IMG/VR virus record: IMGVR_UViG_3300030202_003460
Location: 1-54,521 of that record
Source of the DNA: a virus
Strand: one strand, 5' to 3'
Length of the DNA: 54,521 bases
Below the pieces are notes generated by a model. That model saw only the letters and a program-made list of their open reading frames with translations, was not told where the DNA came from and made no database searches. Below are positions 1 to 54,521 of this stretch, in pieces (positions within the stretch are counted from its first letter, which is position 1; each line of letters starts with the position of its first letter). A program made the position numbers and the translations under genes.

Positions 1-2
1 TG

Positions 3-89
3 AGAAAAGCGTGGAAAGCGTGGAATGCCAAATGTCACCCAGAAGACCGAATTGATTGGGAAGACTATTATGACGAGCACAAAAAATAA
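3..89 (+). CDS. C-terminal end of an unidentified protein (partial)
   Basis: The last 28 codons of a gene that begins left of the window are open up to a TAA. The tail is rich in W, H, D and E and ends in DEHKK. No family can be assigned from so short a piece. It is followed by a class A promoter for the next gene, so it probably closes an upstream transcription unit. Confidence 0.55.
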   Translation, partial: RKAWKAWNAKCHPEDRIDWEDYYDEHKK

Positions 90-112
90 TTTAAAAAAAC
101 TTTGGAAAAAGG

Positions 113-141
113 TTGACTCGCATTGATTTTTTTCTTATATT
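113..141 (+). promoter_or_regulatory. Early promoter, class A
   Basis: TTGACT and TATATT are separated by exactly 17 nt, preceded by GGAAAAAGG. An A-rich leader ending AGAGAT leads straight to the ATG at 165. Confidence 0.75.
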
Positions 142-164
142 TAAATAAATTAAAAAAAAGAGAT

Positions 165-464
165 ATGGGACTAGCAAATGGTAGAAAAAGTGAAAGTGGT
201 GATGTTAAATTACATTATAGTGATTTAGAAATTTGTCAAATTTATGCTGAGGCACTAGAACATGAAACTGGTATGCCGATTGAGAAATTGGAACGTGTTT
301 TTGATTATGACAATTATATAATAACATATGACAGCGCTGAGGATAAAATGATAATTAAAATTTGTGGAGTGTATGTGCAATTCGAAATGCAGGATCAGGA
401 TGTGTATGTTGTTAATTATGGCAATGGCTCTGGCTGGCAATTATGTTATTCTTTTGCAATATAA
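165..464 (+). CDS. Hypothetical early protein, acidic, 99 aa
   Basis: Not recognised. I start it at the ATG at 165 rather than at an in-frame TTG at 123, because the upstream codons lie inside the class A promoter and the AGAGAT-ATG leader seen before other early genes falls exactly here. The protein is soluble and acidic, with an alternating beta-type C-terminal half (MIIKICGVYVQFEM). It is the only gene between this promoter and the next, so it is probably monocistronic. Confidence 0.7.
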   Translation: MGLANGRKSESGDVKLHYSDLEICQIYAEALEHETGMPIEKLERVFDYDNYIITYDSAEDKMIIKICGVYVQFEMQDQDVYVVNYGNGSGWQLCYSFAI

Positions 465-501
465 TTGTGAATAACTTTTTTAAACAAAGTTAGCAAAAGA
501 C

Positions 502-530
502 TAGGATCCGAACAAAAAAATGCTTATATT
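502..530 (+). promoter_or_regulatory. Early promoter, class B
   Basis: TAGGAT(CC) occupies the -35 position and lies 17 nt from TATATT, which continues into TTAAGTATAA. The spacing is identical to class A but the upstream box differs. It leads to the gene at 557. Confidence 0.7.
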
Positions 531-556
531 TAAGTATAATTTAAAATTTAAGAGAT

Positions 557-835
557 ATGAATAAAATTGAAATAATAGATGGACATGATGGCTTTGAAAG
601 AGAAGTTACAGGAACTTATGATTTGGATGGTAATAATGTATATGAGTGGGAGCTATATACATATGATGGCATGACAAGTATATGTTTTATAGATTGTGAG
701 GTTAGAATTAATTTGGAGGAGGCAGATGTTGAACAACTCGGATTGACAGAAGATGAAGGCGAAGAAATATTTGATGAAATATTAGACTTTGTTAATGACA
801 ATGGTTATGACTTTATAGGAGAGGAGTTTGAGTAA
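557..835 (+). CDS. Hypothetical highly acidic protein, 92 aa
   Basis: Not recognised. The protein is dominated by D and E, especially at the C-terminus (EDEGEEIFDEILDFVNDNG), with no hydrophobic segment. Such acidic phage proteins are sometimes DNA mimics or inhibitors, but nothing specific is visible here. The start follows the AGAGAT leader. The stop overlaps the start of the next gene (TAATG), so translation is probably coupled. Confidence 0.7.
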   Translation: MNKIEIIDGHDGFEREVTGTYDLDGNNVYEWELYTYDGMTSICFIDCEVRINLEEADVEQLGLTEDEGEEIFDEILDFVNDNGYDFIGEEFE

Positions 836-957
836 TGGATATATTAGAAAAAGTAATTGAGGTAACATATGCAGAAATTATAACACAAAGTTTATTGTGT
901 GTAACAGTAGGATTGTTATTAGCAATGGTAATTGAAGAATTTAAAAATAAAAAATAG
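835..957 (+). CDS. Small single-span membrane protein, 40 aa
   Basis: A 40-codon frame starts in the TAATG overlap with the preceding stop. It has one hydrophobic stretch (LLCVTVGLLLAMVI, about residues 20-33) flanked by a short acidic N-terminus and a KNKK tail, which suggests a single membrane span with a cytoplasmic basic end. Function unknown. Confidence 0.55.
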   Translation: MDILEKVIEVTYAEIITQSLLCVTVGLLLAMVIEEFKNKK

Positions 958-961
958 AGAT

Positions 962-1240
962 ATGAAAGTATTACATAAAGATTTGGATAAAGTAATTGAA
1001 GTGTGGAGTATTCAGCTCACCGACCTTAACGATATTGTATATAAAAGTAGAGGTAAAGTAGTAGTCACAAATACCAGCTGGTATGAAGTGCATGTAGAAA
1101 TCAACCACTATACGCCATATGGTGTTCCAGGAGTTTTTGATGGAGAAAGAAGAATAACCGATATATTTCCAGAATATGGAGAGGTTACAGATGCTATCCA
1201 GATAAGATTAGAAGACGAAGTACAAAAAATAGAATGTTAA
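962..1240 (+). CDS. Hypothetical protein, 92 aa
   Basis: Not recognised. The ATG at 962 has the standard AGAGAT leader. An in-frame TTG at 932 would overlap the preceding gene and is less likely. The protein is mixed alpha/beta with a WYEVHVEINHY strand and no membrane segment. It is the third gene of the class B transcript that begins before 557. Confidence 0.65.
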   Translation: MKVLHKDLDKVIEVWSIQLTDLNDIVYKSRGKVVVTNTSWYEVHVEINHYTPYGVPGVFDGERRITDIFPEYGEVTDAIQIRLEDEVQKIEC

Positions 1241-1268
1241 AAAAGTTTAAAAAAAGATTGGGAAAAGG

Positions 1269-1297
1269 TTGACACGCATTGATTTTTTCCTTATATT
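1269..1297 (+). promoter_or_regulatory. Early promoter, class A
   Basis: TTGACA is followed 17 nt later by TATATT, with GGGAAAAGG upstream. It drives the small basic gene at 1321 and the overlapping sigma gene. Confidence 0.8.
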
Positions 1298-1320
1298 TAA
1301 GTATAATTAAAAAAAAGGAT

Positions 1321-1509
1321 ATGGCAAAAGTAAGAAAAGGTTATGATGCGCAAGATAGAATTATTGCGAGATTTAGGAGAGATGCAAAGGCATCGACAAA
1401 TAATAGTGCGGTAGCAAAGGCTATGCGTAATAAGAAAAGTTTAAAAAAGCAAAAAGACGAAGACGTAGTATTTAGTCCTTTAGCATTAATACAGTTACAA
1501 AATGGGTAA
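1321..1509 (+). CDS. Small basic protein upstream of the sigma gene, 62 aa
   Basis: Not recognised. It is rich in K and R (RFRRDAKA, KSLKKQKDED), so it may bind nucleic acid or RNA polymerase. The ATG at 1321 is preceded by AAGGAT. An earlier in-frame codon lies inside the promoter and is rejected. Its last codons overlap the start of the sigma factor gene, so the two are translated together. That pairing could point to an accessory transcription factor, but this is only inference from position. Confidence 0.65.
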   Translation: MAKVRKGYDAQDRIIARFRRDAKASTNNSAVAKAMRNKKSLKKQKDEDVVFSPLALIQLQNG

Positions 1510-2245
1510 GATATATGTAAGCACTGGCGCGGTAATGACGGATACATTAAGCGTTAAAAAATATATGGGAGAAATTAAGAAGGCTCCTTTATTAGATAGA
1601 GATACAGAGACAGCATTAGCAAGGAGAGCATTAGCCGGAGATAGGTATGCCGTTAATAAGTTAGTGGAGTCAAATTTGAGGTTTGCAGTTCAGGTAGCTA
1701 AGCAATATCAGGGAATGGGTGTTGAGTTAGAAGACTTAATAGGCTTTGCAAACTTAGGATTATTTGAAGCAGCAAAACGATTTAATCCAGATAGAGGTGT
1801 AAAGTTTATTAGCTTTGCAGTATGGTATGTGAGAGCTGAATTACAAAAGTGTTTAAATGATTATAGCAGAGTGGTAAGGATCCCTTCACATAAAACGATG
1901 ACAGAAGGTAAAGAGTTCTCAACTCTTAGTACTAGCAAAAAAGTAGGCGAAGACGATGAGAGTGAAACATATGCAGATAGATATCTGGCAGGAGAGCAGG
2001 CAAAGGCATCTCATGAAATTGTTGATATGAAGAAAATGCTAAGCGTAGCATTGGATACTCTAAAACCTAAGCAAAGAGACGCAGTTAAAATGTTTTATGG
2101 CATTGATAGAGAATATGCAATGCATATGGAGCATATAGCTGAGGAGTTAAATGTTACAGGTGAGAGAGCTAGACAATTAATTAGACAAGGAGAAAAAGCT
2201 TTGCAAAATGTAAAAGGCATAGAAAAGCTATTACAATTCATGTAA
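1502..2245 (+). CDS. RNA polymerase sigma-70-family factor, primary-type, lacking region 3
   Basis: Predicted to bind host core RNA polymerase and redirect it to phage promoters. Region 1.2 is at about residues 19-47 (SVKKYMGEI). Region 2 is at about 54-122, with LEDLIGFANLGLFEAAKRF followed by the -10-reading helix region around FISFAVWYVRAEL. Region 4 is at about 178-235 (LKPKQRDAVKMFYGI ... NVTGERARQLIRQGEKAL, a helix-turn-helix). Region 1.1 is absent, as in Bacteroidota RpoD. The roughly 60-90 residues of region 3 usual in primary sigmas are replaced by a short S/T/E-rich linker (about 130-165), although the ETYADRYL motif just before region 4 remains. It is not gp55-like. That role fits the gene at 25578 better. 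Confidence 0.9.
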   Translation: MGKIYVSTGAVMTDTLSVKKYMGEIKKAPLLDRDTETALARRALAGDRYAVNKLVESNLRFAVQVAKQYQGMGVELEDLIGFANLGLFEAAKRFNPDRGVKFISFAVWYVRAELQKCLNDYSRVVRIPSHKTMTEGKEFSTLSTSKKVGEDDESETYADRYLAGEQAKASHEIVDMKKMLSVALDTLKPKQRDAVKMFYGIDREYAMHMEHIAEELNVTGERARQLIRQGEKALQNVKGIEKLLQFM

Positions 2246-2274
2246 AAAAAGATTAAACAAAGTTCCTAAAATAC

Positions 2275-2303
2275 TAGGATCCTACAATAATATACCTTAT
2301 ATT
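2275..2303 (+). promoter_or_regulatory. Early promoter, class B
   Basis: TAGGAT(CC), 17-nt spacer, TATATT then TTAAGTATAA. It lies 30 nt downstream of the sigma stop and leads to the gene at 2328. Confidence 0.75.
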
Positions 2304-2327
2304 TAAGTATAATTAAAAATAAGAGAT

Positions 2328-2492
2328 ATGTTAGACACTAAAAAATACCCAACCGATTTCCAGCTAATATGTTGGGCTACTTATTATAATGTATATAAAT
2401 TCATTATTAATAACGGAGAATTATTAGCATTAGACACATATCCAGCGCCTATAGTAAAGTACTTTAGTAATTGGATTAAAAAAAATAATTAA
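2328..2492 (+). CDS. Small hypothetical protein, 54 aa
   Basis: Not recognised. The start follows the AGAGAT leader of a class B promoter. It is compact and aromatic (FQLICWATYYNVYKF), ends KKNN, and shows no clear membrane span. The next gene starts 3 nt after its stop. Confidence 0.55.
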   Translation: MLDTKKYPTDFQLICWATYYNVYKFIINNGELLALDTYPAPIVKYFSNWIKKNN

Positions 2493-2495
2493 GAT

Positions 2496-2624
2496 ATGAA
2501 GCCAGGAACATTAACAAATTTCTTTCAGAAAACAGGAACATATGTACATATGACTCCAAGCCAGCAAAACATTGCAGAGAAAAATACAAAACCTAAGAAG
2601 CCGAGCACCAAGAAAAAAGATTAA
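2496..2624 (+). CDS. Small basic hypothetical protein, 42 aa
   Basis: Not recognised. The N-terminal half is ordinary and the tail is lysine/proline-rich (NTKPKKPSTKKKD), which suggests nucleic-acid contact or disorder. The leader AAGAT-ATG and its position right behind the 54-aa gene support it as the second gene of that transcript. Confidence 0.5.
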   Translation: MKPGTLTNFFQKTGTYVHMTPSQQNIAEKNTKPKKPSTKKKD

Positions 2625-2642
2625 ACTTTTCTTGGAAAAAGG

Positions 2643-2671
2643 TTGACTCGCATTAATATTTTCCATATATT
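2643..2671 (+). promoter_or_regulatory. Early promoter, class A
   Basis: TTGACT, 17-nt spacer, TATATT-TAAG, with CTTGGAAAAAGG upstream. It drives the membrane protein at 2698. Confidence 0.75.
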
Positions 2672-2697
2672 TAAGTATAATTTAAAATTTAAGAGAT

Positions 2698-2922
2698 ATG
2701 AAAAAAGGAGTAAGTTTAAACGTAGTAGTATTCATAGTATTCCTGATACTAAAATTAGTAGGAGTGATAACATGGAGTTGGGTTTGGGTAACGAGTCCAA
2801 TTTGGATAGGAGTAATATTAGGGATATTGGTTTTGATAGCAATAGAAGTATTGAAAGCGTATTTAGAAAAAAAATCTGATAAGCATTTTGAAGAGTATAG
2901 AAAAAATAAATTTAATAAATAA
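2698..2922 (+). CDS. Two-span membrane protein, Fragile-X-F-type phage family
   Basis: A 74-aa protein with hydrophobic spans at about residues 8-26 and 35-52, a WSWVWVTSP loop between them, and a charged C-terminal tail (KSDKHFEEYRKNK). The pattern KLxGVIxWSWxWVxSPxWI is the hallmark of small phage proteins annotated as 'transmembrane Fragile-X-F protein'. The function of that family is unknown. The class A promoter and AGAGAT leader fix the start. Confidence 0.75.
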   Translation: MKKGVSLNVVVFIVFLILKLVGVITWSWVWVTSPIWIGVILGILVLIAIEVLKAYLEKKSDKHFEEYRKNKFNK

Positions 2923-2927
2923 GAGAT

Positions 2928-3173
2928 ATGAATAACGTAGATAGAAGTGCAAAAATAGGAAGATTGATAAGACACCTAGAAGGTGTAAGACAAGGAGAGC
3001 TTGATATGGCTGATAGGTTAATTAAAAAGCATCCTAGACTGTTAAAAGGATTAGGCGATGATATCACCCAAGCAGATTACCAGAACGCAAAAGCAGTAGC
3101 ACACCACCTAGGATATGGATCGGCTATTGACAAAGCAATTACCGAAATAAATAAAATATTCAGCGAAGATTAA
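2928..3173 (+). CDS. Hypothetical helical protein, 81 aa
   Basis: Not recognised. It is predicted all-helical and amphipathic, with repeated basic clusters in the N-terminal half (KIGRLIRHL, RLIKKHPRLLKGL). The AAGAGAT leader lies 5 nt after the preceding stop, so it is co-transcribed with the two-span membrane protein. Confidence 0.65.
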   Translation: MNNVDRSAKIGRLIRHLEGVRQGELDMADRLIKKHPRLLKGLGDDITQADYQNAKAVAHHLGYGSAIDKAITEINKIFSED

Positions 3174-3198
3174 AGTTTAAACTTTTCTGGTAAAAGAT

Positions 3199-3227
3199 TA
3201 GGATCCTATCAGAATTTACCTTATATT
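3199..3227 (+). promoter_or_regulatory. Early promoter, class B
   Basis: TAGGAT(CC), 17-nt spacer, TATATT-TAAGTATAA, with AAACTTTTCTGG upstream. It leads to the AAA+ ATPase. Confidence 0.8.
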
Positions 3228-3250
3228 TAAGTATAATTAAAAAAAGAGAT

Positions 3251-4186
3251 ATGAATAACATTTATGAGCCGGCCAGGGTAGATGGCAAATTAGTAGCAAA
3301 GAATGTGGCTACAGGAAGTATTGCTCCAGAGAGCTTAATTAGATACATCCAAATTAGAAACGCTGAAAAGAACAATGAGGTATTGATAGTAGGCGAGAGT
3401 GGTAGAGTTAGCAGAATTAAGAATTCTCAACCTAAAAGTAATGAGCCACAAAAGCTTAGCTTTATGACGGTAGTTGAGAAGCGTGATCCAAAAGTGATGT
3501 TTGACAATTTAGAGAAGCTTACTAAAATGGTAGGTAGAGGAATTCAACCTTCCCTTGTCATTACAGGAGGCGCAGGATTAGGTAAGACTTATTTGGTTAA
3601 GAAGACATTAACTGATATGGGCTTAGAGGAGGCAAAGCAATTTGTGCACTTTAAAGGTAGAGCGACTGCAGCGGGATTGTTTGTAACTATTTATGAGAAT
3701 AGTGATAAGATAATTGTGTTGGATGATTGTGATAGTGTTTTTAAGGATGTGGATGCAGTTAATTTATTAAAGGCAGCGCTTGATAGTTATGACACTAGAA
3801 AGCTTAGCTATATAAGTACAAAGCCGCTTAAGGACACATATGGCGATCCAGTCCCTAGACACTTTGAGTTTACAGGTAAGATTATATTCATCTCTAATAT
3901 ATCTCAAAGCAAATTAGATGGAGCAATTAAGTCCAGAAGTTTTGTGGCAGACATTAGTATGAACACAAAGCAAATGTTTAAAAGGATTGAAGACTTGCAA
4001 GATGATATTGAAACAAAGATCCCTAAGGAAGTCAAAGCAAAGGCGTTGAGAATTATGAAAAGCTTGGAAGCTAAATATGATGGCGTTGAGATTAATTTGA
4101 GATCCTTTATAAAGGCATGTAGAATATGTGCTATGGGATTTGAAGAATGTGAAAGTATGGTAGCAGAGCAAATTGTGAAAGCATAG
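3251..4186 (+). CDS. AAA+ family P-loop ATPase
   Basis: A 311-aa protein with Walker A GGAGLGKT at about residues 105-112 and Walker B IIVLDDCDS at about 154-162. A sensor-1-like FISNIS follows at about 214-219, and an Arg-containing motif (KSRSF) near 228. A C-terminal helical lid is present. The roughly 90 residues before the ATPase core are of no known family. Single-domain AAA+ proteins of this kind occur in several T4-like phages, but I cannot assign a substrate (remodelling, DNA transaction or takeover role). It is monocistronic between a class B promoter and a terminator at 4197, so its dose is controlled separately from its neighbours. Confidence 0.85.
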   Translation: MNNIYEPARVDGKLVAKNVATGSIAPESLIRYIQIRNAEKNNEVLIVGESGRVSRIKNSQPKSNEPQKLSFMTVVEKRDPKVMFDNLEKLTKMVGRGIQPSLVITGGAGLGKTYLVKKTLTDMGLEEAKQFVHFKGRATAAGLFVTIYENSDKIIVLDDCDSVFKDVDAVNLLKAALDSYDTRKLSYISTKPLKDTYGDPVPRHFEFTGKIIFISNISQSKLDGAIKSRSFVADISMNTKQMFKRIEDLQDDIETKIPKEVKAKALRIMKSLEAKYDGVEINLRSFIKACRICAMGFEECESMVAEQIVKA

Positions 4187-4196
4187 CATATCTCAA

Positions 4197-4232
4197 AGGT
4201 TAGGGGAAACAAAAGTACCCTAATCTTTTTTT
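4197..4232 (+). terminator. Rho-independent terminator after the AAA+ gene
   Basis: A 9-bp stem AGGTTAGGG / CCCTAATCT with one G-U pair and a 12-nt loop is followed by seven T. It ends the AAA+ ATPase transcript 11 nt past the stop codon. Confidence 0.8.
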
Positions 4233-4252
4233 AAACTTTTCTTGTAAAAAAT

Positions 4253-4281
4253 TAGGATCCTACAAAAATTTGCCTTATATT
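4253..4281 (+). promoter_or_regulatory. Orphan class B promoter
   Basis: TAGGAT(CC) and TATATT sit at the exact 17-nt spacing, but the usual TTAAG extension is replaced by AGTG and no gene starts within the next 110 nt. The segment 4285-4335 is non-coding and runs into a class A promoter. It may make a short RNA, add a second start for the gene at 4394, or be decaying. Confidence 0.55.
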
Positions 4282-4339
4282 AGTGTTACAATTTGTTTTT
4301 CTGTGGTAAATATTTGCTGAAACTTTTCTTGGAAAAAGG

Positions 4340-4368
4340 TTGACACGCATGGTTTTTTTCCTTATATT
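4340..4368 (+). promoter_or_regulatory. Early promoter, class A
   Basis: TTGACA, 17-nt spacer, TATATT-TATATAAATA, with CTTTTCTTGGAAAAAGG upstream. It drives the gene at 4394. Confidence 0.75.
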
Positions 4369-4393
4369 TATATAAATAAAAAAATTAAAAGAT

Positions 4394-4816
4394 ATGAAAA
4401 AAATTAAAGAAATGTATGGAGTAGCAATTGTTAAGCCTTGGAGCAAGGAAATGTATGATCACAATGATAAGGTTGCTGAAGAGATTAAGGCTACTATATT
4501 CAGCAAATGGCTATTAGCATATAGTGATGCAGAGCTTGAGTATGATGCAGTAGAGCTCGAATTTAGAATGACTAGTCCAGATGAAGATTTTACCCCAGAA
4601 GGATTTGAATTTAGAGAATGGGAATATTGTGCATCGGATGAAATGATAGATATTCAAAAAGCAATTACATGTTATGGATTTGGATCTGGATATACAATTA
4701 GTGATATCGAAGAGAAGATTAAAAATGAGTTAGAGCATGCTCCTTATTATAGATTAAAGGAAATGGCTGAAGACTTAGAGATAGAATTGAAAGAAGAATT
4801 GATAGGATTAAGTTAA
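4394..4816 (+). CDS. Hypothetical acidic protein, 140 aa
   Basis: Not recognised. It is a soluble, strongly acidic protein after a basic N-terminus (MKKIKEMYG). The middle is aromatic and acidic (TPEGFEFREWEYCASDEM) and the C-terminus is helical and Glu-rich. It has its own class A promoter and is followed at once by another, so it is monocistronic. Confidence 0.7.
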   Translation: MKKIKEMYGVAIVKPWSKEMYDHNDKVAEEIKATIFSKWLLAYSDAELEYDAVELEFRMTSPDEDFTPEGFEFREWEYCASDEMIDIQKAITCYGFGSGYTISDIEEKIKNELEHAPYYRLKEMAEDLEIELKEELIGLS

Positions 4817-4835
4817 AAAAAAGATTGGGAAAAGG

Positions 4836-4864
4836 TTGACTCGCGTCGATCTTTTCCTTATATT
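4836..4864 (+). promoter_or_regulatory. Early promoter, class A
   Basis: TTGACT, 17-nt spacer, TATATT-TAAG, with GGGAAAAGG upstream. The spacer start is GCGTC instead of GCATT. It drives the operon 4889-5549. Confidence 0.8.
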
Positions 4865-4888
4865 TAAGTAAATTAAAAAATAAGAGAT

Positions 4889-5056
4889 ATGAATAATGAT
4901 AAAGAATTAATAGGGCAGGAGTTAGTTAACTTCTTAATGATTCGTTTTAATATGACTGAAGACGAAGCGCTGCAAAGCTTAGCTGAGAACATTGGCAATA
5001 AAAAATTAGAGATTGGGAAAGACTCAATTCCATTTCCATTCATTTTTAATAATTAA
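4889..5056 (+). CDS. Small hypothetical protein, 55 aa
   Basis: Not recognised. It has the AGAGAT-ATG leader of a class A promoter. It is helical and acidic (NMTEDEALQSLAENIGN), ending PFPFIFNN. First gene of a three-gene operon, with the next start 3 nt past its stop. Confidence 0.6.
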   Translation: MNNDKELIGQELVNFLMIRFNMTEDEALQSLAENIGNKKLEIGKDSIPFPFIFNN

Positions 5057-5059
5057 GAT

Positions 5060-5212
5060 ATGTTGTTAGGATCAATATTAGTAAGCTTTGTGTTAGCATT
5101 AGTATTAACATTAGTGTTATGTAATAGATTAATGAATCGCAAAGACATGGCACGGAAAGAAGAATTAAAAAACTTATTAAACGAATATAAAAAATATAAG
5201 AGATATGAATAA
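5060..5212 (+). CDS. Small single-span membrane protein, 50 aa
   Basis: A signal-anchor-like N-terminus (LLGSILVSFVLALVLTLVL, about residues 2-20) is followed by a charged helix (NRKDMARKEELKNLLNEYKK). The leader is AAGAT-ATG. Its last codons run through the AGAGAT leader of the next gene and overlap that gene's start by 8 nt, so translation is coupled. Function unknown; its size suits an inner-membrane takeover protein. Confidence 0.6.
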   Translation: MLLGSILVSFVLALVLTLVLCNRLMNRKDMARKEELKNLLNEYKKYKRYE

Positions 5213-5549
5213 GACAAAAGAAAATTTAGAAGCAGGTATGTACTTCAGCTTTAAGAAACATAGATTATATAGCTATACGAATGACGTATATAAAGTAGAG
5301 ACTAATAAGAATGGTTATATGACATTACATAGATATCATATACATACCGAGACAGGAGAGTATATATTCACAGACTTAGTAACGGTAAGACGTATAGGAG
5401 AGAATAGCTTAGACTATTATAAATTTGATATGTTCGGTAAGAAGACTAGAGGTAGAATACATTATGTGAACATAGACTCATTCTTCTATGCTATGAAAGG
5501 TAAGGATGGTAAAGAGTATACTAAGATAGAGAAAGCGTTAGCAGTATAG
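5205..5549 (+). CDS. Hypothetical basic protein, 114 aa
   Basis: Not recognised. It is rich in Y, K and short alternating strands (YFSFKKHRLYSYTNDVYKVE), which looks like an all-beta small domain. Last gene of the early block. Downstream there is no gene for 326 nt. Confidence 0.7.
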   Translation: MNKTKENLEAGMYFSFKKHRLYSYTNDVYKVETNKNGYMTLHRYHIHTETGEYIFTDLVTVRRIGENSLDYYKFDMFGKKTRGRIHYVNIDSFFYAMKGKDGKEYTKIEKALAV

Positions 5550-5610
5550 TATTATATATATAACAAGACGCCTGGACTATATTATATATAAGTCATAAGC
5601 AAGGGCAGGG

Positions 5611-5638
5611 ATAGACTTCGGGGAGACTCGGAGTCTAT
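5611..5638 (+). other. Strong hairpin (possible terminator or RNA structure)
   Basis: Arms ATAGACTTCGG and TCGGAGTCTAT pair over 11 bp with two G-U pairs and a 6-nt loop. No T-run follows, so it is not a textbook intrinsic terminator. It sits just before the G-rich island. Confidence 0.6.
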
Positions 5639-5650
5639 TCTACGTTCTAA

Positions 5651-5754
5651 GGGTATAGGGGAGGGGTTGGGGTCATTGGGGTAGAACAAGGGGGAGGGTG
5701 GGGCTAATAGGGGGGTAAAAGGGGGGGTAGGGGAGGGTTTCATTAACGCCCCCC
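5651..5754 (+). other. G-tract island in a non-coding gap, G-quadruplex-prone
   Basis: The 326-nt gap 5550-5875 holds no convincing gene. Between 5651 and 5737 the plus strand carries at least eleven runs of 3-7 G separated by 1-9 nt. A run of six C follows at 5749-5754. This stands out sharply from the AT-rich surroundings. The rest of the gap (5755-5862) shows nothing definable. A 73-codon minus-strand frame across the island is proline-rich only because of the G-runs, and I reject it as a gene. Confidence 0.75.
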
Positions 5755-5862
5755 TCATCTTGGTGCGGGAGGTACAGGTTATATCAATTTTTATTGTGAG
5801 CATAGATTTTTTGCTATATAGGTGCTCTTTATTGAATATATGGGCATATATACTTCTAGTAC

Positions 5863-5875
5863 ATATTTATATTAA
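5863..5875 (+). promoter_or_regulatory. Late-promoter motif abutting a start codon
   Basis: ATATTTATATTAA is immediately followed by the ATG at 5876. It matches the motif before most structural operons. If it is a promoter, the transcript would be nearly leaderless. Confidence 0.5.
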
Positions 5876-6523
5876 ATGATTAGACTAAAACATATATTGC
5901 ATGAAGATGAGTCGAAAGCTCGACTCAATTCAAATTTGAGTAAATGGATGGACCTAAATGGATTTGATCGCGCTTATGGAATCGAGGAAATGATCCGAGA
6001 CTTAAAAGCTAATTCCAAGAACCCCGATCTTTTTGATAATATCGATATTCCCAAGTATATTAAAATAGAAAAGTCTCTTCGAAGAAACGTCGCCGTGGAA
6101 TTTGCAAAGCGTATTACACCTACTAGTAGTAAAGACCATATGGTGAAATCATATATGGAAGCTGTCTCCAAGACATACTCACTTGACACTTTAAAGACTG
6201 TACTTGTATATGACATTAAAACCTTATTAAATGACCTTTCTCGAGCAGACAAATTGTTAGCTAAAGCTGCTTGGACATTCACGTCTAAACAAAAAATCGT
6301 TAACGATATTAAACAGACAATTGCAAATAATATATTTTCAGGATATTTAGCATTAATTAATCAGGTTATCACTCCCGCTTTAAAAGATATAGGCATTAAA
6401 AATGGAGCATGGAGCGAAATTGATGATGAACTATATCATTCCATTCTTCATCCTAATACCCAATCATATGATATAAAATACATTACATCGAGAATATATG
6501 CTATATTAGACGCGTTATTATGA
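5876..6523 (+). CDS. Unknown protein with N-terminal capsid-targeting-like tag, 215 aa
   Basis: It begins MIRLKHILHE, a variant of the tag shared by about ten proteins here, ending in an L-x-E site after residue 10. The body is helical, with no known domain, no membrane span and no catalytic motif I can name. The gene opens the late region. It overlaps the next gene by 4 nt (ATGA). By analogy with T4 internal proteins it may be packaged in the prohead and trimmed after HE; this is inference. Confidence 0.75.
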   Translation: MIRLKHILHEDESKARLNSNLSKWMDLNGFDRAYGIEEMIRDLKANSKNPDLFDNIDIPKYIKIEKSLRRNVAVEFAKRITPTSSKDHMVKSYMEAVSKTYSLDTLKTVLVYDIKTLLNDLSRADKLLAKAAWTFTSKQKIVNDIKQTIANNIFSGYLALINQVITPALKDIGIKNGAWSEIDDELYHSILHPNTQSYDIKYITSRIYAILDALL

Positions 6524-7155
6524 TAAAGCTTAAAGACATATTAAGAGAAGTTGGCGAAGCCAATATTAAACCTAGCGCTTGGAGTAAGACTGCAGGCGAA
6601 ACCCCTCAACAATTCAAATCGAACATGAATAACCCAGCATTGGAAGTCGATCTATATGGGCATGACACCATCAATGTTTACGAATTCACTACAGATAAAG
6701 GAACTCGATATCGAGTAGATATTCAAATTGAGTATTATATGCAGAAAGTTGGGATCACCGAGAATCCACAATTAGAGGCCGAAGTGGATTTCACAACGGT
6801 AGATGATCAATCGGTAGCTCAAGCCATGACAGCAACAAATTTGCATGAACAATACGCAGTAATGTCCACTGTAACAGATATAGTTATCTCATGGTTAAAT
6901 GAATGGGATAAAACATTGTATTTCAATTCGATTAAAATTGACCCTATCGACGATGAAATAAAAGATTTCGATCCGCTCAATCGACGCACACAAAATAAAA
7001 GGGGAAAACTATATCATGCATATTTGCAAAAACAATTATCGAAACTCAACAAACAATATCAAATTCAAATAAAACACAATGTGTTTTTTATCGTACCAAC
7101 GTACCCAAAGCCTGGTAATGTGGAATATGATTTTACTGGTATAGTAGACAAATGA
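6520..7155 (+). CDS. Unknown protein with capsid-targeting-like tag, 211 aa
   Basis: It begins MIKLKDILRE, with a predicted L-R-E cleavage site after residue 10. The rest is mixed alpha/beta with a strand pair (TRYRVDIQIEYYMQKVGI) and a basic C-terminal half. No family recognised. It overlaps its neighbours at both ends by ATGA, so three tagged genes (5876-7850) form one translational unit. Confidence 0.75.
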   Translation: MIKLKDILREVGEANIKPSAWSKTAGETPQQFKSNMNNPALEVDLYGHDTINVYEFTTDKGTRYRVDIQIEYYMQKVGITENPQLEAEVDFTTVDDQSVAQAMTATNLHEQYAVMSTVTDIVISWLNEWDKTLYFNSIKIDPIDDEIKDFDPLNRRTQNKRGKLYHAYLQKQLSKLNKQYQIQIKHNVFFIVPTYPKPGNVEYDFTGIVDK

Positions 7156-7850
7156 TAAAACTCAAAGACATATTGCTAGAAAGATTAGGCGGCGAGCGTA
7201 CACGAAAACAAATGATATTAGCTGTATCCCGGGATATCATTAATGCATTTAAAGCAGGTAAAACTAAACTAAAAGATCGATTTGAATTGTATTTGGCGGC
7301 TACCAATTGGGAAACCAAAGCCGAAGTCTTTTTAGATGTTTCATTCCTGCAACTTCCGCCATCGTCTGGAATCGCTTTTTCAATAGGCGCAGGAATGGAT
7401 CCTCGCAAAGGGGTTGACACCCTAGACATATTAATTGAATATGATCCGGCCGAGTTTCCTAAATCCATGTCGGCTCTAGTTGCCGAAGTTAAAGAAGTAT
7501 TAGAGCATGAACTAGAACATGTTGGACAACAAGGGTTTGAACGCATGTATGTGCAATCTAATAGATATACCGAACCTTTAACATATCCCGCAGAAGCACC
7601 CCAAGCCCCAACACATTATTTGTATTTGGTTTCCAATACCGAAGTACCGGCATATGTTAAAGGCTTATTAAAGCGTGCCAAAGTGAAGCGTATTTCCTTT
7701 GACGAAGCATTAGAAGAATACCATATGGAAAATCAAGCTGTGTTTCAAAGACATAATACCCCATGGGACAAGGTTAAAGAAGTTTGGGTAAAATGGTATC
7801 AACAAAACAAAGATAAGCCTGGATCACAATTAAAGCAGACGAAAAGTTAG
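7152..7850 (+). CDS. Tagged zincin-like putative metallopeptidase, 232 aa
   Basis: It begins MIKLKDILLE (tag, L-L-E site). A helix at about residues 112-126 carries HELEH (H119, E120, H123), the zincin HExxH signature, right after a beta-type region. A third metal ligand is likely an E/H in the C-terminal helices (SFDEALEEYHMENQ) but cannot be fixed by eye. Predicted role: a packaged zinc-dependent peptidase or maturation enzyme. An HExxH can occur by chance, so the enzyme call is moderate. Last gene of the tagged triplet, facing a convergent minus-strand gene. Confidence 0.65.
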   Translation: MIKLKDILLERLGGERTRKQMILAVSRDIINAFKAGKTKLKDRFELYLAATNWETKAEVFLDVSFLQLPPSSGIAFSIGAGMDPRKGVDTLDILIEYDPAEFPKSMSALVAEVKEVLEHELEHVGQQGFERMYVQSNRYTEPLTYPAEAPQAPTHYLYLVSNTEVPAYVKGLLKRAKVKRISFDEALEEYHMENQAVFQRHNTPWDKVKEVWVKWYQQNKDKPGSQLKQTKS

Positions 7851-7882
7851 TAAGACCTGAAAGGGCGTACTACCGTACTAAC
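7846..7882. other. Weak inverted repeat between convergent genes
   Basis: GTTAGTA (7846-7852) and TACTAAC (7876-7882) are complementary and span the stops of the two convergent genes. The stem is only 7 bp with a 23-nt loop. A TTTTT lies 12 nt further on the plus strand. Bidirectional termination is possible but weakly supported. Confidence 0.3.
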
Positions 7883-8384
7883 GTTCTATTCCTTTTTCAT
7901 GGAACTTTTTAATATGATACGCGCGGAACATCCCAGCCTTATATGTATTAAAATTTTTATACATTGAATCTGCTTGAGTTTTAGTAATAATAGGCATCAT
8001 TATATTTAATTGACAAGTATCTGTATGTTCCGCTTCTAAATAAAAATGAGCTAATTCATGATATGTTACAATCCATATTAAAGAAGTATCTGCATTCATT
8101 TTAGCACTATCGATAAAAATAAATCCTATATCTGAATAACATAAGCCCCAAATCGATTCTGGCAATGCATTATATTTCAATAATAATAATTGTTTTTGGT
8201 AAAATAAATCATGTACCCCATATCGTTTAGCGTCTTTAAAGAACTCATTTCGGATATCATATAATTGTGGATCAATACGATCTGCAGGGCTAAATATGTA
8301 TGTTATAGGTTGATTATCTTGTTTTACCGATGAACTACATGCAATAAACACTATAATTATAATAAGTAATATTTTATTTTTCAT
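7878..8384 (-). CDS. Lipoprotein metallopeptidase-like protein (metzincin-like), only minus-strand gene
   Basis: Type II signal peptide: MKNK, hydrophobic LLIIIIVFIA, lipobox cysteine C16, then SSS. The mature part has HELAH (residues 109-113), a further H120, and NIMMP (127-131), which looks like the Met-turn of metzincins. The H113-H120 gap is one residue longer than the classical HExxHxxGxxH. Predicted: a zinc peptidase anchored to the host envelope. It is transcribed opposite to all other genes in the window. Its upstream region on the minus strand contains TATAAATA and a TATAAT 14 nt from the ATG. It may be a moron acting on the host surface (exclusion or lysis); function inferred only. 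Confidence 0.75.
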   Translation of the reverse strand: MKNKILLIIIIVFIACSSSVKQDNQPITYIFSPADRIDPQLYDIRNEFFKDAKRYGVHDLFYQKQLLLLKYNALPESIWGLCYSDIGFIFIDSAKMNADTSLIWIVTYHELAHFYLEAEHTDTCQLNIMMPIITKTQADSMYKNFNTYKAGMFRAYHIKKFHEKGIER

Positions 8385-8421
8385 GGGGTTCGTTTATTAT
8401 ATATATGTTTTTAATATGCTA

Positions 8422-8434
8422 ATATTTATATTAA
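8422..8434 (+). promoter_or_regulatory. Late-promoter motif
   Basis: ATATTTATATTAA lies 12 nt before the ATG at 8447. On the minus strand the same bases read TATAAATA, upstream of the divergent lipoprotein gene. Confidence 0.55.
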
Positions 8435-8446
8435 AGAGAAATTACT

Positions 8447-9283
8447 ATGCCAATTGATTGGAAAATATTTACACAAAGACCTTATATAAAAAGTTTATCG
8501 CTTGAAGAGCAAATGCGACTTTTTTCTATAGCAAATGAGAAATCTATTAAATTGCGAGAATCTAGTTTCAAAGACTTTGCAAATTCAAATTCTACATCCC
8601 AAGGGGCTGCTGGCGGGGAACAAAAAAGTAGTACATCCTTTACTAATATATATTCATTAAATTTTGACGGTAATGATGATATAGTTGATACCCCTTCAAT
8701 AGATTTAGGCTTAGAAAATACTATTTCATTTTGGGCGAAACGAAATACTGGCACAAATTTTAACGGAATGGTTTGGGGTGGAGTAGCACAATCTAATTAC
8801 TATGTTATATATTTAAATACTTCTAATAGACTTCAGTACAGAGTTGGCAGCGGCGCTGAGACATTTACTGACAGTGATATTATTTCGGCAATTTCTTCTA
8901 ATGACTGGTTTCATTGTGCTTTGGTTAGAAATAACTCAGGTGCAGATGTTTTATGTTATATAAATGGAGAGTTAAAACAAACTAAAACAAATATCGTAGG
9001 AAGTGGAGATAACACAATACTTCAAAAAATTGGCGGAAGAAGTTTAGATGATTTTGAAATCGAAGGAAATTTAGATGAAATGGCTGTTTGGCCAACAGCA
9101 TTAAATGAAAGTGATATAATTTCAATTTACAATGAAGGTACTCCAAATGATATAAGTTCACTTTCTCCTTTATCATGGTATAGGTTTGAAAAAGGAACAG
9201 GTACCACTGCAATAGACTCTGGCACTGCAGGAAATACTGGAACTATTAATGGAGCTACATATGAAGAAAATGTACCAGTATAG
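8447..9283 (+). CDS. Virion protein with conserved N-terminal anchor and LamG-like domain, 278 aa
   Basis: Residues 1-60 are nearly the same as the N-terminus of the protein at 11649 (WKIFTQRPYIKSLSLEEQ, ANEKSIKLRE, FANSNS-SQGAAG). Residues about 70-275 form a concanavalin/LamG-like fold (YSLNFDGNDDIVDTPS, ISFWAKRN, WFHCALVRN, CYINGELKQT, LDEMAVWPTALNESDI). LamG domains in phage tails bind glycans or decorate the particle. The shared N-terminus probably docks to the virion while the C-terminal part varies. Confidence 0.8.
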   Translation: MPIDWKIFTQRPYIKSLSLEEQMRLFSIANEKSIKLRESSFKDFANSNSTSQGAAGGEQKSSTSFTNIYSLNFDGNDDIVDTPSIDLGLENTISFWAKRNTGTNFNGMVWGGVAQSNYYVIYLNTSNRLQYRVGSGAETFTDSDIISAISSNDWFHCALVRNNSGADVLCYINGELKQTKTNIVGSGDNTILQKIGGRSLDDFEIEGNLDEMAVWPTALNESDIISIYNEGTPNDISSLSPLSWYRFEKGTGTTAIDSGTAGNTGTINGATYEENVPV

Positions 9284-9293
9284 GAATAATTAA

Positions 9294-9476
9294 ATGGCAC
9301 ACAAAGTTTTTATACGACACACTTACATTTATAAATGTTCAAGCTGTGGTGAAGAATGGAAAATTAATGAAGCTTCTAAAATAGAAAAATTATCATGTCC
9401 TCATTGCGGTAAACATGATACTATTGACTATGTATTTGAAGACCAAAGAACAAAATATAATAAAAAATGGGAATAA
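9294..9476 (+). CDS. Small zinc-ribbon protein, 60 aa
   Basis: Two knuckles, CSSCGEEW and CPHCGKHD, about 19 residues apart, define a zinc ribbon. Partner unknown. It lies 10 nt after the LamG protein. Confidence 0.7.
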   Translation: MAHKVFIRHTYIYKCSSCGEEWKINEASKIEKLSCPHCGKHDTIDYVFEDQRTKYNKKWE

Positions 9477-9510
9477 ATTTTTAATATAAAAATAAAGGAT
9501 AAAGAATAAG

Positions 9511-11397
9511 ATGAGTAATATAGTTAATAGAGGAAATGGATTTCCTAGTCCTGGGAGTTGGCAACAATTTTGTATACGGGAAGATAATAAACAATTAACT
9601 GACGCACAACGCAAACAGAAATTTTTAAAAGAACAAGCATTGTATAATAAATACCGAGCGCCAACAATACGAAAGACTCGATCTGGAGGCTCAGGTGGCG
9701 GAGGCGGCGGAGTAGCCATAGACGGGCCGTTATCAGGAGCTGTAGTACAATCAAATGTGGGTGCAACATCAACAGATGGTGGAGGCAAATTTGTGTTACC
9801 AGGTTTTGCATCAGGAACAATTACAGTAACCGGTGGAACAGATGCAATTACAGGATTACCTTTTGAAGGAGAACTTATTGGAGATGCTCAATATAAAACA
9901 ATATCGCCTATTACTACATTTGCTCATTATTTAAAAGAAGCCTCTGCAGAAAATTCAAAAACACCAACTTTAACAATTGATGAAGCAATAACAAAAACAT
10001 TTACTGACTCATTTGATTATTTTGGTATTAGTTTGCCAATTGAAGATAAAGACATAATACTACAAAAAGATTATATTGAGGATTCAATCTTAAATAACAA
10101 TAAGATAGGAATATCTGCGCAAGCGGTAGCAACACAAATCGAAGCAATCGCGGAAACAGTAGGTGTAGCCTTAGACGGATCCCAACAAGCAGCTGCAGCT
10201 ACAAAGGCTGGAACAAGCATGGCTGAATTTTCTGAAAAGAATAGAAAAAGATCTGCATATAGAGCATTAGGTAGACAAGCAAATAAATCTCTCTCAATTG
10301 AAGTTGGTTTAATTTTAGAAGAAGTTAAATATATAGATCCTGTTAAGGGAACAGAACAATCAGGAGTCTCATTTGACAATGGTAAAGTCTTATCTGAACA
10401 ACTTGAAGCAACAAAAACGGAATTAATAGCTTTAGCTAAACAAGAACAATACACAACTAATTATCTCACAACTAGAATTCAAGCGGTTAACAGAGCTCAA
10501 AAAACTGTTATAAAAAATGAAGTAAAAACCACAGTTGAAACAGCAAAAGCTACGTTTTCAAACATAGAAACAGTATCTAACTCTAATGCAGTTAAAGATG
10601 CTTTAAAACAAATTGAAAAAGACAAGGCTAACGAAAAAACTCCTCAATTAGATGGAGCAGAGTTTAGTATTCCGCTTGGTAAAAATACTAAATTTAAACA
10701 ACTTAGAAAAAATGCAAAGTCTGGAACAAAGGAATTATTAGAATTAACTATTCCAGCAGATGAAGGTGTTGAAGAATATCATTATTTCGGAAATGCTAAA
10801 GATATGCCTCTTATACTTAAGGAGTACGAAGCAAGTTATCTAGTACAAGAATTTCCTGGAACTACTGGCCAAGCTGAAACTGGTTCTATAGTACCTGACA
10901 CTCCTCTTTTCATTGAAGTAACATCTTCTACGGCTGCAGCAGATATAGTTACAACATATACATTACAACCAACTATAGCTTCTAAAAGTGGAGCTGGAAA
11001 AAAAGTAACTTTACGATTAACACGAATTGATGAAAAGAAAACTGAGAAAGTAATAGATCATATAGTACTTTCTTCAGGAGGAACTTATGCAGCAATTTAT
11101 ACTAAAGATAGTGATAAAGGTAATCCAATAAATTATAATGCTAGTGCTTCCGAAAGTAAAGGGGGTAATATATTAACTATGTCTCCAGCTATCAAAGATA
11201 AATCATTACCACAATTTAGTTTAGGTAGATATCTTGGGGCAGAGCCGGCTACTCTTCTAGCACTAACAGAAGGAATGAAATTAGGAGGCCTAAATATTCA
11301 AAATCTAGTATTTAAAGATAAAAAGTTAAGTATATCTATTCCGGCAACAGGAGAAATAGAAAAGTCGACATTGGATATAACATTTACATTAAAATAA
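9511..11397 (+). CDS. Large structural/adhesin-like protein with carboxypeptidase-regulatory-like domain, 628 aa
   Basis: A Q/K-rich N-terminus (about 1-55) leads through a Gly-rich hinge (GGSGGGGGG) to a segment at about 70-110 (GPLSGAVVQSN ... TSTDGGGKFVLPGF-ASGTITVTGGTDA). That pattern fits the CarboxypepD_reg-like beta-sandwich found in marine phage virion proteins and Bacteroidota surface proteins. A long helical Lys/Glu-rich middle (about 120-360) and a beta-rich C-terminus follow. The domain order suggests a fibre or head decoration. No enzymatic motif seen. Confidence 0.6.
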   Translation: MSNIVNRGNGFPSPGSWQQFCIREDNKQLTDAQRKQKFLKEQALYNKYRAPTIRKTRSGGSGGGGGGVAIDGPLSGAVVQSNVGATSTDGGGKFVLPGFASGTITVTGGTDAITGLPFEGELIGDAQYKTISPITTFAHYLKEASAENSKTPTLTIDEAITKTFTDSFDYFGISLPIEDKDIILQKDYIEDSILNNNKIGISAQAVATQIEAIAETVGVALDGSQQAAAATKAGTSMAEFSEKNRKRSAYRALGRQANKSLSIEVGLILEEVKYIDPVKGTEQSGVSFDNGKVLSEQLEATKTELIALAKQEQYTTNYLTTRIQAVNRAQKTVIKNEVKTTVETAKATFSNIETVSNSNAVKDALKQIEKDKANEKTPQLDGAEFSIPLGKNTKFKQLRKNAKSGTKELLELTIPADEGVEEYHYFGNAKDMPLILKEYEASYLVQEFPGTTGQAETGSIVPDTPLFIEVTSSTAAADIVTTYTLQPTIASKSGAGKKVTLRLTRIDEKKTEKVIDHIVLSSGGTYAAIYTKDSDKGNPINYNASASESKGGNILTMSPAIKDKSLPQFSLGRYLGAEPATLLALTEGMKLGGLNIQNLVFKDKKLSISIPATGEIEKSTLDITFTLK

Positions 11398-11405
11398 GGA
11401 GCAAA

Positions 11406-11639
11406 ATGATAAATTATTTTAAATGGTTATTTGAAGAACACAAGTATGGTAAGATTAAATTCTTCTTATTCTTAATTGGAGTAACTCAATGCTTTTTTTT
11501 AACAGATAACTTTTATTATGAATATTATTATTATGATATGCCTTTATATCCTCTTATAATGGGGTACATTGCAATGTATGGGTTTACTATTGGCATTGCA
11601 TTGCAACCTTATTTAATATATAAAGATTTAAAAAAATAG
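11406..11639 (+). CDS. Two-span membrane protein, 77 aa
   Basis: Hydrophobic spans at about residues 19-33 and 47-70, separated by a tyrosine-rich loop (DNFYYEYYYYDMPLYP). The start has a GGAGCAAA leader 5 nt from the ATG. Function unknown. Confidence 0.6.
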   Translation: MINYFKWLFEEHKYGKIKFFLFLIGVTQCFFLTDNFYYEYYYYDMPLYPLIMGYIAMYGFTIGIALQPYLIYKDLKK

Positions 11640-11648
11640 GAATAAAGC

Positions 11649-12794
11649 ATGGCGCTTAATTGGAAAATATTTACGCAACGGCCGTATATAAAAAGTTTAT
11701 CACTAGAAGAACAAGTGAGATTATTTAATATAGCAAACGAGAAATCTATTAAATTGCGAGAGCAACAATTCACAGATTTTGCAAATTCAAATTCAATTTC
11801 GCAAGGCGCTGCTGGGGATGGTAAAGAAACTGCATCTTCTACTACATTACTTTTAGATGAATATGGGGATAATTCATTTATGGCTGCTTCTATGAGAAAA
11901 TTAAGGAGTGATTATACAGGCTTTGCTTTAAGAGTACAACGAAACGGTACTAACTCCGGGACAAGTTCTACCACTGATCAAGCGGATGTAAGTTTTGATT
12001 CAGAAGGTAAAGTTTCTTTAGATTCGCCAATAACAGCAGTTTCAGCTGGTGTAAATTCAACTACTCTAGGTGAGTTTGTTGCTGCTACTGGTTATACAGA
12101 TCCAGATGGTTTAGGTTCAGGATGTAATGCTAATTCCTATAGGGTTTATAATCAAGTTCCAGATGCAAATATTTTAGATGGCGATACTAATTATTTTACC
12201 GGACAAGCTTCAGAAGTTGTAGTAAATGGAGCATTATGGACAGTTACAGTTGGTGGAACTGAATTCCCTGCATTCAGAATGACTTGGAGGGAAACATTTT
12301 TAAATAATAGTCATTTTCCTTTATCGGTAACAAATAGAACACATTTTACAGTTGTAGAATATGCATCTGGAGGATATACTGAGGAAGATGTATCTTTATC
12401 AACTAGAAGGTATAATTCAGAAAGAGAAGCAGTAAGATATAATGATAGTGCAGGAACAACAAAACTAGTTACTTCTACTAGGGCAGATTTAATTACAAGT
12501 TCGAATACATTTGCAAATGGTAGTGTTAATGTAGCTGGTGTTTTACTACAAGTAGCTCCAAATGAAACTGCATATTGGATTAATAATAATAAACAAGGCT
12601 CAGTAACAAATTATGATCCAGAAACTGAGTATGGAAATATAAGTTATTGGCAGTATGACCAAGTTGCTTTTGATCATAATGTAAAAACAGATGGGCCGGA
12701 TCCTTTAGAGTTTATTTTCTACAATGATGGATTAAGCACTTCTGCTATTGAAGGAATAAATCAAAACATAATGGCATATTATAATATAACATAG
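11649..12794 (+). CDS. Virion protein sharing the N-terminal anchor of the 8447 protein, different C-terminus, 381 aa
   Basis: Residues 1-58 match the anchor of the LamG protein at 8447 at protein level and, to a high degree, in the DNA. Beyond SQGAAG the two diverge completely: here a Ser/Thr/Gly-rich beta-type body (residues about 60-381) with no LamG pattern. Sequences such as LLLDEYGDNSFMAASMRKL followed by VSFDSEGKVSLDSPI look like phage structural or cement modules. The pair looks like a reused docking module with swapped tips. Confidence 0.7.
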   Translation: MALNWKIFTQRPYIKSLSLEEQVRLFNIANEKSIKLREQQFTDFANSNSISQGAAGDGKETASSTTLLLDEYGDNSFMAASMRKLRSDYTGFALRVQRNGTNSGTSSTTDQADVSFDSEGKVSLDSPITAVSAGVNSTTLGEFVAATGYTDPDGLGSGCNANSYRVYNQVPDANILDGDTNYFTGQASEVVVNGALWTVTVGGTEFPAFRMTWRETFLNNSHFPLSVTNRTHFTVVEYASGGYTEEDVSLSTRRYNSEREAVRYNDSAGTTKLVTSTRADLITSSNTFANGSVNVAGVLLQVAPNETAYWINNNKQGSVTNYDPETEYGNISYWQYDQVAFDHNVKTDGPDPLEFIFYNDGLSTSAIEGINQNIMAYYNIT

Positions 12795-12804
12795 AAAGAA
12801 TTAA

Positions 12805-12861
12805 ATGAACAATAATCATATTGACGAATGGGATGAATGGCACCCAGATCAAAAAATATAA
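12805..12861 (+). CDS. Possible 18-aa micro-ORF
   Basis: MNNNHIDEWDEWHPDQKI, with a GAAAGAATTAA leader. It is open and plausibly translated, but too short to judge. Confidence 0.2.
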   Translation: MNNNHIDEWDEWHPDQKI

Positions 12862-12866
12862 TTAAT

Positions 12867-12895
12867 TTGGATTGTAAATAGTATTTTCTTATATT
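12867..12895 (+). promoter_or_regulatory. Sigma-70-like promoter, class C
   Basis: TTGGAT, 17-nt spacer, TATATT, followed by TATTTATAAG, which also partly matches the late motif. It lies 30 nt before the ATG at 12926. Confidence 0.5.
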
Positions 12896-12925
12896 TATTT
12901 ATAAGCCAGCAAGAAGAAAAGAAAA

Positions 12926-13348
12926 ATGATTAAATTAAAAACATTATTACCAGAAGATATTAATAACACTAATATAGATCTGCCAGCAAATGAATTTGAA
13001 TTATCAAGTTTATCATTTGACACAGTAATAAATAATTTTCCTGCAGATTATAAGGATATACAATTTAATAGAATGCAACCAGATGGTAAAGAAGGTCCTT
13101 ATTATAGTGATAGCGTAGCTTTTCCAAATGCAAATGATTCTAGTACTAGTATTGGAGATTTAAAATCATTTGAAGATTGGAAAAAAGAAGCATTACGTAA
13201 ATTTGGTAATGACACTAAAATTTTATTAGATCCTGATGCAGTTTGGTTTGATAAAGTTAAAGTAAAAAGCGACGAGTTTGACACTCAAAAAGATGCAGCA
13301 GATACAGCAAAAGCATCAATGTTAAAACAATGGGGAACCACAACATGA
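12926..13348 (+). CDS. Unknown protein with capsid-targeting-like tag, 140 aa
   Basis: It begins MIKLKTLLPE with a predicted L-P-E site. The rest is acidic with no known domain and ends KQWGTTT. The TGA overlaps the next ATG. Confidence 0.7.
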   Translation: MIKLKTLLPEDINNTNIDLPANEFELSSLSFDTVINNFPADYKDIQFNRMQPDGKEGPYYSDSVAFPNANDSSTSIGDLKSFEDWKKEALRKFGNDTKILLDPDAVWFDKVKVKSDEFDTQKDAADTAKASMLKQWGTTT

Positions 13349-13488
13349 ATTGGATAAATAGCTGGAAGTCATATAATAAAAAAAGAGTATTTGAAGTTAA
13401 TATTAGGTTAGGTAAAATAACAGTACTTGAAATTGTTACCTCCCCTAAATTAAAAGTTATGATTTTAAATTTTGGAATTGAATTATAA
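13345..13488 (+). CDS. Small hypothetical protein, 47 aa
   Basis: It starts in the ATGA overlap with the tagged gene before it. Short strands (RVFEVNIRLGKITVLEIVTS) suggest a small beta protein. Function unknown. Confidence 0.5.
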   Translation: MNWINSWKSYNKKRVFEVNIRLGKITVLEIVTSPKLKVMILNFGIEL

Positions 13489-13500
13489 TCAGGAATAAAG

Positions 13501-13836
13501 ATGGATCAAGATGTAATATTAACAATTGTAACAGCGTTAGCAGGCGCCTTAGGAATTAAAGAAATATGGAATATCTGGAAAAAGAAAATAGATATTCAAG
13601 CAAAAAAAGATTTGAGTTCGTTACATAATCAACAAAAAATTGTAACAGATGTCATTAAAGAACAACGTAATACTGTTGAAGAAATGACAAAGCGTATTAT
13701 CTTATTAGAAGAAAAAATTGAAACATTAATTAAAGAAAATATAATGTTACGAGAAAAATTAGCTCGCATGGAAGAACGATTACTTTTAAATGCAAAAAAA
13801 TCTTCTGGTAGGAAAAGAACAAAGGTAGAAAAATGA
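13501..13836 (+). CDS. Membrane-anchored coiled-coil protein, 111 aa
   Basis: An N-terminal hydrophobic segment (ILTIVTALAGALGI, about 6-19) is followed by a long heptad-rich helix (about 35-95; MTKRIILLEEKIETLIKEN) and a basic tail. The layout resembles inner-membrane spanin or holin-accessory proteins, but no lysis cassette is visible, so the role stays open. Leader AGGAATAAAG. It overlaps the next gene by ATGA. Confidence 0.6.
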   Translation: MDQDVILTIVTALAGALGIKEIWNIWKKKIDIQAKKDLSSLHNQQKIVTDVIKEQRNTVEEMTKRIILLEEKIETLIKENIMLREKLARMEERLLLNAKKSSGRKRTKVEK

Positions 13837-14243
13837 AAAAAAATATTTTAAAAGAAAACATGAAACGATTTGGTACTAAAGATATGTTAAATGAACATGC
13901 TTTAGGCCAGCTGCCATCTGAAAAGTTAATGAAAATGAAATGGAATCCATTAACTGAAGAAGAATATATCGAAGAAGAAGATGCAGGAACTTCAATTCCT
14001 GTTACTAAATTAGATGGTACCGGCGGAGATGTTAAACATGATTGTCCAAAACATGTAGTTCATGAAGTAACATTTGTTCCAGGTGAAGTAGTAGGACATT
14101 CCTTAAATGCTAAAGGCGAAGTTAATTTTATTGATGTTGATTATGGTACGGGTAAGATATATGAAAATTTACCAATATCAAATTTTAAAATTGTAGAATC
14201 TAGATCTCATACACATGAAGTAAAAGAAGAGCCAAAAAAGTGA
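13833..14243 (+). CDS. Phage protein with KENMKRFGTKxxLNE N-terminus, 136 aa
   Basis: The N-terminus (ILKENMKRFGTKDMLNE) ends in an L-N-E site and resembles a second type of N-terminal signature I recall from marine T4-like proteins. The middle carries DCPKHVVHEV and a beta-rich domain, and the C-terminus is charged. It overlaps neighbours on both sides. Possibly another packaged or head-associated protein. Confidence 0.6.
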   Translation: MKKNILKENMKRFGTKDMLNEHALGQLPSEKLMKMKWNPLTEEEYIEEEDAGTSIPVTKLDGTGGDVKHDCPKHVVHEVTFVPGEVVGHSLNAKGEVNFIDVDYGTGKIYENLPISNFKIVESRSHTHEVKEEPKK

Positions 14244-14749
14244 TCAAACTCAAAGACATATTAGAGCAATCATTACCAGACGTACCAATGAGTCCAGGCT
14301 TTAAGCCAACAGAAACATATTCAAGAGAAATACCAGAACAATTTTTACGATTCTATAATAATGATGGTGGAAATAAAAAAGGTAGATTTATTGATATGGC
14401 TGAGCAATTGGTTAAAACATACGATGATCCTCAAATACAACAAGCTTTAGAAAAAATTGATGACGTTTCTGCAGAACTACAAGAATTAATGGATCCACAA
14501 TCAACAGCTGATTCGGGCCATTCAATTAAATCACCACAAGACAAACATGCTAATTCAACAGTATGGAAATATCTAGACGATATTCATGAAACAGTTAATG
14601 TAATAATTAATAACACAACATTTGATGGCTGGCCACTAGAAACTACTGTTGCTGAATTAGACGGATTATATATTGATCTAGAAGAATTAAAAAATATATA
14701 TTCTTCAAACTATGGTGCCAAGCCAAACCAAAAGTCTCCAGGATTCTAA
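14240..14749 (+). CDS. Unknown protein with capsid-targeting-like tag, GTG start, 169 aa
   Basis: It reads (M)IKLKDILEQS, with an I-L-E site after residue 9. The start is GTG, overlapping the previous TGA (GTGA). Choosing it keeps the tag intact. The body is acidic and helical with no known domain. Confidence 0.7.
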   Translation: MIKLKDILEQSLPDVPMSPGFKPTETYSREIPEQFLRFYNNDGGNKKGRFIDMAEQLVKTYDDPQIQQALEKIDDVSAELQELMDPQSTADSGHSIKSPQDKHANSTVWKYLDDIHETVNVIINNTTFDGWPLETTVAELDGLYIDLEELKNIYSSNYGAKPNQKSPGF

Positions 14750-14779
14750 ATAAGTTATATCTTAAAGATATAAACTATT

Positions 14780-14920
14780 ATGCCACACTATAAATTTTCA
14801 AAACACGTATTAACAATTATCTGCGGATATTGCGAACACAAATGGACTATAATATCATGCCCAGTAAAAATAGCATGCCCTAAATGCAAAAAAGAAGACG
14901 TATTACAGGCTAAATTATAA
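14780..14920 (+). CDS. Small zinc-ribbon protein, 46 aa
   Basis: Knuckles CGYC and CPKC lie 16-17 residues apart, with a further C between them (SCPVKIACPKC). It resembles half a zinc ribbon as seen in transcription-related phage proteins. No partner can be named. Confidence 0.6.
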   Translation: MPHYKFSKHVLTIICGYCEHKWTIISCPVKIACPKCKKEDVLQAKL

Positions 14921-14926
14921 TATACT

Positions 14927-14939
14927 ATATTTATATAAA
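14927..14939 (+). promoter_or_regulatory. Late-promoter motif abutting a start codon
   Basis: ATATTTATATAAA directly precedes the ATG at 14940. Confidence 0.5.
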
Positions 14940-16295
14940 ATGATAAAGCTCAAAGACATAATCACAGAACAAGATCGTATTAATGAGTCATTGCGTAAGG
15001 TTAATACTAACGTTAAAAAATTATTGGAAGAAAAAAACAATAATATATTAAATGAAGATAACAGTTGGGTTGATAATTTACAAACAATATTAGACTATAT
15101 AGGTATTATACCTGTTATAGGAGATATTATAGATGTTATAAATGCAATTATTTATTTTATTCGAGGCAAATGGTTCGACGGTATATTAGCAATAATAGCT
15201 GTAATACCAGTTGTAGGATCTGCTATTTCATTACCATTAAAAGCTATATTTAAAGTGTTAGGACCTGTACTAGTTAAGTTTGGATCAAAACTTTCGAAAT
15301 TAATATCTAAAGGTTCTGGAAAAGAATGTGCAAAAGATTTTATAGAAATGTGTTTACAGAATGGAGCTGGCGAACAATTAGATGCATTTATAATAATATT
15401 TAAACAATATAGTAGTGACATAACAAAATACTTTAATAAAATTCAAAAGAAATTTGACTCGTTACATAATTTTAGTCATTGGGCAGTAGCAGACGCCTTA
15501 GAACCTAGTATTAGATCATTAGGAAAATATTGTTCAAATGCTACAGAAGGATTAAATAAATTTTTCAAGAATTTGGAACCAGAATATAAAGCTATTAAAT
15601 CTAGATATCCAGATATAGATTCAAGCTTTGATGCAGTTAAAGGAAGACCAAAATCAAATCTAGTAAAACAAACTGATGTCGATGGCGACAAGGTTTTTAG
15701 TAAATATGCTTCTAAAAAAGGAAGTGATGATGTTTTTGCATTTTCAACAAAAGCTGCTACAGATAAAAATTTTATTTTATTTAAACGATCATATAATAAA
15801 GGAGTTCCTACTAATAAATTTTCTATGAAAACTGCAGTTGAAAAACCTGGAATGTTTAAAAATGGAATGAAGGAACTATCAAAAAGAATGCCTAATCACA
15901 AATTCTTCGAAGAAACATCAATTTCATCTGACGGACTTGATATGTGGAAAAAACAATTAGATAAGGGTTACAAAGCTTCAGAAGAAACATTTACAGTTCC
16001 TATTAATATAGCCGGCACGAAAACAAAATTGCCTGGTATTCAAAAAGGGGAACAGTTTGATCAAGCTTATTTTTCTAATCTAGATGATGCCCAAGTTTCT
16101 TTAGACATTATAAAAGATAAAATAAAAGATATTCCAAATGCATCTGTTAAAATGATGAAAAAAGGTCCTGTCAAATGGGAACTTAAAGTTACATTGCCTG
16201 TATTACAATCAACTCCAAAATCTGTAAATTATTGGAGTAAAATACCTGCGAAGTCTTTTAGATTCTATAAACCAGATAATGAAGATGCAAAATGA
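14940..16295 (+). CDS. Tagged protein with polymorphic-toxin-like hydrophobic module, 451 aa
   Basis: It begins MIKLKDIITE (tag, I-T-E site). Residues about 51-115 are strongly hydrophobic and carry IIPVIGDIIDVINAIIYF followed by RGKWFDG and AVIPVVG. This pattern (P-x-x-GD, then a short helix, RG, then IPxxG) is typical of the pre-toxin linker of bacterial polymorphic toxins. After it come about 330 residues with a basic, mixed alpha/beta C-terminal region of unknown fold. Interpretation: a packaged protein that could insert into or cross the host membrane on infection. A purely structural role is equally possible. Confidence 0.65.
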   Translation: MIKLKDIITEQDRINESLRKVNTNVKKLLEEKNNNILNEDNSWVDNLQTILDYIGIIPVIGDIIDVINAIIYFIRGKWFDGILAIIAVIPVVGSAISLPLKAIFKVLGPVLVKFGSKLSKLISKGSGKECAKDFIEMCLQNGAGEQLDAFIIIFKQYSSDITKYFNKIQKKFDSLHNFSHWAVADALEPSIRSLGKYCSNATEGLNKFFKNLEPEYKAIKSRYPDIDSSFDAVKGRPKSNLVKQTDVDGDKVFSKYASKKGSDDVFAFSTKAATDKNFILFKRSYNKGVPTNKFSMKTAVEKPGMFKNGMKELSKRMPNHKFFEETSISSDGLDMWKKQLDKGYKASEETFTVPINIAGTKTKLPGIQKGEQFDQAYFSNLDDAQVSLDIIKDKIKDIPNASVKMMKKGPVKWELKVTLPVLQSTPKSVNYWSKIPAKSFRFYKPDNEDAK

Positions 16296-16567
16296 TTAAA
16301 CTAGAAAACATATTAAAAAGTATTCCAAATCAAGAAATAATTGAATCTGAAAGAGGACAATGGGAATATCCAGGTAGAATAACAAGAATACCTAGCAATA
16401 CAATAACAATGGGACCAGATCCTAGAACTGGTAAACCTATCGAACATATATTGCTAATTATAGGAGATCAAAGTGGAGAAAAGAAAATAGGAATCCCAGG
16501 AGGACCAAATTTATTCTTTCCAGCTGACACTTCTGTTACAGAATACCCGATTAAAAAACATACGTGA
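16292..16567 (+). CDS. Small protein with divergent capsid-targeting-like tag, 91 aa
   Basis: It begins MIKLENILKS, close to the tag, but the nearest acidic cleavage-type site is I-I-E at about residue 18. The body is a small beta domain (PGRITRIPSNTITMGPDP). It overlaps the 451-aa gene by ATGA. Confidence 0.6.
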   Translation: MIKLENILKSIPNQEIIESERGQWEYPGRITRIPSNTITMGPDPRTGKPIEHILLIIGDQSGEKKIGIPGGPNLFFPADTSVTEYPIKKHT

Positions 16568-16580
16568 TATTTATATAAAA
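16567..16580 (+). promoter_or_regulatory. Late-promoter motif
   Basis: ATATTTATATAAAA, 11 nt before the ATG at 16592. GAGGAAAAC between them gives a ribosome site. Confidence 0.6.
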
Positions 16581-16591
16581 GAGGAAAACTT

Positions 16592-16771
16592 ATGAGTAAG
16601 AAAAAATTAAATGAATGGACAGACAAATCGTTTAAAAAACAACCAAATAGATGGACTACAAAATTCAATGGTCCAAATGCTAGTAGTTTAACTGAATTTG
16701 AAAAACAAGGTGCTAAAGACAAACAAACGCCAAAAAATACTAAGAATCCTAAAAACATGAAATGGAGCTAG
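16592..16771 (+). CDS. Small basic Lys/Asn-rich protein, 59 aa
   Basis: Highly basic and probably disordered (KSFKKQPNRW, TPKNTKNPKNMKW). Leader GAGGAAAACTT. It could bind DNA or be a minor virion protein; unknown. Confidence 0.55.
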   Translation: MSKKKLNEWTDKSFKKQPNRWTTKFNGPNASSLTEFEKQGAKDKQTPKNTKNPKNMKWS

Positions 16772-16786
16772 AAAAATAGTTTCTAG

Positions 16787-16802
16787 ATATTTATTATAAA
16801 TA
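16787..16802 (+). promoter_or_regulatory. Late-promoter motif, also exact TATAAATA
   Basis: ATATTTATTATAAATA contains both the local motif and the canonical T4 late box TATAAATA (16795-16802), 15 nt before the ATG at 16818. Confidence 0.6.
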
Positions 16803-16817
16803 ATAAAGGTTAATAGT

Positions 16818-17003
16818 ATGTCATCAATTGAAATTTGTGAAGAAATGAAAGAACATTGGAAAGTGTTTTTAGAAAATCACGAAAGATTTAATGAAAAACA
16901 AGTTAAAGCAGCAGGTGTAAGAGCTAGAAAAGCAATAAATGAACTAAAGAAATTAGCTTCTAAATACAGAAGTACATGTTTAACCGAGTCTAAAGAATTA
17001 TGA
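16818..17003 (+). CDS. Histone H1-like (Hc1-type) small protein, 61 aa
   Basis: The core KAAGVRARKAINELKKLASKYR matches the Bacteroidota Hc1 pattern (KAAGTRARKAxxELxKLxxxxR). The N-terminal helix is acidic (IEICEEMKEHW) and lacks the long Lys/Ala tail of chlamydial Hc1. Expected role: DNA binding or compaction of phage or host nucleoid. A paralogue lies at 19739. It overlaps the next gene by ATGA. Confidence 0.65.
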   Translation: MSSIEICEEMKEHWKVFLENHERFNEKQVKAAGVRARKAINELKKLASKYRSTCLTESKEL

Positions 17004-17776
17004 ATCAAGAATTTATACGAAATATAATCCGAGAAGAGCTACTTTCAATATTAAATGAAGAAGATATTGAAACTACAGTGTTTACCCCAGCCGAAGAAAA
17101 GTTTTTAGGTAACTTTGTTAAGCTAGGAGCTCAATCATTGGGTATTATATATGCTCCAAATGAGATTGGTATTCGTGAATTTCTTGGTCGAAGCGGTAAA
17201 GACTTCAATTTGACACCAGATGTGCTATCAAAACTGGTAAAAGATAAGATTATTAGCATAGTACCATATGGTGGATATTCAAGAAACGAAGATTATACAT
17301 TAAAATTAAATATTCCACTCGATGAATTGGAAGGAATTGGTGGTGATGCTGACGAAGATGCTGATGATACCAGTGCTCCAGCTGATGATACCAGTGCTCC
17401 CGACCCAGATGTGACACCAGCACCGGAACCACCAATGGATGCCGGCGGAGATCCTCAAGAATCTTACACATCAAACAAGGATAATGCAAATTTATTAGTA
17501 GCAGAAGCAAAAAAAAAGTCCAAGAGTAAGGTGCATACCAAAAAAGCCAGGACTTTAAAGCGGTTACCGAAGGGATATGTCCTTCATTTAGAACGAATTA
17601 TACAAATATTAAGCAAAAAAGTACATACAAAACTAGAAAAGGAGCATTTAGTTGCTGATATACTAGATAATCTATCTCATAACTTTGGTTTAACACCTCA
17701 GCAAGTATATAAATCATATATTTATTATAAATCGCAGAATAGATTGAAAAACATGATTAAGGATAACAATGATTAA
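17000..17776 (+). CDS. Unknown two-part protein with acidic linker, 258 aa
   Basis: The N-terminus MNQEFIRNIIREELLSILNE resembles an extended targeting helix ending L-N-E. A globular part (about 22-115) is followed by an acidic Asp/Pro/Ala-rich linker (about 115-155) containing DDTSAPADDTSAPD, encoded by a 21-bp tandem repeat. A basic helical C-terminal domain follows (KKKSKSKVHTKKARTLKRL, then LERIIQILSKKV). The charge split suggests a DNA- or scaffold-binding tail. Similar domains occur in T4-like virion-associated proteins; no name assigned. Confidence 0.6.
   Translation: MNQEFIRNIIREELLSILNEEDIETTVFTPAEEKFLGNFVKLGAQSLGIIYAPNEIGIREFLGRSGKDFNLTPDVLSKLVKDKIISIVPYGGYSRNEDYTLKLNIPLDELEGIGGDADEDADDTSAPADDTSAPDPDVTPAPEPPMDAGGDPQESYTSNKDNANLLVAEAKKKSKSKVHTKKARTLKRLPKGYVLHLERIIQILSKKVHTKLEKEHLVADILDNLSHNFGLTPQQVYKSYIYYKSQNRLKNMIKDNND
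17361..17400 (+). repeat. Tandem 21-bp repeat within coding sequence
   Basis: CTGATGATACCAGTGCTCC occurs at 17361-17379 and 17382-17400. It encodes the duplicated DDTSAP unit and keeps the frame. Confidence 0.85.
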
Positions 17777-19112
17777 ACTAAAAGATATTATAAATGAGTC
17801 AACAATATTGAATTTGTTTGAACAAGCAGAGCAGCCTGATGGCAAAATTACAAAATCAGGAATGGGCGGTAGAGATAAAGCAATATTAGATTGGTTTCAA
17901 GCTAATAAAAATAAATCATTAGATGCATTAGATAAAGCAGGTGTCGGTCCGGGTAGTATGTATAATAATATGCCATTAACTGGTGTTGCTGGAGGAATAT
18001 CGTCGCCTCAAGGCCAAGGATTAAGTGTTATATTAGCTAACTATACAAAATATGGACCGAATTTTGTTCCATTTGATGCAAAAACAGGAGATCCGAATAA
18101 TAAGATTGTAAATAAAAAAGGACAATTTGATATTGTAGCCGAAAAAGTGCCTATAAAATTTAATGGATATCAATGGGTAGCAGTTGATCCTGCTAGAGGC
18201 GCTAATAGTAGTTGGAGAGCTGATTTATATAAGCCAATTGATTTCGATAAGGGCGTTTCGCAATTAAATGCTGCTAATCAAAGACAATTTCCAACTAATA
18301 AACAAATTGTAAATATTACTCCAACTATAGTTAATGCAGATTCACTATCTAGAAATGACGCAAGAACATTAGTTGGAAATATTAAAAAAAATATGGGCGA
18401 AGCTTATAACAATGTACTTGTTTATGGTAAAATTAAAAATCAATTGATATTATGGGGAAATTACACAATTACAAAAACTTCGCCAACTCCCGCAACTCCA
18501 GATGAAATAACCGATAATCCGGTAGCACAGGAGCCTCCATTAGAATTAGGCGGCGACAACTTTCGAAGTAATTCAGCTAATTTAACTAACGCAGCAGAGA
18601 TTCGACGATCTATATCTGCCAGGCTTGCTGCTATGGCCAATAAAGGAATTCCAGTACCAGCTGGATTAGGCACAATAACAATACAATCAGGCACTGATAG
18701 TATGCCTGCAGGAAATTATCCAGGTAATAATGCAGGATTAGCACAAGATAGAGCAGATACTATTCAGCAAATATTAATATCACTAGGAATACCATCAGAT
18801 CAAATTGTTATTGATACAACCGGAGTTAATGGAGTTCCAGCTGGAACTACTAGTTGGGCTAATAACAGAGGACAATTAACGAAACCTCAATGGATTGCTG
18901 CAGCTGCGCCAGCAAGAATGGTTCAAGTAAATTTTGGTCTAGCTCAATCAGGTGGAAGTACCACAATAACAAAAGGTAAAAAAGCTCAAGCAGGAACAAA
19001 AACAGATTTTCAAGATAGATCGGGTACTCAATATGATAAAACCAAAGTTAGTGATACAAGTAATCAACAAGATGGTTTCATATGGAGATTAACAGTTAAC
19101 ATGATTAAATAA
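17769..19112 (+). CDS. Tagged protein with OmpA-like domain, 447 aa
   Basis: It begins MIKLKDIINE (tag, I-N-E site). Residues about 259-350 match an OmpA-C-like domain: FRSNSANLTNAAEIRR, then TITIQSGTDSMPAG, then LAQDRADTIQQILISLGI, i.e. the beta strand, TD turn and N-x-LxxxRA helix of that family, which usually binds peptidoglycan. The N-terminal 250 residues are unknown. A packaged protein with a cell-wall-binding fold is unexpected. An alternative is a virion protein contacting the wall during DNA entry. Confidence 0.65.
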   Translation: MIKLKDIINESTILNLFEQAEQPDGKITKSGMGGRDKAILDWFQANKNKSLDALDKAGVGPGSMYNNMPLTGVAGGISSPQGQGLSVILANYTKYGPNFVPFDAKTGDPNNKIVNKKGQFDIVAEKVPIKFNGYQWVAVDPARGANSSWRADLYKPIDFDKGVSQLNAANQRQFPTNKQIVNITPTIVNADSLSRNDARTLVGNIKKNMGEAYNNVLVYGKIKNQLILWGNYTITKTSPTPATPDEITDNPVAQEPPLELGGDNFRSNSANLTNAAEIRRSISARLAAMANKGIPVPAGLGTITIQSGTDSMPAGNYPGNNAGLAQDRADTIQQILISLGIPSDQIVIDTTGVNGVPAGTTSWANNRGQLTKPQWIAAAAPARMVQVNFGLAQSGGSTTITKGKKAQAGTKTDFQDRSGTQYDKTKVSDTSNQQDGFIWRLTVNMIK

Positions 19113-19121
19113 TAATTTGCT

Positions 19122-19150
19122 TGGATTTTCAATATATTTTTCTTATTATA
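19122..19150 (+). promoter_or_regulatory. Sigma-70-like promoter, class C
   Basis: TTGGAT, 17-nt spacer, TATTAT. It lies 18 nt before the ATG at 19168, with an AAAGAT leader. Confidence 0.55.
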
Positions 19151-19167
19151 TATAAAAAAAGAAAGAT

Positions 19168-19677
19168 ATGAAAAAGCTATTAATATTATTATTACTTCCT
19201 ATCACAATATTTTCTCAAGAAAATCATTTTGATACGACGATTGCTAGATTAATTAATGAAAAAATTAATGAATATCGAGTAAACAAAGGTCGTTACAATT
19301 TAATTCAAACAGATAGATTTAAAAGTGAGACCGAACAATATTGTGTTAAAACTGCCGAAATAATAAATGCTACAAATCAATTTGAGCATTCGTCTATATT
19401 TGGAAATGGAATATATAGTGAGGTTTGTTGTTTTGTTCCTTTTAATCATTCTGAATTAAGCGCTGATTCATTAGCATATGAAGTTGTTGATGCATATATG
19501 AATTCTAGGTCACATAATGTTGCAATATTAGGCGTTGGAATTACAAAAATACATACATCTGTATACATATATTATAATCCTAAACATGACGATTGGGCAT
19601 TATATACTGCAACTCAAATTATGGATTGGGAATATGAAGTATCGATACAATATGATAGAGATAATTTGGAATATTAA
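19168..19677 (+). CDS. Secreted CAP/SCP-like protein, 169 aa
   Basis: A clear signal peptide (MKKLLILLLLPITIFSQE) with the Bacteroidota-style FSQ end is followed by a CAP-like body: LINEKINEYRVNKG (first helix), EQYCVKTAEIIN, FEHSS (active-pocket His-type segment), and MNSRSHNVAILG (the x-S-x-x-H motif before the last strands). CAP proteins are extracellular; their molecular role is often unclear. A phage-borne secreted copy suggests modification of the infected cell surface or surroundings. Confidence 0.65.
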   Translation: MKKLLILLLLPITIFSQENHFDTTIARLINEKINEYRVNKGRYNLIQTDRFKSETEQYCVKTAEIINATNQFEHSSIFGNGIYSEVCCFVPFNHSELSADSLAYEVVDAYMNSRSHNVAILGVGITKIHTSVYIYYNPKHDDWALYTATQIMDWEYEVSIQYDRDNLEY

Positions 19678-19694
19678 AATATTTTCATTATAAT
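19666..19694 (+). promoter_or_regulatory. Sigma-70-like promoter, class C
   Basis: TTGGAA, 17-nt spacer, TATAAT. It overlaps the end of the CAP gene and drives the Hc1-like gene at 19739. Confidence 0.6.
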
Positions 19695-19738
19695 AATAGT
19701 ATAATAAATAATAATTAATAAAAAAGAAAAACAAAGTT

Positions 19739-19909
19739 ATGGCAACATCACAAGAATTATTCGAACAAATGAAAGATTTATTTGCAGAATTTGAAGAAAA
19801 TCACAATGGTACAACTAAAGCTGCTAAAGGCAGAGCAAGAAAAGCTATTGGAGAAGTAAAAAAAATAGTAACTGACTATAGAAAAGTATCTGTAGCAGAA
19901 AATAAGTAA
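19739..19909 (+). CDS. Histone H1-like (Hc1-type) small protein, 56 aa
   Basis: LFAEFEENHNGTTKAAKGRARKAIGEVKKI-VTDYRKVSVAENK matches the Bacteroidota Hc1-type proteins along its whole length, more closely than its paralogue at 16818. It is too short to appear among longer frames but has its own promoter. Expected DNA-binding, nucleoid-associated role. Confidence 0.7.
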   Translation: MATSQELFEQMKDLFAEFEENHNGTTKAAKGRARKAIGEVKKIVTDYRKVSVAENK

Positions 19910-19929
19910 AACAATAAATAAAAACAAAT

Positions 19930-20127
19930 ATGGGTTATTACACCGCAAAAGTGCAATTGGTAGATGATTCTACCGGCAAGCAAAAGAAAGTGACTGAAAT
20001 GTATTTAGTCGAAGCAATGTCTGTAACAGAAGCAGAAGCTAAAGTAGTTAAAGATTTTGGATCTACTACATTAGAATACGAAGTAAAAGCCGTATCGGCA
20101 AGTAAAATCATTAAAATTATTGAATAA
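19930..20127 (+). CDS. DUF4494-like protein, 65 aa
   Basis: The order YYTAKVQLVDDSTGKQKKV, then EMYLVEAMSVTEAEAKV, then a closing beta strand pair matches DUF4494, a small domain found in Bacteroidota and their phages. Function unknown. Its TAA overlaps the next ATG. Confidence 0.65.
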   Translation: MGYYTAKVQLVDDSTGKQKKVTEMYLVEAMSVTEAEAKVVKDFGSTTLEYEVKAVSASKIIKIIE

Positions 20128-20417
20128 TGTATAATCAAGGAGAGACAGTAATAGTTACCGAAAGGATAAACAAAAAAGAAGAAAAACATTCCGTAGGCGT
20201 TATAATGAATCAATTTACACATAAAAAGCAAACCTTTTATGACGTATTATTAGAAAGGAGGAGTGTATTATCTTTTTTAAATACAGCAAGAACTTCTAAA
20301 CAAGCATTTATCAATAGAGATCTTACTAAAAAATTAGTAGACACCGGAGACATCGAATCTACTATACCATTCAAAGCCATGTTAGACAATGAAGAACTTC
20401 CTATAATCATTGCATAA
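20127..20417 (+). CDS. Hypothetical protein, 96 aa
   Basis: Not recognised. The N-terminal strands (GETVIVTERINKKEEKHSVG) and FYDVLLERR look like an SH3-type barrel. It is translationally coupled at both ends by TAATG overlaps within a run of four small genes. Confidence 0.65.
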   Translation: MYNQGETVIVTERINKKEEKHSVGVIMNQFTHKKQTFYDVLLERRSVLSFLNTARTSKQAFINRDLTKKLVDTGDIESTIPFKAMLDNEELPIIIA

Positions 20418-20719
20418 TGGCAAGACCCAAATTACCAGAAATAGAAAAAATACAAAATAGAGTCAGGAAAAGATACCCTGGCTCTATTTGTGTTCGCGAC
20501 TCATATGGTTGTTATTATATACAATGGAATGAACAGAATTTAAATGATACATTTCTTTTAGAAAATTCTGATACTGAATTATTAGCCTGGGAACAAGCTA
20601 GTATAACTGCTAAACACGAACAGCACATCAATCGTACCCATCCAATGAAGCAACTTATATCCCAAGAACATAAGGATCAAAATAAAGAACGAATTACTAA
20701 TAGAATACAAAAATTATGA
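20417..20719 (+). CDS. Hypothetical basic protein, 100 aa
   Basis: Not recognised. RVRKRYPGSICVRDSYGCYY is followed by a charged helical tail rich in H, K and R. It overlaps the neighbours on both sides. Confidence 0.65.
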   Translation: MARPKLPEIEKIQNRVRKRYPGSICVRDSYGCYYIQWNEQNLNDTFLLENSDTELLAWEQASITAKHEQHINRTHPMKQLISQEHKDQNKERITNRIQKL

Positions 20720-21108
20720 AAAAGAGTGTAAATAAGCCTTGGGCTATATCAGATAAATATAGAAACAAATATGGAGTGATATGGAGTGATATGGACTTTG
20801 AAATTAATCCTAAAATTTCTACATATCAATTTAAGAACGATCCATTAAATACAAATGTTGGGGTACTTAAAATTTGCGGAAAGACAATTCCTATGCAATA
20901 CAAACAATTATTATCCGCAGCTAATGTAACAGCAGATTCAGCAAAAGCTGTTTATTTTGAAAAACCTGAAAAATGGGAGAAATTTGCAATAAACGTTTTG
21001 AATCAAGAATTATATCTTAAAAAACATGAAATTGGTAAATTAGCTGAAACTTTAGAGGATACTACAGAGATAATTTCAAAAAGTTATGAACTAGGTTTAT
21101 ATTTATAA
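20716..21108 (+). CDS. Hypothetical protein, 130 aa
   Basis: Not recognised. VGVLKICGKTIPMQYKQL in the middle, then a long C-terminal helix. The codons for YGVIWSDMD contain an imperfect 10-bp tandem repeat (ATGGAGTGAT twice). It overlaps the previous gene by ATGA. Confidence 0.65.
   Translation: MKKSVNKPWAISDKYRNKYGVIWSDMDFEINPKISTYQFKNDPLNTNVGVLKICGKTIPMQYKQLLSAANVTADSAKAVYFEKPEKWEKFAINVLNQELYLKKHEIGKLAETLEDTTEIISKSYELGLYL
20771..20795 (+). repeat. Tandem 10-bp repeat in coding sequence
   Basis: ATGGAGTGAT twice plus a partial third ATGGA. The period is not a multiple of three, so slippage here would shift the frame. Confidence 0.7.
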
Positions 21109-21121
21109 TAAATAGAATTCA

Positions 21122-21280
21122 ATGAACAAATATAAATATTTTTTTAAAACAGATAGCAGCAAAGAAGCTATAGGAATAGTTGAAGCATATGATTATTATC
21201 TAGCATTGAAAAAAGCTGCAGCTATTAAAAAATTAAATTTAACTGAATTCGTAGATTTATTTAAATTAGAGCTATTATAA
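21122..21280 (+). CDS. Small hypothetical protein, 52 aa
   Basis: Pattern YKYFFKTDSSKEAIGIVEAYDYYLALKKAAA, a short strand pair then helices. Family unknown. Its stop abuts the next ATG directly. Confidence 0.6.
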   Translation: MNKYKYFFKTDSSKEAIGIVEAYDYYLALKKAAAIKKLNLTEFVDLFKLELL

Positions 21281-21724
21281 ATGAAACAGTCTTTATTCGA
21301 TAAAATATTTGTAGGATATCCTGAATATAACTTTTTTAATACCCTATGTGGTGTAGAAAAGGTTCAATATATTTTTGAAATATTTGATATTGAAATTAAA
21401 AGAAACGGACAAGAAACATTGATAAACGGATTATCAGAATTTTTTAATGATATTTCAGAAGAAGCAGATCATGGCGTAGAATTTGATACATATGATGTTG
21501 GCAATGATAAAACCCGTGTCGACGTAATGATTGATAGCGAAAATATTGTTGTAGAATCAAATAGTTTAAAAGCAGTTAGATTTATAGCAAGAAAATTTAT
21601 GGATAATGGATATTTAATCAGTAGAGATAAACAAGTTGAAAAAATATTCCGAAAAAACAAAGTAACGAGATATTTAAGAGTATATAAGATTATAGGGCAG
21701 CACGACGAACTATGCTATAATTAA
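21281..21724 (+). CDS. Hypothetical protein, 147 aa
   Basis: Not recognised. It is mixed alpha/beta with an acidic middle and a basic C-terminus (FIARKFMDNGYLISRDKQ ... RKNKVTRYLRVYKI). It starts at once after the preceding stop. Confidence 0.65.
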   Translation: MKQSLFDKIFVGYPEYNFFNTLCGVEKVQYIFEIFDIEIKRNGQETLINGLSEFFNDISEEADHGVEFDTYDVGNDKTRVDVMIDSENIVVESNSLKAVRFIARKFMDNGYLISRDKQVEKIFRKNKVTRYLRVYKIIGQHDELCYN

Positions 21725-21732
21725 TGAGATAC

Positions 21733-22232
21733 GGTAGGTCTCACAATTATATTAATAAAAACGGTTAGCTAATGCAACCAATAAACACAGGAGGTTTAAA
21801 ATGACACAATTAACAGAAACATTTCTATACAATGATTTTGATTTAGTTTGGAAAAACTTATTCGATCAAAAATCATCATATTTACCAGTAATAACAAATA
21901 AAATGAATTATCCAGTTGATATTTATACAACGGATAATGGAATACAGTTTGAAATTGCAGCTGTTGGAAAAGAAAAATCAGATATTGAAATTTCAACAGA
22001 AGGTGAAACTTTAAGAATAAAGTACGATAAAGACAATGAAACACATCGTGACTTTATTCATAGAGGAATAGCAAAACGAGCTTTTGATTTTGCTTGGAAG
22101 ATATCTAAGGAATTAGATTTATCTAAAGCAGAAGCTATGATGGATAAAGGATTGCTAACAATTAGTATCCCATATGCAAAAGATAGAGCACCAAAACAAA
22201 TAGTTATAAAATAAAGTTACATGAGACCTACC
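21733..22232. repeat. 11-bp inverted repeat flanking the Hsp20 gene
   Basis: GGTAGGTCTCA (21733-21743) and TGAGACCTACC (22222-22232) are exact reverse complements on either side of the hsp20-like gene, which also has an unusually strong ribosome site. Chance occurrence is possible at this spacing. Confidence 0.5.
21801..22214 (+). CDS. hsp20: Small heat-shock protein, Hsp20/alpha-crystallin family
   Basis: A 137-aa protein with an alpha-crystallin domain at about residues 35-135: YPVDIYTTDNGIQFEIAAVG (start of the domain), SDIEISTEGETLRI, FDFAWKISKELDLSKAEAMM, GLLTISIP (the conserved G-x-L-x-I-x-I/V-P end). Many T4-like marine phages carry such a chaperone, probably for virion assembly or host stress. 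AGGAGG sits 6 nt before the ATG, a perfect Shine-Dalgarno, rare in this AT-rich, SD-poor window. It is probably highly translated. Confidence 0.9.
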   Translation: MTQLTETFLYNDFDLVWKNLFDQKSSYLPVITNKMNYPVDIYTTDNGIQFEIAAVGKEKSDIEISTEGETLRIKYDKDNETHRDFIHRGIAKRAFDFAWKISKELDLSKAEAMMDKGLLTISIPYAKDRAPKQIVIK

Positions 22233-22424
22233 ACCTCATTATATATCACGCCAAACGTTGATTATAAAGATAAATTATATAAAGTAAAAAGACTTGTAAA
22301 GTATAATCCAGACGAAAATGTAGAATTTTGGAAATCTATTATCTACCATGATTTAATTTTAAAAAAAGATGGATTCTATTGGTTTTTAATAGAAATAAGC
22401 GATGCTGAAATAATTGAAGAATGA
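22221..22424 (+). CDS. Hypothetical protein, 67 aa
   Basis: Not recognised. Small beta-rich basic protein (DKLYKVKRLVKYNPDENVEFWK) with an acidic end. Its start codon overlaps the right copy of the inverted repeat. It overlaps the next gene by ATGA. Confidence 0.6.
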   Translation: MRPTTSLYITPNVDYKDKLYKVKRLVKYNPDENVEFWKSIIYHDLILKKDGFYWFLIEISDAEIIEE

Positions 22425-22924
22425 AAAAGAAAAAATTTCCAAAATATATACAAGACAAATTTGCAAAGCCTCAATTCAAAATAGGAGATAAAGTATTATA
22501 CGAGTTCTTAGGAGATAGTGGATGGGGAATTATTACTGAAATACATAAACATAATGAAACGATTAGTTATATGGTTAAAGGAAGCGGTTACACGTATCCT
22601 TGTGGCCTTAAAATTAAAGAGCATAGAAGTTACTATGCAGGAACAATATTCTTCGAAGAATCCGATAACTATAGAAAAAATATTAAAAACTCCGGAGGGA
22701 AAGAAACTAAAAGCCGAGATAACAATAAAAACGGGGAACGAGTTTCTAATAGCAATGGCAGAAGAGTACCTATACGATCAACAGGATCTAGCAAAAAACA
22801 TGATTCTGGGCTTAGCAATACAAAAAACAGTAAATCAAATTCTAGAAGCGGAAAAGGAATTGACGTTAATGAATTAGAAGATGCTATATCTAAGCAAAAA
22901 GGATTCTTAAGAAAATTTACATAA
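22421..22924 (+). CDS. Protein with SH3-like N-terminus and disordered polar tail, 167 aa
   Basis: Residues about 15-85 form a small beta-barrel-like domain (FKIGDKVLYEFLGDSGWGII, then a KOW/SH3-like strand series). Residues about 90-150 are low-complexity S/N/K/G/R, ending in an ordinary helix (DVNELEDAISKQKGFLRKF). The polar tail coincides with a well-formed alternative frame (22635-22877), so the tail may be shaped by overlapping coding. Confidence 0.65.
   Translation: MKKKKFPKYIQDKFAKPQFKIGDKVLYEFLGDSGWGIITEIHKHNETISYMVKGSGYTYPCGLKIKEHRSYYAGTIFFEESDNYRKNIKNSGGKETKSRDNNKNGERVSNSNGRRVPIRSTGSSKKHDSGLSNTKNSKSNSRSGKGIDVNELEDAISKQKGFLRKFT
22635..22877 (+). CDS. Possible nested out-of-frame gene, 80 aa
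   Basis: It starts at ATG 22635 in another frame inside the 22421 gene and gives a protein with ordinary helical composition (ITIEKILKTPEGKKLKAEI, then AMAEEYLYDQQDLAKNMILG and NQILEAEKELT). The host gene's own frame is low-complexity over the same stretch. No clear ribosome site. This is either dual coding or a frame relic. Confidence 0.35.
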   Translation: MQEQYSSKNPITIEKILKTPEGKKLKAEITIKTGNEFLIAMAEEYLYDQQDLAKNMILGLAIQKTVNQILEAEKELTLMN

Positions 22925-22927
22925 TCA

Positions 22928-22956
22928 TTGTAAAATACCAATTTTTTTATTATAAT
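22928..22956 (+). promoter_or_regulatory. Sigma-70-like promoter, class C
   Basis: TTGTAA, 17-nt spacer, TATAAT, directly followed by a late motif at 22957. Confidence 0.5.
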
Positions 22957-22969
22957 ATATTTATATATA
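22957..22969 (+). promoter_or_regulatory. Late-promoter motif
   Basis: ATATTTATATATA, 21 nt before the ATG at 22991. It is joined to a class C promoter, so this operon may be read in two phases. Confidence 0.5.
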
Positions 22970-22990
22970 CAAATAAAGAAAAGAAAAATT

Positions 22991-23146
22991 ATGAAAAAAA
23001 TTAAAGATATAGTAAACTCATCATGGTTTAAAGCAGCTGCTATTGGCGGTATAGGTATTTTATTACTGTTAGATAAAGATGTATTTTATTCTGGTATTGC
23101 ATTTGGATTTGCAGTTAGAGAATTTTTATTATCATTTAAAAAATAA
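22991..23146 (+). CDS. Small membrane protein, 51 aa
   Basis: Basic N-terminus, then a Gly/Leu-rich span (AAAIGGIGILLLL, about 15-27) and a second weaker one (YSGIAFGFAVREFLL). Two short spans and small size fit holin-like or host-membrane proteins, but nothing more specific is visible. Confidence 0.55.
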   Translation: MKKIKDIVNSSWFKAAAIGGIGILLLLDKDVFYSGIAFGFAVREFLLSFKK

Positions 23147-23160
23147 AAAAGGAACAAGTT

Positions 23161-23340
23161 ATGTCAAAAATGCGTTATAAAAATCAAATAACAGATAGCA
23201 TAGTAGATGCTAGAGATATTATTAAAAATGTTGGTAGAGGAATTGAAATGGGAAAGATCGATGTTCCATCTGCATTAACAAACTTGGCTGAAGCAATGCG
23301 TAAATTGGAGTCTGCTAAGTCACTTGTAGACAAAGAATGA
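23161..23340 (+). CDS. Small helical protein, 59 aa
   Basis: All-helical and amphipathic (ITDSIVDARDIIKNVGRG, then ALTNLAEAMRKLESA). It overlaps the following membrane-protein gene by ATGA. Function unknown. Confidence 0.6.
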   Translation: MSKMRYKNQITDSIVDARDIIKNVGRGIEMGKIDVPSALTNLAEAMRKLESAKSLVDKE

Positions 23341-24332
23341 AATACAAACTTTTCCCGTACATTGTTTTAATAGCGGCATTATCATTAGCTGGTAGTGCTG
23401 CTTATTACAGTGTATTTGGAATAAGCAAATTGTTTTCAGCTCAAGCTTTAGCGGTAGCTATAATGGCAGGTACATTAGAAGCTTCTAAATTAATTGCTGC
23501 TACATATCTCCATCGGTATTGGAAACATATAAATCGATTATCAAAAATTTATTTAACTTCAGCTGTATGTATCTTAATGTTTATAACATCTATAGGTATA
23601 TATGGATTTCTTGTATCCGCATATCAAACTACGTCTAATGAATTATCCATTATAGAAAAAGAAATAGGTATCATTGAACTTAAAAAAGATCGATTCAATG
23701 ATCAATTAACTAGTTATAGTTCAGAAAAAAATCAATTAGCTGAATCTATAACGGAATTGACTAAAGGATTGTCTAATAACAAAGTACAATGGAAAGACAA
23801 AGAAACAGGTCAAATTATAACTTCTACATCATCTAGTACTAGAAAAGTTTTGTCAGCTCAATTAAATGACATGAAAGATCAACGTAATATAGTATCTAAA
23901 AAAATAGAGTCATTATCTGACTCTGTTACTAGATTAGATTTACAAGTATTAGATATCCAATCAAATAGCGAAGCAGCTGTTGAAATTGGTCCGCTTAAAT
24001 ACGTTTCAGAATTATTAGACAAACCAATGGATTATGTAGTCAATTGGTTCATATTAATTTTTATTTTTGTTTTTGATCCATTTGCTATTATATTATTAAT
24101 ATCAGCAAATAAAGCATTTGATATTGTAAAGAAACAAACTAAAGAAAATATATATGGCGAAAAAGTCAAAGTTCATGACGATTGGGAAGAAGAAGAAAAA
24201 CGAATGAATATTATAGGTCAAAATGGTAATGATGGATTGCATTATGATAATAATATTGAAGAAGAAGAAATTATACCGCCTAAAAAGAAAAAGAATCCAC
24301 GGCCGTGGACCAGTACAAAAGTAATCTCATAA
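23337..24332 (+). CDS. Multi-span membrane protein with internal coiled coil, 331 aa
   Basis: Four predicted membrane segments: about 6-24, 33-55 (with ASKLIAATYLHRYW), 73-95, and 232-258 (WFILIFIFVFDPFAIILLIS). A long hydrophilic coiled coil lies between the third and fourth (about 98-220). The C-terminus is acidic then basic and probably cytoplasmic. Similar proteins with the DPFAxxLLIxANKAF motif occur in marine T4-like phages with no known function. Confidence 0.7.
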   Translation: MKYKLFPYIVLIAALSLAGSAAYYSVFGISKLFSAQALAVAIMAGTLEASKLIAATYLHRYWKHINRLSKIYLTSAVCILMFITSIGIYGFLVSAYQTTSNELSIIEKEIGIIELKKDRFNDQLTSYSSEKNQLAESITELTKGLSNNKVQWKDKETGQIITSTSSSTRKVLSAQLNDMKDQRNIVSKKIESLSDSVTRLDLQVLDIQSNSEAAVEIGPLKYVSELLDKPMDYVVNWFILIFIFVFDPFAIILLISANKAFDIVKKQTKENIYGEKVKVHDDWEEEEKRMNIIGQNGNDGLHYDNNIEEEEIIPPKKKKNPRPWTSTKVIS

Positions 24333-24342
24333 ATAAAAATCA

Positions 24343-24501
24343 ATGAAAAAAACAATTAAAAAAAGTAAAACAACCAAAGTATTGCAATGTAGATGTAAAT
24401 CATGTACTAATAAAGTAGAAGTTGCATCTACATCGATATCGGTTATCTGCTCTTTATGCACTCATAAAATGGCAGAAGGCCTTTTGGAATATTCCAAATA
24501 A
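24343..24501 (+). CDS. Small zinc-ribbon protein, 52 aa
   Basis: Basic N-terminus (KKTIKKSKTTK) followed by CRCKSC and CSLC knuckles 15-17 residues apart. Third small zinc-ribbon gene in the window. Function unknown. Confidence 0.6.
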   Translation: MKKTIKKSKTTKVLQCRCKSCTNKVEVASTSISVICSLCTHKMAEGLLEYSK

Positions 24502-24512
24502 TTCATTATAAT
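24484..24512 (+). promoter_or_regulatory. Sigma-70-like promoter, class C
   Basis: TTGGAA, 17-nt spacer, TATAAT. It overlaps the end of the zinc-ribbon gene and leads to the HD gene at 24525 with a very short leader. Confidence 0.55.
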
Positions 24513-24524
24513 ATAAATAAAAAT

Positions 24525-25301
24525 ATGTTAGAAGCAGAAAAAATCAAATCGAACTGGGAAGATTATAGAAATCGTGTAAATACATTATTTCCTAAAAGAT
24601 CAGACCAATTAAATAAATTGTATGATGAATATGAAGACAGAATCGTTATGATGCCTGCTTCATCAATAGCACATTATCATAATGCATTTGCAGGAGGATA
24701 TGTAGATCACGTACTTCGAGTAATGGATTGTGTAGAAAAACTATATGAATCTTGGGAAGAAATGGGTTCAGATATGTCTGGTTATACTAAAGAAGAAATG
24801 TTGTTTGCAGCAATGCATCATGATTTAGGAAAATGTGGCTTTCCTGGAAGTGGTAGAGAAGTATATCAAGTAGAAACGTCAGATTGGCATAGAAAGAATA
24901 TGGGAAGAATGTATAAGCATAATGAAAATATTCCTTTTACAATGGTACCGGATTTATCTATTTATTTGTTACAAAAATATGATATAAAAGTATCTTGGAA
25001 TGAATATCAAGCTATAAAAATACATGATGGTGTTTATGATGAAGCTAATAAACCTTATTTTATTGCTAGATCAGCACAAGCTAAATTAAAAACTAATTTA
25101 CCTTTAATATTGCACCACGCAGATCATATGGCATCGCAAATTGAATATGAACAATGGAGAAGTAATAAAAATAATTCACCAAAGCCTGTATCTCAAAAGA
25201 CAAAGGTTACTAAGAAAAATGCTATTAAGAATTTAGCAGAACAAAACCCGGATATTAATAGCTCTATTAAGGATATTTTTAGTACATTTAATGAAGGATA
25301 A
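24525..25301 (+). CDS. HD-domain phosphohydrolase, 258 aa
   Basis: Metal-binding pattern in order: H50/H52 and H62 (AHYHNAFAGGYVDHV), HHD at 98-100 followed by LGKCG, HD at 167-168, and HHADH at 197-201. This is a complete HD set, so activity is plausible. HD enzymes remove phosphate from nucleotides or cyclic and linear signalling nucleotides. Here the substrate could be a nucleotide pool component or a defence signal, but the sequence does not tell. The basic C-terminal tail (KPVSQKTKVTKKNAIKN) is outside the fold. Confidence 0.8.
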   Translation: MLEAEKIKSNWEDYRNRVNTLFPKRSDQLNKLYDEYEDRIVMMPASSIAHYHNAFAGGYVDHVLRVMDCVEKLYESWEEMGSDMSGYTKEEMLFAAMHHDLGKCGFPGSGREVYQVETSDWHRKNMGRMYKHNENIPFTMVPDLSIYLLQKYDIKVSWNEYQAIKIHDGVYDEANKPYFIARSAQAKLKTNLPLILHHADHMASQIEYEQWRSNKNNSPKPVSQKTKVTKKNAIKNLAEQNPDINSSIKDIFSTFNEG

Positions 25302-25303
25302 AT

Positions 25304-25606
25304 ATGATTTGGATATTAGTATCATTATTAACAATAAGCTTATTAGCTCTATTATATTTTATATATAGAGCATATACATTAGCTGGAGTATTAGCTGACA
25401 CAGAAGATTATATAAAAGAAATAGAAGATCTATCTGTATATATGTTTACGCGCATTGAAGAAGCACATCAGGAAATGACTCGAATCGATCGAATAGGCGC
25501 TTTTGAAGAAAATGATGAAGCAGGAACGACATTTTCATTATTAAAAGAAGTTATTACAAATTTACATAAGGATTTCCATGGGACGGAAGAAGAAAAAAAG
25601 CAATAG
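25304..25606 (+). CDS. Single-span membrane protein, 100 aa
   Basis: N-terminal span (ILVSLLTISLLALLYFIY, about 4-21) then an acidic helical cytoplasmic domain (about 30-100). It overlaps the late sigma gene by 29 nt. Unknown function. Confidence 0.65.
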   Translation: MIWILVSLLTISLLALLYFIYRAYTLAGVLADTEDYIKEIEDLSVYMFTRIEEAHQEMTRIDRIGAFEENDEAGTTFSLLKEVITNLHKDFHGTEEEKKQ

Positions 25607-26279
25607 ATATTGGACTTCTATTACGGAATGTGCAGTATCGTCATATAATAGATCAGAAGATCATCAAGTTAGAAAAGAAAGAATATACAGAAGATTTATA
25701 TTTCCAGCTTTTATGAAATTATCAGAAAATCTAATTAATAAAATGAAATGTGAATATATAGATTCATCTTTTAAAGATTTACAAACTGATTTAACAACGT
25801 ATTTAACAATGCGATTAGATAAATTTAATCCTAATGCTGGTAAGGCTTATTCTTATTATACAAGAACTGCATTTAATTATTTAATTGCCGAAAATCAAAA
25901 AGGATATGCAAAATTAAAGAAAAAAGCAGAGCCTGTCAATATTGACGATCAAAGGAATATCACAACAGAAATACATAATGAAGAAATGAGAGAGACGTTA
26001 AAATATTTCATGGATGCTTATATTGAACATTGTTATAATAACTTAAACTCAATATTTACAAATAGAGCTGATATACACGTAGCTGATTCTATTCTTCATA
26101 TATTTGAAACTAGAGAACATATTGAACAATTTAATAAAAAAGCGTTATATGTTTTTATACGAGAGCGTACCGGACTAGAGACAAATAATATTACGCGCGT
26201 TATTAAAGTGTTAAAAAACATATATTCTCAAAAATTCCTAGAATATGAACAAACTGAGTTCGTGAATTTACCTTTTTAA
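25578..26279 (+). CDS. 55: Late sigma factor, gp55-like
   Basis: A 233-aa protein. The segment at about 65-112 (LTTYLTMRLDKFNPNAGKA, YSYYTRTAFNYLIAENQK) is a sigma region-2 equivalent like T4 gp55, which recognises the late promoter box. No region 4 is present, as expected for gp55, which relies on gp33 and the sliding clamp. The N-terminus is very basic (MGRKKKKSNR). It lies right before the baseplate operon. With the sigma-70 factor at 1502 the phage encodes two sigma proteins. The gp55 call rests on pattern and context. Confidence 0.75.
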   Translation: MGRKKKKSNRYWTSITECAVSSYNRSEDHQVRKERIYRRFIFPAFMKLSENLINKMKCEYIDSSFKDLQTDLTTYLTMRLDKFNPNAGKAYSYYTRTAFNYLIAENQKGYAKLKKKAEPVNIDDQRNITTEIHNEEMRETLKYFMDAYIEHCYNNLNSIFTNRADIHVADSILHIFETREHIEQFNKKALYVFIRERTGLETNNITRVIKVLKNIYSQKFLEYEQTEFVNLPF

Positions 26280-26292
26280 TATTTATATTAAA
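26279..26292 (+). promoter_or_regulatory. Late-promoter motif
   Basis: ATATTTATATTAAA overlapping the end of the late sigma gene, 11 nt before the ATG at 26304. Leader AAGGGAATG. Confidence 0.65.
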
Positions 26293-26303
26293 GGGAATGT
26301 ATT

Positions 26304-26738
26304 ATGGACGTAAAAGATGAATTATTTAAAGGAAAGACTTTTTCTGACCTAATGTCCGATGTTTATCATAATTCTAAAAAGAAAGATAGACAAATAAATC
26401 AATTAATATCTCAATTACAACCTCTTATAAGAAATGCATCAGATGCTACTATAATTGTTCCATTAATTAAAGAGTACTTAGATGTAGCAGTTAAAAATGA
26501 TGATCATTTGGTCAAATTAACTGCAATTGTACAAAGATATATTTCTACTACTCAAACTATAACAGGCGAATCATCATTATTAAGTGAAGACGAAAAAATG
26601 CAATTACTAAAAGTTGCTGATGATATGTTTGAAAATGAACTATCAGACGAAATTCAAAAAATTGATGAAGAAGAAAAAGAACTAAAAGAAAAAATTAAAA
26701 ATGTTAAAAAGTCATTGGAGAATTCCGATGATGAATAA
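26304..26738 (+). CDS. Helical protein at the head of the baseplate operon, 144 aa
   Basis: Not named. The N-terminus DELFKGKTFSDLMSDVYHNS is followed by helices and a Glu/Lys coiled-coil end (DEEEKELKEKIKNVKKSLEN). Position suggests a conserved baseplate-assembly or late-transcription accessory role. It overlaps the next gene's start. Confidence 0.6.
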   Translation: MDVKDELFKGKTFSDLMSDVYHNSKKKDRQINQLISQLQPLIRNASDATIIVPLIKEYLDVAVKNDDHLVKLTAIVQRYISTTQTITGESSLLSEDEKMQLLKVADDMFENELSDEIQKIDEEEKELKEKIKNVKKSLENSDDE

Positions 26739-27732
26739 CATAGAATTTAAGATAGCTGAAGTAAAGGCTGGTTACGACAATACATATACACAAGATAATA
26801 AAGAAGATCTATATACAATATATGTACAAGAATATAATCCAGATGGGCCGGAGTTAATACCATGCAGGCCTGCCAGTAATATGATCAAACATATCCCTAT
26901 ATTGGGAGAACATGTTTTAATATTTAAAGGAGTTGATCAATATTCAACAGCTGATATCAAAAATATACAATGGTATTATTTTAATCCATATCCTATACAA
27001 TCAGGTATAAATAATAATATATTACCTACAATATCACAGCCTCGTACAGGAGAAATATCACAACCAGAAGAAGTTGTAGAAGATACGCCTGGATTTGAAG
27101 AGAAGCCAACATCCCCATTACAGCCATATCAAGGAGATTCAATATTCGAAGGTAGATGGGGCAATAGTTTAAGATTAAGTAGTACATGTCACGGAGGCAA
27201 ATATAGTATAGATCCTCCTTGGACTGGAACTGAGTGTGGTGATCCTATTACTATATTATCAAATGGTCGTAAGAATAAAAAAGATAGAAATTTTGTAGTT
27301 GAAACGCCTAATGAATCGGATTCTATATTATACTTAACTAGCACACAAAAAATTTCAGATTATAATTTTCCATCTACTGTTGGATCATATGTTGAAGGAA
27401 TACAAAAATATAATAAACCTCAATTAATTGGAATGTCATCTAGAATAGTATTATCAGCACAAACCAATGACATTATATTAGGTGCAAAGAAAAGAATAAT
27501 ATTATCTGCGAAAGAAGATATTCGAATTGGCGACGATACTGCAACTAACCCTGTTCCAAAAGGTAGGGAGCTAGAAAAAATAATTCAAAGATTAGTAGCT
27601 GCGCTGCGAGCTGGAGTAATTGGTCCAGCTGGTGCTTTATCAATACCTAGTGCAGGCGCAAATCTACAATTATCTTTAGTTGAATCAGAACTAGCTAATT
27701 TATTAAGTGAACAAGTTAAAATAAAAAAATAA
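26728..27732 (+). CDS. 5: Baseplate hub/spike protein, gp5-like OB-fold
   Basis: About 335 aa. I start it at ATG 26728, with a second ATG directly after; an upstream in-frame start at 26701 lies deep in the previous gene. An N-terminal beta domain is followed by SIFEGRWGNSLRLSST and GDPITILSNGR, then SILYLTSTQKI. As I recall, this series marks gp5-type hub proteins of marine T4-like phages. The lysozyme domain of T4 gp5 is missing. The C-terminus has repeated ILSA strands (RIVLSAQTNDIILGAKKRII), like a short beta-helix, then helices. Confidence 0.55.
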   Translation: MMNNIEFKIAEVKAGYDNTYTQDNKEDLYTIYVQEYNPDGPELIPCRPASNMIKHIPILGEHVLIFKGVDQYSTADIKNIQWYYFNPYPIQSGINNNILPTISQPRTGEISQPEEVVEDTPGFEEKPTSPLQPYQGDSIFEGRWGNSLRLSSTCHGGKYSIDPPWTGTECGDPITILSNGRKNKKDRNFVVETPNESDSILYLTSTQKISDYNFPSTVGSYVEGIQKYNKPQLIGMSSRIVLSAQTNDIILGAKKRIILSAKEDIRIGDDTATNPVPKGRELEKIIQRLVAALRAGVIGPAGALSIPSAGANLQLSLVESELANLLSEQVKIKK

Positions 27733-27744
27733 GGAAATAAAGTT

Positions 27745-28761
27745 ATGTTAACACCACCATTAGATAGAATCCCACAAATACCGCCACAATTAGCTCAAAT
27801 GATAATAGAGGAAATTAATAAACTATTAGACAAAGCTTTCCAAGATCTAGATAGTTTATTAGATGATGTAGCAGTATTACCTGATGATTGTCAATGTGAT
27901 GATCCTAGGATACAATCTATACAAGATAAATTAGATAAGGTTTTATCTTTAATTAATAAATTAAAAGATATGCTTCCAATTGTTCAAAAAATTGTTGACG
28001 CTGTTAAGTTATTAATAAAAATTGCTGCAGCTATAAAAGCTTCTATATTTTTAACTCCAATTGTAGGACAAGCAGCTTTATTGTCAGAACTAATGATAGT
28101 ACAAAACATGACGATAGCAAATGCTATTAAATCTGTTGAACAATTAAATATATTGCCATCAATTTTAAATAGAGGAGTTGATGCAATGGCATCTAAATTA
28201 GCAGATGTTGTTAATAAATTAGGAAGTACTTGTCCAGATAAAGAATTTGATGTTTCTAATGAAGTACAATCTGCAATCAATCAAAAATCATATGATAATA
28301 TACCTGGTTTAGGTACTGGCGGAGGAGGTAGTTGGATTTTGATCGAAGGATCAGGCCTGAGTGGCTCTCCGACCGGACAACCACCATCACCAAAAAGTCC
28401 ATTTACAGCTACTGACGGAAGTACTTGGATTTGGCAAGGAATATTAGATCCAGGCACTGGTATTGCGTGGGGAAGTGAACAAAGTAGAGTAAGTGATGAT
28501 ACAATGGGTACTGAATTTTATTCTGAAATAAATGTTTCTGCAGAAGATTTGCAGAGTAGATTGGATACTATTAATGATATAGTAAAAAATCAACAAGATT
28601 TATTAGCATCATTACAAGAAGCGCCCGCTCAATCATATGAAGGACAAGGAGCGCCGGCTTTAAAGTTAGGAAAGTTAGGAGATTATTATATTGATAAAGG
28701 AAATAGAATTATATACGGCCCTAAAACTAATTCGGGTTGGCCATCGGGCGTAAATTATTAA
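27745..28761 (+). CDS. Baseplate-associated structural protein, 338 aa
   Basis: Residues 1-190 are helical and hydrophobic (LLIKIAAAIKASIFLTPIVG), including a pair CQCDDPR and a lone C. A Gly-rich hinge (GLGTGGGGSW) leads to a beta region. The end, KLGKLGDYYIDKGNRIIYGP then KTNSGW, is the G-D-x-Y-I-D ... Y-G-P-K closing module common in phage tail proteins. Probably part of the hub or tail tube tip. Confidence 0.6.
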   Translation: MLTPPLDRIPQIPPQLAQMIIEEINKLLDKAFQDLDSLLDDVAVLPDDCQCDDPRIQSIQDKLDKVLSLINKLKDMLPIVQKIVDAVKLLIKIAAAIKASIFLTPIVGQAALLSELMIVQNMTIANAIKSVEQLNILPSILNRGVDAMASKLADVVNKLGSTCPDKEFDVSNEVQSAINQKSYDNIPGLGTGGGGSWILIEGSGLSGSPTGQPPSPKSPFTATDGSTWIWQGILDPGTGIAWGSEQSRVSDDTMGTEFYSEINVSAEDLQSRLDTINDIVKNQQDLLASLQEAPAQSYEGQGAPALKLGKLGDYYIDKGNRIIYGPKTNSGWPSGVNY

Positions 28762-28766
28762 TAGTA

Positions 28767-28780
28767 ATATTTATATAAAA
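28767..28780 (+). promoter_or_regulatory. Late-promoter motif
   Basis: ATATTTATATAAAA, 12 nt before the ATG at 28793. It heads the gp25/gp6 group. Confidence 0.65.
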
Positions 28781-28792
28781 AAGAAAACAATT

Positions 28793-29260
28793 ATGGAACA
28801 GAAAAAATTTATTCAGGTTTTAAGAAAAATAGTAAAAGACGAAGTTAGGTCTGTTATTAAAGAAGAATTATCACATATTTTACAAGAAGGGTTACAATCA
28901 ACAATTAATGAAATGAATGGTAAACAAGCTGCTGCAGTTGCAAGACCTCCAGTTGTTAAACCAAAGCATGCAATATTTAAAGAAAATAAATTTTCTGATA
29001 TTTTAAATCAAACAGAACAAATAAGAGAAGAAAATCCAGTAAGTACTTATGCTTCTTTGATGTCAGAAGATATTAATATGACATCGGCTGATGCAATGAA
29101 TTTTGGAATGCAAAGAAAGACAGTATATAATGCACAACCTAGCATTACAGATGCGGAAACCGGCCAAACACTAGCTGTAGAAGACCCGGCTATTGCAAAT
29201 GCTATGACCCGAGATTATTCTGCATTAATGAAAGCAATTGATAAAAAGAAATCTAGATAA
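28793..29260 (+). CDS. Structural or scaffold-type protein, 155 aa
   Basis: A helical N-terminus (KKFIQVLRKIVKDEVRSVIK) ends ILQE, which would fit an L-x-E site. The rest is a polar, Met/Asn-rich chain (DINMTSADAMNFGMQ). Proteins of this type sit before gp25 in marine T4-like genomes. It touches the gp25-like gene by a one-base overlap (TAATG). Confidence 0.6.
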   Translation: MEQKKFIQVLRKIVKDEVRSVIKEELSHILQEGLQSTINEMNGKQAAAVARPPVVKPKHAIFKENKFSDILNQTEQIREENPVSTYASLMSEDINMTSADAMNFGMQRKTVYNAQPSITDAETGQTLAVEDPAIANAMTRDYSALMKAIDKKKSR

Positions 29261-29715
29261 TGGGATATCAAATAGATAATACAGAGTTTAGGAATAATCC
29301 TGATGTAGCAATTGGAATAACATTTCCATTTAATGGAAAAGGCGCGTTTAATTCCTCATATACTACAAAGGATCAAGCTATCAGTAACTTAAAAAATCTA
29401 TTATTAACTCAAAAAAATGAACGATATTTAATTCCAAACTTTGGTACCGAGTTGGTTGCTTGTTTATTCCAGCCGGCTACTGCAGAGTTAAAGGAGTTTA
29501 TATCAAATGATATATCAGATGCAATTGCATATTGGTTACCATATATTAATGTTATTGAATTATCTGTTAAATCATTCGAAGATGATCCAGCATTAGAAAC
29601 ATCTATTAATGTAAATTTAAAATTTTCTATAGATCAGACTGAGTCAGAAGAAAGTATAACAATAATATTAAGTGACGAAGGCATAGCTTTCTTGGCTGGA
29701 GATAATGAGGCATAA
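29260..29715 (+). CDS. 25: Baseplate wedge subunit gp25
   Basis: A 151-aa protein of the GPW_gp25 family. It has AISNLKNLLLTQKNERYLIP then NFGTELVACLFQP, the conserved core, followed by NDISDAIAYWLPYINVI. gp25 links the wedge to the sheath and is the classic partner of gp6. The gene lies directly before gp6, as in T4-like genomes. Confidence 0.9.
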   Translation: MGYQIDNTEFRNNPDVAIGITFPFNGKGAFNSSYTTKDQAISNLKNLLLTQKNERYLIPNFGTELVACLFQPATAELKEFISNDISDAIAYWLPYINVIELSVKSFEDDPALETSINVNLKFSIDQTESEESITIILSDEGIAFLAGDNEA

Positions 29716-29718
29716 TAT

Positions 29719-31599
29719 ATGGACGTAAAAAAAGACATATCATATTTAGGAAAAGATTTTAATCAATTTCGTAAAAATTTAATTAATTTTACTAAACAAT
29801 ATTTTCCAACCCAATATACAGATTTCAATGAGTCATCTCCAGGAATGTTATTTCTAGAAATGGCATCATATGTAGGCGATGTATTAAGTTATTATTCAGA
29901 TAATAATTTAAAAGAATCATTATTAGAACAAGCGTCAGAACGTAAAAACATATATGATTTAACTAAAGCTTTAGGATATAATGCAAAAAATACTATTCCA
30001 GGTCATGTTAATTTAGATGTATTTCAATTAATACCAGCAACCGGAACAGGTAGTGCGGTACGGCCCAATTGGGATTATGCATTAACAGTTAAATCTGGTA
30101 TGCGTGTTAAACAAAAGACAGGAGATATAGAATTTAGGACTACAGACTTAGTTGATTTTACATTTTCTTCGTCATTAGACCCAACCGAAGTTACAATTTT
30201 TGAAAGTGATGATGCTACAAAATTACCAGTTTATTATTTATTAAAAAAACAAGTTCCAGCAAGATCAGGTAAAATTGAAACATCAACTTTTACTTTTACG
30301 AATCCAGTAGCATATGATAAAGTAGTTTTATCTCCATCTAATACAATGGAAATTATATCTGTTACAGATAGTGACGGCGACACATGGAGTGAAGTTCCAT
30401 ATTTAGCTCAAGATACAATGTTTGATGAAGTTCCAAATCTGTTAGAAAATGATCCTGAATTGGCATCATACCGTGATTCTTCTCCATACTTATTAAAATT
30501 AAGGAAAACGTCAAAAAGATTTATTTCAAGAATACGAAGTGATAATCGATTCGAATTACAATTTGGCGCTGGCGTTTCGGATAGCAATGATGAAGAAGTT
30601 ATACCTAATCCTACAAACGTTGGAAATGGCTTAGCTGGATTTAGAAAACCAATTGATGTTAATATAGATCCTTCTAATTTTTTATATACTAGAGCATATG
30701 GTCAAGCACCGGCTAATACAACGTTAACAGTTGTGTACACAACCGGTAAAGGAGTTGCAGAAAATGTACCTGCTAATGAATTAACAAAAATAGCTTCGGT
30801 ACAATATAATGATGATCCTAATTCAAATATTAGTAGAGACTTATCAAATTTTACAAAAAATAGTTTAGCTGTAAATAATCCAGAACCAGCTGCAGGAGCC
30901 AAATCTAAAGATACATTACAAGATATAAAAAATAACGCATTAGCTAATTTTGCAACACAGAATCGATTAGTAACTAAAGATGATTATATCATACGTAGTT
31001 ATTCAATGCCAGCTAAATTTGGAAGTGTATCAAAAGCATATATTGTCCCTGATGATCAAATTATGCAACAAGATTTAATTGAAACGCGCGTGCCTAATCC
31101 ATTAGCAATGAATTTATATGTTTTAGGATTTAATAATGTTAAACAATTAACACCCGTTAATGATGCAATTAAAACAAATTTAAAAAATTATTTAGATTAT
31201 TATAGAATATTAACAGACGCAGTAAATATTAAAGATGCGTTTATAATTAATATAGGTATAGATTTTGAAATAACAGTAAGAAGTAATTATAATAGTAATG
31301 AAGTTTTACTATCATGTATTGATGCCGTAAGATCATATTTTAATATTGATAAATGGCAAATTAATCAGCCTATTGTTAAAGCAGACGTATTGAATTTATT
31401 AGGAAATATAACAGGAGTACAATCAGTTGTTGGAATAAAATTTAATAATTTATTTGACAGAACACAAAATTATGCAGAGAATCCATATGATTTAGAAACA
31501 GCTACAAGAAAAGGTATTATATATCCATCACTAGATCCATCTATATTTGAAATTAAATTTCCAGATAAAGATATTAAAGGAAAAACTACGAATTATTAA
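29719..31599 (+). CDS. 6: Baseplate wedge subunit gp6 (baseplate J-like)
   Basis: 626 aa, similar in size to T4 gp6 (about 660). The N-terminal signature FNESSPGMLFLEMASYVGD then VLSYYSDNNLKES is diagnostic. The baseplate-J-like middle ends with NKDDYIIRSYSMPAKFGSV-type strand patterns (here VTKDDYIIRSYSMPAKFG). It forms the inner wedge dimer of the baseplate. Confidence 0.9.
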   Translation: MDVKKDISYLGKDFNQFRKNLINFTKQYFPTQYTDFNESSPGMLFLEMASYVGDVLSYYSDNNLKESLLEQASERKNIYDLTKALGYNAKNTIPGHVNLDVFQLIPATGTGSAVRPNWDYALTVKSGMRVKQKTGDIEFRTTDLVDFTFSSSLDPTEVTIFESDDATKLPVYYLLKKQVPARSGKIETSTFTFTNPVAYDKVVLSPSNTMEIISVTDSDGDTWSEVPYLAQDTMFDEVPNLLENDPELASYRDSSPYLLKLRKTSKRFISRIRSDNRFELQFGAGVSDSNDEEVIPNPTNVGNGLAGFRKPIDVNIDPSNFLYTRAYGQAPANTTLTVVYTTGKGVAENVPANELTKIASVQYNDDPNSNISRDLSNFTKNSLAVNNPEPAAGAKSKDTLQDIKNNALANFATQNRLVTKDDYIIRSYSMPAKFGSVSKAYIVPDDQIMQQDLIETRVPNPLAMNLYVLGFNNVKQLTPVNDAIKTNLKNYLDYYRILTDAVNIKDAFIINIGIDFEITVRSNYNSNEVLLSCIDAVRSYFNIDKWQINQPIVKADVLNLLGNITGVQSVVGIKFNNLFDRTQNYAENPYDLETATRKGIIYPSLDPSIFEIKFPDKDIKGKTTNY

Positions 31600-31608
31600 A
31601 GGTAAATA

Positions 31609-32772
31609 ATGTTTAAAATAATATATCCAGAATCAGACGCAACTTTATATGAAGCTTTACCTAAGAATAATACAGGTTTAGATGAAATATTAGAAGTTGG
31701 AAAAAGATTATCTTCAATATCTGGCAGCAATTACTTAAAATCAAGATCAGTTTTAAAGTTTGATATGGCAGATGTTAATTCTGCTTTGACAAAATATGAT
31801 ATCAATATTGAAAATTGTAAATTTATGTTACAATTATATACTACCCATGCAAAAAATTTATCAGCAAATTATACAATTGATGCAAATCTTGTGGGTGATG
31901 CGTGGACAAATGGTACAGGATTTGAATCAGTTAATGTTCCAATTATTGATGGTGTAACATGGAATACCCCAAAATCAGGATCTTATTTTTGGACTTCAGG
32001 AAGTCAAGACATAAATATAAGCGGCAGTAGTTTATATATTTCAGGCTCAGGAAAAGGGGGTAGTTGGTTATACCAATCAGGATCTGGTGTTTTTGGATCT
32101 ACTGCTTTCTCACAATCATTTTCAAATCAGCCTGGATTAAATTTAAATGAATCATTTTCATATAGACCCACAGATTTAAATATCGATGTAACAGGTGCTG
32201 TTAAAACGTGGATAAGCGGTAGTGGGGGTAAAATTATTCCTAACTTTGGCTTTTTACTTAAATTTTCTGATCAAAATGAATCTGATACTTCAATAACAGG
32301 ATATGTTAGATTTTTTAGTAGAGAAACTCATACTATATATGTTCCTAGATTAACAATGTATTTTGATAAATCTACATTTGATACTGGGTCATTAGTTGAA
32401 TATAATCCAGATTCATATACATTATATACTCAATTAAAAAAAGAATATAAAGATACAGCTGTGTCAAAAATACGTATTTATTCAAGAGATAAATATCCAC
32501 AAAAGTCTCCTACTAATAAATTTCCAATGACAACTGTTAAATATTTACCTAATACAACATTATATTCGCTTAAAGATGCAGCTACCGATGAAGTTGTTAT
32601 TCCATATGATAGTAATTATACAAAAGTTAGTTGTGATGAGACGAGTAATTTTATTACGATGGATATGTCAGGCTTAATGCCAGAACGTTATTACCGATTA
32701 GAATTTAAAATTGTAAATGGTTATATGGAAGATTTTATTGATGATGAGTTTTATTTTAAAATAATTAGATAA
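31609..32772 (+). CDS. DNRLRE-domain baseplate/tail protein, 387 aa
   Basis: Residues about 50-265 show a DNRLRE-like beta-sandwich: LKSRSVLKFDMADVN, CKFMLQLYT, DVTGAVKTWISG, NFGFLLKFS, then SRETHTIYVPRLTMYFD, the conserved closing strand. The C-terminal 110 residues are a separate beta domain. It lies between gp6 and the large wedge protein, where T4 has gp7/gp8, so it is probably a peripheral wedge component. Confidence 0.7.
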   Translation: MFKIIYPESDATLYEALPKNNTGLDEILEVGKRLSSISGSNYLKSRSVLKFDMADVNSALTKYDINIENCKFMLQLYTTHAKNLSANYTIDANLVGDAWTNGTGFESVNVPIIDGVTWNTPKSGSYFWTSGSQDINISGSSLYISGSGKGGSWLYQSGSGVFGSTAFSQSFSNQPGLNLNESFSYRPTDLNIDVTGAVKTWISGSGGKIIPNFGFLLKFSDQNESDTSITGYVRFFSRETHTIYVPRLTMYFDKSTFDTGSLVEYNPDSYTLYTQLKKEYKDTAVSKIRIYSRDKYPQKSPTNKFPMTTVKYLPNTTLYSLKDAATDEVVIPYDSNYTKVSCDETSNFITMDMSGLMPERYYRLEFKIVNGYMEDFIDDEFYFKIIR

Positions 32773-32779
32773 GGAAAAT

Positions 32780-33958
32780 ATGGCAAACCCAAAAGGAAAT
32801 TTCAAAGGCTCTATAAAAGCAGGTGGCATCCAGAAGGCATTCGTTCCAGTAACTTTACCAAATGGATTAGACCAACAGATCCAACAGCCTTATATACAAA
32901 AAGGATTAACATATAAATCTAATAATAAATTTGTAATGAATAGAGATGATGCAGGAAATATTATATTAGAGCCTGTGCCTCGTCAACCCGGGTCAACACA
33001 AAATTTAATCATAGAACCATCTATAGAAAGAATACTAAATAAATCGGTGGTTGATGTTTCAAAAACACAATTTACTTATTTTAAATTTCCAGCTAAATCT
33101 AAATCTGATGGTAGTAATCTTGGGTTTGATAATTTAAATATAGAAATTGGAATAAACGATCCTACCGAAGAATTTAATACTAGATATGTACCCGAAGTTC
33201 AAATAGATGAATTAGGCCAGCCAGTTACGTGGAAACGAATTTGTATTGGAATCCCTATTAATAAAACGCCAACGAGTGGTAATGCAACCCCAATGAAATG
33301 GTTTGATAATGAAATTCCATCTAGTTATAATACGTATGATGAAGCTTGGAGAAACGCTTGGTTTGATAGTGGCGATCTTAATTATACTACAGACACTGTA
33401 GCCGACTTTGGAGATTTAGGAATTAAGCCTAGATTAGGCTGGTCACGTTTTCCATTTATAAAAACACAAAAAGGATTAGATCAATTTGAAGAAGGAACAT
33501 TTACATTAACGCCTGAAATGATTATTGCTTTGCGGGAAGCTAATAAAACATTGAAATTTGATATTACTATACAATGTTATATTACAGCAGCTGGTGGACA
33601 AGCCAGCTCTTCTGGAAATACACAATATGGACAAGGATGTTATTATGGTATGGTTCTTACAAGAACGATGCCTGGCGCTTGGAGAGCAAATTTTGATATT
33701 TCGCCAGCTGGACAAATGGTATTTGATACAAAATGTCCTCCTAATATTATAAAAAAATCTTCAGCAAATAGTTCAACAACTAGCGCATATACAAGTTTAA
33801 ATATGGAGTATATAATAGATATCGACGAAGCATTTGATTATGATAAATGGTTTATTCAATTATGTGCACAATATAAAAGCTATTATCTTGCAGATGTAAG
33901 TCATTGGGATATTCAAGTAATTAATGATCCTGGCTCAGGAAATTATGGGGTACAATAA
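32780..33958 (+). CDS. Baseplate structural protein, 392 aa
   Basis: Not recognised by domain. It is largely beta, with conserved-looking stretches such as VTWKRICIGIPINKTPT and EEGTFTLTPEMIIALREANK. Context (gp6, DNRLRE protein, then a giant wedge protein) makes a baseplate role likely, possibly gp8-like by position. Confidence 0.6.
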   Translation: MANPKGNFKGSIKAGGIQKAFVPVTLPNGLDQQIQQPYIQKGLTYKSNNKFVMNRDDAGNIILEPVPRQPGSTQNLIIEPSIERILNKSVVDVSKTQFTYFKFPAKSKSDGSNLGFDNLNIEIGINDPTEEFNTRYVPEVQIDELGQPVTWKRICIGIPINKTPTSGNATPMKWFDNEIPSSYNTYDEAWRNAWFDSGDLNYTTDTVADFGDLGIKPRLGWSRFPFIKTQKGLDQFEEGTFTLTPEMIIALREANKTLKFDITIQCYITAAGGQASSSGNTQYGQGCYYGMVLTRTMPGAWRANFDISPAGQMVFDTKCPPNIIKKSSANSSTTSAYTSLNMEYIIDIDEAFDYDKWFIQLCAQYKSYYLADVSHWDIQVINDPGSGNYGVQ

Positions 33959-33961
33959 TAA

Positions 33962-36900
33962 ATGTTAAAACAATATAAAAATCTTGACGAAATATTAAAT
34001 GCTGATAAATCTATATCAGGTAATCGAATACAAGAAAAATCTAGATCATTATTATCATATCCACTTAATAATCGTATTGAGTTTAATCCATCAATTTCAC
34101 CAGGAGCTCAATTATATGATTATAACAATCAAATGGAATTACATGTATATTCTGATCAGACATGGATATCAGGTGAATATGATGTACCAGATGCAAATTC
34201 GTCTCCGCCAAATTCTCCATTTTTTGATACAGATTTAAATACATCAATTAATTTTCCATCGAATTGGCTTAACATTCCATTATATGATGAATTTAAAAAA
34301 TTACAAATAACATCAGGTCAATTTCGTTTTGTTATTAACTTTTTTAAAAATTGTATTGGGAGCTATAATCAACAATATCTTAAAGTTGACGAAATATCTC
34401 CAGACCGTACAGAAATACGTTTAAAAGCTATTGATAAAAAAAATTCAGACTTTTTAAGTCAAATCAATGACTATATAAATAATGTACAACAAACTTCTTT
34501 GACAGGATTTTCTAAAACTTATTTGCTAAATTTTAGTAGAAATCAATGCTTTAAATTTGTTAATAGTGTAGTAATTGGCGAATATTTATACGTTAAATTA
34601 GCTGATCCAATTGATGATATTATTGAAGAACAATTCAAATGTTGGGTTGTAGAAGAATTAAAATATCCATATATTGATAATGTTGTTTTATATGAACCTA
34701 GTTCGCAAATAGGTTATATTCCTTTACAAGGACCAAATTGGCAGGCCAATACTCCATTAAGTGATACTTCAGCTGAAACAAATTTAAAGTCATGGAATGA
34801 TTTATTAGGTTCATCTGTACAAACTTCACAAGAAATAATTGATGCATATTTTTCTGGAAGTTTACATGGAGTTAAACCTAATATTGATTATACAGATTTT
34901 AATAATTTTATATTTTATAGTTCAGCAACAGAACGTTTAAAGAATTTTAAATATAAATTAGAACTAGTTGAATTATATACTTCACAATCATCTGTAGTTT
35001 CATTGTTGTCAGGAAGTAATGCTACTACTAATATAGCTGATTATAATTCTAAAAAAAGTAAGTTAATTGGAGGATTTGACGATTTCGAAAAATTCATGTA
35101 TTATCAATCGTCGTCGGGATTATTTTCTCATGAAATTCCATCAATTGAACCTAACGTAGATTTTTTTACTGGTAGTTATATAACACCTGCTCCTAAGACT
35201 AATACTACATATCCATATACATTATATTCAATTAGCAGTAGTGCATTTGAAACATGGTATGATAATTTAATTGTTACATCTTCGAAATATGATCGAGAAA
35301 ATCAAAATGCAATAATAAAATCAATTCCAGAATTTATAAGATTTGATCGAACAAATACTCAATTGGCGCCTTTCGTGAATATGTTAGGTCAACATTATGA
35401 TATATTACATACATATATTAAAACAATGACATTAATAAATTCTAGAGAGGAACATCCAGATCTGGGTATGCCTAATGAATTATTATATTCAGTTGCAAAA
35501 CAATTTGGTTGGAATTTATCAAATGGCAATCAAAGTAAAAATTTATGGGAATATACATTAGGTACAAGTGAAGCTGGAATACCTTTAACTGGATCGAATA
35601 GTATCGGAAAGCCGGCTGTATCAAACCAGGATATGACATATCATATATGGAGAAGAATTGTTAATAATTTACCAGGTTTGTTAAAATCAAAAGGCACTAA
35701 ACGTAGTATACAATCATTATTAGCTTGTTATGGCGTCCCTCAATCTTTAATAACTATAAAAGAATATGGCGGCCCTCGAATCGAACGGGCGCCTATATAT
35801 GAAAAATTAAATTTTGATTATGCATTAGATTTAATAAGAAACCCAGCTGGAACTGTTACAACTACGTGGGGAGCTGATCTACCGCCTTATAAAAGGCCTC
35901 AAGCTGTTGAATTAAGATTTAGAACAGATAACGTATTAACGAATCCGACAATGTCTGGAGTAATGAATTTATATACTATTAATGCAACAGGATCAGAAGA
36001 TATTTTTGTAGATGTAGCATTTTCTAGAGGAACATTAGGTAAAATTCGAGTTAATGGCACTGCTTCTGCAGAGATTGAGTGTTTTGATGGTAATTGGGTA
36101 AATACAGTATTAGAAAATAGTGGATCTGAATTAAAATTAACTGCTAAAAAGTCTAAATATGGTAAAATTGTTGCAACGGTAACTTCTTCATATAATCACC
36201 CACAACAATTATTAGATTCTGGATCTATAACATTTGGAAGTTCAAGTACTGCAGGCGTAAGATTAGAAGGAGAATTACAAGAATTTAGGTTATGGGAATA
36301 TCCATTAGAAAATATGCCTTTTGAAAATCATACAAAAGCTCCAGGCGCATATGACGGAAATACAAATACATATAACGAATTAATATATAGATTACCATTA
36401 AATCAAAAAATTAATCATACTACTATACCAACGATACAAGGAGTTCAACCTGTTTCATCTAGTATAAGTTCTTCGTTTAGATCATGGACTAATGATTCTC
36501 CGTATAGTGATATTGAAGAAATGTATTATTATGATGGTATCTCAATTGGAGCTGGTACTTTTGATGATAATAAAGTTCGATTAGAATCAAATAACTTAGT
36601 TGGAACATTAGATTTAAAAACAAGAGCCGAACGAAGTCAATTTGATAAATCACCATTAGATAGTAAAAAATTAGGAGTATATTATTCTCCACAAACAATG
36701 ATTAATGAAGATGTCATTGCACAATTAGGATTTACAAGTTTAGATAACTTTATTGGTGATCCGGGAGATCAAGATTCAAATGCATATCCAGATTTAATAC
36801 GAGTAGCAGAAGATTATTGGAAAAAATATATTGACAAAAATGATATGAATGCATATATTAAAATATTTTCAATGTTTGATTTATCATTTTTTAGACAATT

Positions 36901-38101
36901 AGATCAATTACTTCCTGCACGAGTTGATAAAATAACAGGATTATTAATACAACCAAATATATTAGAAAGAAGTAAAGGTACAGTTTTACCGACAATATCT
37001 AACACATTAGATACATTTTCTGATACAATACAAATTACTAAAAACTCATTGACTTCTAGTTACGATGTATATAATGGTCAAATTAATCGTATAATTTCTG
37101 CTTCTGGTAACGATGATGATCAATACCAAGCAATGCTAACAAGTAGTTCAGACACAAAATTTGATGGAACTCAATATTGTTATCCGGAAATTATAAGATC
37201 AGGAAGCTCATGGCTCACTGTAACATCTTCTAGATATTGCGAAGCTGTTACTCCATATATTAGTTCTAGTAGAGTATCAGAAATATATCAATTATTATAT
37301 TCTGAAACTCCTGCGTCATCTACATCAACATCTAGTTTCAAAGAATTTCCCGGGAATGGGTCTACTAGAGTTAATCCGTATGAGCCTGGCACAGAACATG
37401 ATTGGATTAATCCTAATAATATAACTTCTGGCGGTGATACGTTTAGTGAAGTACTGACCACCGAATATTCAGATGTTTTGCATGCATCTTCATGGTCATG
37501 GAGCTCGCTACTTAGTATTAGTGATGCTGGTAATCTGTTAGGCTTAGAAGTTGATGTTGAAGCAAAAACTACGACCCAGGGTTATTCAGTTCCTTATACT
37601 GCTAGTTTATATAGTGATCACTCAAGTGATATAAATGTTGGAGAAAACAAGGGGGTGTACACTCCTGGGCTTGTTGTTTTATGGCCAACTACTTCGCAGT
37701 CAACTAAAACATATGGAGGGCCTGATGATACATGGGGATTGACTTCTGCAGAATTATATTCAGCATTAACTGGCACGAATCGAATGTCGTTTGGATTTCA
37801 ATTTTATCAAGGTCTCGGTAATTCAACAATTACTGTATCTAAAGTATCAATGAAATTATATTATATGTCTGGATCTGTATCAACTTTTATATATCGTGAC
37901 GCAGAAATACAAGATTTTACCCCAGCAGGCACTGCAAATTTAGAATATAATGGTTGTCAAATGACTAGTCCTGATTTTAATATAGCATCAGCTGATACGG
38001 TTGATGGAGGCCCAGTTGTTGAAATTATTCCTGCAAATCCGAATACAGTTGTTGTACAAGGCGGAGGAAGTGGTGGTACTTTTGTAGTAGGCAATAAATA
38101 A
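33962..38101 (+). CDS. Giant baseplate wedge/tail protein, gp7-like position, with LamG-like insert, 1379 aa
   Basis: The longest gene in the window. Residues about 470-600 contain HPDLGMPNELLYSVAKQFGW and WRRIVNNLPGLLKSKGTKRS then LLACYGVP and IKEYGG, a pattern like the P2-I/gp7-type tail region. A LamG/concanavalin-like module lies at about 650-790 (AVELRFRTDN ... LEGELQEFRLWEYPLENM). The C-terminal 300 residues are Ser/Thr/Gly-rich beta structure ending GGGSGGTFVVGNK. T4 gp7 is about 1030 aa, so this one is enlarged by the LamG and C-terminal parts. Confidence 0.7.
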   Translation: MLKQYKNLDEILNADKSISGNRIQEKSRSLLSYPLNNRIEFNPSISPGAQLYDYNNQMELHVYSDQTWISGEYDVPDANSSPPNSPFFDTDLNTSINFPSNWLNIPLYDEFKKLQITSGQFRFVINFFKNCIGSYNQQYLKVDEISPDRTEIRLKAIDKKNSDFLSQINDYINNVQQTSLTGFSKTYLLNFSRNQCFKFVNSVVIGEYLYVKLADPIDDIIEEQFKCWVVEELKYPYIDNVVLYEPSSQIGYIPLQGPNWQANTPLSDTSAETNLKSWNDLLGSSVQTSQEIIDAYFSGSLHGVKPNIDYTDFNNFIFYSSATERLKNFKYKLELVELYTSQSSVVSLLSGSNATTNIADYNSKKSKLIGGFDDFEKFMYYQSSSGLFSHEIPSIEPNVDFFTGSYITPAPKTNTTYPYTLYSISSSAFETWYDNLIVTSSKYDRENQNAIIKSIPEFIRFDRTNTQLAPFVNMLGQHYDILHTYIKTMTLINSREEHPDLGMPNELLYSVAKQFGWNLSNGNQSKNLWEYTLGTSEAGIPLTGSNSIGKPAVSNQDMTYHIWRRIVNNLPGLLKSKGTKRSIQSLLACYGVPQSLITIKEYGGPRIERAPIYEKLNFDYALDLIRNPAGTVTTTWGADLPPYKRPQAVELRFRTDNVLTNPTMSGVMNLYTINATGSEDIFVDVAFSRGTLGKIRVNGTASAEIECFDGNWVNTVLENSGSELKLTAKKSKYGKIVATVTSSYNHPQQLLDSGSITFGSSSTAGVRLEGELQEFRLWEYPLENMPFENHTKAPGAYDGNTNTYNELIYRLPLNQKINHTTIPTIQGVQPVSSSISSSFRSWTNDSPYSDIEEMYYYDGISIGAGTFDDNKVRLESNNLVGTLDLKTRAERSQFDKSPLDSKKLGVYYSPQTMINEDVIAQLGFTSLDNFIGDPGDQDSNAYPDLIRVAEDYWKKYIDKNDMNAYIKIFSMFDLSFFRQLDQLLPARVDKITGLLIQPNILERSKGTVLPTISNTLDTFSDTIQITKNSLTSSYDVYNGQINRIISASGNDDDQYQAMLTSSSDTKFDGTQYCYPEIIRSGSSWLTVTSSRYCEAVTPYISSSRVSEIYQLLYSETPASSTSTSSFKEFPGNGSTRVNPYEPGTEHDWINPNNITSGGDTFSEVLTTEYSDVLHASSWSWSSLLSISDAGNLLGLEVDVEAKTTTQGYSVPYTASLYSDHSSDINVGENKGVYTPGLVVLWPTTSQSTKTYGGPDDTWGLTSAELYSALTGTNRMSFGFQFYQGLGNSTITVSKVSMKLYYMSGSVSTFIYRDAEIQDFTPAGTANLEYNGCQMTSPDFNIASADTVDGGPVVEIIPANPNTVVVQGGGSGGTFVVGNK

Positions 38102-38132
38102 ACTTAAAAAGATAGAAAAATATTACATTGTA

Positions 38133-38147
38133 ATATTTATTAATAAA
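38133..38147 (+). promoter_or_regulatory. Late-promoter motif
   Basis: ATATTTATTAATAAA, 13 nt before the ATG at 38161, with AAAGG as ribosome site. Confidence 0.55.
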
Positions 38148-38160
38148 GGTAATAAAAAAT

Positions 38161-38826
38161 ATGGGATATTTAAATAACAGTTCAGTTACAGTCGATGCGA
38201 TATTAACATTGAAAGGACGTGAACTACTAGCAAGGGGTGATAATTCATTTAATATTACACAATTTGCAGTTGGTGACGATGAGATTGATTATTCATTATG
38301 GAATCCAAACCATCCGTTGGGTACTGATTACTATGGTATAATTATTGAAAATATGCCTATAACAGAAGCTATTCCGGATGAAACTCAAGCATTAAAATAT
38401 AAATTGGTATCATTACCAAAAGCAACGACGCAAATTCCAGTTGTTACAGTAGGTAATGGTAGTATAACATTATTAGGCCCTGGTGATACTTCTTTAATTT
38501 CACCAAATACAAGTAATTTGCAAGGCGGAAATTCTACATTGGGTTACACAGCAATATTAGGAAATAGTGATTGTGCTGATATAATTGTAACACAACCGTT
38601 ATCAAATTCTACATTACCAACGACTCCTAGATTTGTTGGAGATAATGAAGATGCACAAAGTGTTGCAGTTGCAGGATTTGTATTTGAAGTTAGAGCAAAA
38701 TATCAGGCAACTGAAGATAAAACTACTACAATTACTATAATTGGAAATGAAACGGGTGGTAGTACTACTATTAATTTAACAGTTAAAAAAGTAACTACTC
38801 AAACTGCCACTTCACAATCTTCATAA
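38161..38826 (+). CDS. Conserved phage structural protein, 221 aa
   Basis: The N-terminus VDAILTLKGRELLARGDNSF then NITQFAVGDDEIDYSLWNP resembles a virion protein of large marine phages whose exact position is not settled. The C-terminal part is a beta domain rich in Thr (TTTITIIGNETGGSTT). Followed by two related tail proteins. Confidence 0.65.
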   Translation: MGYLNNSSVTVDAILTLKGRELLARGDNSFNITQFAVGDDEIDYSLWNPNHPLGTDYYGIIIENMPITEAIPDETQALKYKLVSLPKATTQIPVVTVGNGSITLLGPGDTSLISPNTSNLQGGNSTLGYTAILGNSDCADIIVTQPLSNSTLPTTPRFVGDNEDAQSVAVAGFVFEVRAKYQATEDKTTTITIIGNETGGSTTINLTVKKVTTQTATSQSS

Positions 38827-38845
38827 ATATTAGGCAAATAAAATC

Positions 38846-40141
38846 ATGAAAAAAATAAATTTTTTAAAACAATTACCAAAACAAAGCCAAAAAGGTACTT
38901 CTGGCAATAATGCTGGTAAATCTAACATAAATCAGTCTCCTGCGAATCAGTCTCCAACATATTCATCGCCTGCAGCACAAAATGCCGCAGCGGGCGCTGT
39001 TGATATGAATGCACAAGTACAGCAATTAGCTCAGCAGTTGGCAGATCAAATAGTAGCTGATCAACAACAAGTTAATATATTATCAAATTCAGGAAAAACA
39101 TTTTCTAGATTTAACGCAGTTGAAGATATAGTAGACAAACAAACACAAATTGTAACAGCTGGGTTATGGAGTGATAATCAAGGATTATTAGATACATTTT
39201 ATTCTTCATCTGCTCAAACAAATTCACAACGAAGATATTATGTAGATGTTTTACAAAAATCTCCACAACTAACTGGTTCGGCTGTACAATTTGCATGTGC
39301 ATTTGGTCATGTATTAGGAAGTGGTTCTTCAAATTTGGGTAATGATGATCCTGCTTCTAAAGCTGTTTATGCTCAATATAAACAATTATTGTTAGAACAA
39401 GATGCATCACGTTTTATAACAGCTGGAAGTGGAAGTACAGAATATATATATGTTGTAAATGTACAACGAAATAGAATGAAAGAACAATTAGACGCCGGAA
39501 ATTGGCAATTACCTTTATCTACAATATCTTCTTCTAGAGCAACGAACGCAACAGGATCAGTTGAATTATCCGGATCGGCAAAGACATTCACATTTATCGA
39601 TGACTCATCAATATCTGCAGGAACATCTACATCTTCAGGAAAAGTATTCAATGTAGTATCAGGTAGTATTGATAATGGAATTCATAATCCAACAGATCCA
39701 ATATATTATGGATTATTTTATCCAAAATATGGTTCAATTGTTTTAGATGGTAAAATGTTAGATCAAGACTTAGGATTTGCTACTAATACAGGTTCTAATT
39801 CTGAAGGCAATAATCATTTTGCATTATTTCATTCAATATCTGGATCATTTGGTGCAAATGGCCAATCGTTTGAAGCAAGGAATCAAGAAACGATTACAAG
39901 TACTCATTATTTTGTTAGAGTAAAAAATGGAAATTATAACTTTTCAAATAATCCATCTTTTACGACAGGTAGTGTAGGAGAGTTTACTCAAACAACATTT
40001 ATAGGCGATCCGTCAACATATATCACAACAATTGGGTTATATAATGATAGTCAAGAATTATTAGCTGTAGCTAAATTAAGTAAGCCATTATTGAAAAACT
40101 TTTCAAAAGAAGCATTGGTAAGAGTAAAATTAGATTTTTAA
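38846..40141 (+). CDS. Tail structural protein with shared C-terminal domain, 431 aa
   Basis: A Ser/Asn/Gln-rich N-terminal tail (1-60) is followed by helices (QVQQLAQQLADQIVADQQQ) and a beta body. The end, NPSFTTGSVGEFTQTTF ... YITTIGLYNDSQELLAVAKL, matches the C-terminus of the next protein (40208), so both carry a common attachment module. Its transcript ends at a terminator just downstream. Confidence 0.65.
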   Translation: MKKINFLKQLPKQSQKGTSGNNAGKSNINQSPANQSPTYSSPAAQNAAAGAVDMNAQVQQLAQQLADQIVADQQQVNILSNSGKTFSRFNAVEDIVDKQTQIVTAGLWSDNQGLLDTFYSSSAQTNSQRRYYVDVLQKSPQLTGSAVQFACAFGHVLGSGSSNLGNDDPASKAVYAQYKQLLLEQDASRFITAGSGSTEYIYVVNVQRNRMKEQLDAGNWQLPLSTISSSRATNATGSVELSGSAKTFTFIDDSSISAGTSTSSGKVFNVVSGSIDNGIHNPTDPIYYGLFYPKYGSIVLDGKMLDQDLGFATNTGSNSEGNNHFALFHSISGSFGANGQSFEARNQETITSTHYFVRVKNGNYNFSNNPSFTTGSVGEFTQTTFIGDPSTYITTIGLYNDSQELLAVAKLSKPLLKNFSKEALVRVKLDF

Positions 40142-40162
40142 ATTTACTCCAATGAATTATAG

Positions 40163-40201
40163 CCTGTTATATTTATATTATATAAAGTATAACAGGTTTT
40201 T
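40163..40201 (+). terminator. Terminator whose loop contains a late-promoter motif
   Basis: Stem CCTGTTATA / TATAACAGG (9 bp, perfect) with a 16-nt loop and TTTTT immediately after. The loop region contains ATATTTATATTATA, the motif for the next gene. Confidence 0.75.
40169..40182 (+). promoter_or_regulatory. Late-promoter motif inside terminator loop
   Basis: ATATTTATATTATA, 25 nt before the ATG at 40208, fully inside the terminator hairpin. Confidence 0.55.
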
Positions 40202-40207
40202 ACTAAT

Positions 40208-42148
40208 ATGTCAAATGAAATAACAACATATAAAGGAGTCGCTCCAACCGTATTTAAAAAAATTGAGCCTACTGATTATTCTGTAAATCCGTTTGAAGCA
40301 CATAAACAATTTACATTTTATTCTGGAAGTGCTGTATCTGAAAATTATAGTCAATTGCAAGGAATATATGTGGAAGGATTTCCTAATATTTCTAGTAGTA
40401 AACCATTTAATGATGCTATCAATTCCGATGGTTCATATCAATTTGCAATATACAATTCAATTGACCAATTATTTTATAAACGTAAACATGAGCCTTCAAA
40501 AACACATGGGCCAACAGATTTAAATCGATCTCCTAAATTTTTATATGAATCAGCATCTGTATTTAGTATCCCTCAGATTAAAATGGGTGATAGAATAAAA
40601 CCAGCATCATTTACATTAACTAGTTCTTTAGCAGATGATAATATTAAAATTTCCGGAAGTGGCATTAGCGGATTACTTATACCAGGAGAAACATTTTCAC
40701 AAAATGGCAATCCAAGTTTTCAAGGAATAGTAATATCGTCTACTATTTCTCCTATGACATTAACATTTCGTACTGTCACGGGAACATTTGACATTAGTGG
40801 AGATGATATAAATGACGCTTCCGAAGATTTCACTCATCCGTTTTCATATGTAAGTCTGCCTTCGGTAGCACAATATAATTTGCTTTCAGATCGATACTCA
40901 AATATTTATAATAATGATATCAATACAGGTTCATTTCCAGGACAAGAAACTTTTTCTGAAGGATTCAATGAATACTTCGATGAATCTAGATTTAATACTA
41001 GATATCCAAAATCAATAATTGATAGAAACGGAGGAAATAGATTATCATTTCAAACTGGAATATCTGGTTCATATGGCAGTAAATTACCAATTGGTAAATC
41101 TGTTAATTTTAAAGGATCGGGGTATATAGAAACAGATTTGCCTGGCACCTATGATAGATATGAAGATTATGCAATATCATTTTTTATATCTGCGTCGGTA
41201 ACATCTCATAATAAAAAGATGTTAGTATTAGGTAAAGTTTCATCTTCAATTGATTATGTTTATCCATTTAAAATAGAATTAAGTGGTTCAAAACAATTAC
41301 ATTTTTCGGCAGCAGGCGCGACTAATTATATAGCACAAATTACTTCTTCGACAGCAGTAACAAGTTCTTGGCATCATGTTGTATGTCAAAAGTCCGGAAG
41401 CAATTTAGAATTATGGTTAAATGGAATAAAACATTCATCTGGTAGTTTTAATTTATTGAAACATCAATTTAATTCTCCATTTACATCGTCTGCTACAATT
41501 AACAACGATTATGGATTAAAAATAGGTGGCTATGGCTCCGGATTAGAAGGTTATAGTGGATATCTAGATGAAATTAGGATTTTTAATAAGACGTTAACAC
41601 AAGCACATATAAGCACGTTAATGGACCGTAGTGTGAGCGGAGGAGTATTGCAAACTAATAGGGTTGGGAATGTATTTAATAAGCAAGGCTTAATAGTAAT
41701 ATCTAGTCCAGATTATAGATATAATGAATTAATAACTACAAATTATACTGCTAGTTATAAAAGCACAGTTAAATTATATGAACATTCGATACTAGCTCGG
41801 GTTGATGAAAATGATTTTAATATATCACAAAACCCTTCTATTTTAACTGACAATAATATGAATATACAATCTTGGGCAACTGGCAGCGACTTTGTACCTT
41901 ATATTACTACAATAGGATTATATAATGATGTAGGTCAATTATTAGCTATAGGTAAACTAGGCCAGCCGGTAAAAAATAGAAATGACATTGATATGAATTT
42001 TTTAATATCAATTGACTTAGATAAAAATAAACCAGTTAAAAATAATTCAAAATCTCCACCACCACCTCCAGCGACAACAGTTATAACATCAGGTAATTTT
42101 AAAGATATTGCACAAGGAACACAAGTTAAAAATATTGTAACGAGGTAA
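40208..42148 (+). CDS. LamG-domain tail protein, 646 aa
   Basis: Residues about 300-470 form a LamG/concanavalin-like domain: YIETDLPGTYDRYEDYAISF, SSWHHVVCQKSGSNLELWLNG, YSGYLDEIRIFNKTLTQAHI. The C-terminal 80 residues (NISQNPSILTD ... YITTIGLYNDVGQLLAIGKL) match the end of the 38846 protein. A Pro/Ser-rich hinge (SKSPPPPPATT) is near the end. Probably a receptor- or glycan-binding tail component. Confidence 0.75.
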   Translation: MSNEITTYKGVAPTVFKKIEPTDYSVNPFEAHKQFTFYSGSAVSENYSQLQGIYVEGFPNISSSKPFNDAINSDGSYQFAIYNSIDQLFYKRKHEPSKTHGPTDLNRSPKFLYESASVFSIPQIKMGDRIKPASFTLTSSLADDNIKISGSGISGLLIPGETFSQNGNPSFQGIVISSTISPMTLTFRTVTGTFDISGDDINDASEDFTHPFSYVSLPSVAQYNLLSDRYSNIYNNDINTGSFPGQETFSEGFNEYFDESRFNTRYPKSIIDRNGGNRLSFQTGISGSYGSKLPIGKSVNFKGSGYIETDLPGTYDRYEDYAISFFISASVTSHNKKMLVLGKVSSSIDYVYPFKIELSGSKQLHFSAAGATNYIAQITSSTAVTSSWHHVVCQKSGSNLELWLNGIKHSSGSFNLLKHQFNSPFTSSATINNDYGLKIGGYGSGLEGYSGYLDEIRIFNKTLTQAHISTLMDRSVSGGVLQTNRVGNVFNKQGLIVISSPDYRYNELITTNYTASYKSTVKLYEHSILARVDENDFNISQNPSILTDNNMNIQSWATGSDFVPYITTIGLYNDVGQLLAIGKLGQPVKNRNDIDMNFLISIDLDKNKPVKNNSKSPPPPPATTVITSGNFKDIAQGTQVKNIVTR

Positions 42149-42152
42149 TATC

Positions 42153-42698
42153 ATGATAAACTTAAAACATATATTAAATGAAATTGCTGAAGATGAAGCA
42201 ACTAGATTATTACAAAAAATAAAAAATAAAGATTATACATTTTTTAATAGAGGTGATAATGGAAAAGTATATCAATTAAATGGCGAAGATTTATTATTTA
42301 AAATAACTACAGAACCTGATGAAACAGCTGTTGCTGATGTTATTGTTGGAAGGTATGGAGAATTTAATGCATTTATACCAGTACATTATTCAGATAGCGA
42401 ACGTAAAATGTATATCATGAATAAAGCTGAACAATTGGATTCTAAATCTAAACAGCAAATTGAAAATTTTTATGAAAATTATAAAGAATTTGCTAGACAA
42501 CAAGGTGGTGAAACTAGTATATTTGATTATTTAAATGCAGACGGCGCTCGTGATATTGATCCAAAATTTGGAAGCTTTTTAAGAGCATTAGAACAACAAG
42601 TAAAAAAGACAGGAATTGGCGACTTAGATATCTCATTAGACTTTAAACCAGACAATATAATGACATGGAATGGAAATTTAGTCATGATTGATTGGTAA
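42153..42698 (+). CDS. Tagged minimal protein-kinase-like protein, 181 aa
   Basis: It begins MINLKHILNE (tag, L-N-E site). A kinase pattern follows: Gly-rich loop RGDNGKVY (33-40), a lysine in LLFKI (K50), catalytic loop LDFKPDN (D163, K165, N168) and VMIDW (D180 at the DFG position). The chain stops one residue after D180, so the activation loop and C-lobe helices are absent. It may need a partner, be a pseudokinase, or be an antibiotic-kinase-like minimal fold. The intact motifs argue against random similarity. Confidence 0.7.
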   Translation: MINLKHILNEIAEDEATRLLQKIKNKDYTFFNRGDNGKVYQLNGEDLLFKITTEPDETAVADVIVGRYGEFNAFIPVHYSDSERKMYIMNKAEQLDSKSKQQIENFYENYKEFARQQGGETSIFDYLNADGARDIDPKFGSFLRALEQQVKKTGIGDLDISLDFKPDNIMTWNGNLVMIDW

Positions 42699-42701
42699 GA
42701 T

Positions 42702-42714
42702 ATATTTATATAAA
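42702..42714 (+). promoter_or_regulatory. Late-promoter motif abutting a start codon
   Basis: ATATTTATATAAA sits directly before the ATG at 42715, 3 nt after the kinase stop. Confidence 0.5.
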
Positions 42715-43896
42715 ATGAAGACATTAAAACAAATAATATTAGACGAAAGTGCTGCTGGTAATGCTTATAGCACAATGAATGCGAAACAGTTTGAAAAATA
42801 TTTAAAAAATAATGAACTAGAATTATTACAAGTTTTTAATGGTAGAGAAGATTTATATCAAGTATATATATTTACGCCTCCAAAACAAGGGAAAATGAAA
42901 GATGGCGACAAAAAATTATTTCCTGTAAATTATCCTAAAATGGATAATTTAAAAAATTTAAGAATTGATTTTGGTATAGCTTTTGACCTTACTACTAGAT
43001 TAAATGATCCTACTTTGTCGAATATTGCATTAGTAGAACCTTATAAAGGAAAGAAATGGTTAGTTATAATATTAAAAAAAGATTTTGTTGACAATATAAC
43101 TGCATTATCATCTAAATTTAGATCGGATACAAAATTACCTTCATCAGGAAAATTTACATATTATGGATTAGATGCAATTAAAAATGCAGTAAAAGATCTT
43201 AGATCTTCTGAAAAAGAAAAACAAGTTAAAGCTGATGCAATAGAAAAAAACAATAAAAAATGGATGGAATGGATTCCATTTTCTGCAGTAGATGTAAAGC
43301 TAGACGCCTATAAACCGATAGTTAATAAAATACGTCAATTAGTTGGATTGCCTGAAGGAAGTGATTTATTTGATAAAGATTTAGAAACAGTTTTGAAAGC
43401 GTGGCAAAAAAAGAGGAAGATTCCAGTTACCGGTGTATGGGATGATGCTAGTGAAACAGCTGCAGAAAAATTATTAACAACTGATGGGTTTTATGTAAGC
43501 TATGCTGATTATGAAGAAGGTGAAAGAGTTATAACAGCATTATCAAAAGAAGAAATTAAAAAAGCTTTAGGCACAGAAGAACCAGAACCGGAAGAAACAG
43601 AAACTATAACTAATAATGAAGACGCAATGCCATTTCGAAATGTTACTGAAATTAATTCATTTCGAAATTGGGTTAGAATGAATACAGATTTTAATCAAGA
43701 TCGAACAGGTGATTCTATATTAGATGCTACTGGTGATATGTCTAGTGTTGTGGAAGATGCATGGGCCGAACATGGCGAAGCTTATATGAACGATAAAGAA
43801 AACGGATATAAACAAGAAGATCCTCCTGAAGCAGTAACTGAGCCAGAGGATGGAGAAAAGAATAACAAGAAGAAGAGGAAGAATGACCGAGGTTAA
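42715..43896 (+). CDS. Tagged protein with peptidoglycan-binding-1 domain, 393 aa
   Basis: It begins MKTLKQIILDE (tag variant, L-D-E site). I use ATG 42715 because an upstream in-frame ATG (42688) lies in the kinase gene. Residues about 200-256 show the PG_binding_1 pattern: IVNKIRQLVGLPEGSDLFD, ETVLKAWQKKRKIPVTGVWD then SETAAEKLL. The N-terminal 190 residues are of unknown fold. The C-terminus is acidic, then very basic (KNNKKKRKND). A wall-binding module on a packaged-type protein is notable. Confidence 0.7.
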   Translation: MKTLKQIILDESAAGNAYSTMNAKQFEKYLKNNELELLQVFNGREDLYQVYIFTPPKQGKMKDGDKKLFPVNYPKMDNLKNLRIDFGIAFDLTTRLNDPTLSNIALVEPYKGKKWLVIILKKDFVDNITALSSKFRSDTKLPSSGKFTYYGLDAIKNAVKDLRSSEKEKQVKADAIEKNNKKWMEWIPFSAVDVKLDAYKPIVNKIRQLVGLPEGSDLFDKDLETVLKAWQKKRKIPVTGVWDDASETAAEKLLTTDGFYVSYADYEEGERVITALSKEEIKKALGTEEPEPEETETITNNEDAMPFRNVTEINSFRNWVRMNTDFNQDRTGDSILDATGDMSSVVEDAWAEHGEAYMNDKENGYKQEDPPEAVTEPEDGEKNNKKKRKNDRG

Positions 43897-43906
43897 GGAT
43901 ATTAAT

Positions 43907-45307
43907 ATGAAATTAACAAATATAGCTAGAAAAATATTACAGGAAGCAGATGCTCCAATCAGCCTGCCACAATTAAAGAAGTATAATAATAGCAATATGA
44001 CATGGAAGATCCAATTGGCTTCAACGGGAAAAACATTTTATTTTCCAGGAGGTGAAAATGCTAAATTTCAAATACAATTAGATAAATATGATCATGAGAT
44101 TCCTTCAGGTGGATCGATAGACTTATTAGCTTGGGAGATACTGGAAGCTGCTAAAGCTTTTGCTGAAGATGTAGACGATATTATAGCTAATGATTTTTAT
44201 TCTGCAATGGATTATTTATTGAGTCCATCAGGCTTTAAATCATCGATAAAAAGTATTACTCCAAGCGTAGGGCAAAACCAGGCATTATTACGTGGTTCAG
44301 ACGATATTATATATCTAACAAATTATCCGAAACTTGGCGATCGAACGGAATGGACAGATGTTAACTGGGCAACAGATTATGATGAAAAAGCTATTTGGGA
44401 TGCATCAGTTTATATTGGAGATAAAAATGAAAATTGGTTTAATACAAATTTCAAAATATCACAACAAACTCAACAAAAAAAAATTAGTACGCCGCAACGT
44501 ATGGATCAAGTTGCAGTAAGAGTTATAGTATCAGCAAATCCAAAGACTGCAACATTTCCTGGTAATTTAGCAAATTTAATTGGAGTAGGCGCCGGTGGAT
44601 TTAATGCTGCGAAATTCGAAAATGTTTTAAATTCGACTGTAGGAATAAACTCATTAAATGATTATCAAGCGGTTGATGCAATTATTAAAAAAGTTGCTGA
44701 AAAACATAAAAGCCAAGAATCAGGACCAACTGATTTTTTCTTTATTAGAAATGGTAATGTATATTTGAAACAATGGGATTCTGCAGAAGATTCTTTACGA
44801 TCTTCTATATCAAGCGGTAATCGTGCAAGTGGAAAAATGACATTTGATCTTGAAAAATGGCAAAGTGGAGAATCAACTGAATATAGTATCTTAAGATCTA
44901 TAGCTCCTAATTGGATTTCTGGAGATTTTGATGGATCTGGGGATATGGATAAGGCTATTCGTTGGGCAATAATAACAGATAGTATGATAAATACGGAAGC
45001 AGTTACTAAAAATGGTATACTCAATTTTATTTATCAAACCAATCCGCCGAATTTTACTGAACAAGTTGGAGAATTTCCAAATGATACTACCACTACTTCT
45101 GCAGCTAGAGATGGAATCTTAATGTCTTTATTAGAAAATGATATAGCTACATATAATCGAGACACTAATCAAATTATTTTACCATTTAATAACAATGTTG
45201 TAAAATTTCATCAAGATTTAGATAAATTACAAACATGGCCTTCTCAAGATTTAGGTCGTGTTCCAGATCCTAATACAAATTCTGAAGAAGAAGGATCTGT
45301 AGAATAA
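43907..45307 (+). CDS. Unknown protein with targeting-like N-terminus, 466 aa
   Basis: The chosen start, ATG 43907, gives MKLTNIARKILQE, an amphipathic helix with an L-Q-E site, like the tagged family. ATG 43883 is an alternative overlapping the previous gene. The body is mixed alpha/beta, with a Gly-rich middle (LIGVGAGGFNAAKFENVL) and FDGSGDMDKAIRWAI, and ends in acidic residues. No family recognised. Confidence 0.65.
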   Translation: MKLTNIARKILQEADAPISLPQLKKYNNSNMTWKIQLASTGKTFYFPGGENAKFQIQLDKYDHEIPSGGSIDLLAWEILEAAKAFAEDVDDIIANDFYSAMDYLLSPSGFKSSIKSITPSVGQNQALLRGSDDIIYLTNYPKLGDRTEWTDVNWATDYDEKAIWDASVYIGDKNENWFNTNFKISQQTQQKKISTPQRMDQVAVRVIVSANPKTATFPGNLANLIGVGAGGFNAAKFENVLNSTVGINSLNDYQAVDAIIKKVAEKHKSQESGPTDFFFIRNGNVYLKQWDSAEDSLRSSISSGNRASGKMTFDLEKWQSGESTEYSILRSIAPNWISGDFDGSGDMDKAIRWAIITDSMINTEAVTKNGILNFIYQTNPPNFTEQVGEFPNDTTTTSAARDGILMSLLENDIATYNRDTNQIILPFNNNVVKFHQDLDKLQTWPSQDLGRVPDPNTNSEEEGSVE

Positions 45308-45320
45308 AAAGAAAAAAGTT

Positions 45321-45800
45321 ATGAAAAAAAATCATTGGCATACCGCCGGTAGTAAACAACGCCAAGCGGCATATAAATACGGTTATAGATCTGGATTAGA
45401 ATTAAAAGTAGCAGATCAAATAAAAGAAGCAAAATATCCTGTAAATTATGAAACGGAGACATTACAATATGTAGTGCCACAAAAAAATTCAAAATATACA
45501 CCGGATTTTATTTTCACAAAAAAAGATGGCAATACCATGTATATCGAAACTAAAGGCAGATGGACTAGTACTGATCGACAAAAAATGAAAAATATATTAG
45601 CTTCTAATCCTGATATAGATTTAAGAATAATATTTCAAAACCCCAATCAAAAAATATCAAAAGGATCTAAAACAACATATGAAGCTTATGCTTTGAAAAT
45701 TGGCATTAAATATGTTGCTAAGAAAGATATGCCGCCGGAATGGTTGGCCGAATGTTGCAAAGTCGACGAAAAGCCAAATGTAATCAAGTTTTTTGGTTAA
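45321..45800 (+). CDS. Endonuclease I-like Holliday-junction resolvase (T7 gp3 type)
   Basis: 159 aa, close to T7 endonuclease I in size and layout. YRSGLE (E27), YTPDF (D62), IETKG (E76, K78) provide the metal-binding catalytic set. LRIIFQNPNQKISKGSKTTY and PPEWLAE follow as in the family. It cuts branched DNA, here probably resolving concatemers before packaging. T4 uses endonuclease VII (gp49) for this, so this phage may have replaced it. Confidence 0.9.
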   Translation: MKKNHWHTAGSKQRQAAYKYGYRSGLELKVADQIKEAKYPVNYETETLQYVVPQKNSKYTPDFIFTKKDGNTMYIETKGRWTSTDRQKMKNILASNPDIDLRIIFQNPNQKISKGSKTTYEAYALKIGIKYVAKKDMPPEWLAECCKVDEKPNVIKFFG

Positions 45801-45987
45801 TGGTTGGATAATTGAAAAATAATCATTATTTTCTTAATGTATTTAATATAAAGATGAAATCTTTTAATATAATTTATTATTATTAAATGATGATTCGTTA
45901 GACTATTTAATGTAATGAATGTGTCTAACCAGTATAATATAAAGCCTATACTTTTGATTTCTAACTAAATTTACTTATAATATATAT
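45801..45987 (+). other. AT-rich non-coding gap before the primase, with hairpin
   Basis: Contains GTTAGAC (45897-45903) and GTCTAAC (45923-45929), a 7-bp inverted repeat with a 19-nt loop, and AAAGAT-GAA-ATCTTT near 45851. No gene fits. It may be a regulatory or origin-type region, but nothing decisive is seen. Confidence 0.4.
45953..45981 (+). promoter_or_regulatory. Sigma-70-like promoter before the primase
   Basis: TTTGAT, 17-nt spacer, TATAAT (or TTGATT with 16 nt). The ATG at 45988 follows after 6 nt, so the leader would be very short or absent. Confidence 0.4.
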
Positions 45988-46935
45988 ATGAAGAATCTTA
46001 AGTTACTTCAATTACTAGAATCTACATTAGGTAAAGGTAAACCAACATCAGGCGATAATATAGCATTTTTCTCCCCGTTTACTTCACATTATAAACCTAA
46101 ATTAGAAATTGATATTAATACTGACAGCGAAGGCCAGAATCCATGGCACTGTTGGATATCCAATAAAAAAGGCAGATCTATACATTCTTTATTTAAGCAA
46201 TTAAAATTATCTCAAGATAAATTTGATAAACTAAGTAAAATAATTGAAAGATCTAAGTATAGAAATAACTCTCAAGATAAAAATCAAATTGAAGAGGTAA
46301 TACAATTACCAGAAGATTATAGGCCGTTATGGCTAAAAAGAACATCCCCTGATTATCGAAATGCAATGCATTATTTAAAAGGTCGTGGAATATCAATATT
46401 TGATATAATTCGATACAGAATAGGATATGCTGAGAATGGTCCATATTCTGGAAAAATAATTATTCCAAGTTATGACTGCGAAGGACAATTAAATTATTTT
46501 GTATCAAGAGCATTTTATGAACATGATTCATATAAACACAAGAATCCAAAAGTATCAAAAGATATTATAGGATTTGATATGTTAATTAATTGGAATGAAC
46601 CTATTATATTATGTGAAGGCGCTTTTGATGCTATTACAATTAAAAGAAATGCAATACCATTATTTGGTAAAATGATTAATCCTAATCTTCGAATAAAAAT
46701 TATCGAAGAGGGAGTAAAAGAAATCTATATATGTTTAGATCAAGATGCAATAAAAAATGCAAAGCATATAGCTCATACATTTCTGACCGAAGGTATAAAA
46801 GTACATTTAGTTAAATTAGATGATCATGATCCTAACGAATTAGGATATGAAAAAATTACTGAAAAAATTCAAGACACATATCAATTTTCTTTTGAAGAAT
46901 TGATGCAAATGGAAATAAATTCATTATGGAAATAA
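45988..46935 (+). CDS. 61: DNA primase subunit, gp61-like (TOPRIM)
   Basis: 315 aa, similar to T4 gp61 (about 340). A TOPRIM core has PIILCEGAFDAITI (catalytic Glu) and YICLDQDA (the D-x-D motif), with PSYDCEGQLNYFVSRAF upstream. It makes RNA primers for lagging-strand synthesis with the gp41 helicase, which is not in this window. The N-terminus LLQLLESTLG superficially resembles the targeting tag but is probably coincidence. It overlaps the next gene by 10 nt. Confidence 0.85.
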   Translation: MKNLKLLQLLESTLGKGKPTSGDNIAFFSPFTSHYKPKLEIDINTDSEGQNPWHCWISNKKGRSIHSLFKQLKLSQDKFDKLSKIIERSKYRNNSQDKNQIEEVIQLPEDYRPLWLKRTSPDYRNAMHYLKGRGISIFDIIRYRIGYAENGPYSGKIIIPSYDCEGQLNYFVSRAFYEHDSYKHKNPKVSKDIIGFDMLINWNEPIILCEGAFDAITIKRNAIPLFGKMINPNLRIKIIEEGVKEIYICLDQDAIKNAKHIAHTFLTEGIKVHLVKLDDHDPNELGYEKITEKIQDTYQFSFEELMQMEINSLWK

Positions 46936-49900
46936 AAACAATAAAAACTAATATTACAGCTGTTGATAAGATATTTCATATATCTGATATACATATTCGT
47001 ACATTGAAACGACACAAAGAATATCAAGAAGTATTTGACAATTTATTTTTACATATAGCTCAACATGCAACGGACCAAAGTATTTGTGTATTAACAGGCG
47101 ATATAGTACACTCTAAACTAGATATGTCACCAGAATTAATTAACATGTTAACAAAATTCTTTAATGGATTTCAAATACCTACAATTGTTATATTAGGTAA
47201 TCATGATATGAATTTAAATAATTTGTATAGATTAGACGCAATATCTCCAATATTGGACGTTATTAATAATGATAATATTCATTTTATAAAAGATAATGGC
47301 TTATTTAGTTTTTCCAATATTATATTTAATCATATGGCAGTTGACGTTGCTCCAAAAGATTATATTAAAGCAAAAGATTTTGAAGGACATTATAAAATAG
47401 CATTACATCATGGAGCTGTACATAGTGCTAAAACTGATATAGGGTTTCAAATTTCAAATGAAAATGTTACTACCGAATTATTTCAAGGACATGATTTAAC
47501 ATTACTAGGCGATATACACAAACCTGCACAATTCTTAAACGAAGAAAAAACAATTGGATATCCTGGATCATTAATTCAACAAAACCATGGAGAAGCACTT
47601 GATCATGGCATATTAATATGGGATCTACCAGATAAGTCCGCAGAATTTGTTGAAATTCCAAATGAATATGGATATGTTACTTTTGAAGTAGAAAACGCAA
47701 AAATTATAAAATCCCCACACCGTGTACCAAATAAACCTAGAGTTAGAATTAAATTTGCTGATACTGATGCATCAGATATTAAAAAATTAATTGCAACAAT
47801 TCGAAAAAAATATAAAGTACAAGATATATCTATACAACGAACTGCTAATCATATTGAGAGTAATCAAAATGGATCAATATCAATTGGTAATGTTAGAGAT
47901 GTAGAATATCAAAATAATTTAATAACACAATTTATTGAAGAAAATCATCCTGACGCAGATAAAAAAGAATTAGACGCTATACGACATATTAATAGAACTA
48001 TTAACTCAAAGTTACCTATATTAGATTCAGTTAGAAATGTAACATGGTACCCAGTGTCTTTTGAGTTTGATAACATGTTTTCATATGGGGAAAGAAATAA
48101 AGTAGATTTCTCTAAATTATCTGATGTCATAGGATTATTTGCTGCAAATGCATCTGGTAAATCATCATTATTAGATTCTATAATATATACAATATTCGAT
48201 AAATGTAGTAAAACTAGTAAATCAAAAGAAGTTTTAAATAATAAAAAATCTACATTTAAAGGCATTTTTAAATTTAAATTAAATAATAAATTATATACAA
48301 TTGAACGTGAAGGTATAACATTAAAACATGGCCATGTTAAAGTAAATGTTAATTTTTATAATGAAGATGAAAATTTAAACGGAGAAGAACGTAGTGATAC
48401 AAATAAAAGTATACGAAGATATCTAGGAACATATGATGATTTTATTTTAACTGCATTTTCATTACAAGCTGATAATAATAATTTTATAGAAAAGTCTCAG
48501 AGAGAAAGAAAAGATTTACTATCACAATTTCTAGACACTACAGTTTTTGAACAACTTTATAATCTAGCTTCAGAGGAAATAAAAGAAACTGCAGGTAAAT
48601 TAAAAGAATATAAGAAAACAGACTTTGGATCTATAATAAAAGAATCAGATGATATTATTATTGCAAATCAAGATACAATAATTGAATTAGAAAAAAATGA
48701 CAATGAATTACAAGATTCTAGAAATAACTTACAGAATGGTATAGTTGATTTAATTGAATCAAAACAACCAATGTCATATGACGGACCTAATATTGAAGAT
48801 TTAGAAGATACTCAAACAAATCTTGAAGAAGCTATAGAAGAATTACAAAATAATATAGAAGAACATGAATCTACAATTGATACATTAAATAGTCAATGTA
48901 AATATGGCACAGACTATGACTTTCAATCAGATTTAAATGTTCGTAACATAAAAAAAGATAATATTAATAAGTCTATAGGAGAATCTACTAGATGGATACA
49001 TAGACATCAAGCGGAGCTTATATATTTACAAGAAAAAATAGATAATTTAAAAGATCATGAATATGATCCAGAATGTAAATATTGTGTATCAAATATATTT
49101 GTACAAGAAGCTAAAGAAGCAGAAAAACAAATTCCTATAGAAGAAAAAAACTTATTAAAAGAAGAACAAATTTTGAGATCTTCTAAAATGAAATTAAATA
49201 TTATACAAGACGAAATAGATAAAATTCAAGAAAAACAAGATCTTAGAAATACATTAGATAAACAAGAATTACAATTACAGATATTTGAAAGTGATATGCA
49301 AACAAAAGAATCTGAATTAGAAACATGTTTAGAAAGACAAGAATTATTTAGAAAAAATGAGTCTGCAATTATACATAATAAGTCTATAGATGAAAAAATA
49401 TCAAACAAAAAGAAATTAATATCAGATATTGTATCCACATTAAAAACAATTACAGATGCAATTAAATCAAATCATGGAGAAATTGAAGTAGCTAAAACTA
49501 AAAAGAAAACAGCATTAGAACAATTAGACACATATAAACAACTCGAAACAGAATATAAAGCATATGAATATTATTTAAAATCTGTAAAAAGAGATGGCGT
49601 TCCATATGAATTAATTAAAAAAGCATTACCAAAAATTGAAACAGAAATTAACAATGTTTTAAATCAAGTTGTAGATTTTAATATGGTATTAAATACAGAC
49701 GGTAAAAATATTAATGGTTACATTATATATGACGAAGATAATTATTGGCCATTAGAATTAACATCTGGAATGGAGCGATTTATTTCTTCATTAGCTATTC
49801 GTGTAGCTTTAATTAATGTGTCAGCTTTACCAAGGCCTAATTTTATAGCTATCGATGAAGGCTGGGGTAGTTTAGATCAAGAACACATATCAGCAGTAAC

Positions 49901-50036
49901 AAACCTATTTGATTATTTTAGAACTAAATTTGACTTTTCAATTATTATATCTCATGTAGAATCAATGCGTGACATGGTTGATAATTTAATCGATGTCAAT
50001 AAAATTGATAATTTCAGTCATATTGTACACACGTAA
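46926..50036 (+). CDS. Fused gp47/gp46-like recombination nuclease-ATPase (Mre11-Rad50 type)
   Basis: 1036 aa in one frame. Residues about 15-380 are an Mre11/SbcD metallophosphoesterase: HISDIHIR, GDIVHSK, GNHDMN, ALHHGAVH, LLGDIHKP. Residues about 385-1036 are a Rad50/SbcC ATPase: Walker A AANASGKSS at about 405 (first Gly replaced by Ala), long coiled coils, a zinc hook CKYC at about 717, signature LTSGMERF at about 945, and Walker B FIAIDEGWGSLD at about 974. In T4 these are separate genes 47 and 46. The complex resects DNA ends for recombination-dependent replication. Confidence 0.9.
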   Translation: MEIKTIKTNITAVDKIFHISDIHIRTLKRHKEYQEVFDNLFLHIAQHATDQSICVLTGDIVHSKLDMSPELINMLTKFFNGFQIPTIVILGNHDMNLNNLYRLDAISPILDVINNDNIHFIKDNGLFSFSNIIFNHMAVDVAPKDYIKAKDFEGHYKIALHHGAVHSAKTDIGFQISNENVTTELFQGHDLTLLGDIHKPAQFLNEEKTIGYPGSLIQQNHGEALDHGILIWDLPDKSAEFVEIPNEYGYVTFEVENAKIIKSPHRVPNKPRVRIKFADTDASDIKKLIATIRKKYKVQDISIQRTANHIESNQNGSISIGNVRDVEYQNNLITQFIEENHPDADKKELDAIRHINRTINSKLPILDSVRNVTWYPVSFEFDNMFSYGERNKVDFSKLSDVIGLFAANASGKSSLLDSIIYTIFDKCSKTSKSKEVLNNKKSTFKGIFKFKLNNKLYTIEREGITLKHGHVKVNVNFYNEDENLNGEERSDTNKSIRRYLGTYDDFILTAFSLQADNNNFIEKSQRERKDLLSQFLDTTVFEQLYNLASEEIKETAGKLKEYKKTDFGSIIKESDDIIIANQDTIIELEKNDNELQDSRNNLQNGIVDLIESKQPMSYDGPNIEDLEDTQTNLEEAIEELQNNIEEHESTIDTLNSQCKYGTDYDFQSDLNVRNIKKDNINKSIGESTRWIHRHQAELIYLQEKIDNLKDHEYDPECKYCVSNIFVQEAKEAEKQIPIEEKNLLKEEQILRSSKMKLNIIQDEIDKIQEKQDLRNTLDKQELQLQIFESDMQTKESELETCLERQELFRKNESAIIHNKSIDEKISNKKKLISDIVSTLKTITDAIKSNHGEIEVAKTKKKTALEQLDTYKQLETEYKAYEYYLKSVKRDGVPYELIKKALPKIETEINNVLNQVVDFNMVLNTDGKNINGYIIYDEDNYWPLELTSGMERFISSLAIRVALINVSALPRPNFIAIDEGWGSLDQEHISAVTNLFDYFRTKFDFSIIISHVESMRDMVDNLIDVNKIDNFSHIVHT

Positions 50037-50049
50037 TATTTATATTAAA
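50036..50049 (+). promoter_or_regulatory. Late-promoter motif
   Basis: ATATTTATATTAAA at the stop of the nuclease gene, 11 nt before the ATG at 50061. Confidence 0.65.
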
Positions 50050-50060
50050 GAAAATGTACA

Positions 50061-53021
50061 ATGTCAAAATTACGAGCAATATATTCTGGACTTCAATATA
50101 TACCAACATTTTTTACTGACACATCATTAACATCTGAAGATGTATTTAAAATAACTGAATTTCCATTACGATTAACAGCAGGAAAAAATTTATTTAAATT
50201 ACAAGGAAATGCATCAAATTTAAAGCTTGGTTCAAATATTGAATGTGAAGTACTAGACGCAAATGGTAATGCTATATATAGCGAAATATTAAGTTATATT
50301 GATGAAGATAAATCTAGAGTAATTGCAATATATATTTATGAAGACACTCCGCCTGGACCATCAACTGTAACGTTAATTGGCGAAATTTCTACTATAAATA
50401 ATATAAATGTTCCAGCTGAATGGCGTAATAAAATCAATGTTAAATGGTCTAGACAATTACCAACAAATCCTACTACTCCAAATGAATCAGAAATTATATT
50501 TGTTAATGAACCAAATGTAACAGTTTCAGAAAATATCGGAGTACAACTAGATAGATCGTATACAAATACACAATTTCCAACATATTCAACCGGTACTGTA
50601 GAATATTTATATAATCAAAATTATCCTGTTCTAAAAATTACAGGCGGCAAATTTACAGGTGAAATGTTAGGCGGAACCATAACTATACCGACTCCATTAT
50701 CATTACAACCGACCCCAACATATAATGTAACAAATACAACATATACATCAAAGATAAGAAAAATATTAAGTGATACTGCAATACAATTGGAAACTCCATA
50801 CACAGTAAATAGCAATCAAAGCATATCATCACATACTTATAATGCATTTACTGCTACTACGTATACAGCTTCATATGAATCAATCCCTACATATGTTTCT
50901 ACTCAACATTCTGAATCGTTTGCATTAGTACAAATTGATAAATTAGAACCAAGCGCTGGTGATATTTCTAGAATTAAAGTATATACTAATACAAAAGGAA
51001 ATGTTGGCACATGGGAAATAGTTAATGATGTAGCATTAGAGGGAACGGAAATATTCGTAGATTCCACAGCATCATTAACTCCAGACGAATCAATTGGAAT
51101 ATTCACAACTCAAAGTGTAATTGACACATATTGGGAAGGACATACATATTTAGGTAATTCTGAAACTACTGCTCCTACATTGACATGGACAACTTCTTCG
51201 ATTAATAATGGGATGTTAATTGATAGTTCAACGGATATTACTTCAAATAACAATGTTTTAGTTACACAAGTAAAAGATCAATATACTGGTTATTTTATTA
51301 GTCAGTCTGAATATAAAGTAACGTTAGATGCACTAGCAACAAGAAGTACAGTTAGTAATAATAAGAATCCAAAATTATTTATTTATGCATCTGGATCTGC
51401 ATTTAATTATAACGCATCTGATATATTAAATCAAGATCTGCCTATCAAATTAGGTAAAAAAATTGGAGAAATCGAATGTACAGCTGACAATCAAAGATAT
51501 GATGATATTGAATTTGAATTTAAAGCTGATAAAACTGGTAACGGTTCATTATTATTCGTAATAGATTCAGGAGCATGGCAAATAGCCGATGTAAGAACAT
51601 TAACAAATGCAGAAATTGGATATAGTCCAAATTACACAAGAATACGTTCAGAAATACCAACAAAACATAAAAGTGATAATCAATTATCATTTAAAGTTGA
51701 ATATTATAATATAGTTGGAAATAGAAGTAAAACAGTAAGTTATATATATGACAAGAATTGGCAAGGCGGAAATCGATATATAGATGGCGGATTTTCAATG
51801 CTTACTGGATCATTATATGTAGCCGACAATTTAAGATCTGGCATTGATATTTCCGGATTAAAAAATACAGGATTTATAAGATCATTAGGATATGAAGGAT
51901 TTAATCAAGCAACCGGATCAAATGGAGGAGGCGGATTTTTATTATTTTCTGGATCTGCATTACCGGAACAATCTGCTACACCATATACTGGGGTAGGATT
52001 AGAAATGGTAGCTACATCAGAAAGTTATTTTAAATTTCGTACAGATCCAAGTGAATTAGAAATAGTAACAGATAAATTTTTTCTAGGGAAATCAGGTTCA
52101 GTATTTATAAGTGGATCAAATGGTAATTTAGCTATATCAGCTAGTAATTTTTCTGTATCACAAGATGGGGCAGTTAATGCAAATCGAATGAGATTGAACG
52201 AATATTTAATTGCAGATCTAGTAATGTATCGTATTATTAAAATTGACGGCACTGCAGATAAAGCTTTATATTATGAAAATTATACTACAACGATCAATGA
52301 TTCTAGTGGAACACCTCAAACATTAAACTTTACAAAATTACTATTAGATGGATCTCAAGGAGGAGAAATAGCTACTCAAGTTCGTATTAACACCGCGCCT
52401 GATTATCCAATTGGTATGATTATAACTCCTGATGAAGTTGGAATTGATGAAGGAGATGCTATACAACTTGAAGTAGTAGCTACAGTATATATAGCATTAA
52501 AATCAGCTGAATCAAATAATTTGTTTACTGATGCATTCGGCGCTGATAAAGATGATTGGCACTATCAATTATACCAAACAAGAACAATTGGTTCAGATAC
52601 ATATGGCAAAAGACTCCCTGCAGGAAGTATAGGAAACGGCACAACCAATCATGATAACCAAGGCGGACTTTGGAAATTACAGAGCGGATGTCGTATACAA
52701 TTTTTAAAATCTACTAGTGATTATAGGCCAATCGGAATATCGTCATTTGATTGGGGATCTGATACAAACGGTAAAATTAATTTTGACAGAGGCCTGGCAA
52801 CTTCTAATGGTGGAATATATATAGGAGGCGGCTATGGAGGAGTTATCAACTCAGCAGCAGCTTTACAAGTTGATTCAACTAGTCAAGGATTTTTACCACC
52901 AAGAATGACATCGACTCAACGAGATGCAATATCCTCGCCACCGGAAGGATTAATAGTTTATAATACAAATGCTATCAAACTGCAATGTTATAATGGCTCA
53001 GGTTGGCAAAACTTATTTTAA
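50061..53021 (+). CDS. Large tail-fibre-like protein, 986 aa
   Basis: N-terminal beta domains (about 1-130) lead to a long Ser/Thr-rich shaft. A segment at about 690-715 (SGSVFISGSNGNLAISASNF) is typical of phage fibre shafts. The C-terminal end (VDSTSQGFLPPRMTSTQRDA, then GLIVYNTNAIKL, NGSGWQNLF) is the closing module shared with Bacteroidota and phage adhesins. Likely a host-recognition fibre or its trimer-forming end. It has its own late motif. Confidence 0.75.
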   Translation: MSKLRAIYSGLQYIPTFFTDTSLTSEDVFKITEFPLRLTAGKNLFKLQGNASNLKLGSNIECEVLDANGNAIYSEILSYIDEDKSRVIAIYIYEDTPPGPSTVTLIGEISTINNINVPAEWRNKINVKWSRQLPTNPTTPNESEIIFVNEPNVTVSENIGVQLDRSYTNTQFPTYSTGTVEYLYNQNYPVLKITGGKFTGEMLGGTITIPTPLSLQPTPTYNVTNTTYTSKIRKILSDTAIQLETPYTVNSNQSISSHTYNAFTATTYTASYESIPTYVSTQHSESFALVQIDKLEPSAGDISRIKVYTNTKGNVGTWEIVNDVALEGTEIFVDSTASLTPDESIGIFTTQSVIDTYWEGHTYLGNSETTAPTLTWTTSSINNGMLIDSSTDITSNNNVLVTQVKDQYTGYFISQSEYKVTLDALATRSTVSNNKNPKLFIYASGSAFNYNASDILNQDLPIKLGKKIGEIECTADNQRYDDIEFEFKADKTGNGSLLFVIDSGAWQIADVRTLTNAEIGYSPNYTRIRSEIPTKHKSDNQLSFKVEYYNIVGNRSKTVSYIYDKNWQGGNRYIDGGFSMLTGSLYVADNLRSGIDISGLKNTGFIRSLGYEGFNQATGSNGGGGFLLFSGSALPEQSATPYTGVGLEMVATSESYFKFRTDPSELEIVTDKFFLGKSGSVFISGSNGNLAISASNFSVSQDGAVNANRMRLNEYLIADLVMYRIIKIDGTADKALYYENYTTTINDSSGTPQTLNFTKLLLDGSQGGEIATQVRINTAPDYPIGMIITPDEVGIDEGDAIQLEVVATVYIALKSAESNNLFTDAFGADKDDWHYQLYQTRTIGSDTYGKRLPAGSIGNGTTNHDNQGGLWKLQSGCRIQFLKSTSDYRPIGISSFDWGSDTNGKINFDRGLATSNGGIYIGGGYGGVINSAAALQVDSTSQGFLPPRMTSTQRDAISSPPEGLIVYNTNAIKLQCYNGSGWQNLF

Positions 53022-53042
53022 TCATGATAATAATTTAAAGTA

Positions 53043-53055
53043 ATATTTATATAAA
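53043..53055 (+). promoter_or_regulatory. Late-promoter motif abutting a start codon
   Basis: ATATTTATATAAA directly before the ATG at 53056. Confidence 0.5.
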
Positions 53056-54521
53056 ATGAAGAACGTAACAGTATTATTCCCAGGAGGCTTTAAGCCAATA
53101 ACAGGAGCTCATATGGCTCTTGCACAACGATATGCACAAAACCCTAATGTTGATCGAGTTATCATGTTAATAGGTCCAAAAGAAAGAGATGGGATAACTA
53201 GAGATAAAAGTATTAAAATGTTTAATCTATTAAATAGAAATAATAATATTGAAATACAATCTACTGATTTTAATTCTCCAATAATGGCCGCATATGAATA
53301 TCTTTTTAATTTACCAGAAGATACGCAAGGTAGATTTGCATTAGCTGCATCTGAAAAAGATGATGACTATGTTCGTGTTAAAACCTTTATACCAAATATA
53401 GATAAATATAAAACTATTGGAGATAGATCTGGAAGAAAAATTCCGGCTGGAGTTGATGCTATAGAATTAACAGTTTCTGCAGATCCATTAAAATATGATG
53501 ACGGTAATGCAATATCTGCTTCTGCAGTAAGAGCAGCATTAAATGCAGACGCATATAGTAAATTTAAAGCAAGTTATCCAAATTATGATGAAGCTATTAT
53601 TAAAAATATTTGGCAAATGCTAGGCGGAGCAGAAACATATGGCGATGTAATGGGCATGAAAGAATGGTTGTTGCAAGAATTAACAAATGATGCTAATGAA
53701 TTATTTGAAGATGGCTATATGACACCAAAAGGATCAGACGCCCATTCTAAAAAAATTAAAAAACTACGTACGTTTTTAGATAAAAAAAATGATCGAGGGT
53801 TTACATATGACTTTGACAAATATCCAAAAACGGTATTTGGAACAAAATATTTAAATGAAGGCGGATTAGCTGGTCATATGAATCATCCATATGATAGACA
53901 TGATTTATCATTTGCGGATATGAAAGAAATGATCGCTCGAGCATTAGAAGGTAGATTAGATATCGAATCTGCAGTAACTGAAAAAACTGATGGCCAAAAT
54001 ATTTTTATGACTGTTAAAGATGGCCAAGTAAAATTTGCTAGAGGAGTTAAAGAACGTATTAATCCATTAACGGTTAAAGAACTCCAAACAAAATTTGCAG
54101 GAAGAGGAGCATTGTCAGACTCATTTGGAGAAGCTGGAAATGATTTACAATCAGCATTTTCAAAAGTAGGAATAGATAAATTAAATAGTATATTCCAAAA
54201 TGGAAAAATATTTGCTAACATGGAAATTATTTATCCTGCTACAAAAAATGTTATAGCATATGAAAAAGCAGTACTTCAATTTCATAATTTAGTTGAATAT
54301 GATGAAAATGGCAACGTTGTGGAAACAGATATGTCAGGAGGTAATGTTGTACAAAAAGCAATTCAAGATGCAAATGCACATATGCAAAATACTTTTAATT
54401 TAATTCCACCACAAAAAATTAAATTAGGGCCTGTTGAAAATTTCCAAGATTATCAAGATGCATTGTTTAAAGAATTAGATCAATTAAAAAATAGATACAA
54501 ATTAAAAGATACTGACAAAGT
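53056..54521 (+). CDS. Nucleotidyltransferase fused to a ligase-like domain (partial, no stop in window)
   Basis: 488 codons are visible with no stop. Residues about 1-165 form a cytidylyltransferase/NMNAT-like Rossmann domain: GGFKPITGAHMAL (HxGH-type nucleotide site, here T-G-A-H) and ISASAVRAAL (ISSTxxR-type motif). From about 270 a ligase-type segment appears: EKTDGQNIFM (K-x-D-G, motif I of DNA/RNA ligases), FARGVKERI, and ANMEIIYPATKNVIAYEKAV with LQFHNLVEY, like later motifs. Predicted: a two-domain enzyme for NAD metabolism or RNA end repair. The right end is missing. Confidence 0.75.
   Translation, partial: MKNVTVLFPGGFKPITGAHMALAQRYAQNPNVDRVIMLIGPKERDGITRDKSIKMFNLLNRNNNIEIQSTDFNSPIMAAYEYLFNLPEDTQGRFALAASEKDDDYVRVKTFIPNIDKYKTIGDRSGRKIPAGVDAIELTVSADPLKYDDGNAISASAVRAALNADAYSKFKASYPNYDEAIIKNIWQMLGGAETYGDVMGMKEWLLQELTNDANELFEDGYMTPKGSDAHSKKIKKLRTFLDKKNDRGFTYDFDKYPKTVFGTKYLNEGGLAGHMNHPYDRHDLSFADMKEMIARALEGRLDIESAVTEKTDGQNIFMTVKDGQVKFARGVKERINPLTVKELQTKFAGRGALSDSFGEAGNDLQSAFSKVGIDKLNSIFQNGKIFANMEIIYPATKNVIAYEKAVLQFHNLVEYDENGNVVETDMSGGNVVQKAIQDANAHMQNTFNLIPPQKIKLGPVENFQDYQDALFKELDQLKNRYKLKDTDK

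Follow-up and report, generated by a model that had tools for sequence, protein, structure and literature searches.

Otherwise unrelated proteins of a T4-like phage share an N-terminal peptide, MIKLKDIL-x-E, which we consider a probable capsid-targeting sequence (CTS), at roughly four chances in five from the comparisons described below. Such a peptide would recruit its carriers to the prohead core and be cut after its Glu by a gp21-type protease, so that the body stays in the head. The precedent for this kind of leader is T4; the new elements are the sequence dialect, the wide range of cargo kinds and the use of one leader by both the presumed core protein and the cargo.

One leader peptide on unrelated proteins

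The sequence analyzed (here "the window") is a whole IMG/VR record of 54,521 bases with a G+C content of 31%, which from its genes is a piece of the genome of a large contractile-tailed T4-like phage. Among isolates, the closest gp6-like baseplate proteins are those of Microcystis phage Mel-JY01, with 53% identity, and Flavobacterium phage immuto, with 41%; a literature search on immuto found no virion proteomics. We searched the window for recognized head genes and for an S77 protease and found neither, so the link to the capsid was drawn from relatives. Of the long relatives that have head genes, the contig G022 is closest, with 75,717 bases, a gp6 that is 68% identical and a similar gene order.

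Table 1. Leaders and marker genes in the window (genes are named by their first base)
Feature	Position	Strand	Gene and remarks
Sigma factor	1502
Tag MIRLKHILHE	5876..5905	+	5876-6523, 215 aa, no family
Tag MIKLKDILRE	6520..6549	+	6520-7155, 211 aa, no family
Tag MIKLKDILLE	7152..7181	+	7152-7850, 232 aa; HELEH zincin-like motif
Tag MIKLKTLLPE	12926..12955	+	12926-13348, 140 aa, no family
Related leader, other class: MKKNILKENMKRFGTKDMLNE	13833..13895	+	13833-14243; ends in L-x-E
Tag MIKLKDILE, GTG start	14240..14266	+	14240-14749, 169 aa, no family
Tag MIKLKDIITE	14940..14969	+	14940-16295, 451 aa, no family
Tag variant MIKLENILKS without E10	16292..16321	+	16292-16567, 91 aa
Longer leader, other class: MNQEFIRNIIREELLSILNE	17000..17059	+	17000-17776
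Tag MIKLKDIINE	17769..17798	+	17769-19112, 447 aa; OmpA domain
gp25-like baseplate protein	29260
gp6-like baseplate protein	29719
Tag MINLKHILNE	42153..42182	+	42153-42698
Predicted minimal protein-kinase-like fold, body of 42153	42192..42695	+	AlphaFold2 pLDDT 93.5
Loose variant MKTLKQIILDE	42715..42747	+	42715-43896; PG_binding_1 just below Pfam cut-off
Longer leader: MKLTNIARKILQE	43907..43945	+	43907-45307, no family
Endonuclease	45321
DNA primase	45988

A sequence-only reading of this DNA had counted about ten proteins with one N-terminal tag. Their starts were verified: nine genes open with a MIKLKDIL-like peptide, and the tenth, 42715, is a loose match only. A scored scan flagged eight genes of the window as tagged, whereas shuffled N termini would give 0.20. 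The key positions of the tag are L4, I/L7, L/I8 and E10. Glu is found at position 10 in seven of the ten window tags, and nine have L/I-x-E near residue 10, with I-L-E ending at residue 9 in 14240 (N terminus MIKLKDILEQ) and L-D-E at residue 11 in 42715. The earlier claim that most of the tags end in L-x-E or I-x-E near residue 10 is thus right. The exception is 16292, which has no Glu near residue 10 and its first I-x-E at residue 18; the orthologues of 16292 in G022 and a second relative, G004, show the same exception.

An all-pair comparison of the tagged window bodies gave no clear mutual homology (best pair, E = 0.014), in agreement with the view that the bodies are unrelated. Where two tags carry the same residue, they use the same codon at a frequency of 0.533, compared with 0.565 for random draws from the codon usage of the genome. 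Synonymous sites in the tag are therefore saturated while the residues are kept, meaning that selection acts on the peptide, as had been proposed from the differing codons.

The leader in relatives and among the prohead genes

A search of related genomes showed that the tag recurs there. Both isolates named above carry it, Mel-JY01 in the gene at 60276 (MIKLKSLLQE) and immuto at 24569 (MIKLIDLLTE). The scored scan found 8 tagged genes in G022, 12 in G004, 11 in G003, 12 in G002, 6 in G006 and 3 in G005 (expectation, 0.2 to 0.7), that is, 6 to 12 in five of the six relatives tested. The exact DNA pattern for MIKLKDI-x-x-E occurred in at least 118 viral contigs, compared with 15 for a scrambled codon order. 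Clustering of tagged proteins of at least 60 residues (BLAST, E of 1e-4) sorted the 215 found in the loci examined into 106 body clusters, 74 of them singletons; since most of these loci had been chosen by the tag, the clusters show diversity rather than frequency. The 6520 body falls in a cluster of six members.

To avoid selecting for the Glu, we searched contigs with MIKLKDIL only. These contigs gave 83 different tags whose reading frame stays open beyond the tag. Of these, 70 had E10, and 8 of the remaining 13 had L/I-x-E ending at residue 9 or 11, so that the T4 gp21 motif L/I-x-E was present at residues 9 to 11 in 78. In tags with the Glu at position 9 or 11, the hydrophobic residue of the motif is displaced with it and keeps its distance of two positions. 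The tag was likewise kept in the family of 42153, which we collected with the body only (residues 14 onward; 58 contigs): tag and Glu were present in all 30 unique homologues with a complete N terminus (one row cut at a contig end is excluded), with bodies down to 44% identical and with ATG, TTG or GTG as the start codon.

In G022, a portal-like gene (49909) is followed by two genes, the S77 protease (53301), a gene for a 121-residue protein (53921), a scaffold-like gene (55114) and the major capsid protein gene (56118). The 121-residue protein, presumed to be a prohead core protein from its place between protease and scaffold, as with T4's small core proteins, begins with MKFKEILEA. Its homologues start with MIKLKDILKE in six contigs (L012, L046, L064, L066, L069 and L116) and with MSKRIKLKDILNE, MANIKLKDLLNE or MTKLKNILSE elsewhere. 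Some of these contigs had come in via the tag, and we therefore searched again with an alignment restricted to the body. Tag-like starts, often MKLKDLLNES or MKKLKDLLKES, were then found in 54 of 56 unique complete N termini, compared with 10 of 538 N termini in control loci fetched by the gp6-like protein; the pattern was deliberately loose, admitting MKFKEILEA, and the contrast is somewhat flattered, as any in-frame Met was allowed for the core protein and the longest-frame start only for the control.

We also scored loci that had been fetched independently of the tag. Of the 146 sequences in the cluster comprising the core protein and its neighbor, 51 passed the tag score, and the other 11 best-scoring families shown contributed one scaffold sequence. 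At the scored threshold, counts were 0/29 for portal, 0/39 for protease and 0/24 for scaffold. The propeptide of the major capsid protein in contig L033 also starts tag-like (MDLKNILNE). Capsid protein cleavage junctions predicted by eye read LVKE/ASATG in G022 and LISE/ANRTG in Mel-JY01, the T4 gp23 counterpart being FLTE/AEIG.

Of 24 contigs that bear the tag or are related, 13 encode an S77 protease, among them the colinear G022 and all 9 of those longer than 100 kb; so does 1 of the 15 scrambled-peptide control contigs, namely, the largest. We set this association aside as main evidence, given that the largest control has the protease and that the controls are few and short.

Comparison with T4 and competing explanations

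In T4, the first 10 residues of IPIII suffice for targeting, positions 4 and 7 matter for targeting and positions 8 and 10 for processing; the cleavage site of gp21 is L/I-X-E (PMC9026906). The T4 CTS, found as the leader of IPI, IPII, IPIII and gp24, resembles the tag in comprising about 10 N-terminal residues common to unrelated bodies, with hydrophobic residues at 4, 7 and 8 and a Glu at 10 within an L/I-x-E gp21 site; the gp24 leader MAKINELLRE is similar to MIKLKDILRE of gene 6520. Five marks of a T4-type CTS that can be read from sequence were found with the tag: a short N-terminal peptide shared by unrelated bodies, an L/I-x-E site near residue 10, the key residues 4, 7, 8 and 10, a gp21-type (S77) protease in relatives and a link to the prohead core.

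We also screened 86 annotated T4 proteins, encoded between positions 60,001 and 124,000 (a region with Alt outside it), for the pattern M..h..hh.E, in which h, at positions 4, 7 and 8, is hydrophobic and E is the Glu at position 10. The pattern picked exactly ipII, ipIII and gene 24 (0.26 expected), whose products are gp21-cleaved head proteins (PMC9026906, PMC5694885). IPI, which has a longer leader, failed this positional pattern, as did gp67, gp68 and gp22. This result, together with the tag-like starts of the presumed core protein and the prevalence of L/I-x-E, strongly supports the capsid-targeting function that the sequence-only reading had put forward.

Several features set the tag apart from the T4 CTS. 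It is written in another sequence dialect, a single genome may have as many as 12 tagged genes, the relatives examined comprise about 100 body clusters, and unlike in T4, with its pattern-negative gp67, gp68 and gp22, the presumed core protein bears the leader of the cargo. Two observations count against the CTS reading: the residue after the presumed cut (P1') varies, being Ile in the kinase family, where the T4 leaders compared show Ala or Ser, and 16292 and its orthologues have no Glu near residue 10. No homology of the tagged bodies to T4 IPI to IPIII was found, as phmmer searches with IPI, IPII, IPIII, gp22, gp24, gp67 and gp68 against 216 tagged bodies gave no match at an E of 0.1.

A T4 review has suggested that the CTS may be an evolutionary mechanism for incorporating various proteins (PMC9026906). 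A precedent for enzymatic cargo is T4 Alt, a virion-delivered ADP-ribosyltransferase. The head contains this enzyme, which gp21 cleaves behind I/L-x-E, namely, at ITE-6, with a further cut at the C terminus (PMC5694885); in contrast, no ADP-ribosyltransferase was detected among the families of the window. The ejection proteins of SPN3US and phiKZ include the paralogues gp53 and gp54, with an identical 15-residue N terminus containing a Glu cleavage motif (PMC5694885). That system differs in that most of its propeptides exceed 100 residues and its motif is A/S-x-E, and in that gp53 and gp54 are paralogues whereas the tagged window bodies are unrelated. A literature search for the tag sequence itself found nothing relevant.

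Taken together, we propose that the tag would draw unrelated proteins to the prohead core during its assembly by binding a prohead partner. The phage's own core protein apparently starts with the same type of peptide, which points to a single binding partner for core protein and cargo. The gp21-type protease would then cut after the Glu of the L/I-x-E near residue 10, and the mature bodies would remain inside the head together with the DNA. More tentatively, they would be ejected into the host, where kinase-, nuclease-, Nudix- or wall-active bodies may act at an early stage of infection.

It is unlikely that the tag targets the prohead core or scaffold without being cut, its Glu forming part of a binding helix. 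Tags such as that of 16292, lacking a Glu near residue 10, would fit such a role, as would the finding that in T4 an Asp at position 10 leaves targeting intact but abolishes processing (PMC9026906). However, the movement of L/I-x-E together with the Glu to residue 9 or 11 is more in keeping with a protease site than with one constant face of a helix, and the core and capsid proteins bear the same motif beside a gp21-type protease. We regard as quite unlikely a different destination, be it the tail or baseplate, the host membrane or an infection-specific assembly site. Some tagged genes do lie near tail genes, 42153 for instance following the baseplate/fiber block of the window, and the tagged bodies include wall-binding and lytic ones, such as phage lysozyme and M23 plus tail lysozyme; yet, in the loci fetched without the tag, the score was passed mainly by the cluster of the core protein, with a single scaffold sequence among the 11 other families and with none of the portal, protease and scaffold sequences counted at the scored threshold.

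The tags begin right at the start codon in one neighboring gene after another, an arrangement that could also be explained by recent copying of gene 5' ends or by a constraint on the mRNA start rather than on the peptide. This explanation is highly unlikely and already largely refuted by the near-random codon choice at identical residues, by the persistence of the tag where orthologue bodies are only 44 to 50% identical and by the varied start codons (ATG, GTG and TTG). Capsid targeting with cleavage thus remains our preferred reading.

Candidate cargo and other leader classes

The earlier label kinase-like was supported for 42153 at the level of structure prediction. An AlphaFold2 model built from 29 sequences had its top PDB matches among kinases and phosphotransferases, with modest TMq values of 0.32 to 0.50, and a Gly-rich loop (GDNG), K37, a catalytic D150 with N155 and a metal-binding D167 are conserved. 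A protein-kinase-like fold is thus supported for the modeled body. The phage collection searched held no isolate with this kinase body or with the 7152 body. Gene 7152, the candidate for the earlier label protease-like, and its tagged homologue in contig L005 both keep HELEH and E-[IV]-P-A, which suggests a zinc protease; its predicted structure (pLDDT 44.6, two sequences) lent no support to the label, and we claim no fold. Screening of the window bodies with PHROG and Pfam left the OmpA domain of 17769 (Pfam, 3.5e-6) as the sole match above the cut-off. Hence, the wall-binding label is supported for 17769 and borderline for 42715, and the toxin-like label of 14940, a protein with a hydrophobic N-terminal region and no PHROG or Pfam family, found no support.

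Tagged bodies in relatives include Nudix, RNase T, Zeta-toxin/AAA, DUF5872, phage lysozyme and M23 plus tail lysozyme families, as well as a 2H phosphoesterase that weakly matches anti-CBASS Acb1. These families fit proteins useful at the start of infection, although the wall hydrolases might also have a role in the tail or in lysis. We give even odds to a broader proposition, namely, that this aquatic T4-like lineage uses a sequence-readable head-address code with dialects, common to the core protein and at least about 100 kinds of cargo, such that its genomes list their virion-delivered enzymes. If so, the arsenal would comprise a kinase, Nudix, RNase T, Zeta-toxin-like and Acb1-like 2H phosphoesterase proteins, a zincin and wall hydrolases. 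Head-carried, injected proteins are known for few phages, since purified virions are needed to find them. A tag readable from DNA would permit sequence searches for probable head cargo, including that of uncultured phages, and would supply a specific peptide with which foreign proteins could be loaded into non-T4 heads.

The genes 17000 and 43907 had been listed as weaker variants of the tag. Their leaders do contain I/L-x-E but are longer and have a different motif, so they are not the same tag. Leaders of the type IIREE...LNE, to which 17000 belongs, occur on five unrelated proteins in contig L008 alone, and the type ENMKRFGTKNL-x-E, represented in the window by 13833, was found on six body clusters. 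Both types recur on unrelated bodies, often with an L/I-x-E end, and may be further dialects of the tag.

Additional N-terminal leaders

Besides the MIKLKDIL-x-E tag, we observed a distinct leader, KENMKRFGTKNL-x-E, which is common to six unrelated bodies and likewise terminates in L-x-E; it is perhaps a second head-address class. Another leader class, MKLTKTRLKQIIREE(L/I)..LNE, occurs on five unrelated proteins within a single related contig (L008), where its genes adjoin MIKLKDIL-tagged ones.

Coordinates of the features described (L and G handles, related viral contigs)
Feature	Window	Relatives	Pfam
KENMKRFGTKNL-x-E leader	13833-14243	L213:5063; L224:18023; L030:302; L148:2741; L157:1183
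MKLTKTRLKQIIREE(L/I)..LNE leader	17000-17776	L008:10024-14694
LKKLPNQxQ-like motif	38846	G022 26002, 31836, 73653 (L214, L216)
W[ED]RxFG[ED][PS]LPT module		L047:1265-1965; L074:3390; L107:7582; L094:4716; G004 97328
2'-5' RNA ligase-like protein		L082:8704-9258
35-member cluster		L213:7704-8480; L220:2502-3569 (cluster representative)
66-residue module	8447-9283; 11649-12794
Hc1 protein	16818-17003		1.5e-12
Hc1 protein	19739-19909		2.4e-10

Motifs accompanying the tag

The module W[ED]RxFG[ED][PS]LPT repeatedly follows the tag directly and is also found within one presumed prohead core protein; it is possibly a second core-binding element. An N-terminal motif like LKKLPNQxQ is common to tail-region proteins, and the window protein encoded at 16292 combines the tag with SIPNQE.

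Tagged bodies and other window proteins

Among the loci examined, the commonest tagged body forms a 35-member cluster, for which Pfam gave no family above cut-off. Its start is zinc-ribbon-like, and the member in G022, the closest long relative with head genes, carries GSHG...TACYGAD, resembling a caspase-like site. A tagged 2'-5' RNA ligase-like protein, which matched the anti-CBASS protein Acb1 weakly (2.7e-4, below cut-off), is a candidate virion-delivered anti-defence protein.

A 66-residue N-terminal module, 74% identical between the two copies, occurs in two window proteins whose C-terminal parts are unrelated, one of them a Laminin_G_3/ConA-like lectin; the arrangement resembles an attachment module carrying exchangeable adhesins. 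The window also encodes, among or adjoining the tagged genes, two small Hc1 proteins of the histone H1-like type.
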